A stretch of DNA of 64,000 nt from Cryptococcus deneoformans JEC21 (lineage: Eukaryota > Basidiomycota > Tremellomycetes > Tremellales > Cryptococcaceae). How positions within the stretch are numbered: the first letter of the stretch is position 1; each line of letters begins with the position of its first letter. Shown piece by piece: positions 1 through 64,000 of this stretch. The stretch is taken from NCBI RefSeq assembly GCF_000091045.1, contig NC_006679.1, forward strand, positions 796,781 through 860,780, given 5' to 3'. The notes beneath the pieces were generated by a model, which saw nothing but the letters and a program-made list of their open reading frames with translations, made no database searches and was not told where the DNA came from. The translations under genes and the position numbers were made by a program.

Positions 1-984
1 TGCTTAATCCTAGCAGCGGAGGTAAAGATGTCGGGGCCTGGACAGAAGTGAGGTACTCGTAGTCAACGCGCGCTAGAAGCATCTCTGTATTCGATCTGTC
101 TTGAAGGATAGACTGCATGAGAGCAGGAACATATTTTCTGGCCTCTGGCCACTGTGAAGAAGTAAGATTATTTGCCGTTCAACAAGTGAGACAGTGAGAG
201 ACAGAGCGACCCATACCATCTTTTCTAGAGGCAGATCAGAGATGTTGATCCATTTTGGCTCCATTTCCTCCGTTCTTGAGGTGTATGGGTTATGAGCGTC
301 TGCCCACAATCAGCATAATTTATCATATGACTCACGTTTCCGGATCTCCCGACCAAGAAGTACAGGCGTATATGTGAATCCTTAGGAGAGATTTCTCTTG
401 CTGAGTACCAGGATCTGGTCGGCTGGTAAGGAGAATGCCCTTGTAGTGAAGATCGAATCTGTTTACAACCAAACCTGACTCTTCCTAGGACATGTACAGA
501 TTCATAGTTAAAACAATATGATATCAAGTATATGCGGGGAACTTACATGTAGCTCCCTAACCGCACAGCCCAGCATCGACTCTCCGGGTTCTGGCTTGCC
601 TCCGAAACCATTGTACCTGTAGTAGTCGGAAGTTCACACCACTCCATTCCAAAATGTGCTTTCTTTTAAGCAGGCATACTTACAGGCCAACTCCCATACC
701 GCGCCTCTTCAATCCTAATAGCACCTAAAAATGTAGGGATAGGGTCAGCAGTTACCTCTTATCAGAGACCGGTCCGCGTTAACGTCCAGTTTGGACACTC
801 GTTGTTCGAAGATCGCACTTACTTGTGAATTCTGCCTGTCAACAACAAACACAAGGCTGTACTCAATCGGCCATGGCTTGATATTTTGCAGAGTTGCCCA
901 GCTTCGGACTGGAACCTGACTCGAAAATGGTAACTGCTCGAATGGAAGTTTACTGAACTCCGCGGGTATGGTGGGTCTGGCCAT
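1..984 (-). CDS. MTH1-like NUDIX hydrolase (probable 8-oxo-dGTP diphosphatase), 3' end outside window
   Basis: A six-exon model fits on the minus strand: 984-823, 724-684, 616-547, 484-336, 274-217 and 151-1, all with GT-AG introns and kept in frame. Translation starts MARPTIPAEF. Residues 74-96 form a perfect NUDIX box (G-x5-E-x7-R-E-L-x-E-E-x-G-L) containing GGKPEPGE and REL, with EESGL across an intron. Around residue 145 the motif EEMEPKW followed by LPLEKM-W matches the MTH1/NUDT1 family, where this region binds the oxidised purine. The family hydrolyses oxidised purine nucleoside triphosphates and so sanitises the nucleotide pool. About 210 residues are visible, already longer than typical MTH1 (about 156 aa), and the ORF continues past base 1. 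The gene diverges from the derlin gene across 481 bp. The family call is strong; the exact substrate is inferred. Confidence 0.85.
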
Positions 985-1465
985 TGCTGTAGTTTCACAA
1001 CTATCAAAGAATAACGTTTGTGAGCTTTGTACAATTCCTTCTGTATGGTCGTAATAGCGATTAGCGATACATACTGTAAGTATGCGATACCCCTGTCCGA
1101 ACTGTCTGAAACGATAAGTATCACGTACGTAGAGACCCTCTACGAGCGATGGAGTTCGGCACTCGTTGCTTGTTGAGCTCTGCTGCTTCAGAATCGATTG
1201 ACGTGATTTATAGCTCTTGATAATTAATAGCCGAGGCGGCGAAATGCGACGTGCGCCACGCTGGCGGGTTCATCGGATGATGGCATCACACGCATTCCAT
1301 CTCATCTCGCTGTTGCCATGAGCAAGTTCTGCTAAACGCATACAGTCGGTTACCCCTTGTTCAGCTATCATCCTTCAACAAGACTCAACTCCACAGCCCC
1401 ATCTCCCAAGCAAAAACTGCCAAAAATCTTACCCCTGTAGACGCTACTCAGTACCTCGGTAAATC
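985..1465. promoter_or_regulatory. Shared divergent intergenic region (NUDIX / derlin)
   Basis: This 481-bp gap lies between two divergent start codons. The stretch just before the derlin ATG (about 1350-1440) is rich in C, T and CAA/CCA, as is common near fungal transcription starts. No TATA box or known operator could be assigned. It presumably holds both promoters. Confidence 0.4.
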
Positions 1466-2826
1466 ATGGCCGACTTCTCCGCTGCGTTCAATTCAGTGCC
1501 GCCGGTCACTCGCACAATACTCATAGGACTTGGGGCTGTTACTTTGTAAGTCGACCTATGACTTCCCTGGTATAGTACACTAAAGGTAGGTTTTAGCCCA
1601 TGTCTCTTGGGATTGACATCTCCAGCGTCTGTACGTGAATTACAGCCTCGCTGTCAGTGGTGATATTTGACTTTTGACATGCACAGGTTGCATTACTGTG
1701 GAGGAGAGTAACCCAAGGATATGAAGTGAGCTTTATGTGACAATCGAGTTTTAACTGGAGACTGACAACCAATTACGGACTAGATATGGCGCCCCTTAAC
1801 GTGTTTCTTCTTTGGAGGTATGTTTAAACAGGCTGCTAGTCTGGCTGTATGCTGTTTCTTGTTTGAAATGGGCTGAGTTATTGCGATCTAGGTGGCGGTT
1901 TTCCACTGCTTTATGATTTTTTCCTCATATACAGGAATTCCTCCTCTATGGAAAAAGATACCTAGTATGTGTTCTCATTTTGCTGAAACTTGTAGCAGTA
2001 GAGATTGACTGGCTGCCATGAAACATAGTCTTTCTAACACAGCTGAATATGCTTGGCTACATGTCGTGATGGCTATTTTCATCCTTGTAAGTGCATATAC
2101 ACTGCGGATTTTGGTGATGCATGCTTGCTAATAGTCTATCTTGTGTCCCCCTCAGATATTCAACATGTTTGTTGGCCTACCATTTTTGTTCCGCCCCCTT
2201 CTCCATGCTCAAACCTATGTTTGGTGCCGTGTAAATCCTACAGTCAAAGTCTCCATATTTGGACTGTTGACAATACCCACAAGCTGTAAGTGCTACCAAT
2301 AACTGATGACTGTCACTTGTCTTTTGAAGTATTATTGTACATTATGTACAAGCAGTCACAACCAAGAATACAGGCTGATGCAACATTTATAATCGCAATT
2401 AGTGTACCCTGTAGCCCTCATTGTTCTTGATCTGTTAACAGGCGGGCCTCTAAAAGCAATCAGTGGTGTCATGGGACTGTTGGCAGGACATCTATGGTAA
2501 GTTACTAATCATGAATTATCTTGATGCTCATCTTCACTTCTCACATGCTGATCCTTGTTTGTGATATGATTTCTAGGTGGTTCCTCTCGACTTATCTCCC
2601 ACTCTATGCACCTTCTCATTTACGCCGCCAAAACCCCCTAGCAACTCCTAGTTTCTTCAAATCGTGGTTTATCAACAACAGCTCCAACAGACGCACATTC
2701 CAATCAGTTGGAACAAGTATGCAGGCCCAAACATCCTTTGCAACAAGCAGTTCTCGGTCAGAAGCAGCACAGGAAGCAAGGCATAGGTGGGGTGGGGGGC
2801 AGCGGTTAGGAGGTTCTACTCTTTAG
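1466..2826 (+). CDS. Derlin (Der1-like ER membrane protein of the ERAD pathway)
   Basis: Nine exons assemble into a 263-aa protein: 1466-1545, 1597-1630, 1687-1725, 1784-1817, 1892-1964, 2029-2086, 2156-2285, 2403-2496 and 2577-2826. All introns are GT-AG, 51-117 nt, and the exon total (792 nt) divides by three. The protein starts MADFSAAFNSVPPVTR, which is derlin-like. It has the conserved WR pair (residues 53-54, in EIWRPLTCFF), a GGGGFPLLYDF segment, several hydrophobic helices and a GxxxG-type helix (GLLAGHLWWF). It ends in an SHP-box-like tail, RHRWGGGQRLGG. Derlins are rhomboid pseudoproteases in the ER membrane that help retrotranslocate misfolded proteins; the SHP box recruits Cdc48/p97. 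Length and order match fungal derlins, and no catalytic rhomboid Ser/His pair is expected. It appears intact. Confidence 0.92.
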
Positions 2827-3835
2827 CTTGTGTATCCTGAAGCATTGTTTTTGTGTAGAGCTCACTGCCAGAGCTTATGTGACATTGGTGTAGGAGTTTA
2901 TAAAGCAATGTCACTTCATTGGATGTGCTGCATAGCATGGCAGTGTGTCAGTAAAATGTGACTAGATTTGCAAATGTTCAACTGTGCATTCAAGTACTGA
3001 TCATCAAAAACAGGATATGGATGGAAGCAGACATGGTCACTAAAAGCCAACTCGGATGGGCTGCCTGGGTCAAATCACCATTTGTACAGACTGAGATACA
3101 AGCACATAAGGGATAGGATATGTGGTGGAGGATCACACACAGCATACAACATGACATCTTTGCTGCTGCATAAGATATGACACTAAAAATAATTTAGTTA
3201 TTGTGCATAAACTATGTTACATGATTTGTTTGCCAAATACTAGTGGTCTGTAATCATCATCTCTGCAATATGATGAAGTATGGAAAGATTTGCAATTGGG
3301 GAGCTAACAAGGAACAGAAGATGAGATGTTGCCCAGGCTGCCAGGGATTTTCATGTGATTGCAATGCCCCAAGAACTAAGGGAAAGGGAATGAATGACTC
3401 TTTTTTCTGATGAATTTCTGTGTTCTGTCTTTTGTTTTTACTTCTAGAATCTTTAGATTCCTGGCTGAATATTAATAAAAGCTATACTGCTGTACAATTA
3501 CAAGAAGTACAAACATTCCCCAACCTGAATTATTATCTGCAATTCTGCTTCTGATGGCACATAATCAACAAAGGGGTGAATAAGTGGATGGAACAGATAA
3601 ATTTAGATAGATTTATCCATCAGTCTTTGCAGAAACTTGAGAGTGGCCACACTGATTGCATTTAATCCAAACAACTAGAATATCATACCCCTCAGCTTGA
3701 TCTGTTCCAAAACCCCTGTGATAGCCAGCATTGCCACCATCATCCCCTTTGGCCCTTTTTTTCCTTTCCACTCCAGTTATACCAACTGCCAACAAACTTC
3801 CAAAAAATGTGTAGCTTCCAATAAGCTGCCCATCT
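2827..3835. other. Intergenic, no supported gene
   Basis: AT-rich sequence downstream of derlin. It probably holds the derlin 3' UTR and then unassigned DNA. A 103-codon minus-strand ORF (3613-3924) has no recognisable domain and overlaps the start of the next plus-strand ORF, so I do not call it. Confidence 0.5.
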
Positions 3836-5564
3836 GTGCTGGCCTGCTTTGACACACTCATCAACACTATTACCCATAACAATATTACTATTCTGTACAC
3901 CCATGTGTACATCAACAACAGCACTCAACAACCAAATGCAGCAACCCTACTTGAGCCAAGACCAGCAGTACTGGGAACAGTACCCAAACTCATTCTTCAA
4001 ATCAAACTTGCTATGATGGCAGCTATGGCACTCAGAGCCACTCCATCAACCCCAAACATCCTTGCAACTGAAGGAAATTCCATCCCAACCTCATCGTCAT
4101 CTTCATTTTTATCATGCCATAACTCAGATCTAGTAAGCCAGACTACAGGTTCTATAGCAGGATCTTCCTCCAACAGATGGAATATATCTCATGGGTTAGT
4201 GGGCTTGTTTGGTCAGCAAGATGATACTTTAAATACAGCATCATCTGTCACAACAGACATGGCTGTCATCGCACCAGCATCAGATCTTCCCCTGCCTCCC
4301 CTTCATCCAGTCCATCAAATTTCAACTAACCTTCATGCACATCAATCCCAAACATCATTACAGGCCAGCAATGGGACTAATGTCTCCCAGCTGCCTGAGC
4401 ATAAGAGTGCAGGTGAACAACCCAAAGTTTATTGCCATTCAGGGTCCACTACTCTGCATGGTAATTATTCTGATGATTGTTTCCAATGCATGTGGTCTGA
4501 CAGTCAACAAATCTGCCATGCCAGAATGGGGACATACAACATTTTCATTAAAGTGAGTGGCACTCGAGTTTCTAATTTGCCTGGCATGATGTTCATGATC
4601 ATAATTAGCATTTGCATCTTCACATATTCAAGACCATCAAAAAAAAGGCAAAAGACAACAATGTGTGTTTCCAGCTGAAGCTTGTAATGATCATGGCTAA
4701 TTTGCTTCAGTGTTCTTATAAATGCCAATGGTTTACATGCCAGGCTTGGGAATTTAACACTCCCAGTGCACTTATTAACCATGTCAGGCAAAATCATCTT
4801 GGAATTGTTGGTATGTCCTGCCAATCTCAACTTCTCAAGCTTGGCTTCTGCATCTTTGTTATAGTATGCTAATTTGTCCTTTCCTCCATTAAATGTTTTC
4901 AATTCACAGCAAGAGCTCCAAAGTTCCTCTTATGTCAGTTACCACTTTCTCAGCCATTGCCTTGTCCACCTATTTGTCAATCACTAGACATTCCTCAATA
5001 CTTTTTGACTGCTCATCCAGTACAAAAATCACCTTTTAGCACAGTCTACAAAAATACACAGGAAATACCCATTTTGCCAGACTGGGATGATACAGCACCC
5101 TTTCTGCCAGTGCACAATGAGCCTCAACCAGGTTACTTCTTAGGTTTCTCTGGAAGCATTTTCCCTATGAGCAAACTTATGGGGGGGCAGGACTGGCATG
5201 AAAGAGATAGTAATGGACATTTGATAACTTGTAAAACTTCACCAGGGGACCCTTTGATACAAGTCAAGAAGAAAATCAAGGGAAAGCTTAATAAGCCAAA
5301 GCTTACTGTATCAGCTGATATAGTGGCAGCATATAATAAAGCTGCCAGGAGAAGAAGAGAAAAAAAGACAGGGATGTTTTGACAGACCTGGTTGTACCTG
5401 AACAACAACAAGCTGAAGGCATGAAGGTCAAGAATAGATCTTCACAATGGATAGCAAGAAAGTTAAGGATGACCATAGGGTATGATTTAGTTGTTGGAGT
5501 ATTAGAGTTTATGGAGAGAGGGATTGCTGCAGGATCCTCCCATATCAAACAGGATGCTAAATAA
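3836..5564 (+). pseudogene. Putative C2H2 zinc-finger protein gene, degenerate or frameshifted
   Basis: An open frame from 3836 to 4552 joins short exons 4609-4662, 4711-4810 and 4910-5382 through GT-AG introns of 56, 48 and 99 nt. Exon 4711-4810 encodes a convincing finger, C-x4-C-x13-H-x4-H (CSYKCQWFTC then ALINHVRQNH). The exon before encodes a related unit (QCMWSDS then FIKHLHIFK) in which the second Cys and last His positions read Ser and Lys. The C-terminal exon is basic (AARRRREKK) and hits a stop at 5382 right after a run of seven A. One extra A would extend it through a Gln/Glu-rich and helical segment to 5564. The low-complexity Ser/Thr/Gln N-terminus would fit a transcription factor. 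The start codon is uncertain. The frameshift may be a sequencing error; otherwise the gene is dead. Confidence 0.42.
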
Positions 5565-6066
5565 CCAGAAGGGCTGGTTGAGGACAGAGATGCAAATTAT
5601 CACAGATTGGAAATTCAAAGTTGTACACACTATGGGACCTGTGGCAGCTTAATTTAATCCATAACTGTTTCAGCTTAAAATAATCCAAGATTGTATTGTA
5701 GTGCATCCATGCTATGCATGAAGTAACTTAGAGGGTTGCTAGGATGAAAGAGAGACTCAGTAGCTAGTAGGAGTGATGGTGGTATAATACTGGAGAGCTG
5801 ACTTACAACAAGTAGCAGCAAAACCACATTCTGAAGTATTACATAAGCTAGTCTAGTCCACGCTGACATACAGTGCAGAGCACCCAACCCAACCTGAAAT
5901 GAAAAAAATGTCTCAAAAATTTCAAAATTTCAGTCAAAGACTCCTCTCGCTGAGAAAACACCAAAAATGAGATTTTGGGTCAATAGCAGACATTGCTGAA
6001 TGGTGGAATTTTTGGCTCCTGGACAAACTATTTTGACCATTCTAGGCATGGTTGCATGACATAACA
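5565..6066. other. Intergenic, nothing recognised
   Basis: AT-rich DNA after the zinc-finger gene. The short ORFs here have no domains, and no repeats or RNA genes were seen. Bases 6055-6066 (CATGACATAACA) are repeated exactly at the far end of the next element. Confidence 0.5.
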
Positions 6067-6529
6067 TGTTACAACTCGTCCCCAACAGGGTCCGGCCTTG
6101 GAGACGAGATAGAAAGCCGTAGTTTAACTAAGCAATGAGATATATGTATGATATACCTCTTGACACTTGTCTGTTGGCATATGGTATAGGGCGGAGGTAT
6201 ATTTGCTTGGGAAGATCAGGCAAGCTTATATATTAATGGAGTAAGTTTATGTCGAAGGTGGTGCAAGGTAAGACAAGAGCGAGCACTGGGAGCTTGAGGA
6301 CCTTTCGCAAAGTAACTTATGAAATATTGATCTTCGAGGGGAAGAAGATCAAGATCAAGGACAGAGCTCCCCTTTATATACTTCTACAGAAATCTATTTA
6401 TATCCTTCGAGGTCCAGCTGGATGTCCAGTTGGACCTTCTTATCTGAATCGGATCTTGCCTTCCTATTACATAACTCCCTCCTATGATATCTTATCTCTT
6501 CTTCTTTGTGCAGGCTCATGACATAACAC
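6067..6529 (-). repeat. Putative solo LTR (463 bp), family unknown
   Basis: On the minus strand the unit begins TGTTATGTCATGAG and ends GAGTTGTAACA, giving TGTTA/TAACA termini typical of LTRs. A TATA-like GTATATAAAGGGG lies at 6369-6382 on the minus strand, as expected for an LTR promoter. There is no 5-bp target duplication. Instead CATGACATAACA occurs at 6055-6066 and again as the last 12 bases of the unit (6518-6529), as if a second LTR copy began there. It could also be a non-autonomous element or MITE. It carries none of the family A-E LTR sequence. Confidence 0.4.
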
Positions 6530-6642
6530 GATGCAGAATAAAAGAAGGTATTATCACATATGCTGCCATGTATAAATTTCTGGTCTTCCAAAGGTTTACA
6601 AATACATATACATTTCTTAAAAAGCACATTATCTGGAGATAA

Positions 6643-7626
6643 ATGCCTTCATTAACATCTAGGCCCTTCACCAACCCCATCAATGTTGATGACAGCAATG
6701 ATGATCTCATCAGCAATGGCAGCAACAGCAACAGCAACAACAGTGATGACAGTGACCACAATGATGACTGGGAAGATGCAGAGCAAGGTGAAGATGAGAG
6801 CTGCCTGGAAGACATCCGATGCAGAGCAAGGTGAAGATGAGAGCTGCCTGGAAGACATCCTTGACAGATTAATTCTTTTCAACAACTTCGATCCTGATTT
6901 AGAAGAGGGCAAGAATAAAAAAAAAGGACAATGATGAAGGAAAGAGAGAGAAGAGCGAGTACCTCAGGCAGTCCAACATGGAGGCTTTTCCTCATTGCTG
7001 ATGACTTTCAAATTGGTCAACCAGTGTTGAGTGATGAGGAATGGGTGGAGAGGATTCTAAACCCAGAAATCAAGTGCTTGGAAGAGTTGCAAAAGACGCA
7101 GGATCTGGAATATGTTCCAAGGATGAAGGGAAGGGCGAAATGGAACAATTGAGTGACTGCAGAGTCCAAGAGATCTCTTGCGAACATGCACAAACAGGGT
7201 GTGGAAGGTATTGCCATTCAATAAACACTGAAAGTCTTTGCTGACCAGAGCTATCAGGTTGACAAGGCCTCAAGCATGCAATCAAAAATGATTTATGGCA
7301 CCCGGCAGACTGCACCATTTGAGATAATGCACAGAAGCGATGAAAAAAAAAAAAAAATCAAGGCTAATGGCTCAAGCATTAAAAACTTCTTCCACTGTTC
7401 TGGGAGTGCTGGTTCTCGTCCTGCAGTTGGAAGACACCGAGAAGAAGTAGTGAGCAACTTTATTCCACCCATTTCCTCCACTTCCTCCACTTCACCAAAC
7501 AGCTTGCATTCGCCATTGGACCCCCAGGCCCCAGCTACTCATGCTTTCCAGGAATCATCTCTTCTCCCATGTCAGGGGGCTATCTCTTCTGGCGATAGCC
7601 TTCAACAGGTTAGGGACAACAAATGA
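6643..7626 (+). pseudogene. Eroded ORF cluster, function unknown
   Basis: Several short plus-strand frames overlap here. The first (from 6643) has an acidic Asn/Ser/Asp-rich stretch and is shifted by a 43-bp tandem duplication. A run of nine A near 6915 breaks the frame again before KREKSEYLRQSN. Later pieces (7276-7626) are Ser-rich. These pieces could be one decayed gene or transposase, but no catalytic motif or known family is visible. Confidence 0.25.
6775..6860 (+). repeat. 43-bp tandem duplication (2 copies)
   Basis: The unit beginning GATGCAGAGCAAGG and ending GGAAGACATCC occurs at 6775-6817 and again at 6818-6860 without change. Because 43 is not a multiple of three, it shifts the reading frame that runs through both copies (peptide DAEQGEDESCLEDI in each). 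Confidence 0.9.
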
Positions 7627-8540
7627 TCCGAGGGCCTCTTCAAATAGACAGCCAGATCAATGCCGGAAGATGATAGCTTTAAGTAGATGAAGAATACTTG
7701 GAGAGGACAACAATAGTGGATCGACAAGTATCTAAAACTATGGAAACTACTGTCTTATATATCTTTACACCTCAAGCTCTGCTGACTCATCTTTCCCACA
7801 CCAGCCAGCTCTACATCCTTTTGCGTTGCCGAAACCTGGTGGCAAGGAAGGTGGTGGAGGGTTGTCGATCTCTCTATCTCTGTATATCTCTCGGGGGAAG
7901 GCCGTGGCCGAAAACGAAGGGGTATGCTCGGATGCGGACTGAAGTGGATGAGGAAGGGTTACTGTCATAATCGTGCTGACATGAAGAAGAGGAGGTTTTG
8001 AGTAAAAGTGGAGTTTAAGAGGTCGGGTGGCGACAGCCACGTGACAGTCAGCCCCAACTTCAATGCGAGCATCCCTGCGAGCTGAGTGTGGAGATAGACC
8101 GCAGTTTGAATGAGAGGAAGAAGAGGTTGAGATAGATAGAGAGAGACGATAATAGAGGAAGTGGGATGCCAAGGGTTAAACGCTGAATGAGATGTAGAAG
8201 TGGGGAGGTACTCTGTGATGGACGTTGATGCAGGCTTTGTTGGTGCTTACCAGTAGCTAATCTAATAGTCCTTCTCCTTGAGTCTTAAAACACTAATAGT
8301 CTGTTCCATATATTCCAACAATATTCTCCAGCAAAAATTCTCCTGTGCAATGCGTGATAAGATATTGTTCAGTGATATCGAAAAAGTTGTCAGGGAAAGG
8401 GGAGGGAAGTGGTTTGAGTGGTGTAGATGAAAATGTGGGAAATTAGGCGAGGAGATGAAGTTGGGTAAAAGAGAGAGATGGTGAGGATGGGGGTAAAGAA
8501 TGTGAGATGGTCAATCATCACAAGAAACCTTGTGACGAAG
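7627..8540. other. Intergenic host DNA, nothing recognised
   Basis: Mixed-composition sequence with purine-rich stretches (about 8100-8170 and 8440-8500). A 135-codon minus-strand ORF (7765-8172) has low-complexity Ser/Pro composition and no domain, so it is not called. The region ends in CGAAG, where the first A-family LTR begins. Confidence 0.5.
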
Positions 8541-9129
8541 TGTAAGGCATGCATGCCAAACACGGTCATTATGATCCCAAGGTCTGTTTCACTTCATACA
8601 TAGATTTGCTGCCGCTTTTCTCTTATTTTGATTCCGTTTATTTTGCGCGCTCCTCACAGGCCTCAAAGGAATTTGCAGCAAGGAAAAGCCTCTCTTCTTT
8701 ATCTTTAGAAAGAGAGCCCTTTTCCTTTGGTTGTCCGCGACCTGCTGTAGTTCTTTTGAGTGCTTGTGAGTCCCACTTCCTACTTGAATTGTGGTTTTAT
8801 GCTAACTGGGCGGACTTTAGTAATTATAGCTTCGTTGACACTCTGCCCAGGTATGCTTGTAACTTCTTCTTTATCTTTAGAAAGAGAGCCCTTTTCCTTT
8901 GGTTGTCCGCGACCTGCTGTAGTTCTTTTGAGTGCTTTAATTATAGCTTCGTTGACACTCTGCCCAGTGATCAACAAACATATGCAAACTCATAGACCGC
9001 TTCTGCGCCCGGACAATCCAACTACCTCTTTCCTTGCCACTGACTAGACAACAGTCGTGTTCCAGCCGTCTCTCTTTCAAATCAAATCAAGCCGAACTCT
9101 TCAGTGAACATCCCCCCTGGGTTGTTACA
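8541..9129 (+). repeat. A1 5' LTR, long form (589 bp)
   Basis: Starts TGTAAGGCATGCATGCC (containing the perfect palindrome GGCATGCATGCC) and ends GGGTTGTTACA. It is 172 bp longer than the other A LTRs: the block ending TTTTGAGTGCTT near 8765 recurs at about 8864-8937. A 55-bp segment and a second copy of TAATTATAGCTTCG separate the copies. Confidence 0.9.
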
Positions 9130-10650
9130 CTTTTTTTAAGCGAATCTCAACTGCATGAGCTCTGCTGAGCCACCAGAAAATTTTTTTGACACCATTACAC
9201 CTATTGAAGATCAATCCAAACCACGACTTCGGCAAGATACACCATTCCCTGAAATGACAACACCCCCTACAGACAAGGAATCCCTACAGAGGAAGATCAA
9301 ACAGATAGAGGACGAGAGAAAGCGGGAGAGAGAGGAGCACAAGCGCGAAATGGCGGAGCTACAAGCCCAAATGCGAGGTCTTCTCAAACGCGAGGCCGAG
9401 AAGCGCGACCTCCCTCCGCACAATCCCGCCACTTCCAGCTTACCTGCCAAATCAGAGTCCCCTCATCCTCCTATTATGTATGATTCTCTCCCCCAACCCA
9501 AATATTCCTTTCCAGTCCTCTCTGAACATGCCGACGCAGCGGCTATTCACCAACACATCTCGAAGCTTCGCAGCATCTTTACCCTCATGGCCGCCGGTTA
9601 CCGCTATGAACCCACCGCTTTTGAGGCCCGCAAGCTCGCCCACGCCGCCCAGTCTCTTACTGGTATCCGCCATCTTCAATTCCTCGAAGGTGATGGCCTC
9701 CAATGTCGCACCTTTGATGACTGGGCAAAAGCTTTCAAGTCTGCAATGCTTCCGCTCGGCTGGGTATCCGAGACCGAAAAGAAAATCTATTCTCTTCAAC
9801 CCCAGCTCCTCCGACTTGACAAAATCCCATCGGCCATCATGGATTTCAAACAGTGGTTCACCCTCCTGAAGGATTCCGACAGCCCCATGTCCGAAGGCGT
9901 CGCTACACACTGGCTGCGAAACCACATGACACCTGGTCTTTTGGCGGAGCTTGAACGGGACTTTGGTGGTGAGAATCAGCTTCGTCAGGCCAGTTTAGCT
10001 GAACTTCTCAAGCATATGGAAATCTGTGCCACCAGACTCCTTCGCTACCAGTCCGCTTTCGCCCCCATCGCGCCCACCCGCACGCCGATCGCTGCTGTCT
10101 CGCCTGAAGCGTCTTCGCCCATCGACATTGCTCAATGGCTCAACCCACGACTTCCGCTCCCCAAGGGTGGTGCTGGTCGCCGCGCTCGAGCTCACCTTGC
10201 CAGTGAACAGCGTTGCTTCCTCTGCCGCCAACCCGGTCACAAGTCTCCCGACTGCCCTAAGCGCAAGGAACCCACGGCAATCGCTGCTGTAAGCACCTTC
10301 GACCATGAGGAAGCGGAATTTGAGCAGGAGGAGGGGGAGATGTTTGCTGAGGTATTAGCCACACACCTTGCGCCGGAGCTGTCAGTCCCACCCATCCTTC
10401 TCGAATGTCGCATAGGCACTAATGGGTCACCCTTCCTCGCCCTCTTCGACACAGGAGCAACAGTCACTCTAGTTGATCCGTCCCTCATCACCACCCACCA
10501 ACTCCAAACTTATCCATCAGAGCAACGGCGGGTGGTATCGTTAGCAGGAGGAGCATGGGGTCCAGCTTTACAACGTCGTGTAGGAGTAGAGGTATGCATC
10601 CAGAATCAAGTCTTCGCACTACATGGTTATGTCATGCCCCTACATGCCCG

Positions 10651-11220
10651 TGTAAGTGCAGAGCCCTTATCACCACTCGTTCTCACCATATGGTAGGATT
10701 TATTCCTATGCATTGGTCGATGTTGGTAGGTGAGATTTGATGCCGAAACACGTTTTTCGGACTTCGCCGAAACGCGGCATGGTCGATGTTGGTAGGTGAG
10801 ATTTGATGCCGAAACGCGTCTTTCGGACTTCGCCGAAACGCGGCATCGAGCTCTGTCCCGCCTTTATCCTATGCATGATATTTTATTCTCATGCATAGGA
10901 CCGGCAATTGCTGCCGAGACGCGGCGGCGGACTTCGCCGGATCTCTGTCCCTTTTTTTTCGATGGACTTCTGTTTGTTTCTGCATACATCCATACATATA
11001 TATATATATAGATCTCATACATAGTTATAGTTTTCTCTTTCTCTAAGCGAAACTCATGCATATCAAACATTGCTAGTTTCGCATCCAGTAGACCACTATA
11101 ACTATAAACAAACACCGAACGCTTCCTCGAACGCATCCGAACGCCCTCTAGACCTATACCACGAACGCCCATCCTTCTCGAACGCCAACCGAACGCAGTG
11201 AGGCACCCCCAGTGCCTACA
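10651..11220 (+). repeat. Solo B-family LTR (570 bp) in A1
   Basis: TGTAAGTGCAGAGC to CAGTGCCTACA, flanked by perfect 5-bp duplications GCCCG (10646-10650 and 11221-11225). It interrupts A1 after the protease. It is 67 bp longer than the B1 LTRs because a 66-bp unit starting GGTCGATGTTGG is tandemly duplicated (10715-10780 and 10781-10846). Confidence 0.93.
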
Positions 11221-12736
11221 GCCCGCTATAAAGTCATCCTAGGCCTGGATTTCATCCGCTCTCATGGGCTCCTCAGCGGTGCTTCTCAGCTAGGCAATCT
11301 CGCTCCTGACCTCCTTGGCCCCGTGGTTGCCTCAGTGACGACCGCTGATGGGTATGATGACCTCCGCCTAGCAATCCTGCATGAGTATCACGACATTTTC
11401 CCAGACAATATTGGTGAAGTTGCAAATTACCCACTGATCTGTGATGCCAACTCAAAGGTCCGCCACCATATCAACCTCACCCCCGGTGCGATACCCTTCA
11501 AATCCGCGAGTTATCGATCCCCTCACATGTGGCGACAGCAGTTAATCGAAGAGATCCAGAAACATCGGGAGGCTGGCCGATTGCGACCCTCCAGTTCGCC
11601 GTGGGCAGCACTGGCGTTCTTGGTTAAGAAGGAGAATGGAAAATTTCGGTTTATCTGTGATTATCGGGGCCTTAACAAAGTCACTACTCCAGACTCCACG
11701 CCAGTTCCCAATGTCGACGACATCCTCCATCGAGCTGCTTGTGGTAAAATCTTCACCAAAATTGACCTGTCTGATGCTTTCTTCCAAACACTTATGCATG
11801 AACCAGACATTGAAAAAACGGCCATTACTACCGAACTCGGCCTATTTGAATGGGTAGTTATGCCACAAGGTGCTTGCAACTCACCTGCTACTCAACAACG
11901 CCGACTAAATGAGGCCCTCCGTGGGTTGCTGGGGGATTCTTGTGAGGCTTATGTTGATGATATCATTGTCTGGGCTGCTGATGCCGAGGATCTTGACAAA
12001 CGGTTGCGAGCAGTGCTGGCTGCCTTACGAAAATCGGGGCTTGTGTGCTCTCCCACCAAGTCTGAATTTTTTCGCCACAAAGTCAAATTTCTTGGTCACG
12101 TGATATCCGCCAACCACATCGGCCCAGACCCCGCCAAACTCCGCACCATCGCCTCCTGGCCGCTCCCTCAGTCCGTCAAAGAGCTGCGATCCTTTCTAGG
12201 CCTCCTTCAATACCTCAGAAAATTCATACCGAGCCTAGCTACCCACACACGAACCCTCACCGCCCTCCTCCCGCCGACTCCAGCCGCCGAGAAAGCCTGG
12301 GAGAAGCAACAGCGTGCACTCCGGAAGGGCCAGTCCCCCAAGGATGTCCTGTCATGGGTCTGGGCATGGTCTAGTGAAGCGACCACCGCGTTTGAGATTC
12401 TGAAGGCGAAAGTGGCGGAGATTTCTGGCCTCCGGCCATTGGACTATGCAGCTGCATTATCCGGCGAGTGCCCCATCTACCTTTTCACTGATGCAAGCAA
12501 TCACGGCACTGGCGCCTGGCTTGGTCAAGGCCCTGATCCCGATCATGCATTTCCAGTTGCTTACGACTCTCGCAGTTTATCAGCCGCTGAACGCAACTAT
12601 CCAACACATGAGAAAGAACTGTTGGCCATCGTCCGTGCCCTCAAGCTCTGGCGACCTCTCCTTCTGGATGTTCCCATTCAAATTCAGACCGACCACTTCA
12701 CTCTCAAATGGTTCCTCCAACAGCGCGACCTATCGG

Positions 12737-13683
12737 TGTAAGAGGCTAGCCTCCGACCCAGTGACCCAGGGTCACCACTTTCCCCAGCTTCTAATTTCGA
12801 GCCGCGTTTCAATTTACTTCCGCTTCTTCCTCCAAGTTGCGCGCGTCAAATTGCATCCGCTTTCCCTTCTCCCAGGTCACGTGCTTTATTTTTCCCCTGT
12901 TTCTCCGAGCCGCGTCTCAATTTACTTCCGCTCCTTTCCTCCAAGTCGCGCGCGTCAAATTGCATCCGCACTCTTCCTCCCAGGTCACGTGCATTATTTT
13001 ACTTCCGCTTTTTCTCTTCTCATTTTCCCTCCAATTCTCGTCCTAAGTCCGAGTTTCGTGTCCGATTTTTCATGCCACAAACCCCGGTGTTTACCGGAGC
13101 TTTGGTCGCGACTGGTTTCGAGAGCGAAGGCAAAGTACATGGAAAGGTTGAAACACAAATTCCTTTATTCTTTTATCCTTGTTGTGTTCAACCTTTCCTT
13201 CTTCCGACCTTACAGTCACAAGTACCTTGCCTTCTCCTCTGTAAGCAGAGCTCTCTACCAGTTACCTTCTCCCCTCAGACTCCCTGGCTAATCCTGATCA
13301 GTGTTCCTATCAATTCTTCATCTTGTCTCCTTTACTAGTCGCTGATAGGACATAATCAGGTAAGCTTCGGGCTCTTTGGGTTTCACACAAATTCCTTTAT
13401 TCTCCTTTTATCCTTGTTGTGTTCAACCTTTCCTTCTTCCGACCTTACAGTCACAAGTACCTTGCCTTCTCCTCTTGTTCCTATCAATTCTTCATCTTGT
13501 CTCCTTTACTAGTCGCTGATAGGACATAATCAGCATATGCATTTGGGATCTTGTTTGCTTCTCTCCAGTCCGAAGTTAAGCCTCGAGCCCTGCCAGCCCT
13601 AAGAGCCCACCAGTTCTCTCCAAGCATTGTCCCTCCGAGCTAGCCCCAACAGTACAGTGAAGGTCTATTGTCCGGACCTTACA
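12737..13683 (+). repeat. Solo C-family LTR (947 bp) in A1
   Basis: TGTAAGAGGCTAGCC to CCGGACCTTACA. The flanks are ATCGG (12732-12736) and ATCCG (13684-13688). The intact sequence in A2 reads ATCCG, so the left copy carries one mutation. It interrupts the RNase H domain just after the peptide QQRDL. Confidence 0.92.
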
Positions 13684-15539
13684 ATCCGAACGCCAAAAGC
13701 GCTGGCTGGGCATCCTATCCCGGTTCGACTTGCGTATTGACCACATCTCAGGTGTCAATAACTTCATCGCAGATGCCCTCTCTCGGCTTGGCGGCGCCGA
13801 CGATGAGCAGGATGGTATGGAGACAGCTGAAGTCAGTGTAGCAGTCCTCGGTCTCCTCGGCCAAAACACATCCACCATCACCAAGGTCGCGCAAGGCTAC
13901 GCTCAAGATCAGGTCATGGGAGCATGGTTGCAAGAGGAGGATAGGGCACCTGGAGTAACGTTGGAGAATGTTGAGAATGGTCAAGGAGTACATCAGGTGT
14001 TGCGATGGGAAGGCAGGCTATGTGTGCCCGATACCAGTGAGCTCCGAGAAGGTTTCATCCACCAGTGTCATGATGATGTGGGCCATTTCGGCGTAGCGAA
14101 GACATTGGAGATGGTGCGCCGCAGCTATTACTGGGAGGGCATGAGGCAGGATGTTGTGGACTATGTAAGCTCGTGTGCACCCTGTCAGACTTCAAAGAGC
14201 ACTACTGTCAAGCCCGCAGGCCGCCTTCACTCTCTACCAGTTCCACAGGCGAAGTTTCTCGACATTGGCATTGACTTCGTGGGCCCTCTCCCCATGTCAC
14301 AAGGCTTCGACCAACTCATTGTCATCACCGACCGCCTCACTGGTTATGTGGTCCTCATTCCCACCACCATCACAGCAAATGCGTGCGAGGTTGCCCGACT
14401 TTTTTACGACCACTGGCTTTCCAAATTCGGCTGCCCTCGCTCCATTGTCTCCGACCGTGGCAGCATCTTCCAGTCTGGGGTTTGGCGTCATGTCACCAAG
14501 CATATCGACACCAAGTCTATGCTTTCAACCTCATATCACCCCCAGACCGATGGTATCTCTGAACGGTCCAACAAATCAGTCATCGAGTCACTTCGAACCC
14601 TCACTGACATCCGTGGGCGTACATGGGCTGACCATTTGCAGCGCATTGCTTTTGCTCTCAACAACCATGTCCGTGCATCAACCAAGCACACTCCTGCCGA
14701 GCTGGTTTTTGGCAAGCGTCTCTCTCATGTTCCTCCCTTGGTGGCTGACACTCCAGCGAAAATTGCCGAAGCCTTGCAGTTCATGGTACCTTCAGAAGAC
14801 GAATGGGATGCAGCAGCTCGACGTATGCGGCTCGACGAAGGGGAAGCACGAGACAATCTCCTCATGGCCAAACATCGACAAGCAGTTCAAGCCAACAAAC
14901 ATCGCCGGCCTGATCCCATTTACAAGGTCAGTGACCAAGTGCTGGTGAACACCCGTCATGTCAGGCATGAATACAAGTCCTCATCAGGCTTCAAAAATTC
15001 TGCTAAGTTCACCCCACGTTATGATGGTCCTTACACTATTGTCAAAGCTTTTCCAAATCAATCCCTCTATGAACTCGATGTCCCTGCTCGCGCCAATGAC
15101 ACCGCTCGACGCCATGTCTCCCTCCTCAAGCCTTACGTGGTCTCTGAACGTTATCATTCCTCGTCACCTCCCCTCCAACCCCAAGTCCCAGCTCCACCTC
15201 GCCCCCAGGTCCTCGAGGTCCTTGACATCCGCACCAGGAAGAACACTGAGGAGGTCTGAGTCCGGTTAGTTGGTGAGCCAGCCCTTGGCAAGTGGTTACC
15301 CCAAGTTGAAGTCGAGTTATGGGATGGTTTCAAGGCCGCGTGGGAGGTGTATGATGGCCCAGATGAGTTGTTGTTGGAGTAATTTTGATGTGTTTTTTCT
15401 TTCTTCTTTCAAACATGGACCCCACTTATTACCCTTTAGCCTAGTTGTTTCACCAATGGACCCCACTTATTTTTTTACCTAGTTTTCCTTGCTCTCGCCT
15501 TTTCTTCCAAGACCATGGCCTTTTTCAGGAAGGGGAGGG

Positions 15540-15956
15540 TGTAAGGCATGCATGCCAAACACGGTCATTATGATCCCAAGGTCTGTTTCACTTCATACAT
15601 AGATTTGCTGCCGCTTTTCTCTTATTTTGATTCCGTTTATTTTGCGCGCTCCTCACAGGCCTCAAAGGAATTTGCAGCAAGGAAAAGCCTCTCTTCTTTA
15701 TCTTTAGAAAGAGAGCCCTTTTCCTTTGGTTGTCCGCGACCTGCTGTAGTTCTTTTGAGTGCTTTAATTATAGCTTCGTTGACACTCTGCCCAGTGATCA
15801 ACAAACATATGCAAACTCATAGACCGCTTCTGCGCCCGGACAATCCAACTACCTCTTTCCTTGCCACCGACTAGACAACAGTCGTGTTCCAGCCGTCTCT
15901 CTTTCAATCAAATCAAGCCGAACTCTTTCAGTGAACATCCCCCCTGGGTTGTTACA
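15540..15956 (+). repeat. A1 3' LTR (417 bp)
   Basis: Standard A LTR, TGTAAGGCATGC to GGGTTGTTACA, preceded by the polypurine tract at 15527-15539. It abuts a minus-strand B-family fragment directly, without a matching TSD. Confidence 0.92.
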
Positions 15957-17505
15957 CTCATGTGCTTGCCGCATAAGTTCCTCACGAAGGGTATTAACGT
16001 CCGGGATACATAAACGGTTGTCAACGAGGAGGAGTTGGTGTGTATCATGATTATGGAGGGTAACACCTGGAGCAGTAGACGGATCAGCAAGCCATTCTTT
16101 GAATAATACATCACCTTGATAACCCTGCACAATCGCGCGAAGGGTGTCCGGATCCAAAGTGGGCTCGTATGTCATTGTGGCATGAACTGAAACCGGTGAT
16201 TGATCCAGGGAGGGGTCGGCAGGTTCGGCGGCGTCCGAAGGAGCATGACGAGAGAGGTAATCTGCGAGAGTATTGAACTCCCCTTTGATGTATTCTATGC
16301 GGAGGTCGAAATCCTTCAGAGTACTCAGCCACTGAAGCTGACAGGGAGAGAGATTACGTTGACCTAGGAACCATTGAAGGGTAAAGTGATCGCAGTAGAC
16401 GTGGACTGGAATGCCGTATAGCAGAGGGCGCCAATGATCGAGGGCATTAATAATCGCCAGCAGCTCGTGGTCGTGTACCGGGTAGTTCTGTTGTGCACTA
16501 TTGAAAGTGCGCGAATCGTAGGCCACAGGCTGGGCGGACTCCCGAGAGGTACCGACACCAATCCAAGCGCCAGTACCTGTGTTGGAAGCGTCGGTGAATA
16601 GAAAGACCTGCTGTTTTCCCGCTTTGACAGCATCATAATCGATAACGGCAAGACAGGGGACAGTACTCACCGCACGTCGAGTCGCTTCAAAGGCCGCCTT
16701 CTCCGCAGGGCCGAACGACCATCTCCAACCAGTCCATCCCTCGGGGAGGTGTCCCTTATGCATCTTAACAGCCTTGTAGTAAGCTTTCTCAGCCGCCGCA
16801 TTCAGAGGAAGAGTGGCATGAAGCACGGCGGTGTGGTCGGCCAGGTTTGGTACGAAATCGCGAAGGTAGTTAACGAGACCGAGGAACGAGTGAAGTTGGT
16901 GAGAATTGACCGGGAGGGGGAACTGCTCGACGTGTGCGATTTTGGCGGGGTCGGGCAGAATCTGTCCGGGGCGGATGATATGGCCTAAGAACGCTACTTC
17001 GTCGAGGAACAGCTTTGACTTCTCACGCGAGCAGCGAAGACCACTTCGACGTAGGGCAGAAAGAACACTCACAATATTATCATGCAGGTCCTTCGCATCC
17101 TTCCCCCAGATGATGATATCGTCCACGTAAGCCTCGCAACATTCCCCAGTTAAACCTTGTAACGCCTCATTAATGCGACGCTGTTGAGCGGCCGGCGCGT
17201 TCCGGATCCCTTGAGGCATTACCACCCACTCTAGGAGACCGAGAGGAGTGGTGATAGCGGTTTTCGGGATGTCCTCCTCCTTCATTAGCGTTTGGAAAAA
17301 GGCATCCTTACAGTCAAGTTTTGCGAAAATCTTGCCCTTCCTGGCGGCACGGTGGAGGATATCCTGGACATTCCCCATAGGGTACATATTGGGGACCGTG
17401 ACGTTGTTCAGAGCGCGGAAATCACAGACCATTCGGAATTTGCCATTACCTTTGGACACGAGGAACGCCGGGGAGGCCCAAGGGGAACTAGAGTATCGAA
17501 GACGT
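15957..17505 (-). pseudogene. B-family pol fragment B2 (RT, RNase H, linker)
   Basis: A minus-strand frame runs open from 17459 to 15957 and closely matches B1 residues for reverse transcriptase (GNGKFRMVCDFRALNNVT, YVDDIIIWG), RNase H (FTDASNTGTGAWIG) and the linker into integrase (LREELMRQAHE). It differs from B1 at only a few residues, so it is a recent copy. Both ends are cut: the 3' side by the A1 LTR and the 5' side by a C LTR piece at 17506. Gag, protease, most of integrase and both LTRs are missing. Confidence 0.88.
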
Positions 17506-17865
17506 TGTAAGGTCCGGACAATAGACCTTCACTGTACTGTTGGGGCTAGCTCGGAGGGACAAGGCTTGGAGAGACTGGTGGGCTCTTAGGGCTGGCAGGG
17601 CTCGAGGCTTAACTTCGGACTGGAGAGAAGCAAACAAGATCCCAAATGCATATGCTGATTATGTCCTATCAGTGACTAGTAAAGGAGACAAGATGAAGAA
17701 TTGATAGGAACAAGAGGAGAAGGCAAGGTACTTGTGACTGTAAAGTCGGAAGAAGGAAAAGTTGAACACAACAAGGATAAAAGAAATAAAGGAAGTTGTG
17801 TGAAACCCGAAGAGCCCGAAGCTTACCTGATTATGTCCTATCAGCGACTAGTAAAGGAGACAAGA
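17506..17865 (-). repeat. Partial C-family LTR
   Basis: Begins TGTAAGGTCCGG (the reverse complement of the C LTR 3' end), preceded by GACGT, and matches C LTRs until GACAAGA at 17865. There the D-family LTR starts. The 5' part of this C LTR is not found next to it, so D probably inserted here and the other half lies beyond D's lost 5' end. Confidence 0.85.
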
Positions 17866-18299
17866 TGTAGACACTGGGTGTCTCACTGAGTGTCGTAGTA
17901 GTATAGTGTGTAGTTGACTAGCAAAACATGCACTGGTTGTAATACATGTGGATTGAGTATTGAAGAAACTACAACAATATGCGACTACTATTTTACTAAG
18001 TACCAACTGTGTGTCAGAAAGTAAAGTTACACACATCAAATGCCACGTCATTACTAAGTATTTCAAATGTAACATTATACACATGGAATGTTACATAATC
18101 TGGATGATTACATACACAACAAATATCGCTGAATATTCATACAGCTTATACATGGGAATGCATGCATGTAAATGCACTGCATAAATTCCTGCATGTAAAT
18201 GCGATGCATAAATTCCTGCATATGCAATATGCATAGGAGGATGCATGCACAAAGACTGCATGCATGGAGAATAAATGAGTATAGTGCTCTGCACTTACA
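17866..18299 (-). repeat. D-family 3' LTR (434 bp)
   Basis: On the minus strand it runs TGTAAGTGCAGAGCACTATA to CAGTGTCTACA. Both ends resemble the B LTR (TGTAAGTGCAGAGCCC and CAGTGCCTACA), so D and B are sister families. It is preceded on the minus strand by a purine tract (ATGGGGGAGAG), as expected of a 3' LTR. Confidence 0.75.
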
Positions 18300-18416
18300 C
18301 TCTCCCCCATCTGTCAAAGAGCCTATGCCTGGAAGCAAGAACAGCAGTTACCAGGAGGCAGGGACAGGAAAAAGAAATAGAAGTAATAAGAGAAGGACAA
18401 AGAGGCAAAAAAGAAA
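18300..18416 (-). mobile_element. D element 3' noncoding end, distal part
   Basis: 117 bp between the D 3' LTR and the B1 insertion. It belongs with 29902-31806: both ends at B1 show the same AGAAA duplication (18412-18416 and 29902-29906). Confidence 0.8.
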
Positions 18417-18919
18417 TGTAAGTGCAGAGCCCTTACCACCACTCGTTCTCACCATATGGTAGGATTTATTCCTATGCATTGGTCGATGTTGGTAGGTGAG
18501 ATTTGATGCCGAAACGCGTCTTTCGGACTTCGCCGAAACGCGACATCGAGCTCTGTCCGGCCTTATCCTATGCATGATATTTTATTCTCATGCATAGGAC
18601 CGGCAATTGCTGCCGAGACGCGGCGGCGGACTTCGCCGGATCTCTGTCCCTTTTTTTCGATGGACTTCTGTTTGTTTCTGCATACATCCATACATATATA
18701 TATATATAGATCTCATACATAGTTATAGTTTTCTCTTTCTCTAAGCGAAACTCATGCATATCAACCATTGCTAGTTTCGCATCCAGTAGACCACTATAAC
18801 TATAAACAAACACCGAACGCTTCCGCGAACGCATCCGAACGCCCTCTAGACCTATACCACGAACGCCCATCCTTTCCGAACGCCCACCGAACGCAGTGAG
18901 GCACACCCCAGTGCCTACA
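18417..18919 (+). repeat. B1 5' LTR (503 bp)
   Basis: TGTAAGTGCAGAGC to CAGTGCCTACA. It contains an 11-bp perfect inverted repeat CCTATGCATGA/TCATGCATAGG (18567-18598) and six GAACGC hexamers (18815-18894). CTTTTTT follows immediately; no tRNA-type primer site is visible. Confidence 0.92.
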
Positions 18920-21900
18920 CTTTTTTCGAAACTAGCACCTACCTTTTTATACCATATCCACCATGCCCAAATCAGCTCAGGACTCTCCAACGGAGTTACT
19001 CGCACGTCTGGTCGACCGCGTCCAACAACAAGACGACACGCTGGCGCTCCTCACTGAGCTGCTGGCTAAACAAAACAAACTATCAGCTACCAAGGAACAT
19101 TATACACCCCGAGGTATACCATTGCCCAAGGCGTCAGACATCCCTCGTTTCGAGGGTCCCCTTGGCGATGCGGACCGCGCCCTTACCCATTTGCGTCGGC
19201 TTCAACAGGTTTTGCGAACGCACGGCCTTCTGACTCCCTCGGATGACGAGGAGGTGGAAGAGAGACGCCGTGTGACAGTGATTGAGCTGGCTAACAATTC
19301 GATTGAGTGCGCTGGTCTCGTTGGTTGGGTTGAGCAAGACGGTCGCCGTATGGAGGCCGATGGAATAACAACATGGGAGACGTGGTCAGCCACCTTCAAG
19401 GCTAAGGCCATGCCGTCCAACTGGGAGTTCCGCGAAAGCCGTGCTCTTTTTCGCCTCTCCTTCCACGAGGTGTCGTCGGAGGGTTGGAAAAAATTCGACA
19501 ACGCGGTGATTTTGCACCGTGCCCACCTCCATGGGAGCAAGCTATACCCGACCGACCAACAACTCACCAGTTTTTACCGTGCGGCCTGTCCCGAGCGCCT
19601 TTTCCTTCGCTTGGTTGACTTGCCCGAATTTCACGTCGACGATCTGGACGCACTGCGGGCCTTGATCAGTAACCACGTCGAACGAATTCAACACGAAGAT
19701 GCCGCCTCTCGGATTAGGTCCCGTCCCACCAACCAGGTTTCTTCCGACACCGTCCAACTACCCCACTCGATGTCCTACTACCACGACCCTTCCCACGCTC
19801 TGCCATATTATCTCTCCCCGGCGGGCCGCCATATCCATGAAGTCTTCCGCAAGGAGAACCGATGCTACGATTGTCGTAAAACGGGGCATCAGCATTCCAA
19901 GTGCCCTACCCGTACACGTGTTCCGACTCCTAAGGTCAACCAACTCGAGACTGAATTGACGGCAGGCGATGCTACCTCGGCCTATCTGACGTTAACACAA
20001 ACCGTTCCTCCAGCCGATGATGATACCCGTGACGCGACGTACGCTCTTTTCCATCCCTTGCTCTCTATATCCGTTCCAGTCTCTGCTGACAGCCACTTAT
20101 CAGCCCCCTCCCCTAAATTCTTACTCGACACGGGGGCGTCCACAACTTTTGTGGATCCGAGGTTGGCGGTGAGACTGGGCTGGGAAGTGAGGAAAGGGTT
20201 GGTACGGATGCGAGTGCGTCTAGCCGGAGGTTTGGCGGGTCCGTTGGTCACAGATATGGTCGTCGGGTCGTTTTCCCTAGGTGGTCACATGTATCGAGTC
20301 GATGGTGTCCTGATGGATCTGCACGGTACCTACGATGGTATCTTAGGACTAAATTTCTTCGCGCGGCACGGATTACTCGCGGAATCAAATTCTTTCATCC
20401 GGTTATTGGAGGCGGGCGGTGTGAACTTGTCTGCGTTAGGCTTGCAAAAGTTAGGTGCGCCAGTTTCCCACGCCGCCGCAAATTCCGCCTCGACTACCGC
20501 CACAGTGTCATTCGCCGACACCCGCCCCAATCTTTCGCAGACCCGCGCGGCCGCCGAGTCCGACAGTCTGACGGATGTTCTACGCAAGCTTCAGACCGAA
20601 TTCCACGATGTTTTCTGCGACGACCTAGGCGACGTGCGAAATTTCCCCACCATCTCCAAAACAAAGTCTGGCGTGCGTTTCGAAATTAACCTGAAACATG
20701 GTGCTACTCCCCACCGCTCGCCACCCTATCGAGTACCGGAAGCCCTGCTTCCCCGTTTCCGCGAGATGCTGTTAGAGCATCTGAATGCAGGTCGTCTTCG
20801 CTATTCCAGTTCCCCTTGGGCCTCCCCAGCGTTCCTCGTGTCCAAAGGTAATGGCAAATTCAGAATGGTCTGCGATTTCCGCGCTTTGAACAATGTCACG
20901 GTCCCCGACATGTACCCTATGGGGAATGTCCAGGATATCCTCCACCGTGCCGCCAGGAAGGGCAAGATTTTCGCAAAACTTGACTGTAAGGATGCCTTTT
21001 TCCAAACGCTAATGAAGGAGGAGGACATCCCGAAAACCGCTATCACCACTCCTCTCGGTCTCCTAGAGTGGGTGGTAATGCCTCAAGGGATCCGGAACGC
21101 GCCGGCTGCTCAACAGCGTCGCATTAATGAGGCGTTACAAGGTTTAACTGGGGAATGTTGCGAGGCTTACGTGGACGATATCATCATCTGGGGGAAGGAT
21201 GCTAAGGACCTGCATGATAATATTGTGAGTGTCCTTTCTGCCCTACGTCGAAGTGGTCTTCGCTGCTCGCGTGAGAAGTCAAAGCTGTTCCTCGACGAAG
21301 TAGCGTTCTTAGGACATATCATCCGCCCCGGACAGATTCTGCCCGACCCCGCCAAAATAGCACGCGTCGAGCAGTTCCCCCTCCCGGTCAATTCTCACCA
21401 ACTTCACTCGTTCCTCGGTCTCGTTAACTACCTTCGCGATTTCGTACCAAACCTGGCCGACCACACCGCCGTGCTTCACGCCACTCTTCCTCCGAATGCG
21501 GCGGCTGAGAAAGCTTACTACAAGGCTGTTAAGATGCATAAGGGACACCTCCCCGAGGGATGGACTGGTTGGAGATGGTCGTTCGGCCCTGCGGAGAAGG
21601 CGGCCTTTGAAGCGACTCGACGCGCGGTGAGTACTGTCCCCTGTCTTGCCGTTATCGATTATGATGCTGTCAAAGCGGGAAAGCAGCAGGTTTTTCTATT
21701 CACCGACGCTTCCAACACAGGTACTGGCGCTTGGATTGGTGTCGGTACCTCTCGGGAGTCCGCCCAGCCTGTGGCCTACGATTCGCGCACCTTCAATAGT
21801 GCACAACGGAACTATCCAGTACACAACCGTGAGCTGCTGGTGATTATTAATGCCCTCGATCATTGGCGCCCTCTGCTATACGGCATTCCAGTCCACGTCT

Positions 21901-23101
21901 ACTGCGATCACTTTACCCTTCAATGGTTCCTAGGTCAACGTAATCTCTCTCCCCGTCAGCTTCGGTGGTTGAGTACTCTGAAGGATTTCGACCTCCGCAT
22001 CGAATACATCAAAGGGGAGTTCAATACTCTCGCCGATTACCTCTCTCGTCACGCCCCTTCAGATGCCGTCGAACCTGCCGACCCCTCTCTGGATCAATCA
22101 CCGGTTTCAGTTCATGCCACAATGACATACGAGCCCACTTTGGATCCGGACACCCTTCGCGCGATTGCGCAGGGTTATCAAGGTGATGTATTATTCAAAG
22201 AATGGCTTGCTGATCCATGTCTACTGCTCCAGGTGTTACCTTCCATGATCATGATACCCACCGACTTCTCCTCGTTGACAACCGCTTATTCATTCCGGAC
22301 GTTAATACACTTCGTGAGGAACTTATGCGGCAAGCCCATGAAGGCACTGCTGGGCATCTGGGAGTGGAGAAAACCATGGAGGTACTCAGGAGTGGATACT
22401 TTTGGGAGACAATGTCCAAGGATGTTCGTGAGTTTGTTCGTGCGTGCCATTTATGTCAACAGGCGAACGCACCCACGACGAAGCCGGCTGGTCCCTTGCA
22501 TCCGCTTCCGGTCCCACGCAATAAATTCGATGATATCGCTATCGATTTTGTAGGACCACTCCCTTCTTCCGGTGGACACGACTATCTCCTCACGATCACG
22601 GATAGACTAACCGGGTTCATCGAACTGGTCGCCTGCTCCACCATGATCAATGCTCGGGATCTCGCCATCCTGGTTTGGGAGCGATGGGTGTCTCGTTATG
22701 GTTTGCCGCTCTCCATTACGTCCGATCGTGATACTCTGTTCACCTCGCGATTCTGGACAACACTATGGGAGCAGCAGAATGTCAAGCTCAAGATGTCCAC
22801 GGCCTTCCATCCGCAGACTGACGGCACTTCGGAACGGTCCAACAAGACAGTGGTGCAACTGCTACGTAGCTGGGTGGATAGGCATGGCACCTCTTGGGTT
22901 AAGTACCTCTCTCGTGTTTCCCAAGCCATGAATAACACTGTCAGACGTTCCACAGGTTTCTCTCCGGCACAACTGGTCTTTGGCCGTCGGCTCCGTACCC
23001 TACCTAGTCTGGCTCGTCCTCCTCTGTTCACCCGGGCTTCCCTTCCCACACAGGCCGAATGGACTCTCGCAGCGGATCGCACCGACCTCTCGCTCGCTGA
23101 G

Positions 23102-23517
23102 TGTAAGGCATGCATGCCAAACACGGTCATTATGATCCCAAGGTCTGTTTCACTTCATACATAGATTTGCTGCCGCTTTCTCTTATTTTGATTCCGTTTA
23201 TTTTGCGCGCTCCTCACAGGCCTCAAAGGAATTTGCAGCAAGGAAAAGCCTCTCTTCTTTATCTTTAGAAAGAGAGCCCTTTTCCTTTGGTTGTCCGCGA
23301 CCTGCTGTAGTTCTTTTGAGTGCTTTAATTATAGCTTCGTTGACACTCTGCCCAGTGATCAACAAACATATGCAAACTCATAGACCGCTTCTGCGCCCGG
23401 ACAATCCAACTACCTCTTTCCTTGCCACCGACTAGACAACAGTCGTGTTCCAGCCGTCTCTCTTTCAATCAAATCAAGCCGAACTCTTTCAGTGAACATC
23501 CCCCCTGGGTTGTTACA
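23102..23517 (+). repeat. A2 5' LTR
   Basis: 416 bp, TGTAAGGCATGC to GTTGTTACA, followed by CTTTTTTT and the gag leader as in A1. Confidence 0.93.
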
Positions 23518-23542
23518 CTTTTTTTAAGCGAATCTCAACTGC

Positions 23543-26498
23543 ATGAGCTCTGCTGAGCCACCAGAAAATTTTTTTGACACCATTACACCTATTGAAGATC
23601 AATCCAAACCACGACTTCGGCAAGATACACCATTCCCCGAAATGACAACACCCCCTACAGACAAGGAATCCCTACAGAGGAAGATCAAACAGATAGAGGA
23701 CGAGAGAAAGCGGGAGAGAGAGGAGCACAAGCGCGAAATGGCGGAGCTACAAGCACAAATGCGAGGTCTTCTCAAACGCGAGGCCGAGAAGCGCGACCTC
23801 CCTCCGCACAATCCCGCCACTTCCAGCTTACCTGCCAAATCAGAGTCCCCTCATCCTCCTATTATGTATGATTCTCTCCCCCAACCCAAATATTCCTTTC
23901 CAGTCCTCTCTGAACATGCCGACGCAGCGGCTATTCACCAACACATCTCGAAGCTTCGCAGCATCTTTACCCTCATGGCCGCTGGTTACCGCTATGAACC
24001 CACCGCTTTTGAGGCCCGCAAGCTCGCCCACGCCGCCCAGTCTCTTACTGGTATCCGCCATCTTCAATTCCTCGAAGGTGATGGCCTCCAATGTCGCACC
24101 TTTGATGACTGGGCAAAAGCTTTCAAGTCTGCAATGCTTCCGCTCGGCTGGGTATCCGAGACCGAAAAGAAAATCTATTCTCTTCAACCCCAGCTCCTCC
24201 GACTTGACAAAATCCCATCGGCCATCATGGATTTCAAACAGTGGTTCGCCCTCCTGAAGGATTCCGACAGCCCCATGTCCGAAGGCGTCGCTACACACTG
24301 GCTGCGAAACCACATGACACCTGGTCTTTTGGCGGAGCTTGAACGGGACTTTGGTGGTGAGAATCAGCTTCGTCAGGCCAGTTTAGCTGAACTTCTCAAG
24401 CATATGGAAATCTGTGCCACCAGACTCCTTCGCTACCAGTCCGCTTTCGCCCCCATCGCGCCCACCCGCACGCCGATCGCTGCTGTCTCGCCTGAAGCGT
24501 CTTCGCCCATCGACATTGCTCAATGGCTCAACCCACGACTTCCGCTCCCCAAGGGTGGTGCTGGTCGCCGCGCTCGAGCTCACCTTGCCAGTGAACAGCG
24601 ATGCTTCCTCTGCCGCCAACCCGGTCACAAGTCTCCCGACTGCCCAAAGCGCAAGGAACCCACAGCAATCGCTGCTGTAAGCACCTTCGACCATGAGGAA
24701 GCGGAATTTGAGCAGGAGGAGGGAACTCTTGGCCATCGTCCGTGCCCTCAAACTCTGGCGGCCTCTCCTTCTGGATGTCCCCATTCAAGTTCAGACCGAC
24801 CACTTCACTCTCAAATGGTTCCTCCAACAGCGCGACCTATCCGAACGCCAAAAGCGCTGGCTGGGCATCCTATCCCGGTTCGACTTGCGTATTGACCACA
24901 TCTCAGGTGTCAATAACTTCATCGCAGATGCCCTCTCTCGGCTTGGCGGCGCCGACGATGAGCAGGATGGTATGGAGACAGCTGAAGTCAGTGTAGCAGT
25001 CCTCGGTCTCCTCGGCCAAAACACATCCACCATCACCAAGGTCGCGCAAGGCTACGCTCAAGATCAGGTCATGGGAGCATGGTTGCAAGAGGAGGATAGG
25101 GCACCTGGAGTAACGTTGGAGAATGTTGAGAATGGTCAAGGAGTACATCAGGTGTTGCGATGGGAAGGCAGGCTATGTGTGCCCGATACCAGTGAGCTCC
25201 GAGAAGGTTTCATCCACCAGTGTCATGATGATGTGGGCCATTTCGGCGTAGCGAAGACATTGGAGATGGTGCGCCGCAGCTATTACTGGGAGGGCATGAG
25301 GCAGGATGTTGTGGACTATGTAAGCTCGTGTGCACCCTGTCAGACTTCAAAGAGCACTACTGTCAAGCCCGCAGGCCGCCTTCACTCTCTACCAGTTCCA
25401 CAGGCGAAGTTTCTCGACATTGGCATTGACTTCGTGGGCCCTCTCCCCACATCGCAAGGTTTTGACCAACTCATTGTCATCACCGACCGCCTCACGGGTT
25501 ATGTGGTCCTCATTCCTACCACCATCACAGCAAATGCGCGAGAGGTTGCCCGACTTTTTTACGACCACTGGCTTTCCAAATTCGGCTGCCCTCGCTCCAT
25601 TGTCTCCGACCGCGGTAGCATCTTCCAGTCTGGGGTTTGGCGTCATGTCACCAAGCATATCGACACCAAGTCTATGCTTTCAACATCATATCACCCCCAG
25701 ACTGATGGTATTTCTGAACGGTCCAACAAATCAGTAATCGAGTCGCTCCGAACCCTCACTGACATCCGTGGGCGTACATGGGCTGACCATTTGCAGCGCA
25801 TTGCTTTTGCTCTCAACAACCATGTCCGTGCATCAACCAAGCACACTCCTGCCGAGCTGGTTTTTGGCAAGCGTCTCTCTCATGTTCCTCCCTTGGTGGC
25901 TGACACTCCAGCGAAAATTGCCGAAGCCTTGCAGTTCATGGTACCTTCGGAAGACGAATGGGAAGCAGCAGCTCGGCGTATGCGGCTCGACGAAGGGGAA
26001 GCACGAGACAACCTCCTCATGGCCAAACATCGACAAGCAGTTCAAGCCAACAAACATCGCCGGCCTGATCCCATTTACAAGGTCGGTGACCAAGTGCTGG
26101 TGAACACCCGTCATGTCAGGCATGAATACAAGTCCTCATCAGGCTTCAAAAATTCTGCTAAGTTCATCCCACGTTATGATGGTCCTTACACTATTGTCAA
26201 AGCTTTTCCAAATCAATCCCTCTATGAACTCGATGTCCCTGCTCGCGCCAATGACACCGCTCGACGCCATGTCTCCCTCCTCAAGCCTTACGTGGTCTCT
26301 GAACGTTATCATTCCTCGTCACCTCCCCTCCAACCCCAAGTCCCAGCTCCACCTCACCCCCAGGTCCTCGAGGTCCTTGACATCCGCACCAGGAAGAACA
26401 CTGAGGAGGTCCGAGTCCGGTTAGTTGGTGAGCCAGCCCTTGGCAAGTGGTTACCCCGAGTTGAAGTCGAGTTATGGGATGGTTTCAAGGCTGCGTGG
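23543..26498 (+). pseudogene. A2 gag-pol remnant, deletion of protease and RT
   Basis: Gag is nearly identical to A1 and includes the CCHC knuckle. At about 24723 the sequence jumps from GAGCAGGAGGAGGG to AACTCTTGGCC, which is RNase H. The deletion removes protease, RT and the start of RNase H and is not a multiple of three, so RNase H-integrase (24723 onward) is in another frame. The downstream frame reads RNase H end, HHCC (HDDVGHFG, CAPCQTS), DDE core (GIDFVGP, VSDRG, ISERSNK) and the tail, until the solo LTR at 26499. Unlike A1, the tail has CGA rather than TGA. The element cannot transpose on its own. Confidence 0.88.
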
Positions 26499-26916
26499 TG
26501 TAAGGCATGCATGCCAAACACGGTCATTATGATCCCAAGGTCTGTTTCACTTCATACATAGATTTGCTGCCGCTTTTCTCTTATTTTGATTCCGTTTATT
26601 TTGCGCGCTCCTCACAGGCCTCAAAGGAATTTGCAGCAAGGAAAAGCCTCTTTTTCTTTATCTTTAGAAAGAGAGCCCTTTTCCTTTGGTTGTCCGCGAC
26701 CTGCTGTAGTTCTTTTGAGTGCTTTAATTATAGCTTCGTTGACACTCTGCCCAGTGATCAACAAACATATGCAAACTCATAGACCGCTTCTGCGCCCGGA
26801 CAATCCAACTACCTCTTTCCTTGCCACCGACTAGACAACAGTCGTGTTCCAGCCGTCTCTCTTTCAAATCGAATCAAGCCGAACTCTTCAGTGAACATCC
26901 CCCCTGGGTTGTTACA
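26499..26916 (+). repeat. Solo A-family LTR inside A2
   Basis: 418 bp with perfect CGTGG duplications (26494-26498 and 26917-26921). It lies in the last codons of A2 pol, so an A element inserted into another A element and then collapsed to a solo LTR. Confidence 0.95.
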
Positions 26917-27118
26917 CGTGGGAGGTGTATGATGGCCCAGATGAGTTGTTGTTGGAGTAATTTTGATGTGTTTTTTTCTTTCTTCTTTCAAACATGGACC
27001 CCACTTATTACCCTTTAGCCTAGTTGTTTCACCAATGGACCCCACTTATTTTTTTACCTAGTTTTTCTTGCTCTCGCCTTTTCTTCCAAGACCATGGCCT
27101 TTTTCAGGAAGGGGAGGG

Positions 27119-27534
27119 TGTAAGGCATGCATGCCAAACACGGTCATTATGATCCCAAGGTCTGTTTCACTTCATACATAGATTTGCTGCCGCTTTCTCT
27201 TATTTTGATTCCGTTTATTTTGCGCGCTCCTCACAGGCCTCAAAGGAATTTGCAGCAAGGAAAAGCCTCTCTTCTTTATCTTTAGAAAGAGAGCCCTTTT
27301 CCTTTGGTTGTCCGCGACCTGCTGTAGTTCTTTTGAGTGCTTTAATTATAGCTTCGTTGACACTCTGCCCAGTGATCAACAAACATATGCAAACTCATAG
27401 ACCGCTTCTGCGCCCGGACAATCCAACTACCTCTTTCCTTGCCACCGACTAGACAACAGTCGTGTTCCAGCCGTCTCTCTTTCAATCAAATCAAGCCGAA
27501 CTCTTTCAGTGAACATCCCCCCTGGGTTGTTACA
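27119..27534 (+). repeat. A2 3' LTR
   Basis: 416 bp, preceded by the GGAAGGGGAGGG purine tract and followed by CTGAG, the second TSD copy in B1. Confidence 0.93.
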
Positions 27535-27787
27535 CTGAGGCGCGCGATAACCTCCTTGTGGCGAAGCATCGTATGGCCGTCCAGGCCAATCGCCATCGCC
27601 GTCCTGAAGTAGCCTACAAGGTTGGAGATTGGGTGTGGTTGGATACCCGAAATAGGTTGAAGGAATTTCGTGCTGGAGACGGGGAATATCGCGCTGCTAA
27701 GTTCTTCCCCCGCTTCCAGGGGCCTTACCAGGTACAAGAAGCTAACCCTGCCCTCTCAGTTTACCGTCTTCACATGAATGACCGGAC

Positions 27788-28731
27788 TGTAAGAGGCTAG
27801 CCTCCGACCCAGTGACCCACGGTCACCACCTTCCCCAGCTTCGAATTTCGAGCCGCGTTTCAATTTGCTTCCGCTTCTTCCTCCAAGTTGCGCGTGTCAA
27901 ATTGCATCCGCGCTCCCTTTCCCAGGCCACGTGCTTTATTTTTCCCCTGTTTCTCCGAGCCGCGTCTCAATTTACTTCCGCTCCCTTCCTCCAAGTCGCG
28001 CGCGTCAAATTGCATCCGCACTCTCCCTCCCAGGTCACGTGCATCATTTTACTTCCGCTTTTTCTCTTCTTGCTTTCTCTTCCATTTCTCGTCCTAAGTC
28101 CGAGTTTCTTGTCCGATTTTTCATGCCACAAGCCCCGGTGTTTACCGGGCTTTGGTCGCGACTGGTTTCGAGAGCGAAGGCAAAGTGCATGGAAAGGTTG
28201 ACACACAAATTCCTTTATTCTTTTATCCTTGTTGTGTTCAACCTTTCCTTCTTCCGACTTTACAGTCACAAGTACCTTGCCTTCTCCTCTGTAAGCAGAG
28301 CTCTCTACTAATTACTTTCTCCCCTCAGACCCCCCTGGCTAATCCTGATCAGTGTCCCTATCAATTCTTCATCTTGTCTCCTTTACTAGTCGCTGATAGG
28401 ACATAATCAGGTAAGCTTCGGGCTCTTCGGGTTTCACACAAATTCCTTTATTCTTTTATCCTTGTTGTGTTCAACCTTTCCTTCTTCCGACTTTACAGTC
28501 ACAAGTACCTTGCCTTCTCCTCTTGTCCCTATCAATTCTTCATCTTGTCTCCTTTACTAGTCGCTGATAGGACATAATCAGCATATGCATTTGGGATCTT
28601 GTTTGCTTCTCTCCAGTCCGAAGTTAAGCCTCGAGCCCTGCCAGCCCTAAGAGCCCACCAGTTCTCTCCAAGCCTTGTCCCTCCGAGCTAGCCCCAACAG
28701 TACAGTGAAGGTCTATTGTCCGGACCTTACA
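27788..28731 (+). repeat. Solo C-family LTR in B1
   Basis: 944 bp, TGTAAGAGGCTAGCC to GGACCTTACA. The flanks CGGAC (27783-27787) and TGGAC (28732-28736) are a TSD with one mismatch. It separates the GPY-like region from the B1 tail. Confidence 0.92.
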
Positions 28732-29398
28732 TGGACATACCCAAAATTCCATGGTCATCTCCTTAAGCCTTATCTGTCGTCGCCTAGGTTCCATCAAACA
28801 TCACCAGTAACCCACCAATCGGACACTGGACGTCGCAGCATCCTCCAAATCCTGGATGATCGAGTGTATCGCGGTCATAGGCAACTCCGGGTAGTACTCA
28901 GCGGCGACGGTCCTAATGGCCAATGGCGGAATCTCGACGATTTGCGTACACACGATGGTTTCCGGGCCTTATATGACGAATATATAGGCGACGACGAACT
29001 GGCCTTGTGAGTTCCCTTCCTGTTTGCCCCTGTTTTCCTTGGTACTTTCTTTTTCTGTCTCTCTTTCCGTGTAAATCGGGGGCTGCTTGCGCTTCTCTGT
29101 GGGTTTTTTGGCCATTATTGGTTTTTTTCCCTGGCTTGCGCTCAGCAAGACTAAATTAACAGGACTTTCTCACAGAGTGTTCTCCTGCCCAGTCCTTCCA
29201 ACGTGGATGGATTTGGAAAGTAACGTGTTGACAGGGGGGCGCTGGCAGTCCCCACGGCCTGGTGATCGTTCGTTCTTTTGCCTCTATTCTCTCTTTTTCG
29301 ATTTTTACGTTCCTTTGCCTTATCTCTTACTTCTTTCTTTTATCTGTTTGATCTGGCCAGCCGAGCCTTCCCCTGGCTCTCATCTGGGCGGGGGAGAG

Positions 29399-29901
29399 TG
29401 TAAGTGCAGAGCCCTTACCACCACTCGTTCTCACCATATGGTAGGATTTATTCCTATGCATTGGTCGATGTTGGTAGGTGAGATTTGATGCCGAAACGCG
29501 TCTTTCGGACTTCGCCGAAACGCGACATCGAGCTCTGTCCGGCCTTATCCTATGCATGATATTTTATTCTCATGCATAGGACCGGCAATTGCTGCCGAGA
29601 CGCGGCGGCGGACTTCGCCGGATCTCTGTCCCTTTTTTTCGATGGACTTCTGTTTGTTTCTGCATACATCCATACATATATATATATATAGATCTCATAC
29701 ATAGTTATAGTTTTCTCTTTCTCTAAGCGAAACTCATGCATATCAACCATTGCTAGTTTCGCATCCAGTAGACCACTATAACTATAAACAAACACCGAAC
29801 GCTTCCGCGAACGCATCCGAACGCCCTCTAGACCTATACCACGAACGCCCATCCTTTCCGAACGCCCACCGAACGCAGTGAGGCACACCCCAGTGCCTAC
29901 A
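29399..29901 (+). repeat. B1 3' LTR (503 bp)
   Basis: Same length and ends as the 5' LTR, including the 11-bp hairpin (29549-29580) and the GAACGC cluster. Followed by TSD AGAAA. Confidence 0.93.
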
Positions 29902-31806
29902 AGAAAGGAGAAAAAAACAGCTATAAGCATGGGGGTCATGGGCTGACTGTAAATTCTTGTCACCAGATCCAGGATGGATAAGATGGGGAAGGAGAACGCA
30001 GCAGGTAACCACTCCTGAGCGCAGCCTTTTAAGATTTAGTCTTGTTGAGCACAAGCCAGGGGAAAAACAAACCATAAAGGCCAAAAAAATAACCCAACAG
30101 AGCAGCCCAAGCCAAGCCATGACAATATGGAAGAAAAGAAAAGAGGAGAGGAAACCAGAAAATAAGCAAAAAGGAAGAGAAGAAATGAGCCAGAAAAGAA
30201 GAAGAGAGAAGAAGATAAAAAGAAAAAATGAAGAGAGAAAAGAAAATGGAAAGGAAGAAGGAACAGGCGGACGAGAAAGAGAAAATAAGGAGAGGAATAG
30301 AGAAGAATAGGAAGGAATGATCAAATGGCAAGATCATCAGGACCCAAGTACTCCTCATACAGGGACTGGAAACCAGCCAGAGGGCGGAGGTCGTCCAGGT
30401 AGCGCCATTGGCCAGTGGGACCATTGCCAGAGAATACCACACGAAGCTGACGGCGACCACGGAACTCACGATCATCCAGAATCTGTAATAACCTTGGGGA
30501 GGAACTAGAGGAAGGGCTTGATGGCGCTGAAGAAGTCAGAGGGGAGGTCTGATGAAAGCGAGAAGATGAGAGGTAGGGCTTGAGAAGGTTGGCATGGAAC
30601 TTGGTGTAACTGCCAGAGGGAGAGTCTGGAAGATCCAAGGTATACACTGAGCGGTCGGAGTGAGCAGCCAGTACCTTGTAAGGACCTTGGAAACGTGGGA
30701 AGAACTTAGCAGCACGGAAATCCCCATCACCAGACTTGAACTCTTTGAGTCTATTGCGAGTATCCAACCAGACCCAATCTCCAACATTGTAAATGATCTC
30801 CGACCGACGGTGGCGGTTAGCTTGGATAGCCATGCGATGCTTAGCCAAGACCAGGTTGTCCTGAGCGTCGGCCAGGAAGAGATCTTGTTGAGCAGCAGCG
30901 GCGGTCCAGTCAGCACGAATAGGGATGGACTCGCGAGTGAAGGGTGGCGGGCGGGCGGGCGATGCCAGGAAGCGTGCGGAGGCGGCGGCCAAAGACAAGC
31001 TGAATGGGAGAGTACCCTGTAGAACGACGGACAGTATTGTTCATAGCCTGAGAAATACGAGGAAGGAACTTAGCCCATGAAGTGCCCTGTCTGTTAACCC
31101 AACTCCGCAACAATTGTCCTACTGTCTTGTTTGATCTCTCTGAAGTCCCATCAGTTTGCGGATGAAAAGCAGTCGACATCTTCAACCGGACACCCTGTTC
31201 ATCCCAAAGGGTTGTCCAAAAGCGAGAGGTGAAGAGAGCATCACGATCCGAGGTGATGGAGAGCGGTAAGCCATAGCGAGAGACCCAACAGTTCCAGAAG
31301 AGAAGGGCGAGGTCGCGAGCGTTGAGGGTGGTGGAGCATGGGACGAGTTCGATGAAGCCAGTTAACCGGTCGGTGATGGTGAGGAGATAGTCGTGGCCGC
31401 CAGCGCTGGGTAGAGGACCAACAAAATCCATAGCGATATCGTCGAATTTGTCGCGAGGGACCGGCAGCGGATGCAAGGGACCGACGGGTTTTTTGGTGGA
31501 TGCATTTGGCTGTTGACATGAGTGACAAGCACGGACGAACTCACGGACATCTCCAACCAAGCCTTCCCAGAAGTAGCCTTCACGTAATACCTCCACTGTT
31601 TTCTCTATGCCCAAGTGTGCTGCAGTGCCTTCATGTGCTTGACGCATAAGGTCCTCACGAAGAGTGTCAACGTCGGGGATGCAGAGGCGGTTATCGAGAA
31701 GGAGGAGAGTATGAGTGTCATGGGGGATGGTAGAGACGCCAGGAGCTGTGGTAGGATCAGCGAGCCAGTCCTTGAACAGATTCTCACGGTCATAACCCTG
31801 GGCAAT
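29902..31806 (-). mobile_element. D element, 3' noncoding and integrase part
   Basis: Minus-strand continuation of D beyond the B1 insertion: purine-rich 3' noncoding sequence (29902-30320), then pol. It ends at GCAAT (31802-31806, ATTGC on the minus strand) against a C LTR. The matching ATTGC lies at 50670-50674. Confidence 0.85.
30321..31806 (-). pseudogene. D pol C-terminal part (integrase and tail), frameshifted
   Basis: Reads from TIAQGYDREN through HHCC (HEGTAAHLG, CHSCQQ), a DDE core (AMDFVGP, TSDRD, TSERSNK) and RRLRTLPG. Near 30950 a third copy of a GCCC-type unit (CGCCCGCCCGCC) shifts the frame. It continues FTRESIPIRADW, then LVLAKHRMA, FQGPYKV and a tail ending YLGPDDLAI with stop at 30321. 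It is clearly related to B integrase but a distinct family. Gag, protease, RT and RNase H of D are absent here. Confidence 0.85.
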
Positions 31807-32684
31807 TGTAAGGTCCGGACAATAGACCTTCACTGTACTGTTGGGGCTAGCTCGGAGGGACAAGGCTTGGAGAGAACTGGTGGGCTCTTAGGGCTGGCAG
31901 GGCTCGAGGCTTAACTTCGGACTGGAGAGAAGCAAACAAGATCCCAAATGCATATGCTGATTATGTCCTATCAGCGACTAGTAAAGGAGACAAGATGAAG
32001 AATTGATAGGAACAAGAGGAGAAGGCAAGGTACTTGTGACTGTAAAGTCGGAAGAAGGAAAGGTTGAACACAACAAGGATAAAAGAAATAAAGGAATTTT
32101 GTGTGTAACCCAAAGAGCCCGAAGCTTACCTGATTATGTCCTATCAGCGACTAGTAAAGGAGACAAGATGAAGAATTGATAGAAACACTGATCAGGATTA
32201 GCCAGGGGGTCTGAGGGGAGAAGGTGATTAGTAGAGAGCTCTGCTTACAGAGGAGAAGGCAAGGTACTTGTGACTGTAAAGTCGGAAGAAGGAAAGGTTG
32301 AACACAACAAGGATAAAAGAATAAAGGAATTTGTGTGTCAACCTTTCCATGCACTTTGCCTTCGCTCTCGAAACCAGTCGCGACCAAAGCCCGGTAAACA
32401 CCGGGGCTTGTGGCATGAAAAATCGGACAAGAAACTCGGACTTAGGACGAGAAATGGAAGAGAAAGCAAGAAGAGAAAAAGCGGAAGTAAAATGATGCAC
32501 GTGACCTGGGAGGGAGAGTGCGGATGCAATTTGACGCGCGCGACTTGGAGGAAAGGAGCGGAAGTAAATTGAGACGCGGCTCGGAGAAACAGGGGAAAAA
32601 TAAAGCACGTGACCTGGGAAAGGGAGCGCGGATGCAATTTGACGCACGCAACTTGGAGGAAGAAGCGGAAGCAAATTGAAACGC
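31807..32684 (-). repeat. C-family LTR, 3' LTR of the C element inserted in D (main part)
   Basis: Begins TGTAAGGTCCGG next to D's ATTGC. It is cut at ACGC (32681-32684) by element E and resumes at 43186-43256. Together, minus the 4-bp duplication, they give 945 bp, the full C LTR length. Confidence 0.9.
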
Positions 32685-33212
32685 TGTAGCGTAAAACCCC
32701 TAAAGTCTCCTACGGATATGCTTCCATTAGGTTCCGTCGGCCTCCACCCATGATATCCAAGGCTGATGACGGACTGTACGACTGTAAAGGCTGCTAGGGA
32801 ATATAGCCTCCCAAAGGTTTGGCTGTGGTGGTCATAGTACATACGATGGAAGTACCCTATGTATCTGGTGATAGATTGGTATAGTGGTATAGTGGTAACG
32901 ATTAGTTAAGCTCGGGTCTCATGTCGAGCTGGCTGGTGTTGCTGATACAGTCCTGCTGTACTTGCGCTATAAAGCGTCTGCCTATAAGGCTGCATATATG
33001 AAGATAGATTATATCTAAGGAGAACATCATAGATAGCTAGCCTAGAATGGACTAAGTACCCAGAGTGAACTAAGTAAAAGAAAGTAAAAGTAATAAGGTA
33101 TCCCACTTCAGCAACGGCTCTACTCTGCTCTTGATCCCTGCGGTAACCTCCGTCATGTTGATAAGTGGGTGCTCGAAGTGATGTGACATGGCCGTAGGCC
33201 CATTGCACTACA
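32685..33212 (-). repeat. E 3' LTR (528 bp), left copy
   Basis: Minus strand TGTAGTGCAATGGGCC to GTTTTACGCTACA, preceded on that strand by a short purine run (TTCGGGGGATA). Confidence 0.93.
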
Positions 33213-33906
33213 TATCCCCCGAACTAATATGGTTAGTCCCCTAACCTCTATCTCCTCCTGGTCTTCGGAACACAGTTAGCAAGCCAAACTTTTCTACCTT
33301 GAAAGAATCGTATGCTCCAGCTCATCCGACAAGCCAAGCCCGTGAAAGTCAGTAGTCTCGTACCAATAGTCGATATCTGATCGCTGCCTATTGGAGTCCT
33401 ACCCTCTCAGCGTCTTTCTTGAGCGAATTGTGATCAAATCCTACAGCGGCAGCGTGTGGTCGGATATAGCTCCTTCGGCCAGTCGATCCCCACAGCACTC
33501 CGTGTAGACAGTTGATGCTATCAATGAACACTGTTCCCGAGTCCCGATCCCGATGGGAGTTGATATTGTGGTTGTACTGTACTCGGCCATACCTGCTAGG
33601 GGGTGATGAATGTCGGAAGCCCAGACTCACAAGGCTCGCACATCCCCGGCTTAGATTCTTCCACTTAAGGTTGTAACTTCATCAGTTATTTCCGGTTGCG
33701 TCGTGTGATGACTCGTATGTCGTATTTCTTATCTTTCCTCATAAGTGGAGCATGGCCCCTTGAGCTTCTGACTACAAAGTCAGCTGACCAATCTTGGTTT
33801 TCTTCTCCTGTTGTTCATCAGAGGAATGGCTATAAAGCCTTGAGGCTACACTAACTATGTGCATAGGCTACTTCCGGTTGAACGGATAAGGCGTAAGATC
33901 TATAAC
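33213..33906 (-). other. E 3' noncoding region
   Basis: About 690 bp between the extra ORF and the 3' LTR. Only short ORFs without domains were seen. Its mirror would lie beyond base 64000. Confidence 0.5.
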
Positions 33907-34890
33907 CTAAACCTTCTTGCGTTTGTAAGCGGCAGGCCTAGGGAACATATCCTGTGAGTCCTCAGACCAAGCAAAGGTCCTCGGCGAGTAGTCACAGTAG
34001 TACCCCATGGCCCTCAAGTTGGCGAGAGCCTCAGACCTATAGGCCTTCCCATACTTGGCGGCCCAAGTCTTGGCCTTCTTCACCGCCTCTGGGGAAGCAT
34101 CCCGGTGAGCGTGCCAGTAGCGGTAGCGGGAGAGCTCGGGGTGCTCCTGGCTTTCCACCAGTTCAAAGCGCATCCACGCCTGCTCAGGGCGAAGAGACTT
34201 GCCATTGTAGACGCCAGTGACCTTTCGCCAACCGCTGTCTGGCTGCGAGTATCGGTAAAGGTTCTTGCCAACAATCTTGTGGTGACGGGCAACCCAGTCT
34301 GCAAAGAGACAGTCGTTTCCCTTGGCGTGGGTAGAGTCACACCAGTAGCATTGCTCTCGGTGGTCGGAAGGGAGTTCCGGGGTGTCTTCATAATGGTAAT
34401 TGTCGTCCGAGTCATAGCCACCATCATCATTGCGATAATAACTAGGACTCTGATCAGCTCATAACTCATCTGACGATGAAAGGGAACGGGGTAAATACCC
34501 TTTGTCTCTGGAGTTGCCTCCATCGGCTTGGTTATGCTTCCTTTTTGCATTTGACACTTGGTCGCTGGATGCAGCGGTCGGAGTAGAACAGGATTCCTCC
34601 TCTGCCTCCGTCATAGGCTGATCTCTAGTAGACATAGTCTGTGCAGTAGGGGTAGGGGTACTAGCACCTAGCTGTTCGAAAGTTTCACAGAGAGAACTGG
34701 CAGTACTTGCGTTTTCTAGGGGAGAGCCAACCGACGAAGCCGGGCTAGCCATAGAGGGTGATCCTAGGTGAACAGTAGTCTTTGTTTCATAACACATGCT
34801 ATTACGTCTCTTTTCATATATATGGGCACCTGCATACTGCAGTACATCTTTTAGACATCTAACTTGGTCTTTTCGGCAGAAAGTTATCAA
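33907..34890 (-). pseudogene. E accessory ORF downstream of pol (one in-frame TGA)
   Basis: A single reading frame spans 34890-33907 with one stop, TGA at 34459-34461 (after SSSDEL, before ADQSPSYYRND): 143 codons, stop, then 183 codons. It lies 293 bp beyond the pol stop, same sense, inside the LTRs. The first half is Ser/Thr/Pro-rich with a basic KRKH patch. The second half has a zinc-knuckle-like CYWCDSTHAKGNDC (residues about 181-194, C-x2-C-x3-H-x5-C), a Trp/His-rich segment (FADWVARHHKIVGKNL) and a basic end (KRKKV). No membrane segment, so it does not resemble env. ATG at 34890 or later (MCYETK) could start it. Function unknown; whether TGA is a mutation, an error or a separator of two ORFs is open. 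Confidence 0.55.
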
Positions 34891-35183
34891 AATCCTTTTG
34901 TTCTTCGGCAGAACGTTATCAGAAATCCTTTTGTTCTCTAGCAGGAGCCAGGTACTAGAATGTGCCGATTTCGGCAGACTGATTCACACTTCTTATTGTT
35001 CTTCGGCAGGAATCAGGTCCCTTTTGTTCTAACTTCTTTTGTTCTCAGTCGTATGCGGACCGATTCACGTTTATAGTATCCTTACGGATAACTCTTCATT
35101 GCTATTTGTAGCCGGAAGCATTCTTCTGCTTGCCCATGGTTCGGGCTTTTATTTCATGTACGGTGTATACGTAATTGGATTAT

Positions 35184-38100
35184 CTACTCCGAGTCGGAGT
35201 TTTCTTCGGCCCTATCGTTTTCTAGGCTCGTTTCTGCTTCACGCATCATGAAGTCAAGCATGCCAGGTCTCTTGTAGAACCTCCGAATCCTGGATCCAGG
35301 TATCTTTTCCTTGAGCAACGCTCCCGTTATCTCTCGTAGGATAAATGCACCTCCTTGGTTGATTCGCACTATACGGTAGGGGCCTCGCCACCTGGGCTCT
35401 TTCCGAACTCCTCGGCCATTGTCCTGCTGAGAGTTTCGGACCATGACTAAGTCACCCGATTTGAAGTCTCGGTTGTGCTGCCTGTCACTGAACCTGTCAT
35501 TGTGATATGCTACACTAGCTTCCCTAGAAGCCTTTACTCGCTCTCTAGCTACAGCCTTGTCGGCTTCCCGATTCTCGATCTGAATCATTCTAGCTTCCAG
35601 AAGTTCGGCAGGCGTCCGAATCTTCTCCCAGTTAGTCATGAGTATGCTTTCTTCTGTGAAGTCGATCGGAAGGACTGCTTCCTGACCAAACATGAGATAA
35701 TGTGGGGTGTACCCAGTAGATGCTCTAACAGTGGTTCGATCGGCCCAGAGGGCATAATGCAGATAGTCCGGCCACCGATTAGTCTGTCCGTTCGGACATC
35801 TCTTGAATATTGCTTCTTTGATGGGCCGATTGCCTCGTTCGATAACTCCATTCGCAGCTGGATTGTAAGAACTAGTAACAATATGCTTCACTTGGAACTT
35901 CTGTAGAAGTTTATGGAAGTCTCCTTTGAACTCTGAACCTCCGTCCGTGGTGACGCAGACCATGGTGCCGTATCTGGAGATGATGTCCTCATAAAAGAAC
36001 TTAGCTACTTCGCTAGCCGTTGTCGAACGCAAGGCTCTGGCTTCCACCCAACCGGTGGTATTCTCTCTCGCAATCACTATGATCTGCGGTTGGTTGGTGT
36101 CTTTGGGATCTTTGCCCATACTAATGCAGTCGATATCCCACTTGTAAAGGATTGTAGGAGGCTCCGGGCTGACCTTCGGTGACTCATAAAAGCGATAATC
36201 TCGCTGTTGACATGGTACGCATGACCGAACATATCCTTCGATGTCTCTGGCCATTCCCGGCCAATAGAATCTGTCTCTTATTCTCGTGTAGGTACCTCGT
36301 TCGCCACGATGACCACCTTCGTCATGTAAGGCTCTCAGTATGTCCATCTGCGCGGTCTTGTTAAGTATGACTCGAGCCGGCATACAATGCCCTCCCCCAG
36401 GCTTTTTGAAGAGGAGTCCTCTCCGCAAGAAGTAGTCTCGCGAGACTCGAGCAAGCTTGCGTTGGTGTTTAGGCTCGATGTCAGCTGGCCATTCAAGCGT
36501 CGCAAGGAACCTGGCGATGAGCCACCAGTCACCACTGTATCGGCGGGCCTCGGGCATCCGGCCGTCCCAGCGGTCATAGGCTCGACGGTCATCGTCTCGA
36601 CTTAGTTCAACTTGTACAGCTGCGTCTGCCTCGGCAGCTTCATCCTCAGAGTCAAGGCCTGGCTCTTCAGCATTGGCAACAGCCTCAGCTTCTCCTTGAA
36701 CATTCGATGCAGCAACATCATAGTCATCATAGCGGTCATCAAGCCAGCGCTCGAGATCCTCATCATCACTGTCGTCGTCCTGCTGCGGACGGCGAGAAAG
36801 CGCATCGGGCACAATATGGGTAGTACCCGGCACGTGTTTGAACTCAAAGTGGTTAGATAAGATGTACATGCACCAGCGACCTTCGGCGGCACTAGGGTAG
36901 CTTGGGGCATTGATCATCTGCTTGACGGAGGAACAGTCCGTTTCCAGTATGAACTTGCAGCCATGGACCCAAGGGCGGGCAACCTTCATCCCGACGAAGA
37001 TGCCGTACAACTCGAGTTTCGGCTGGCTATAGCGTTGCTGCATCTCGTTGTAGTATACAGTCATAAAGCGTGCAGGTTGTCGTCGACTTTCGGCATCCAT
37101 CTGGGCGAGTTCTATACCACACCCCATGTAGCTAGCATCAATAGCCAGAATAGGAGGGTACTTGTCAATCACAGAGTAGTCAATTGGGCGTATGACGCCG
37201 CAGTTACGAAATGCTTCTTTCGCAGCCTCTAGAGCTGCGGCTGCGTCTGCCGTCCAGGCAAACTCAGATCCATCCACTTTGGTGAGATCAACCATCGGGC
37301 GAACAATCTGTCCATAGTTCCGAATCCACATTCGGGCACGGCCGAGAACGCCCAGAACGCTCCGAACATCCTTCTTGTTGTGACAAACGGTCCATTTATC
37401 AATCTTGGCCATGGCCTCCTTGGTGACTCGGCGACCTTCAAAGGAGCACATGTAGCCAACCATTAAAACTTCCGGAACAGCCAACTGGAGCTTCTTAGCA
37501 CTAAAAGTACCGCCATACCGCTTCATCTTATGCAAGATAATGTTCAAGTCGCAAAAGTGCTCGTAGATGAAACGGCGAATGCCCTTGTTTTCGGGGATAG
37601 TCTCTGGTCTTCCTTCCTTATCCAAGTAGAAACTGCTCGGGCCCTTGAGAGTGACATCGTCAATATAGACTTGTACTTTATCGGGCAGTTCATCCGCAAA
37701 GATAAAGGCCATGACCCGATGAAACGCTGCAACTGCGTTGGTCCAGCCTTGTNGCATCTTAGTAAGTCGCAGAGTTCCAAGAGGGCTCTCGAAAGTAGTC
37801 ACATCTCGTGAATCCTTGTGCAATTCCAGTTGATCATAACCAGCAAAGGCATCTAGCTGAGTATACACAGAGCGACCGACAAGGCTTTCAGTGAGGTCGT
37901 CCATGTTTGGCGGCATACCAGCATCACGGACAGTGTTCATGTTGAGATTCTGCAAATCATGGACAACCCGAACATTGCCGTCCTTCTTCTCGACTGGGAA
38001 GAATGCAGATCTATAAGAAGATTGGCTTCGTTCATACAAGCCAGACTTAAGTTTCTCTTTCATGAAGGCAATAACCTTTTCTCTGGTTTTAGCTGGAATA

Positions 38101-41100
38101 CGGATCACCTTATCCTGCCATGGGACATGGGGAATCAAAGGGATACGATGCGGGGGAATGTACTTGGTACTGAAGCATCCCTTCTCAGCCTCAGTCCAAG
38201 CGAGGGCATTTTCCTGCTGGAGGAGTACTGACGCAATGAGATCCTTTTCGACAGGGAGTAGAAATCCTTCCGGAGATTGATTAAAAATGCCAATCATACG
38301 TTCCTTAGTGAGTCTGTCGCCAAACCTGAGGTCTTCCCAAGACATGGGTTGTGTGGTTACTACTGGAAGATCGGCCATCAGGTCACCAGGAGTGACCATC
38401 GGGTCTTTCTCCACTTCCGGATAGATGGTCTCCACCGGTCGCTTCTTCTTAGCCACAGGTTTGTAAGCTCCGCAAGAAAGATAAGTCCCAGCGGCAGAGC
38501 CGGTAGTCCCTTGGAATAATTCCATTCGCTCGTAGCCTTCTTTGAGATGGTCCACCATGTACATATCATTCAAGGATAAGGTAAGAAACCCTTCTCCATC
38601 AATCGATCCAGTTTTGAACATGTAGTCTCCGATGGCCTCAGCGACCCAGTTGGCTTCTTCGTCGAGTTCGGCTGGCCTAAGGCTGTCCACGACATATTTC
38701 ATATCACCTGGTTCAGTTCTCTCTTGGCTAAAGCTGACCATTCCAACGAAGACGTCATGCACCTCTACCAGAGCTCCAATAAGATTTACATCTTTTTCAA
38801 CGACTTTGAGCCTATTGGCTACATCGTACTGGGTTTTCTTCGGACCTTGCGGCAGGTGCATATATTGGTGACTTTGCCCGACTGGGGTATTCTGCCGTAC
38901 TACTCGGCGCTCTCCGGCCCAGTAGATGTCAATCTTGTTCTTGTAGACGAAGGGCATGCCCAAGATAACCTTTTTGATGGTGGATCCGACCCAGAAGGTA
39001 TGAGTAGTGGTGATCCCACCTAGGGTGACAGGCAGAACAACACTTCCCAAGAGAGCCTCCGGGGCACCTAAGATTCCATTTACTCGAAAGACAGTGTCAG
39101 TACGTAACCCACGGGGTTCCTTGGCATTGACCAAATCCCAGAGCTTCTCAGGAATGATGTTGAGCTCAGACCCATCGTCAATCATGGCTACAGCAGGGAC
39201 TCCTCCAATAATAGATTTCATTTTGCAAGTGCCTACAGCAAGGTACTCAGCATCGGCTTCGATAAGCGTCCCCCATGCGGTAGTCAGGGGTGGCTTCTTG
39301 GCTAAATCGACAGGCTTGTTCGAACCATCAGAGGCTGCAGGTTCAGTAACCAACTTGGTGTGTTCGGGTACTACCTCCTGCTTCTCACTCTGCGTCTCGG
39401 CTTCGTGAGCTTCAAACAAAGAGATAGATTCTTGGTAGTCTCGGTCGGACCAGGTCACATGAGAAACACTAACAGCGGCTGACTTGTAAACAAGTTCGTC
39501 CTCAATGGAACTCTCTTCATCAGATGCTTCGGAAGCAGCACCTTCGTTTATCTCCGCGGACAGAGTTCGCTTGATGGACTCCATCTGATGGGGCTTATTT
39601 GCTACATACGCTGCCTTCGCAAAGAGAGGGCTGATTGCACAGAGCTCCGCAAAGGTAAGCTTGAACTCAGTACGTTTCATGAGGAGGTCCTTGACGATAG
39701 CTCCAGCATCGAGCTCTTGGCTGATGTAGGTATATTTACTCCCGCCTTTAGCAGTCGTGATGTCATCCAGTGCGGACGAGGCTTTTGATTTGGGTGCGGT
39801 CACAGTCGGCGCAACATGAGACTTTATACTAGACACTGCAGTTTTTGCCAGCTTGGCCTTGTGATCCTTCTCTTGGAAGGTGACCTTTTTCGAAAGCTCT
39901 TTCTTAACAGCAGGCTTAGTAATGGGCTCTGCCATATCAATGTCCTCGCTCAACCTCTTCGGAGGAGCAAGAGCCACAGGCGCAGGAAGAGGTCTCCCAG
40001 AACCGAACGGGATATTGGTAGGTCCCCAAGGTTTCTTTTCTCGGATCTCGGCCACTTTCTGCTTGCGAGCATCGATCTCTTGTCTCTTTTCCCAAGGAGT
40101 TCGCTGACCAAGTGGAGTCTTAGCCGGCGTAGGAGAACTGGACCTATAAGGCTTAGTACGAGTGTCCTCGTGCTTAGAACGAACAGCTGCGTGGACAGAG
40201 TAAGAGTCTTCTGCCTCATCTTGTGCTTTGGCCGCCTGTAGCTGACCGATGAGCATGCTTATAGTAGCCTGGTCCTCAGGTCGGTCACCTCGATAGTTGT
40301 TCCCATAGTCAACCCCCGGCTGGAGATTGTAGAAACGGGCTTCGGAGGTGAATACATCGCAGGCAGTAAAGGGAGGTAGCTCTTCAGCAGCGGTACGTCC
40401 CCAGAGGGTGTCTTGGCAAACCTCGCCGTCGTCATCGACTACATCCTGAGATTCAAGGTCTAAGCTGATGATGGCAAAAGAAGAATACGCAGACTGCTGC
40501 GCCTCTTCCATCCCGGGTGGGTACATTGAGTCATCGAAGTCAGTGGACTCGTAGCCCATTACAGCGGCCGCTTCAGCTGTCTGGATACGCTCTTTCGCAG
40601 CTTCAACCATCTCTCGGACAGTGCTCTCGTAGGTTCCATCAGTGTGTCGCTTGATAGGCAAGCCATTTGCCTTCCAGACCCACAAGTTGTTGATCTTGGC
40701 TAGAATATTATCAGGGACCCACTTCTCGGGTACAGTGCATTGAGCAACACGATGGGCAGGCGACCCGCACCAGTGACACTTGGCAGGACCTCTGTTGACC
40801 GTTTCTCGGGTATAGGAGCTATTGATAGGCCTAGCAGGCTCGGCTGTCTCACGAGAGGTACGGCTGGGATAGTGCGGAGGAACTTCTCTCTTGTAAGTAC
40901 TAGTTCCTTCCCTGGGCGGCTCGAGCAGGCCTTCGGCAGTAACGGCACTAATGCTATGGATTCGCTCATAGAGCTCTTTGTAGGTAGGGTTCTCTCGATA
41001 ACCTCCCCTATCGGCGTCTTTCATCTGCCAAGCTTCATCCAACAGAGTGTCTATGGCAGGCGTAGTAGCAGTATAGGCTGCGAGGGTCTTTGGCATCTGG

Positions 41101-42245
41101 GCCGCATGACGAGGACGCAGAACATAAAGTCGAGCATAACAAGCTGAGTAAGTAGCAGCCTGACGAGCAGTGATGCCCGCCGCACTAGCGCTCTGGATCT
41201 TGAGGTCACTCATGCGTTTGATTAGATCATCAACTTCGTCAACAGGGTTCCCTGGAGCGGACAGGCCAACAGTAGGTTTGGTAGGATTCATCTCCTCTTC
41301 GTCAATAGTGGTCTTCAGCTGAACTATCTCGGTCCTGCCTTTCTGTACCTTAGAGAGGTAACGGGTCTTGTTCTCTTCCGCTAGCTGAGCGAGTTCCTGA
41401 TGAGTACGTAACTCAGGATGCATCTCCTCGATACGTTCATTCTCCAAGACATCTCGGGGGTCAAGAATCCCTTCGATCCACTTAGTGACTTTCTTCCGGT
41501 CAGGGTATTTGGTCTTATCTTGAGTCTCCTTTCGCCAGACTTCTTCGACATAACGATCTTTCCAAGCTCGAGGGAGACCCTCGTACCAGTACTGATTGAT
41601 GTAATCATTGATACCCATGTTAGCTTGGAACTTCAGTGCATCTCGAGCGTAAGCTTCGATTCGTGCAGTCAAATCCTCTATGCGGTTGAGAGGTTTCTTC
41701 TGATATGTAAGTGCATACTTCTGCAAGGCCTCGAGAGTACCTTCAACATCCTTGGATCGGTCCCTATACAAGGTAGTAAGACGAGCCTTGACTGCAGTCC
41801 AGGTTGTCTCCTCAATAAGCATGGCTTTGAGTCGTTCTACGTGTCCTGCATCAACGTAGTCGAACCACTTCGCCTTCCAGTCGGTCTTGGGTAAACCCTT
41901 CTCTTCGGCGGTAGCCTCGAACCAAGTTATGCAGTGATCAAGAGTCTCGGCAGTACCAGACCAGACTTGGGAGCCTCTGTCACTAGCCAATGGCATCTTC
42001 TTGGGCTTGGTGAATGCCCCAAGAACATCAGTAACTTCAGCGTCGGAGCTGTCAGTCTTCTTGGTGAGTAGCTTCAATAACTCCTGGTTGGTTAAACCTT
42101 GCGCCACTAGAGCTTCCATGAGAGGCTTGGCCCACTCTGGAGTATTGTATGCATTTGCATTGCCAGATTTGGCTGACCCATCAGGGTTTTGGTTCGAGGA
42201 TTCCCCAACAGGAGTTTCACTCGTCTTGTCGTTGTCGTTTGTCAT
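35184..42245 (-). CDS. E gag-pol polyprotein (2353 aa), left copy
   Basis: A single open frame begins at ATG 42245, 412 bp after the 5' LTR. In order: a helical gag; CCHC knuckle CHWCGSPAHRVAQC (490-503); a long acidic linker; protease with unusual IDDGSE (D1023-D1024); RT with YIDD (1527-1530) and MRQGWTNA; RNase H AIDAS (D1703); integrase HHCC (from H1974, CVPCQQ) and catalytic D2039, D2101, E2136 (34 residues between the last two, one fewer than usual); and GPY/F segment WRGPYRIV (about 2290). There is no chromodomain; the end is acidic (RAEENSDSE). One ambiguous base (n at 37753) hides a codon in RT. Much larger than the A-C polyproteins, so a different lineage. Apparently intact. Confidence 0.9.
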   Translation of the reverse strand: MTNDNDKTSETPVGESSNQNPDGSAKSGNANAYNTPEWAKPLMEALVAQGLTNQELLKLLTKKTDSSDAEVTDVLGAFTKPKKMPLASDRGSQVWSGTAETLDHCITWFEATAEEKGLPKTDWKAKWFDYVDAGHVERLKAMLIEETTWTAVKARLTTLYRDRSKDVEGTLEALQKYALTYQKKPLNRIEDLTARIEAYARDALKFQANMGINDYINQYWYEGLPRAWKDRYVEEVWRKETQDKTKYPDRKKVTKWIEGILDPRDVLENERIEEMHPELRTHQELAQLAEENKTRYLSKVQKGRTEIVQLKTTIDEEEMNPTKPTVGLSAPGNPVDEVDDLIKRMSDLKIQSASAAGITARQAATYSACYARLYVLRPRHAAQMPKTLAAYTATTPAIDTLLDEAWQMKDADRGGYRENPTYKELYERIHSISAVTAEGLLEPPREGTSTYKREVPPHYPSRTSRETAEPARPINSSYTRETVNRGPAKCHWCGSPAHRVAQCTVPEKWVPDNILAKINNLWVWKANGLPIKRHTDGTYESTVREMVEAAKERIQTAEAAAVMGYESTDFDDSMYPPGMEEAQQSAYSSFAIISLDLESQDVVDDDGEVCQDTLWGRTAAEELPPFTACDVFTSEARFYNLQPGVDYGNNYRGDRPEDQATISMLIGQLQAAKAQDEAEDSYSVHAAVRSKHEDTRTKPYRSSSPTPAKTPLGQRTPWEKRQEIDARKQKVAEIREKKPWGPTNIPFGSGRPLPAPVALAPPKRLSEDIDMAEPITKPAVKKELSKKVTFQEKDHKAKLAKTAVSSIKSHVAPTVTAPKSKASSALDDITTAKGGSKYTYISQELDAGAIVKDLLMKRTEFKLTFAELCAISPLFAKAAYVANKPHQMESIKRTLSAEINEGAASEASDEESSIEDELVYKSAAVSVSHVTWSDRDYQESISLFEAHEAETQSEKQEVVPEHTKLVTEPAASDGSNKPVDLAKKPPLTTAWGTLIEADAEYLAVGTCKMKSIIGGVPAVAMIDDGSELNIIPEKLWDLVNAKEPRGLRTDTVFRVNGILGAPEALLGSVVLPVTLGGITTTHTFWVGSTIKKVILGMPFVYKNKIDIYWAGERRVVRQNTPVGQSHQYMHLPQGPKKTQYDVANRLKVVEKDVNLIGALVEVHDVFVGMVSFSQERTEPGDMKYVVDSLRPAELDEEANWVAEAIGDYMFKTGSIDGEGFLTLSLNDMYMVDHLKEGYERMELFQGTTGSAAGTYLSCGAYKPVAKKKRPVETIYPEVEKDPMVTPGDLMADLPVVTTQPMSWEDLRFGDRLTKERMIGIFNQSPEGFLLPVEKDLIASVLLQQENALAWTEAEKGCFSTKYIPPHRIPLIPHVPWQDKVIRIPAKTREKVIAFMKEKLKSGLYERSQSSYRSAFFPVEKKDGNVRVVHDLQNLNMNTVRDAGMPPNMDDLTESLVGRSVYTQLDAFAGYDQLELHKDSRDVTTFESPLGTLRLTKMXQGWTNAVAAFHRVMAFIFADELPDKVQVYIDDVTLKGPSSFYLDKEGRPETIPENKGIRRFIYEHFCDLNIILHKMKRYGGTFSAKKLQLAVPEVLMVGYMCSFEGRRVTKEAMAKIDKWTVCHNKKDVRSVLGVLGRARMWIRNYGQIVRPMVDLTKVDGSEFAWTADAAAALEAAKEAFRNCGVIRPIDYSVIDKYPPILAIDASYMGCGIELAQMDAESRRQPARFMTVYYNEMQQRYSQPKLELYGIFVGMKVARPWVHGCKFILETDCSSVKQMINAPSYPSAAEGRWCMYILSNHFEFKHVPGTTHIVPDALSRRPQQDDDSDDEDLERWLDDRYDDYDVAASNVQGEAEAVANAEEPGLDSEDEAAEADAAVQVELSRDDDRRAYDRWDGRMPEARRYSGDWWLIARFLATLEWPADIEPKHQRKLARVSRDYFLRRGLLFKKPGGGHCMPARVILNKTAQMDILRALHDEGGHRGERGTYTRIRDRFYWPGMARDIEGYVRSCVPCQQRDYRFYESPKVSPEPPTILYKWDIDCISMGKDPKDTNQPQIIVIARENTTGWVEARALRSTTASEVAKFFYEDIISRYGTMVCVTTDGGSEFKGDFHKLLQKFQVKHIVTSSYNPAANGVIERGNRPIKEAIFKRCPNGQTNRWPDYLHYALWADRTTVRASTGYTPHYLMFGQEAVLPIDFTEESILMTNWEKIRTPAELLEARMIQIENREADKAVARERVKASREASVAYHNDRFSDRQHNRDFKSGDLVMVRNSQQDNGRGVRKEPRWRGPYRIVRINQGGAFILREITGALLKEKIPGSRIRRFYKRPGMLDFMMREAETSLENDRAEENSDSE

Positions 42246-42574
42246 GTGTGTGTGTATAAGCTAGAGTTTCGATGGTACGGCAAAGGATGAAAGGTGGAAA
42301 GTGGGTTGCAGCTTCTCTCCTTTTTCCTACATCCACATAAGGAAATGGTCTTTCAAACAGTTTTCGAGTTTATCAGGGACCTTCGGCAGGCGCTCCCACA
42401 ATTGCTATTGTTCTCCGGCCCGAACCCTGGACTCTTTCCTGAATTAGGTACAAATCTAGCAAATTCCGATTAGGACCGAAACATGGCACACATGAATCGT
42501 ACAACAAGCAAATAGCTCCACTCTGGACGAAGAAAGAACCAGGAGGGGGCGAACAACACCATGGCATATGGTAT

Positions 42575-42655
42575 GCCTTGACCTGTGAAGGTCGTTGAGA
42601 GACTCAAAGGTCTCATAATCCTCAGCTCTGAGTTCGATTCTCAGTGAGGGCACCA
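42575..42655 (+). ncRNA. tRNA-Met(CAT)-like sequence covering the E primer-binding site (left)
   Basis: On the plus strand, antisense to E, 81 nt end in ...GTGAGGGCACCA two bases before the LTR. The T arm is canonical (CTGAG-TTCGATT-CTCAG), the anticodon loop reads CTCATAA (anticodon CAT), and the proposed acceptor pairs GCCTTGA with TGAGGGC at 6 of 7 positions. The D arm is not convincing and the 5' half is about 5 nt too long, so it is not a functional tRNA gene. The E RNA would pair with the whole 3' half of tRNA-Met rather than the usual 18 nt. I infer capture of primer sequence during reverse transcription. Confidence 0.6.
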
Positions 42656-42657
42656 CA

Positions 42658-43185
42658 TGTAGCGTAAAACCCCTAAAGTCTCCTACGGATATGCTTCCAT
42701 TAGGTTCCGTCGGCCTCCACCCATGTTATCCAAGGCTGATGACGGACTGTACGACTGTAAAGGCTGCTAGGGAATATAGCCTCCCAAAGGTTTGGCTGTG
42801 GTGGTCATAGTACATACGATGGAAGTACCCTATGTATCTGGTGATAGATTGGTATAGTGGTATAGTGGTAACGATTAGTTAAGCTCGGGTCTCATGTCGA
42901 GCTGGCTGGTGTTGCTGATACAGTCCTGCTGTACTTGCGCTATAAAGCGTCTGCCTATAAGGCTGCATATACGAAGATAGATTATATCTAAGGAGAACAT
43001 CATAGATAGCTAGCCTAGAATGGACTAAGTACCCAGAGTGAACTAAGTAAAAGAAAGTAAAAGTAATAAGGTATCCCACTTCAGCAACGGCTCTACTCCG
43101 CTCTTGATCCCTGCGGTAACCTCCGTCATGTTGATAAGTGGGTGCTCGAAGTGATGTGACATGGCCGTAGGCCCATTGCACTACA
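42658..43185 (-). repeat. E 5' LTR (528 bp), left copy
   Basis: Same ends and length as the 3' LTR. By eye they differ at three bases (for example CCATGTTATCC here, CCATGATATCC in the other). Confidence 0.93.
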
Positions 43186-43256
43186 ACGCGGCTTGAAATT
43201 CGAAGCTGGGGAAGGTGGTGACCGTGGGTCACTGGGTCGGAGGCTAGCCTCTTACA
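43186..43256 (-). repeat. C LTR remainder beyond E
   Basis: 71 bp, ACGCGGCTTGAAATTC to GCTAGCCTCTTACA. This is the 5' end of the C 3' LTR interrupted by E. It is followed by the C purine tract (minus strand GGAGGGGGAGGG). Confidence 0.9.
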
Positions 43257-44164
43257 CCCTCCCCCTCCTGGATGAGACGGAGTATGTGAGGGAGAAGAAG
43301 GAAATGAGACACACACACACTAGAAAACTGTAGAAGCTGGGCTTCAATGAGGGGCCAGGCTGAGAGACAATCCATGAAACATGTTGACTGAGGGAAACCC
43401 CCACCACGAAAAAACTCCCTGGCCTTTTGGCTTCTTTTCAGATTCTTTGTCTGGGGATAAAAAAAATGGGGGGTGGGGGAACCTCTTGTCTGTCTTCAGG
43501 CCNGTGAGGAAGGGGGGGAGGAAACTGAAGGAGAAATAAATGGACGAGAAAAAAATGAGAAAACACGGCACGAAGGAAAAAAAGGGGGGAACGGAATTGA
43601 AAACCTGGACAGGGGTGGGCTGGGGACTTGAGGGGGGGGGGTGGTTTGGCATCTGTGCGAAGGTGTCAGCCTGGTCTGAGGGGTAGATGAGGAAAAAAAA
43701 GGGTGTTAGGGAGGGTGTATACAGCTCACGACGGAGTGTGGCCATGTCGGGACCGTTAACCCTGGGTGAACATCTGAGGAACATCAGTAGTAACGTCCAG
43801 TACGTCGAGATGTAGCTCATCTTCGCCAATAAAGTCTTCCCAAGCCTCCTGCCAACCTGCATAGTCCTGCGCTGTATCGCGACTGAGCCACCGAGCCTTG
43901 GGGCCTTCACCGGCGAGGCGGGNGCGCACTTGGTAAACCTTTGGATGATTTCCCTTGGGGGTGAGGGTGCGGTCTTCAAGGATTTGGAGGATGCGTGGCG
44001 AGGAAACTGCCGGGCGGTCGAGTAGGCGAGGAACCGCGTGCTGGTGATACTGTTCGGACTCCCGGTATGGCTTGAGGCGCGAAACATGGCGGCGAGGCGT
44101 CGACTGTGTTGAGGTGACGGGGACATCCAATTCATAGAGTGATTGCTCGGGAAAGGCCTTGAGG
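43257..44164 (-). pseudogene. C element 3' part: pol tail and noncoding, left arm
   Basis: Minus strand. The pol tail is coded at 44159-43756: KAFPEQSLYELDVP, then RHVSRLKPY, a chromodomain-like segment LQILEDR through GEGPKARW, and the conserved end FIGEDELHL before a short extra tail. About 500 bp of noncoding sequence with homopolymer runs follow. It continues the pol frame that stops at 49727 (CCATCCTCA joined to AAGGCC), so it belongs to the same C element. Two n bases (43503 and 43923). Confidence 0.85.
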
Positions 44165-45109
44165 TGTAAGAGGCTAGCCTCCGACCCAGTGACCCACGGT
44201 CACCACCTTCCCCAGCTTCGAATTTCGAGCCGCGTTTCAATTTGCTTCCGCTTCTTCCTCCAAGTTGCGCGCGTCAAATTGCATCCGCGCTCCCTTTCCC
44301 AGGTCACGTGCTTTATTTTTCCCCTGTTTCTCCGAGCCGCNTCTCAATTTACTTCCGCTCCTTTCCTCCAAGTCGCGCGCGTCAAATTGCATCCGCACTC
44401 TCCCTCCCAGGTCACGTGCATCATTTTACTTCCGCTTTTTCTCTTCTTGCTTTCTCTTCCATTTCTCGTCCTAAGTCCGAGTTTCTTGTCCGATTTTTCA
44501 TGCCACAAGCCCCGGTGTTTACCGGGCTTTGGTCGCGACTGGTTTCGAGAGCGAAGGCAAAGTGCATGGAAAGGTTGACACACAAATTCCTTTATTCTTT
44601 TATCCTTGTTGTGTTCAACCTTTCCTTCTTCCGACTTTACAGTCACAAGTACCTTGCCTTCTCCTCTGTAAGCAGAGCTCTCTACTAATCACCTTCTCCC
44701 CTCAGACCCCCTGGCTAATCCTGATCAGTGTTTCTATCAATTCTTCATCTTGTCTCCTTTACTAGTCGCTGATAGGACATAATCAGGTAAGCTTCGGGCT
44801 CTTTGGGTTACACACAAAATTCCTTTATTTCTTTTATCCTTGTTGTGTTCAACCTTTCCTTCTTCCGACTTTACAGTCACAAGTACCTTGCCTTCTCCTC
44901 TTGTTCCTATCAATTCTTCATCTTGTCTCCTTTACTAGTCGCTGATAGGACATAATCAGCATATGCATTTGGGATCTTGTTTGCTTCTCTCCAGTCCGAA
45001 GTTAAGCCTCGAGCCCTGCCAGCCCTAAGAGCCCACCAGTTCTCTCCAAGCCTTGTCCCTCCGAGCTAGCCCCAACAGTACAGTGAAGGTCTACTGTCCG
45101 GACCTTACA
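44165..45109 (+). repeat. C-family LTR (945 bp), plus orientation
   Basis: TGTAAGAGGCTAGCC to CCGGACCTTACA. Preceded by TGAGG (44160-44164), the reverse complement of CCTCA at 49723-49727. It carries two tandem ~107-bp modules (starting 44227 and 44334), each with AGGTCACGTG (44301 and 44409). Farther on are two copies of a ~190-bp pyrimidine-rich block. One n at 44341. Confidence 0.92.
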
Positions 45110-45172
45110 CTTTTTTTTCAAACTCATTACCCAAATCAATTCACACCACACTCCACCACACCAACATACATC

Positions 45173-48100
45173 ATGGCGTTCGATTCTCAGGGCCAACCCA
45201 TCATTGCGTACGACGAGGTGACTTCCCGTCCCATCATCGGGCATCACCCCACTGGCGTTCCCATCTTCGGCACATTCACGGACGACCACCTATCGTCCGC
45301 GGGCTCCGGAGAAAATTTGGCTTCGCCCACAACTTCAAACGCGGTGCCTTCGGTGCCTGACCTACCCGACGAAAAGATGGTAAACTACGCAACCCCTGTA
45401 CACGATACCACGGGTGCAATCTACCGAAAGACCCCGGGCCTCACCACTGCCTTTTCCGGCCCGGCCGTTCCTGAGATCGACGAGCTTAAATCTATTGTTG
45501 CCGGACTCCTTCGTTCCACCCAAGCGCTAGCCGATCAAGCCACCACAGGCCACGACCGTCACGTCCCCCCCTCCACACGCGGGTCCCGCCCGGACAAGAT
45601 CTCCCCGCCGCGACTTGGGACTCACTCCTCCGCCGACCCGTTCGCGCTCCAGCGACATCTCCTCGCCTTGGAGACCTATTTCCGTGACGCCCTCCTACAC
45701 TGGAGCCCCGGCCTGGCTGAGCACGCGTGGAAGATTTCGGTGGCAAATACCTCGATCTCCCAATCGGGCGGCCGGTTCACCACGTGGCTCGAGCTCCATG
45801 GCAAACACGCCGAAACTTGGGACGCATGGCAAGTCTCCCTTAAGTCTCACATTCTCGCCCGCGGCTGGGAGTCCAAACTCCGCCACCGATTCATGCAGCT
45901 CCGCTGCTTGGACACCACACCCGCCGCGTTCGATGCATTCTTTCACCTTGTTATCAGTTACCAAGGCATTCTTCATGACTTCGAGGACCCCCTCAGCGAC
46001 GTGGACGTCAACCGCCGACTATTGGACGGTGTCGATGCCTTGGTTACTCACCGCACCAAAGCTGCTCTCCGCGCACGTGGCAAAACGGTGCTCTCCGCAA
46101 CGTCGGCCGACCTATACGAGATCATGATGGACGTCATCGATGACGCCATGCTTGAGGCGCGTTTCCTTCAGGTGCCGACACGCCCCCGCCACCCACCAAC
46201 CGTCGCCAACGTCATCGCTCCCGCCCTCGCGCCTCCACTCATTGCCAAACTCGCCCCCGCCCCCTCCACCACCACGAAGGGCCACACCGCACAACAGCTC
46301 GACTGGCTCGACCCCGCCAAACGGCTCCCCCTCGGTGACGCCGGCCGATCTGCCCGCGCCTATCTTCAAAGCATCAACGCGTGTTTCTCATGCCGCGTTG
46401 TCGGCCATCACCGCCTTATCTGCCCAACCCGCCCCCCCTCCACCCCGCCCAACGCCTCCGCGTCCGTGCCGGTCGCTAACCTCGTCTCCCTTGCCGACGA
46501 CGACGAGTCCGACCACCACGGCGTTTTCGCTGTCGACCCTGTCACAGACACTCTAGTACAGGATGCCTCGTCTGCGCTCGCTGGGTCAGTACCTCTCATC
46601 ATGGTCAATTGCCGTTTCAAGGCTGACGGAGACACTGTCCCAGCACTCGTTGATTGCGGCGCTGGCATCAACGTCATTGACCGGGCGTACGCAGAGCAAC
46701 AGGGATGGCAAGGACGGCCGATTATACCGGTGGGGACCAAAATGGCAGACAATCGGGCGGGTCCAGTCGTAGACCAGGAGTATGTAGTGGATGTAATCAT
46801 TGGTGACACTACCTACAACGCTACCCCATTCTACGCCATGGCCCTTGGTCCACGATACCGCCTTATCCTCGGTTTACAGTTCTGTCGTCAACACCGCCTA
46901 TTTGATGGGGCGGAGCGTTTAAATCACCTCCTCAATGCAGGGGGGTCATCCTATACATCGCTTATGCAACTACAACTCAACTCCATCACACCAGTCGAAT
47001 CCCCGACTATAAGCACTGAACGCCACTCCCACTCCGACGCCATCCTCCGTGAATTTGCCGACATCCTTCCAGCCAATATCTCTGACGTTTCCCACTACCC
47101 GCCCATTTGTTCGTCCACCTCCCAAGTCCGCCACCGAATAAACATTCTTCCTGATGCGATGCCTGTCGCTCGAGCTGGATTTCGAGTACCGTTAGCGTGG
47201 CGCGACACCCTTCGACAAGAAATCGAGAAACACCGTACCGCAGGCCGCCTCCGTCCATCCAGTTCCCCTTGGGCCGCCCCTGCTTTCCTCATTAAGAAAG
47301 AAAATGGCAAATTCCGTTTCCTCTGCGATTTTCGCGGCCTCAATAGTGTTACGGTTAAAGATCGCACCCCGGTTCCCAACATTGACGACATTCTTCAACG
47401 CGCCACTCGTGGCAAGGTTTTCGCCAAACTCGACCTTACCGATGCATTTTTTCAGACGCTCATGCACGAGCCTGATATCGAGAAAACGGCAATCAGCACT
47501 CCCTGGGGTTTATACGAATGGGTTGTGATGCCGCAAGGTGCGTGCAACTCGCCGGCAACACAACAACGCCGCCTCAACGAGGCTTTACGTAACCTCATCA
47601 GTGTTTGTTGTGAAGCATATGTCGATGATATCATCATTTGGGGCGCGACCGACTCTGACTTAGCGAAAAATATTCGCGCGGTTCTCACGGCTTTACATAA
47701 CAGCGGGTTTGTTTGCTCGCCTAGCAAGTCGAAATTTTTCGTCGACTCAGTATCCTTCCTGGGCCACGTAATCTCCCCCAATCACATTGGGCCAGATCCG
47801 AAGAAAGTCGAAGCACTACGCGCATGGCCATCTCCCGGTTGTGTGAAAGACCTCCGATCTTTTCTTGGCCTTCTCCAGTATTTACGCAAATTCATCCCAC
47901 ACATCGCCACCAAGACGTCCGTTCTCACGGCTCTTCTCCCTCCGAACAAGACAGCAGAGAAAGCGTATGAATCCCGTAAACGTCAACTAGCTAAGGGCCT
48001 CCCAGCCGAGCGATTAGAATCACTGAGTTGGGTATGGAAGTGGACAACGTCGGCGCAAGATGCGTTTGAGGCGCTGAAGGAAATGGTGGCACGTATCACA

Positions 48101-49727
48101 GGTCTGTCCCCCCTTTCCCATGAAGCTATCCTCGCAGGTCAAACCAATCTCTACCTTTTCACCGACGCAAGCAATACCGGCCTCGGCGCCTGGTTGGGCA
48201 CGGGTTTATCCCCCGACAACGCTCAACCTATCGCCTACGATTCCCGCTCTCTCACCGCCGCCGAACGAAATTATCCGGTACACAAAAAAGAGTTATGCGC
48301 CATCATCCACGCCCTCAAAGAGTGGCGGCCTCTACTTCTTGGCGTCCCGGTACACGTCATGACGGACCATGCGACTCTCAAGTGGTTCTTTCAACAACCA
48401 AATCTGTCCGAACGTCAGAAGCGGTGGTTACTAGTGCTCGCCGATTACGACCTCCAGATTTCCCATATTCCAGGGGCCACTAATGTCATCGCCGACGCTT
48501 TCTCCCGGCTCCGCAACTCCGACGCCCACGTAAACGCCCTCACCATGATGGTTCTCTCACCAAACGCAACCTTCCTAGATGAAGTAGCTGAAGGGTACGG
48601 GCAGGACTCGGTAATGAATATTTGGAGGGAAGTGGACCGTTGCCCTCCGGGTGTCCGCACTACCGAAGTCAACGGAGCACGGGGGGTCAGGACGGTGCTG
48701 ACATATGAAGACCGGCTCTGCATTCCCGACGTACTCACCTTGCGAGAACAGTGCCTACAGGAATGTCACGATGCGATGGGCCATTTCGGGGTGGAGAAAA
48801 CACTTGAACTATTGCGTTGTAAGTACTTCTGGGATGGTATGGCTAGTGACGTAAAGGACTTTGTCAGCACTTGCCCAGCCTGTCAGACATCCAAAGCTAC
48901 CACCACCAAACCTCCCGGACTACTACACTCATTACCAGTTCCTCCCGCCAAATTCTCCGACATAGGCATAGACTTCGTGGGGCCACTACCGCAATCACAC
49001 AGCTTCGACTATCTCATCGTCATTACCGATCGCCTCACCGGTTGGGTCGCTCTCATACCAACAGTCACGACGCTCACGTCCTCCGCTTTCGCTCAACTCT
49101 ACTACGACCACTGGGTTTCTAAATATGGGGTACCACAATCCATCGTCTCAGACCGTGATAAGTTATTCACTGCTGCGTCATGGCGTCGGTTGAATTCCCT
49201 CCTGGGCACTAAGCTAAAGATGTCCACAGCATACCACCCCCAGACCGATGGTATATCAGAACGATCTAACAAGACAGTCATTCAGATCCTGCGCACCTGG
49301 ACTGACGACCAAGGCCGAAATTGGGCAGCTAACCTACAGCGGGTCGCCTTCGCAATGAACAACACCATCCGACGCTCAACCCACCACACCCCCGCCGAGC
49401 TCGTTTTCGGGAAACGCCTGTCACTCACTCCGCCCCTCCTCCCCTCAACATCAGCTATGGACCCGTCCCTCGCTCAACCTACGGCTTCCGAATGGGATCT
49501 CGCTGCCCAACGCATGGCCCTCGAAGAGGGCATCGCTCGTGACGAACTGCTTCTCGCTAAGCATCGGCAAAGTGTTCAAGCCAACAAACATCGTCGGCCG
49601 GACCCTGTTTACCACCCGGGAGACAAAGTCTACTTGAACACAGCTGAGTTCCGTCACGAATATAAGACCGCCACTAACCGTTCTGCGAAGTTCATGCCCC
49701 GCTGGGAAGGCCCCTTCACCATCCTCA
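45173..49727 (+). CDS. C-family gag-pol polyprotein, cut 134 codons before its end
   Basis: ATG 45173 (MAFDSQGQPI) lies 63 nt after the LTR; an in-frame extension upstream is LTR sequence. In order: gag; CCHC knuckle CFSCRVVGHHRLIC (404-417); protease with LVDCGAG (D494, Cys where Thr or Ser is usual); RT YVDD (816-819); RNase H FTDAS (D998); integrase HHCC (from H1199, CPACQTS) and D1267, D1327, E1363 with 35-residue spacing; and GPF segment RWEGPFTIL. It runs into an inverted C LTR at 49728, where the LTR supplies a stop. The missing tail is found at 43756-44159 and 54697-55100; with it the length is 1652 aa with no frameshift. Everything seen is open. Confidence 0.88.
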
Positions 49728-50669
49728 TGTAAGGTCCGGACAATAGACCTTCACTGTACTGTTGGGGCTAGCTCGGAGGGACAAGGCTTGGAGAGAACTG
49801 GTGGGCTCTTAGGGCTGGCAGGGCTCGAGGCTTAACTTCGGACTGGAGAGAAGCAAACAAGATCCCAAATGCATATGCTGATTATGTCCTATCAGCGACT
49901 AGTAAAGGAGACAAGATGAAGAATTGATAGAAACAAGAGGAGAAGGCAAGGTACTTGTGACTGTAAAGTCGGAAGAAGGAAAGATGAACACAACAAGGAT
50001 AAAAGAATAAAGGAATTTGTGTGTAACCCAAAGAGCCCGAAGCTTACCTGATTATGTCCTATCAGCGACTAGTAAAGGAGACAAGATGAAGAATTGATAG
50101 AAACACTGATCAGGATTAGCCAGGGGGTCTGAGGGGAGAAGGTGATTAGTAGAGAGCTCTGCTTACAGAGGAGAAGGCAAGGTACTTGTGACTGTAAAGT
50201 CGGAAGAAGGAAAGGTTGAACACAACAAGGATAAAAGAATAAAGGAATTTGTGTGTCAACCTTTCCATGCACTTTGCCTTCGCTCTCGAAACCAGTCGCG
50301 ACCAAAGCCCGGTAAACACCGGGGCTTGTGGCATGAAAAATCGGACAAGAAACTCGGACTTAGGACGAGAAATGGAAGAGAAAGCAAGAAGAGAAAAAGC
50401 GGAAGTAAAATGATGCACGTGACCTGGGAGGGAGAGTGCGGATGCAATTTGACGCGCGCGACTTGGAGGAAAGGAGCGGAAGTAAATTGAGACGCGGCTC
50501 GGAGAAACAGGGGAAAAATAAAGCACGTGACCTGGGAAAGGGAGCGCGGATGCAATTTGACGCGCGCAACTTGGAGGAAGAAGCGGAAGCAAATTGAAAC
50601 GCGGCTCGAAACTTGAAGCTGGGGAAGGTGGTGACCGTGGGTCACTGGGTCAGAGGCTAGCCTCTTACA
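49728..50669 (-). repeat. C-family LTR (942 bp), minus orientation, palindrome spacer
   Basis: Begins TGTAAGGTCC after CCTCA and ends CCTCTTACA before GCAAT. It differs from the arm LTRs by small indels (AAGATGAAC instead of AAGGTTGAAC), so it is a different copy. Best read as the 5' LTR of the C element inserted in D. Confidence 0.9.
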
Positions 50670-50737
50670 GCAATGGTACGAATAATCTCCGGTGCTAATG
50701 TGGGAGCGAAGGTGACCACGGGGGCGAGAATACAATG
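50670..50737 (-). mobile_element. Short D-element fragment at the palindrome junction
   Basis: On the minus strand it encodes about 20 residues (APTLAPEIIRTIA) and ends ATTGC against the C LTR. B has TLDPDTLRAIAQGY here, and D resumes at 31806 with ATTGC-CCAGGG (QGYDREN). It is therefore the upstream flank of the C insertion in D. Its other edge, about 50720-50737, joins C-family RNase H sequence. Confidence 0.75.
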
Positions 50738-53683
50738 TGAAAGAGGGGACAGACCTGTGATACGTGCCACCATTTCCTTCAGCGCCTCAAACGCATCTTG
50801 CGCCGACGTTGTCCACTTCCATACCCAACTCAGTGATTCTAATCGCTCGGCTGGGAGGCCCTTAGCTAGTTGACGTTTACGGGATTCATACGCTTTCTCT
50901 GCTGTCTTGTTCGGAGGGAGAAGAGCCGTGAGAACGGACGTCTTGGTGGCGATGTGTGGGATGAATTTGCGTAAATACTGGAGAAGGCCAAGAAAAGATC
51001 GGAGGTCTTTCACACAACCGGGAGATGGCCATGCGCGTAGTGCTTCGACTTTCTTCGGATCTGGCCCAATGTGATTGGGGGAGATTACGTGGCCCAGGAA
51101 AGATACTGAGTCGACGAAAAATTTCGACTTGCTAGGCGAGCAAACAAACCCGCTGTTACGTAAAGCCGTGAGAACCGCGCGGATATTTTTCGCTAAGTCA
51201 GAGTCGGTCGCGCCCCAAATGATGATATCATCGACATAAGCTTCACAACAAACGCTGATGAGGTTACGTAAAGCCTCGTTGAGGCGGCGTTGTTGTGTTG
51301 CCGGCGAGTTGCATGCGCCTTGCGGCATCACAACCCATTCGTATAAACCCCAGGGAGTGCTGATTGCCGTTTTCTCGATATCGGGCTCGTGCATGAGCGT
51401 CTGAAAAAATGCATCGGTAAGGTCGAGTTTGGCGAAAACGTTGCCACGGGCGGCGCGTTGGAGAATGTCGTCAATGTTGGGAACCGGGGTGCGATCTTTA
51501 ACCGTGACACTGTTGAGGCCGCGAAAATCGCAGAGGAACCGGAATTTGCCATTTTCTTTCTTAATGAGGAAAGCAGGGGCGGCCCAAGGGGAACTGGATG
51601 GACGGAGGCGGCCTGCGGTACGGTGTTTCTCGATTTCTTGTCGAAGGGTGTCGCGCCACGCTAACGGTACTCGAAATCCAGCTCGAGCGACAGGCATCGC
51701 ATCAGGAAGAATGTTTATTCGGTGGCGGACTTGGGAGGTGGACGAACAAATGGGCGGGTAGTGGGAAACGTCAGAGATATTGGCTGGAAGGATGTCGGCA
51801 AATTCACGGAGGATGGCGTCGGAGTGGGAGTGGCGTTCAGTGCTTATAGTCGGGGATTCGACTGGTGTGATGGAGTTGAGTTGTAGTTGCATAAGCGATG
51901 TATAGGATGACCCCCCTGCATTGAGGAGGTGATTTAAACGCTCCGCCCCATCAAATAGGCGGTGTTGACGACAGAACTGTAAACCGAGGATAAGGCGGTA
52001 TCGTGGACCAAGGGCCATGGCGTAGAATGGGGTAGCGTTGTAGGTAGTGTCACCAATGATTACATCCACTACATACTCCTGGTCTACGACTGGACCCGCC
52101 CGATTGTCTGCCATTTTGGTCCCCACCGGTATAATCGGCCGTCCTTGCCATCCCTGTTGCTCTGCGTACGCCCGGTCAATGACGTTGATGCCAGCGCCGC
52201 AATCAACGAGTGCTGGGACAGTGTCTCCGTCAGCCTTGAAACGGCAATTGACCATGATGAGAGGTACTGACCCAGCGAGCGCAGACGAGGCATCCTGTAC
52301 TAGAGTGTCTGTGACAGGGTCGACAGCGAAAACGCCGTGGTGGTCGGACTCGTCGTCGTCGGCAAGGGAGACGAGGTTAGCGACCGGCACGGACGCGGAG
52401 GCGTTGGGCGGGGTGGAGGGGGGGCGGGTTGGGCAGATAAGGCGGTGATGGCCGACAACGCGGCATGAGAAACACGCGTTGATGCTTTGAAGATAGGCGC
52501 GGGCAGATCGGCCGGCGTCACCGAGGGGGAGCCGTTTGGCGGGGTCGAGCCAGTCGAGCTGTTGTGCGGTGTGGCCCTTCGTGGTGGTGGAGGGGGCGGG
52601 GGCGAGTTTGGCAATGAGTGGAGGCGCGAGGGCGGGAGCGATGACGTTGGCGACGGTTGGTGGGTGGCGGGGGCGTGTCGGCACCTGAAGGAAACGCGCC
52701 TCAAGCATGGCGTCATCGATGACGTCCATCATGATCTCGTATAGGTCGGCCGACGTTGCGGAGAGCACCGTTTTGCCACGTGCGCGGAGAGCAGCTTTGG
52801 TGCGGTGAGTAACCAAGGCATCGACACCGTCCAATAGTCGGCGGTTGACGTCCACGTCGCTGAGGGGGTCCTCGAAGTCATGAAGAATGCCTTGGTAACT
52901 GATAACAAGGTGAAAGAATGCATCGAACGCGGCGGGTGTGGTGTCCAAGCAGCGGAGCTGCATGAATCGGTGGCGGAGTTTGGACTCCCAGCCGCGGGCG
53001 AGAATGTGAGACTTAAGGGAGACTTGCCATGCGTCCCAAGTTTCGGCGTGTTTGCCATGGAGCTCGAGCCACGTGGTGAACCGGCCGCCCGATTGGGAGA
53101 TCGAGGTATTTGCCACCGAAATCTTCCACGCGTGCTCAGCCAGGCCGGGGCTCCAGTGTAGGAGGGCGTCACGGAAATAGGTCTCCAAGGCGAGGAGATG
53201 TCGCTGGAGCGCGAACGGGTCGGCGGAGGAGTGAGTCCCAAGTCGCGGCGGGGAGATCTTGTCCGGGCGGGACCCGCGTGTGGAGGGGGGGACGTGACGG
53301 TCGTGGCCTGTGGTGGCTTGATCGGCTAGCGCTTGGGTGGAACGAAGGAGTCCGGCAACAATAGATTTAAGCTCGTCGATCTCAGGAACGGCCGGGCCGG
53401 AAAAGGCAGTGGTGAGGCCCGGGGTCTTTCGGTAGATTGCACCCGTGGTATCGTGTACAGGGGTTGCGTAGTTTACCATCTTTTCGTCGGGTAGGTCAGG
53501 CACCGAAGGCACCGCGTTTGAAGTTGTGGGCGAAGCCAAATTTTCTCCGGAGCCCGCGGACGATAGGTGGTCGTCCGTGAATGTGCCGAAGATGGGAACG
53601 CCAGTGGGGTGATGCCCGATGATGGGACGGGAAGTCACCTCGTCGTACGCAATGATGGGTTGGCCCTGAGAATCGAACGCCAT
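50738..53683 (-). pseudogene. C-family gag-RT, inverted copy, truncated at RNase H
   Basis: Minus-strand copy of 45173-48119 from ATG 53683 (MAFDSQGQPI), with the same gag, knuckle, protease DCG and RT YVDD. It stops matching after GLSPLSH, at the start of RNase H, where D sequence follows. It is identical to the left copy outside 51096-51551 but has about 15 substitutions inside that patch (for example RAARGNVF against RATRGKVF). RNase H, integrase and tail are missing. Confidence 0.88.
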
Positions 53684-53746
53684 GATGTATGTTGGTGTGG
53701 TGGAGTGTGGTGTGAATTGATTTGGGTAATGAGTTTGAAAAAAAAG

Positions 53747-54691
53747 TGTAAGGTCCGGACAGTAGACCTTCACTGTACTGTTGGGGCTAGCTCGGAGGGA
53801 CAAGGCTTGGAGAGAACTGGTGGGCTCTTAGGGCTGGCAGGGCTCGAGGCTTAACTTCGGACTGGAGAGAAGCAAACAAGATCCCAAATGCATATGCTGA
53901 TTATGTCCTATCAGCGACTAGTAAAGGAGACAAGATGAAGAATTGATAGGAACAAGAGGAGAAGGCAAGGTACTTGTGACTGTAAAGTCGGAAGAAGGAA
54001 AGGTTGAACACAACAAGGATAAAAGAAATAAAGGAATTTTGTGTGTAACCCAAAGAGCCCGAAGCTTACCTGATTATGTCCTATCAGCGACTAGTAAAGG
54101 AGACAAGATGAAGAATTGATAGAAACACTGATCAGGATTAGCCAGGGGGTCTGAGGGGAGAAGGTGATTAGTAGAGAGCTCTGCTTACAGAGGAGAAGGC
54201 AAGGTACTTGTGACTGTAAAGTCGGAAGAAGGAAAGGTTGAACACAACAAGGATAAAAGAATAAAGGAATTTGTGTGTCAACCTTTCCATGCACTTTGCC
54301 TTCGCTCTCGAAACCAGTCGCGACCAAAGCCCGGTAAACACCGGGGCTTGTGGCATGAAAAATCGGACAAGAAACTCGGACTTAGGACGAGAAATGGAAG
54401 AGAAAGCAAGAAGAGAAAAAGCGGAAGTAAAATGATGCACGTGACCTGGGAGGGAGAGTGCGGATGCAATTTGACGCGCGCGACTTGGAGGAAAGGAGCG
54501 GAAGTAAATTGAGACGCGGCTCGGAGAAACAGGGGAAAAATAAAGCACGTGACCTGGGAAAGGGAGCGCGGATGCAATTTGACGCGCGCAACTTGGAGGA
54601 AGAAGCGGAAGCAAATTGAAACGCGGCTCGAAATTCGAAGCTGGGGAAGGTGGTGACCGTGGGTCACTGGGTCGGAGGCTAGCCTCTTACA
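53747..54691 (-). repeat. C-family LTR (945 bp), right arm
   Basis: Mirror of 44165-45109. Followed by CCTCA (54692-54696). The gag leader AAAAAAAAGTG (minus CACTTTTTTTT) lies on its other side. Confidence 0.92.
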
Positions 54692-54696
54692 CCTCA

Positions 54697-55100
54697 AGGC
54701 CTTTCCCGAGCAATCACTCTATGAATTGGATGTCCCCGTCACCTCAACACAGTCGACGCCTCGCCGCCATGTTTCGCGCCTCAAGCCATACCGGGAGTCC
54801 GAACAGTATCACCAGCACGCGGTTCCTCGCCTACTCGACCGCCCGGCAGTTTCCTCGCCACGCATCCTCCAAATCCTTGAAGACCGCACCCTCACCCCCA
54901 AGGGAAATCATCCAAAGGTTTACCAAGTGCGCACCCGCCTCGCCGGTGAAGGCCCCAAGGCTCGGTGGCTCAGTCGCGATACAGCGCAGGACTATGCAGG
55001 TTGGCAGGAGGCTTGGGAAGACTTTATTGGCGAAGATGAGCTACATCTCGACGTACTGGACGTTACTACTGATGTTCCTCAGATGTTCACCCAGGGTTAA
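54697..55100 (+). pseudogene. C pol tail, right arm
   Basis: Plus-strand mirror of 43756-44159: KAFPEQSLYELDVP, a chromodomain-like segment and FIGEDELHL, stop at 55100. The bases n in the left arm are resolved here. Confidence 0.85.
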
Positions 55101-55599
55101 CGGTCCCGACATGGCCACACTCCGTCGTGAGCTGTATACACCCTCCCTAACACCCTTTTTTTTCCTCATCTACCCCTCAGACCAGGCTGACACCTTCGCA
55201 CAGATGCCAAACCACCCCCCCCCCTCAAGTCCCCAGCCCACCCCTGTCCAGGTTTTCAATTCCGTTCCCCCCTTTTTTTCCTTCGTGCCGTGTTTTCTCA
55301 TTTTTTTCTCGTCCATTTATTTCTCCTTCAGTTTCCTCCCCCCCTTCCTCACAGGCCTGAAGACAGACAAGAGGTTCCCCCACCCCCCATTTTTTTTATC
55401 CCCAGACAAAGAATCTGAAAAGAAGCCAAAAGGCCAGGGAGTTTTTTCGTGGTGGGGGTTTCCCTCAGTCAACATGTTTCATGGATTGTCTCTCAGCCTG
55501 GCCCCTCATTGAAGCCCAGCTTCTACAGTTTTCTAGTGTGTGTGTGTCTCATTTCCTTCTTCTCCCTCACATACTCCGTCTCATCCAGGAGGGGGAGGG
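55101..55599 (+). other. C element 3' noncoding region, right arm
   Basis: About 500 bp with C and T homopolymers and a GT repeat near 55535-55546, ending in the purine tract AGGAGGGGGAGGG. Open frames here are low complexity and not called. Confidence 0.6.
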
Positions 55600-55670
55600 T
55601 GTAAGAGGCTAGCCTCCGACCCAGTGACCCACGGTCACCACCTTCCCCAGCTTCGAATTTCAAGCCGCGT
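55600..55670 (+). repeat. C LTR fragment before right E copy
   Basis: 71 bp, TGTAAGAGGCTAGCC to AAGCCGCGT, the mirror of 43186-43256, cut by element E. Confidence 0.88.
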
Positions 55671-56292
55671 TGTAGTGCAATGGGCCTACGGCCATGTCAC
55701 ATNNNNNNNNNNNNNNNNNNNNNNNNNNNNNNNNNNNNNNNNNNNNNNNNNNNNNNNNNNGCGTTGTAGTGCAATGGGCCTACGGCCATGTCACATCACT
55801 TCGAGCACCCACTTATCAACATGACGGAGGTTACCGCAGGGATCAAGAGCGGAGTAGAGCCGTTGCTGAAGTGGGATACCTTATTACTTTTACTTTCTTT
55901 TACTTAGTTCACTCTGGGTACTTAGTCCATTCTAGGCTAGCTATCTATGATGTTCTCCTTAGATATAATCTATCTTCGTATATGCAGCCTTATAGGCAGA
56001 CGCTTTATAGCGCAAGTACAGCAGGACTGTATCAGCAACACCAGCCAGCTCGACATGAGACCCGAGCTTAACTAATCGTTACCACTATACCACTATACCA
56101 ATCTATCACCAGATACATAGGGTACTTCCATCGTATGTACTATGACCACCACAGCCAAACCTTTGGGAGGCTATATTCCCTAGCAGCCTTTACAGTCGTA
56201 CAGTCCGTCATCAGCCTTGGATAACATGGGTGGAGGCCGACGGAACCTAATGGAAGCATATCCGTAGGAGACTTTAGGGGTTTTACGCTACA
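55671..56292 (+). repeat. E 5' LTR, right copy, containing a false gap
   Basis: TGTAGTGCAATGGGCC to GCTACA. It includes the N run and a repeated 36-mer; without them it is 528 bp, the same as the left copy. Confidence 0.9.
55703..55760. other. Assembly gap (58 N), probably spurious
   Basis: The 36 bases at 55667-55702 recur exactly at 55761-55796, and the mirror arm has them once without a gap. The two contig ends overlap and should have been merged. Confidence 0.95.
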
Positions 56293-56294
56293 TG

Positions 56295-56375
56295 TGGTGC
56301 CCTCACTGAGAATCGAACTCAGAGCTGAGGATTATGAGACCTTTGAGTCTCTCAACGACCTTCACAGGTCAAGGC
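56295..56375 (-). ncRNA. tRNA-Met(CAT)-like sequence covering the E primer-binding site (right)
   Basis: Mirror of 42575-42655. In element sense it begins TGGTGCCCTCACTGAG two bases after the LTR, the expected position of a primer-binding site for a tRNA ending ...GGGCACCA. Same canonical T arm and CAT loop, same imperfect D arm. Confidence 0.6.
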
Positions 56376-56704
56376 ATACCATATGCCATGGTGTTGTTCG
56401 CCCCCTCCTGGTTCTTTCTTCGTCCAGAGTGGAGCTATTTGCTTGTTGTACGATTCATGTGTGCCATGTTTCGGTCCTAATCGGAATTTGCTAGATTTGT
56501 ACCTAATTCAGGAAAGAGTCCAGGGTTCGGGCCGGAGAACAATAGCAATTGTGGGAGCGCCTGCCGAAGGTCCCTGATAAACTCGAAAACTGTTTGAAAG
56601 ACCATTTCCTTATGTGGATGTAGGAAAAAGGAGAGAAGCTGCAACCCACTTTCCACCTTTCATCCTTTGCCGTACCATCGAAACTCTAGCTTATACACAC
56701 ACAC

Positions 56705-59700
56705 ATGACAAACGACAACGACAAGACGAGTGAAACTCCTGTTGGGGAATCCTCGAACCAAAACCCTGATGGGTCAGCCAAATCTGGCAATGCAAATGCA
56801 TACAATACTCCAGAGTGGGCCAAGCCTCTCATGGAAGCTCTAGTGGCGCAAGGTTTAACCAACCAGGAGTTATTGAAGCTACTCACCAAGAAGACTGACA
56901 GCTCCGACGCTGAAGTTACTGATGTTCTTGGGGCATTCACCAAGCCCAAGAAGATGCCATTGGCTAGTGACAGAGGCTCCCAAGTCTGGTCTGGTACTGC
57001 CGAGACTCTTGATCACTGCATAACTTGGTTCGAGGCTACCGCCGAAGAGAAGGGTTTACCCAAGACCGACTGGAAGGCGAAGTGGTTCGACTACGTTGAT
57101 GCAGGACACGTAGAACGACTCAAAGCCATGCTTATTGAGGAGACAACCTGGACTGCAGTCAAGGCTCGTCTTACTACCTTGTATAGGGACCGATCCAAGG
57201 ATGTTGAAGGTACTCTCGAGGCCTTGCAGAAGTATGCACTTACATATCAGAAGAAACCTCTCAACCGCATAGAGGATTTGACTGCACGAATCGAAGCTTA
57301 CGCTCGAGATGCACTGAAGTTCCAAGCTAACATGGGTATCAATGATTACATCAATCAGTACTGGTACGAGGGTCTCCCTCGAGCTTGGAAAGATCGTTAT
57401 GTCGAAGAAGTCTGGCGAAAGGAGACTCAAGATAAGACCAAATACCCTGACCGGAAGAAAGTCACTAAGTGGATCGAAGGGATTCTTGACCCCCGAGATG
57501 TCTTGGAGAATGAACGTATCGAGGAGATGCATCCTGAGTTACGTACTCATCAGGAACTCGCTCAGCTAGCGGAAGAGAACAAGACCCGTTACCTCTCTAA
57601 GGTACAGAAAGGCAGGACCGAGATAGTTCAGCTGAAGACCACTATTGACGAAGAGGAGATGAATCCTACCAAACCTACTGTTGGCCTGTCCGCTCCAGGG
57701 AACCCTGTTGACGAAGTTGATGATCTAATCAAACGCATGAGTGACCTCAAGATCCAGAGCGCTAGTGCGGCGGGCATCACTGCTCGTCAGGCTGCTACTT
57801 ACTCAGCTTGTTATGCTCGACTTTATGTTCTGCGTCCTCGTCATGCGGCCCAGATGCCAAAGACCCTCGCAGCCTATACTGCTACTACGCCTGCCATAGA
57901 CACTCTGTTGGATGAAGCTTGGCAGATGAAAGACGCCGATAGGGGAGGTTATCGAGAGAACCCTACCTACAAAGAGCTCTATGAGCGAATCCATAGCATT
58001 AGTGCCGTTACTGCCGAAGGCCTGCTCGAGCCGCCCAGGGAAGGAACTAGTACTTACAAGAGAGAAGTTCCTCCGCACTATCCCAGCCGTACCTCTCGTG
58101 AGACAGCCGAGCCTGCTAGGCCTATCAATAGCTCCTATACCCGAGAAACGGTCAACAGAGGTCCTGCCAAGTGTCACTGGTGCGGGTCGCCTGCCCATCG
58201 TGTTGCTCAATGCACTGTACCCGAGAAGTGGGTCCCTGATAATATTCTAGCCAAGATCAACAACTTGTGGGTCTGGAAGGCAAATGGCTTGCCTATCAAG
58301 CGACACACTGATGGAACCTACGAGAGCACTGTCCGAGAGATGGTTGAAGCTGCGAAAGAGCGTATCCAGACAGCTGAAGCGGCCGCTGTAATGGGCTACG
58401 AGTCCACTGACTTCGATGACTCAATGTACCCACCCGGGATGGAAGAGGCGCAGCAGTCTGCGTATTCTTCTTTTGCCATCATCAGCTTAGACCTTGAATC
58501 TCAGGATGTAGTCGATGACGACGGCGAGGTTTGCCAAGACACCCTCTGGGGACGTACCGCTGCTGAAGAGCTACCTCCCTTTACTGCCTGCGATGTATTC
58601 ACCTCCGAAGCCCGTTTCTACAATCTCCAGCCGGGGGTTGACTATGGGAACAACTATCGAGGTGACCGACCTGAGGACCAGGCTACTATAAGCATGCTCA
58701 TCGGTCAGCTACAGGCGGCCAAAGCACAAGATGAGGCAGAAGACTCTTACTCTGTCCACGCAGCTGTTCGTTCTAAGCACGAGGACACTCGTACTAAGCC
58801 TTATAGGTCCAGTTCTCCTACGCCGGCTAAGACTCCACTTGGTCAGCGAACTCCTTGGGAAAAGAGACAAGAGATCGATGCTCGCAAGCAGAAAGTGGCC
58901 GAGATCCGAGAAAAGAAACCTTGGGGACCTACCAATATCCCGTTCGGTTCTGGGAGACCTCTTCCTGCGCCTGTGGCTCTTGCTCCTCCGAAGAGGTTGA
59001 GCGAGGACATTGATATGGCAGAGCCCATTACTAAGCCTGCTGTTAAGAAAGAGCTTTCGAAAAAGGTCACCTTCCAAGAGAAGGATCACAAGGCCAAGCT
59101 GGCAAAAACTGCAGTGTCTAGTATAAAGTCTCATGTTGCGCCGACTGTGACCGCACCCAAATCAAAAGCCTCGTCCGCACTGGATGACATCACGACTGCT
59201 AAAGGCGGGAGTAAATATACCTACATCAGCCAAGAGCTCGATGCTGGAGCTATCGTCAAGGACCTCCTCATGAAACGTACTGAGTTCAAGCTTACCTTTG
59301 CGGAGCTCTGTGCAATCAGCCCTCTCTTTGCGAAGGCAGCGTATGTAGCAAATAAGCCCCATCAGATGGAGTCCATCAAGCGAACTCTGTCCGCGGAGAT
59401 AAACGAAGGTGCTGCTTCCGAAGCATCTGATGAAGAGAGTTCCATTGAGGACGAACTTGTTTACAAGTCAGCCGCTGTTAGTGTTTCTCATGTGACCTGG
59501 TCCGACCGAGACTACCAAGAATCTATCTCTTTGTTTGAAGCTCACGAAGCCGAGACGCAGAGTGAGAAGCAGGAGGTAGTACCCGAACACACCAAGTTGG
59601 TTACTGAACCTGCAGCCTCTGATGGTTCGAACAAGCCTGTCGATTTAGCCAAGAAGCCACCCCTGACTACCGCATGGGGGACGCTTATCGAAGCCGATGC

Positions 59701-62700
59701 TGAGTACCTTGCTGTAGGCACTTGCAAAATGAAATCTATTATTGGAGGAGTCCCTGCTGTAGCCATGATTGACGATGGGTCTGAGCTCAACATCATTCCT
59801 GAGAAGCTCTGGGATTTGGTCAATGCCAAGGAACCCCGTGGGTTACGTACTGACACTGTCTTTCGAGTAAATGGAATCTTAGGTGCCCCGGAGGCTCTCT
59901 TGGGAAGTGTTGTTCTGCCTGTCACCCTAGGTGGGATCACCACTACTCATACCTTCTGGGTCGGATCCACCATCAAAAAGGTTATCTTGGGCATGCCCTT
60001 CGTCTACAAGAACAAGATTGACATCTACTGGGCCGGAGAGCGCCGAGTAGTACGGCAGAATACCCCAGTCGGGCAAAGTCACCAATATATGCACCTGCCG
60101 CAAGGTCCGAAGAAAACCCAGTACGATGTAGCCAATAGGCTCAAAGTCGTTGAAAAAGATGTAAATCTTATTGGAGCTCTGGTAGAGGTGCATGACGTCT
60201 TCGTTGGAATGGTCAGCTTTAGCCAAGAGAGAACTGAACCAGGTGATATGAAATATGTCGTGGACAGCCTTAGGCCAGCCGAACTCGACGAAGAAGCCAA
60301 CTGGGTCGCTGAGGCCATCGGAGACTACATGTTCAAAACTGGATCGATTGATGGAGAAGGGTTTCTTACCTTATCCTTGAATGATATGTACATGGTGGAC
60401 CATCTCAAAGAAGGCTACGAGCGAATGGAATTATTCCAAGGGACTACCGGCTCTGCCGCTGGGACTTATCTTTCTTGCGGAGCTTACAAACCTGTGGCTA
60501 AGAAGAAGCGACCGGTGGAGACCATCTATCCGGAAGTGGAGAAAGACCCGATGGTCACTCCTGGTGACCTGATGGCCGATCTTCCAGTAGTAACCACACA
60601 ACCCATGTCTTGGGAAGACCTCAGGTTTGGCGACAGACTCACTAAGGAACGTATGATTGGCATTTTTAATCAATCTCCGGAAGGATTTCTACTCCCTGTC
60701 GAAAAGGATCTCATTGCGTCAGTACTCCTCCAGCAGGAAAATGCCCTCGCTTGGACTGAGGCTGAGAAGGGATGCTTCAGTACCAAGTACATTCCCCCGC
60801 ATCGTATCCCTTTGATTCCCCATGTCCCATGGCAGGATAAGGTGATCCGTATTCCAGCTAAAACCAGAGAAAAGGTTATTGCCTTCATGAAAGAGAAACT
60901 TAAGTCTGGCTTGTATGAACGAAGCCAATCTTCTTATAGATCTGCATTCTTCCCAGTCGAGAAGAAGGACGGCAATGTTCGGGTTGTCCATGATTTGCAG
61001 AATCTCAACATGAACACTGTCCGTGATGCTGGTATGCCGCCAAACATGGACGACCTCACTGAAAGCCTTGTCGGTCGCTCTGTGTATACTCAGCTAGATG
61101 CCTTTGCTGGTTATGATCAACTGGAATTGCACAAGGATTCACGAGATGTGACTACTTTCGAGAGCCCTCTTGGAACTCTGCGACTTACTAAGATGCGACA
61201 AGGCTGGACCAACGCAGTTGCAGCGTTTCATCGGGTCATGGCCTTTATCTTTGCGGATGAACTGCCCGATAAAGTACAAGTCTATATTGACGATGTCACT
61301 CTCAAGGGCCCGAGCAGTTTCTACTTGGATAAGGAAGGAAGACCAGAGACTATCCCCGAAAACAAGGGCATTCGCCGTTTCATCTACGAGCACTTTTGCG
61401 ACTTGAACATTATCTTGCATAAGATGAAGCGGTATGGCGGTACTTTTAGTGCTAAGAAGCTCCAGTTGGCTGTTCCGGAAGTTTTAATGGTTGGCTACAT
61501 GTGCTCCTTTGAAGGTCGCCGAGTCACCAAGGAGGCCATGGCCAAGATTGATAAATGGACCGTTTGTCACAACAAGAAGGATGTTCGGAGCGTTCTGGGC
61601 GTTCTCGGCCGTGCCCGAATGTGGATTCGGAACTATGGACAGATTGTTCGCCCGATGGTTGATCTCACCAAAGTGGATGGATCTGAGTTTGCCTGGACGG
61701 CAGACGCAGCCGCAGCTCTAGAGGCTGCGAAAGAAGCATTTCGTAACTGCGGCGTCATACGCCCAATTGACTACTCTGTGATTGACAAGTACCCTCCTAT
61801 TCTGGCTATTGATGCTAGCTACATGGGGTGTGGTATAGAACTCGCCCAGATGGATGCCGAAAGTCGACGACAACCTGCACGCTTTATGACTGTATACTAC
61901 AACGAGATGCAGCAACGCTATAGCCAGCCGAAACTCGAGTTGTACGGCATCTTCGTCGGGATGAAGGTTGCCCGCCCTTGGGTCCATGGCTGCAAGTTCA
62001 TACTGGAAACGGACTGTTCCTCCGTCAAGCAGATGATCAATGCCCCAAGCTACCCTAGTGCCGCCGAAGGTCGCTGGTGCATGTACATCTTATCTAACCA
62101 CTTTGAGTTCAAACACGTGCCGGGTACTACCCATATTGTGCCCGATGCGCTTTCTCGCCGTCCGCAGCAGGACGACGACAGTGATGATGAGGATCTCGAG
62201 CGCTGGCTTGATGACCGCTATGATGACTATGATGTTGCTGCATCGAATGTTCAAGGAGAAGCTGAGGCTGTTGCCAATGCTGAAGAGCCAGGCCTTGACT
62301 CTGAGGATGAAGCTGCCGAGGCAGACGCAGCTGTACAAGTTGAACTAAGTCGAGACGATGACCGTCGAGCCTATGACCGCTGGGACGGCCNGATGCCCGA
62401 GGCCCGCCGATACAGTGGTGACTGGTGGCTCATCGCCAGGTTCCTTGCGACGCTTGAATGGCCAGCTGACATCGAGCCTAAACACCAACGCAAGCTTGCT
62501 CGAGTCTCGCGAGACTACTTCTTGCGGAGAGGACTCCTCTTCAAAAAGCCTGGGGGAGGGCATTGTATGCCGGCTCGAGTCATACTTAACAAGACCGCGC
62601 AGATGGACATACTGAGAGCCTTACATGACGAAGGTGGTCATCGTGGCGAACGAGGTACCTACACGAGAATAAGAGACAGATTCTATTGGCCGGGAATGGC

Positions 62701-63766
62701 CAGAGACATCGAAGGATATGTTCGGTCATGCGTACCATGTCAACAGCGAGATTATCGCTTTTATGAGTCACCGAAGGTCAGCCCGGAGCCTCCTACAATC
62801 CTTTACAAGTGGGATATCGACTGCATTAGTATGGGCAAAGATCCCAAAGACACCAACCAACCGCAGATCATAGTGATTGCGAGAGAGAATACCACCGGTT
62901 GGGTGGAAGCCAGAGCCTTGCGTTCGACAACGGCTAGCGAAGTAGCTAAGTTCTTTTATGAGGACATCATCTCCAGATACGGCACCATGGTCTGCGTCAC
63001 CACGGACGGAGGTTCAGAGTTCAAAGGAGACTTCCATAAACTTCTACAGAAGTTCCAAGTGAAGCATATTGTTACTAGTTCTTACAATCCAGCTGCGAAT
63101 GGAGTTATCGAACGAGGCAATCGGCCCATCAAAGAAGCAATATTCAAGAGATGTCCGAACGGACAGACTAATCGGTGGCCGGACTATCTGCATTATGCCC
63201 TCTGGGCCGATCGAACCACTGTTAGAGCATCTACTGGGTACACCCCACATTATCTCATGTTTGGTCAGGAAGCAGTCCTTCCGATCGACTTCACAGAAGA
63301 AAGCATACTCATGACTAACTGGGAGAAGATTCGGACGCCTGCCGAACTTCTGGAAGCTAGAATGATTCAGATCGAGAATCGGGAAGCCGACAAGGCTGTA
63401 GCTAGAGAGCGAGTAAAGGCTTCTAGGGAAGCTAGTGTAGCATATCACAATGACAGGTTCAGTGACAGGCAGCACAACCGAGACTTCAAATCGGGTGACT
63501 TAGTCATGGTCCGAAACTCTCAGCAGGACAATGGCCGAGGAGTTCGGAAAGAGCCCAGGTGGCGAGGCCCCTACCGTATAGTGCGAATCAACCAAGGAGG
63601 TGCATTTATCCTACGAGAGATAACGGGAGCGTTGCTCAAGGAAAAGATACCTGGATCCAGGATTCGGAGGTTCTACAAGAGACCTGGCATGCTTGACTTC
63701 ATGATGCGTGAAGCAGAAACGAGCCTAGAAAACGATAGGGCCGAAGAAAACTCCGACTCGGAGTAG
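56705..63766 (+). CDS. E gag-pol polyprotein (2353 aa), right copy
   Basis: ATG 56705 (MTNDNDKTSE). Same length and domains as the left copy: CCHC knuckle at 58172, protease IDDGSE at 59768, RT YIDD at 61283, RNase H AIDAS at 61808, integrase HHCC from 62624 and catalytic codons at 62819, 63005 and 63110, GPY near 63570. The RT codon hidden in the left copy is Arg here. One n (62391) hides a codon between RNase H and integrase. Frame intact, stop at 63764-63766. Confidence 0.9.
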   Translation: MTNDNDKTSETPVGESSNQNPDGSAKSGNANAYNTPEWAKPLMEALVAQGLTNQELLKLLTKKTDSSDAEVTDVLGAFTKPKKMPLASDRGSQVWSGTAETLDHCITWFEATAEEKGLPKTDWKAKWFDYVDAGHVERLKAMLIEETTWTAVKARLTTLYRDRSKDVEGTLEALQKYALTYQKKPLNRIEDLTARIEAYARDALKFQANMGINDYINQYWYEGLPRAWKDRYVEEVWRKETQDKTKYPDRKKVTKWIEGILDPRDVLENERIEEMHPELRTHQELAQLAEENKTRYLSKVQKGRTEIVQLKTTIDEEEMNPTKPTVGLSAPGNPVDEVDDLIKRMSDLKIQSASAAGITARQAATYSACYARLYVLRPRHAAQMPKTLAAYTATTPAIDTLLDEAWQMKDADRGGYRENPTYKELYERIHSISAVTAEGLLEPPREGTSTYKREVPPHYPSRTSRETAEPARPINSSYTRETVNRGPAKCHWCGSPAHRVAQCTVPEKWVPDNILAKINNLWVWKANGLPIKRHTDGTYESTVREMVEAAKERIQTAEAAAVMGYESTDFDDSMYPPGMEEAQQSAYSSFAIISLDLESQDVVDDDGEVCQDTLWGRTAAEELPPFTACDVFTSEARFYNLQPGVDYGNNYRGDRPEDQATISMLIGQLQAAKAQDEAEDSYSVHAAVRSKHEDTRTKPYRSSSPTPAKTPLGQRTPWEKRQEIDARKQKVAEIREKKPWGPTNIPFGSGRPLPAPVALAPPKRLSEDIDMAEPITKPAVKKELSKKVTFQEKDHKAKLAKTAVSSIKSHVAPTVTAPKSKASSALDDITTAKGGSKYTYISQELDAGAIVKDLLMKRTEFKLTFAELCAISPLFAKAAYVANKPHQMESIKRTLSAEINEGAASEASDEESSIEDELVYKSAAVSVSHVTWSDRDYQESISLFEAHEAETQSEKQEVVPEHTKLVTEPAASDGSNKPVDLAKKPPLTTAWGTLIEADAEYLAVGTCKMKSIIGGVPAVAMIDDGSELNIIPEKLWDLVNAKEPRGLRTDTVFRVNGILGAPEALLGSVVLPVTLGGITTTHTFWVGSTIKKVILGMPFVYKNKIDIYWAGERRVVRQNTPVGQSHQYMHLPQGPKKTQYDVANRLKVVEKDVNLIGALVEVHDVFVGMVSFSQERTEPGDMKYVVDSLRPAELDEEANWVAEAIGDYMFKTGSIDGEGFLTLSLNDMYMVDHLKEGYERMELFQGTTGSAAGTYLSCGAYKPVAKKKRPVETIYPEVEKDPMVTPGDLMADLPVVTTQPMSWEDLRFGDRLTKERMIGIFNQSPEGFLLPVEKDLIASVLLQQENALAWTEAEKGCFSTKYIPPHRIPLIPHVPWQDKVIRIPAKTREKVIAFMKEKLKSGLYERSQSSYRSAFFPVEKKDGNVRVVHDLQNLNMNTVRDAGMPPNMDDLTESLVGRSVYTQLDAFAGYDQLELHKDSRDVTTFESPLGTLRLTKMRQGWTNAVAAFHRVMAFIFADELPDKVQVYIDDVTLKGPSSFYLDKEGRPETIPENKGIRRFIYEHFCDLNIILHKMKRYGGTFSAKKLQLAVPEVLMVGYMCSFEGRRVTKEAMAKIDKWTVCHNKKDVRSVLGVLGRARMWIRNYGQIVRPMVDLTKVDGSEFAWTADAAAALEAAKEAFRNCGVIRPIDYSVIDKYPPILAIDASYMGCGIELAQMDAESRRQPARFMTVYYNEMQQRYSQPKLELYGIFVGMKVARPWVHGCKFILETDCSSVKQMINAPSYPSAAEGRWCMYILSNHFEFKHVPGTTHIVPDALSRRPQQDDDSDDEDLERWLDDRYDDYDVAASNVQGEAEAVANAEEPGLDSEDEAAEADAAVQVELSRDDDRRAYDRWDGXMPEARRYSGDWWLIARFLATLEWPADIEPKHQRKLARVSRDYFLRRGLLFKKPGGGHCMPARVILNKTAQMDILRALHDEGGHRGERGTYTRIRDRFYWPGMARDIEGYVRSCVPCQQRDYRFYESPKVSPEPPTILYKWDIDCISMGKDPKDTNQPQIIVIARENTTGWVEARALRSTTASEVAKFFYEDIISRYGTMVCVTTDGGSEFKGDFHKLLQKFQVKHIVTSSYNPAANGVIERGNRPIKEAIFKRCPNGQTNRWPDYLHYALWADRTTVRASTGYTPHYLMFGQEAVLPIDFTEESILMTNWEKIRTPAELLEARMIQIENREADKAVARERVKASREASVAYHNDRFSDRQHNRDFKSGDLVMVRNSQQDNGRGVRKEPRWRGPYRIVRINQGGAFILREITGALLKEKIPGSRIRRFYKRPGMLDFMMREAETSLENDRAEENSDSE

Positions 63767-64000
63767 ATAATCCAATTACGTATACACCGTACATGAAATA
63801 AAAGCCCGAACCATGGGCAAGCAGAAGAATGCTTCCGGCTACAAATAGCAATGAAGAGTTATCCGTAAGGATACTATAAACGTGAATCGGTCCGCATACG
63901 ACTGAGAACAAAAGAAGTTAGAACAAAAGGGACCTGATTCCTGCCGAAGAACAATAAGAAGTGTGAATCAGTCTGCCGAAATCGGCACATTCTAGTACCT

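What the first reader, a model, noticed from the sequence alone, without database searches (positions are those of the whole stretch)
34950..64000. At least 13.2-kb near-perfect inverted duplication with a 2.6-kb spacer
34950-48119 and 50737-64000 are reverse complements, including the nested E and C elements, their TSD-like junctions and their reading frames. The duplication therefore happened after all these insertions, and the right arm has not ended at 64000. Two oppositely oriented C-family segments lie at the centre, which suits fold-back or template switching at inverted repeats. A collapsed or folded assembly of one 13-kb locus would look the same.
Basis: partly seen in the sequence, partly recalled or inferred. 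Interest (0 to 1): 0.75.

Follow-up and report, generated by a model that had tools for sequence, protein, structure and literature searches.

The report
Fold-back duplication inside a fungal centromere
A 16-thousand-letter block of nested jumping genes in a yeast-like fungus's centromere appears twice in mirror image, most likely because a broken chromosome end folded back and copied itself; the event is of a known kind, and long-read data are needed to be sure the old assembly is right.

Summary
The inverted repeat is in the sequence and larger than reported: left arm 31807-48121, right arm 50735 to window-equivalent 66910 (L009:2910), about 16 kb each around a 2.6-kb spacer. Over 33570-47316 (13.7 kb) no called base differs; five single Ns lie there. 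The window is inferred to be a centromere of Cryptococcus deneoformans (probably JEC21). The left arm looks original: an LTR element (C) with a 5-bp target duplication at both ends sits in a D element whose empty site is intact in 7 of 7 other copies fetched. Past it the sequence runs 67 bp into D, then jumps, with 2 bp in common, into an inverted copy of C that starts 2.6 kb back. The copy ends at the outer edge of C's LTR, joined to a different D site. This fits fold-back duplication finished by LTR-LTR recombination. All 9 single Ns in the fetched DNA lie in this repeat or a second one on contig 3, and all 9 are at CpG/TpG/CpA-type sites, as expected if reads from two real, slightly diverged, methylated copies were mixed. 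That favours two physical copies, but the perfect identity and the central join need long reads. New member of a known kind.

The parts
29901..31806 (+). D element, left flank of the duplication
   Evidence: 98.7% to D copy L048; other copies 98-99%; frame 30321-30998 has a Tf2-1-like SH3 domain
31802..31806 (.). GCAAT, left target duplication of the left C element
   Evidence: partner at 50670-50674; single in 7 of 7 fetched D copies that carry the site
31807..48121 (.). Left arm of the inverted duplication (16,315 bp)
31807..32684 (-). 3' LTR of the left C element, outer piece (rest at 43186-43258), split by E
32685..43185 (-). E element, left copy: LTRs 32685-33212 and 42658-43185, 2,353-aa frame 35184-42245 on the minus strand; target duplication ACGC
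43259..44164 (-). 3' internal part of the left C element, ends in TGAGG
44165..45109 (+). C-family LTR at one end of an internal inversion
45110..49727 (+). C internal region in inverted orientation, ends in CCTCA; frame 45053-49732 with protease, RT, RNase H and integrase domains
47317..47755 (+). Patch where the arms differ at 15 sites; left like C copies on contigs 13, 3 and 6, right like copies on contigs 5 and 14
48122..50734 (.). Spacer, present once between the arms (C internal end, C LTR, D remnant)
49728..50669 (-). C-family LTR, 5' LTR of the left C element
50670..50736 (+). D remnant of 67 bp, begins with the second GCAAT
   Evidence: 100% to L048:2399-2465
50735..50738 (.). Central join D to inverted C; AT shared; base 50738 matches neither side
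50735..64000 (.). Right arm inside the window; continues to L009:2910 (window-equivalent 66910)
50739..53746 (-). C internal 5' part, right arm
53747..54691 (-). C-family LTR, right arm
54692..55671 (+). 3' internal part of C and first 74 bp of its 3' LTR, right arm
55703..55760 (.). 58-N assembly gap; the same 36 bp on both sides
55765..64000 (+). E element, right copy (to window-equivalent 66265), frame 56705-63766

Best explanation
A real inverted segmental duplication in a Cryptococcus centromere, made by fold-back repair. A break fell in the D element just right of the left C element (inferred). The end, now 67 bp into D, paired with 2 bp of inverted homology 2.6 kb back inside C and was extended, copying about 16 kb of C, E and C LTR in reverse (join, spacer and extent shown; pairing and synthesis inferred). 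Synthesis reached the outer C LTR, where homology to another C LTR in an inverted D copy let the chromosome be rejoined (change of flank at the LTR edge shown, recombination inferred). Afterwards the copies diverged largely by CpG transitions, as expected in methylated DNA, and a patch was exchanged with another C copy. The assembly partly blended the arms and left ambiguous bases.
For: Left C is one insertion with GCAAT on both sides and an empty site in 7 of 7 fetched D copies, so left is the template. Single-copy 2.6-kb spacer and 2-bp shared join fall within the published range for fold-back duplications: spacers 766-70,466 bp, median 3,428; 2-8 bp at 13 junctions (passages of PMC3907307). 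The copy ends at the C LTR edge and continues in D at another site and orientation; yeast foldback inversions are mostly closed by homology-mediated secondary rearrangements (passages of PMC7467729). Two physical copies: 9 of 9 single Ns at CpG-type sites of the two repeats and 4 of 4 differences in 32646-33569 are CpG transitions.
Against: No reads. 2 bp of shared sequence arises in 14.9% of random joins simulated in this window, and one base at the join fits neither side. The right arm contains an assembly gap. E has no full copy outside the repeat, so nothing independent shows two E copies. Three of three E differences lie in its outermost 885 bp and none is called in the rest, which a single recent copying event does not explain without blending or conversion. 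The inner patch of differences lies next to the join.
Confidence: 0.5

Rival explanations
1. Homologous recombination started it: a broken C LTR in the right-hand D invaded the left C LTR, copied about 16 kb inwards and the new end was joined to the D break by end joining. Same product, opposite order.
For: One end of the tract is inside a C LTR, a repeat with dozens of genome copies, and the other is a short-homology join.
Against: No feature here separates it from fold-back; the spacer size and short join match described fold-back cases.
Confidence: 0.2
2. Assembly artefact: one physical C/E locus placed twice, with a chimeric join at 50735 and a false link at the gap.
For: 58-N gap with overlapping contig ends inside the arm; no called difference over 13.7 kb while differences sit near the ends; E full-length nowhere else; [quoted passage not shown]
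Against: Outer flanks differ (D at two sites and orientations); the two E-to-flank segments differ by CpG transitions; single Ns differ between arms and are all at CpG-type sites, which one locus in a haploid would not give.
Confidence: 0.2
3. An older inverted repeat whose arms are kept alike by arm-to-arm gene conversion, the ends having escaped.
For: Differences at the edges, none called in the middle; best-matching C copies change along the arm; the contig-3 repeat is similar and more diverged.
Against: Both states of 12 of the 15 patch differences occur in other C copies, so that patch reflects exchange with them, not age; if the Ns are true differences the middle is not that clean.
Confidence: 0.1

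Closest known systems
Fold-back inverted duplications of human chromosomes (PMC3907307) and foldback inversions of Saccharomyces cerevisiae (PMC7467729); passages seen
   Same: Single-copy spacer of a few kb, 2-bp join, far end rejoined at repeated DNA
   Different: Here about 16 kb, inside a centromere, natural strain, chromosome otherwise ordinary in the assembly; mechanism not tested
Homogenised inverted repeats of Candida tropicalis centromeres (PMC4741521); passages seen
   Same: Inverted repeat around a core at a centromere
   Different: Not shared by all centromeres, core is not unique DNA, arms are nested retrotransposons with one E-specific part found only here
Second inverted repeat on contig 3 of the same genome
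   Same: Compound inverted repeat of centromeric elements, single Ns at CpG-type sites in one arm
   Different: More diverged, much longer unread interior, other elements
Ty3-group Tcn LTR retrotransposons of Cryptococcus (PMC7175516; passages seen)
   Same: The building blocks: Ty3-type elements in one stretch per chromosome
   Different: The duplication itself is not a transposition product; which Tcn number C, D and E carry was not determined

Membership tests
Fold-back inverted duplication | Two inverted copies separated by a single-copy spacer | tested here: met
   arms 31807-48121 and 50735-66910, spacer 48122-50734; within the assembly only
Fold-back inverted duplication | Short inverted homology at the spacer-to-inversion join | tested here: inconclusive
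   2 bp (AT) shared; 14.9% of random joins in this window do as well
Fold-back inverted duplication | Far end closed by a secondary, often homology-mediated, rearrangement | tested here: met
   copy ends at the outer C LTR edge with a different D flank; that homology did it is inferred
Fold-back inverted duplication | Both copies physically present in the cell | not testable with these tools
   no reads; indirect support from CpG-type Ns
Homogenised inverted-repeat centromere (Candida tropicalis type) | Inverted repeats shared across the species' centromeres | tested here: not met
   no second full-length match to the 9.4-kb E interior outside the two arms; arm structure found only here
Homogenised inverted-repeat centromere (Candida tropicalis type) | Non-repetitive mid core | tested here: not met
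   the spacer matches 56 places in the genome
Homogenised inverted-repeat centromere (Candida tropicalis type) | CENP-A bound to the core | not testable with these tools
   no ChIP data
Ty3-type LTR retrotransposon (elements C and E) | Paired LTRs, short target duplication, RT, RNase H and integrase domains | tested here: met
Ty3-type LTR retrotransposon (elements C and E) | Identity with a named Tcn family | not tested
   no named Tcn sequence was at hand

The most novel reading that the evidence does not exclude
Cryptococcus centromeres repeatedly form large fold-back inverted duplications from their retrotransposons (contigs 10 and 3 so far), and exchange between the arms offsets methylation-driven CpG decay, so these repeats preserve elements such as E that have no other full copy.
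Probability: 0.2. Interest if true: 0.6.

Novelty: new member of a known kind. Interest (0 to 1): 0.38.

Why it matters
If two copies are real, a natural fold-back duplication is caught inside a centromere with its template, join and resolution site all readable, which links breakage and repair to how retrotransposon-rich centromeres grow. It also suggests a simple warning sign for old assemblies: ambiguous bases confined to CpG-type sites of long repeats mark blended, methylated copies.

Tried and rejected
Considered and set aside: (1) a central join at inverted C repeats: the join is D to C with 2 bp in common. (2) Inversion of one D element carrying two C insertions: the right D piece is 97% to each of 9 other places while the left D is 98-99% to its 9, so they look like different copies. 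(3) Sequencing error as source of the outer differences: 4 of 4 between 32646 and 33569 are CpG transitions. Against this, only 1 of the 4 outermost differences (31836-32045) is of that type, 6 of the 15 patch differences, and 0 of the last 2. (4) Rfam search of the window at gathering thresholds: nothing. (5) A flanking frame searched to name the strain gave four unnamed relatives, so the strain name is inference.

The CpG test was made after seeing the first Ns, so its chance values are descriptive. Eight C10 loci that overlap the window were left out of the base count, as was the left neighbour piece L013.

Full report
WHERE IT IS. The window is contig C10:796781-860780 of a genome of 19,051,922 bases in 14 contigs. 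A review table gives C. neoformans 19.1 Mb and 14 chromosomes, and its text says over 95% of Tcn1-6 copies are centromeric (passages of PMC7175516). A 4.9-kb query from the left arm matches all 14 contigs, the places listed lying in one stretch of at most about 81 kb on each (40 of 112 candidates scored), as expected of centromeric elements. The closest relative of the C protein region is named C. deneoformans B-3501A, 84% identity.

THE REPEAT. Self-comparison confirms the reported blocks. With neighbouring DNA the arms extend to 31807-48121 on the left and 50735-66910 (window-equivalent; L009:2910) on the right. The left arm is 16,315 bp; the right is 16,082 bp after taking out the 58-N gap and the 36-bp overlap beside it; the difference is a 233-bp length change in the outer C LTR, between two tandem repeats of about 95 bp. 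Called substitutions: 8 in 31807-33569, 0 in 33570-47316, 17 in 47317-48118; five single Ns, all in the middle zone.

ANATOMY. Three retrotransposon families take part. C has an LTR of about 945 bp, and its 3' internal part (43259-44164) directly follows the part ending at 49727 in 7 of 7 other copies examined. E has 528-bp LTRs and one 2,353-aa frame with RT, RNase H and integrase domains; its 9.4-kb interior has two full copies in the genome, both in these arms, and otherwise matches of 36-290 bp. D flanks both sides. On the left, C (31807-50669) has GCAAT on both sides, and the sequences left of 31806 and right of 50670 are contiguous, sharing exactly those five bases, in 7 of 7 fetched D copies that carry the site; two further D matches on contig 5 were not fetched. 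So the left C is one insertion and its surroundings are original. Inside it, TGAGG before the LTR at 44165 and CCTCA before the LTR at 49728 are one target duplication now facing both ways; in the 7 other copies the site is single. I infer that an LTR inserted in C and then recombined with C's 5' LTR, inverting 44165-50669. E entered C's 3' LTR with target duplication ACGC, seen in both arms.

THE JOINS. To the right of C the sequence runs 67 bp into D, target duplication included (100%), and at 50735-50736 switches to inverted C, sharing AT; base 50738 fits neither side; 14.9% of simulated random joins share 2 bp or more. The right arm then repeats the left arm backwards from 48121 to the outer LTR edge. 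Beyond 66910 it does not mirror the left: there is D again, inverted, but cut at another D position (3482 against 2403 in copy L048). A folded single locus would mirror its flank.

WHAT THE DIFFERENCES SAY. The four differences between 32646 and 33569 are all CpG against TpG or CpA, the left arm having T or A. At the two that lie in the E LTR the other three E LTRs agree with the right arm, so the left changed; the other two are not polarised. All nine single Ns in the fetched DNA (five in these arms, four in one arm of the contig-3 repeat) face C or T before G, or G after C, in the other arm; 23.9% of sites in the middle zone qualify, so 9 of 9 has a chance of about 2.5e-6, descriptively. They lie in 51,155 bases taken as the two repeats, none in 220,018 other fetched bases (these are mostly other centromeric copies and chromosome 10 flanks, not a random sample). 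C. neoformans has Dnmt5-dependent 5mC at centromeres (passages of PMC6896017, and PMC8407549). I read the Ns as C/T conflicts between reads of two slightly diverged methylated copies; that N stands for such a conflict is inference. It supports two physical copies and also means that the perfect identity is partly made by the assembly. The inner patch is different: at 12 of its 15 sites both states occur in other C copies, the left arm like copies on contigs 13, 3 and 6, the right like copies on contigs 5 and 14; just outside it both arms are closest to a contig-5 copy. So the left arm probably received a patch from another centromere, or a stray read was assembled there.

MECHANISM. Shown: original left unit, single-copy spacer, short-homology central join, far end at an LTR edge with a new flank. 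Inferred: break, fold-back or invasion, synthesis, LTR-LTR rejoining. [quoted passage not shown] The opposite order, LTR-first copying ended by end joining, gives the same product.

NOT A ONE-OFF. Contig 3 holds a second compound inverted repeat, C3:816668-826000 against 844600-853931: 6.6 kb at 99.7% and 1.8 kb at 98.8%, with outer pieces mirrored out to about 813.1 and 862.7 kb at a shift of about 5.2 kb. Of its 30 called substitutions the script flags 17 as CpG-type, two of them beside another difference.

WHAT IS KNOWN. A later long-read JEC21 assembly exists; [quoted passage not shown] The listings of searches (some capped: 20 of 24, 10 of 138) showed no paper describing this repeat; most subscription papers and all supplements were out of reach. 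Candida tropicalis-type centromeres have inverted repeats shared across chromosomes around a unique core (passages of PMC4741521); this repeat fails both points and is not of that type.

VERDICT. Best read as a young fold-back duplication of nested retrotransposons in a centromere; a new member of a known kind; long reads must settle the artefact question.

Noticed in passing
L064 and L065 (C3:816668-826000 and 844600-853931): A second large inverted repeat at the contig-3 centromere, older by its differences, with four single Ns in one arm, all at CpG-type sites.
   Followed up: partly
C3 about 865200-869284 and 877269-881353: Several C-family pieces on contig 3 recur at the same offset of 12,069 bp, which points to a 12-kb direct duplication, real or assembled.
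   Followed up: no
35184-42245 and 56705-63766: The 2,353-aa E protein region has a 100% match in a cluster of 50 member sequences from public assemblies (P0001), so E exists in other data sets; E also has an LTR-sized match at C3:745624-746165.
   Followed up: no
55667-55796: The same 36 bp stand on both sides of the 58-N gap, so the gap is probably an unmerged contig overlap.
   Followed up: yes
45110-48110: The best-matching C copy changes from window to window along the arm, so C copies in different centromeres look like mosaics that have exchanged sequence.
   Followed up: partly
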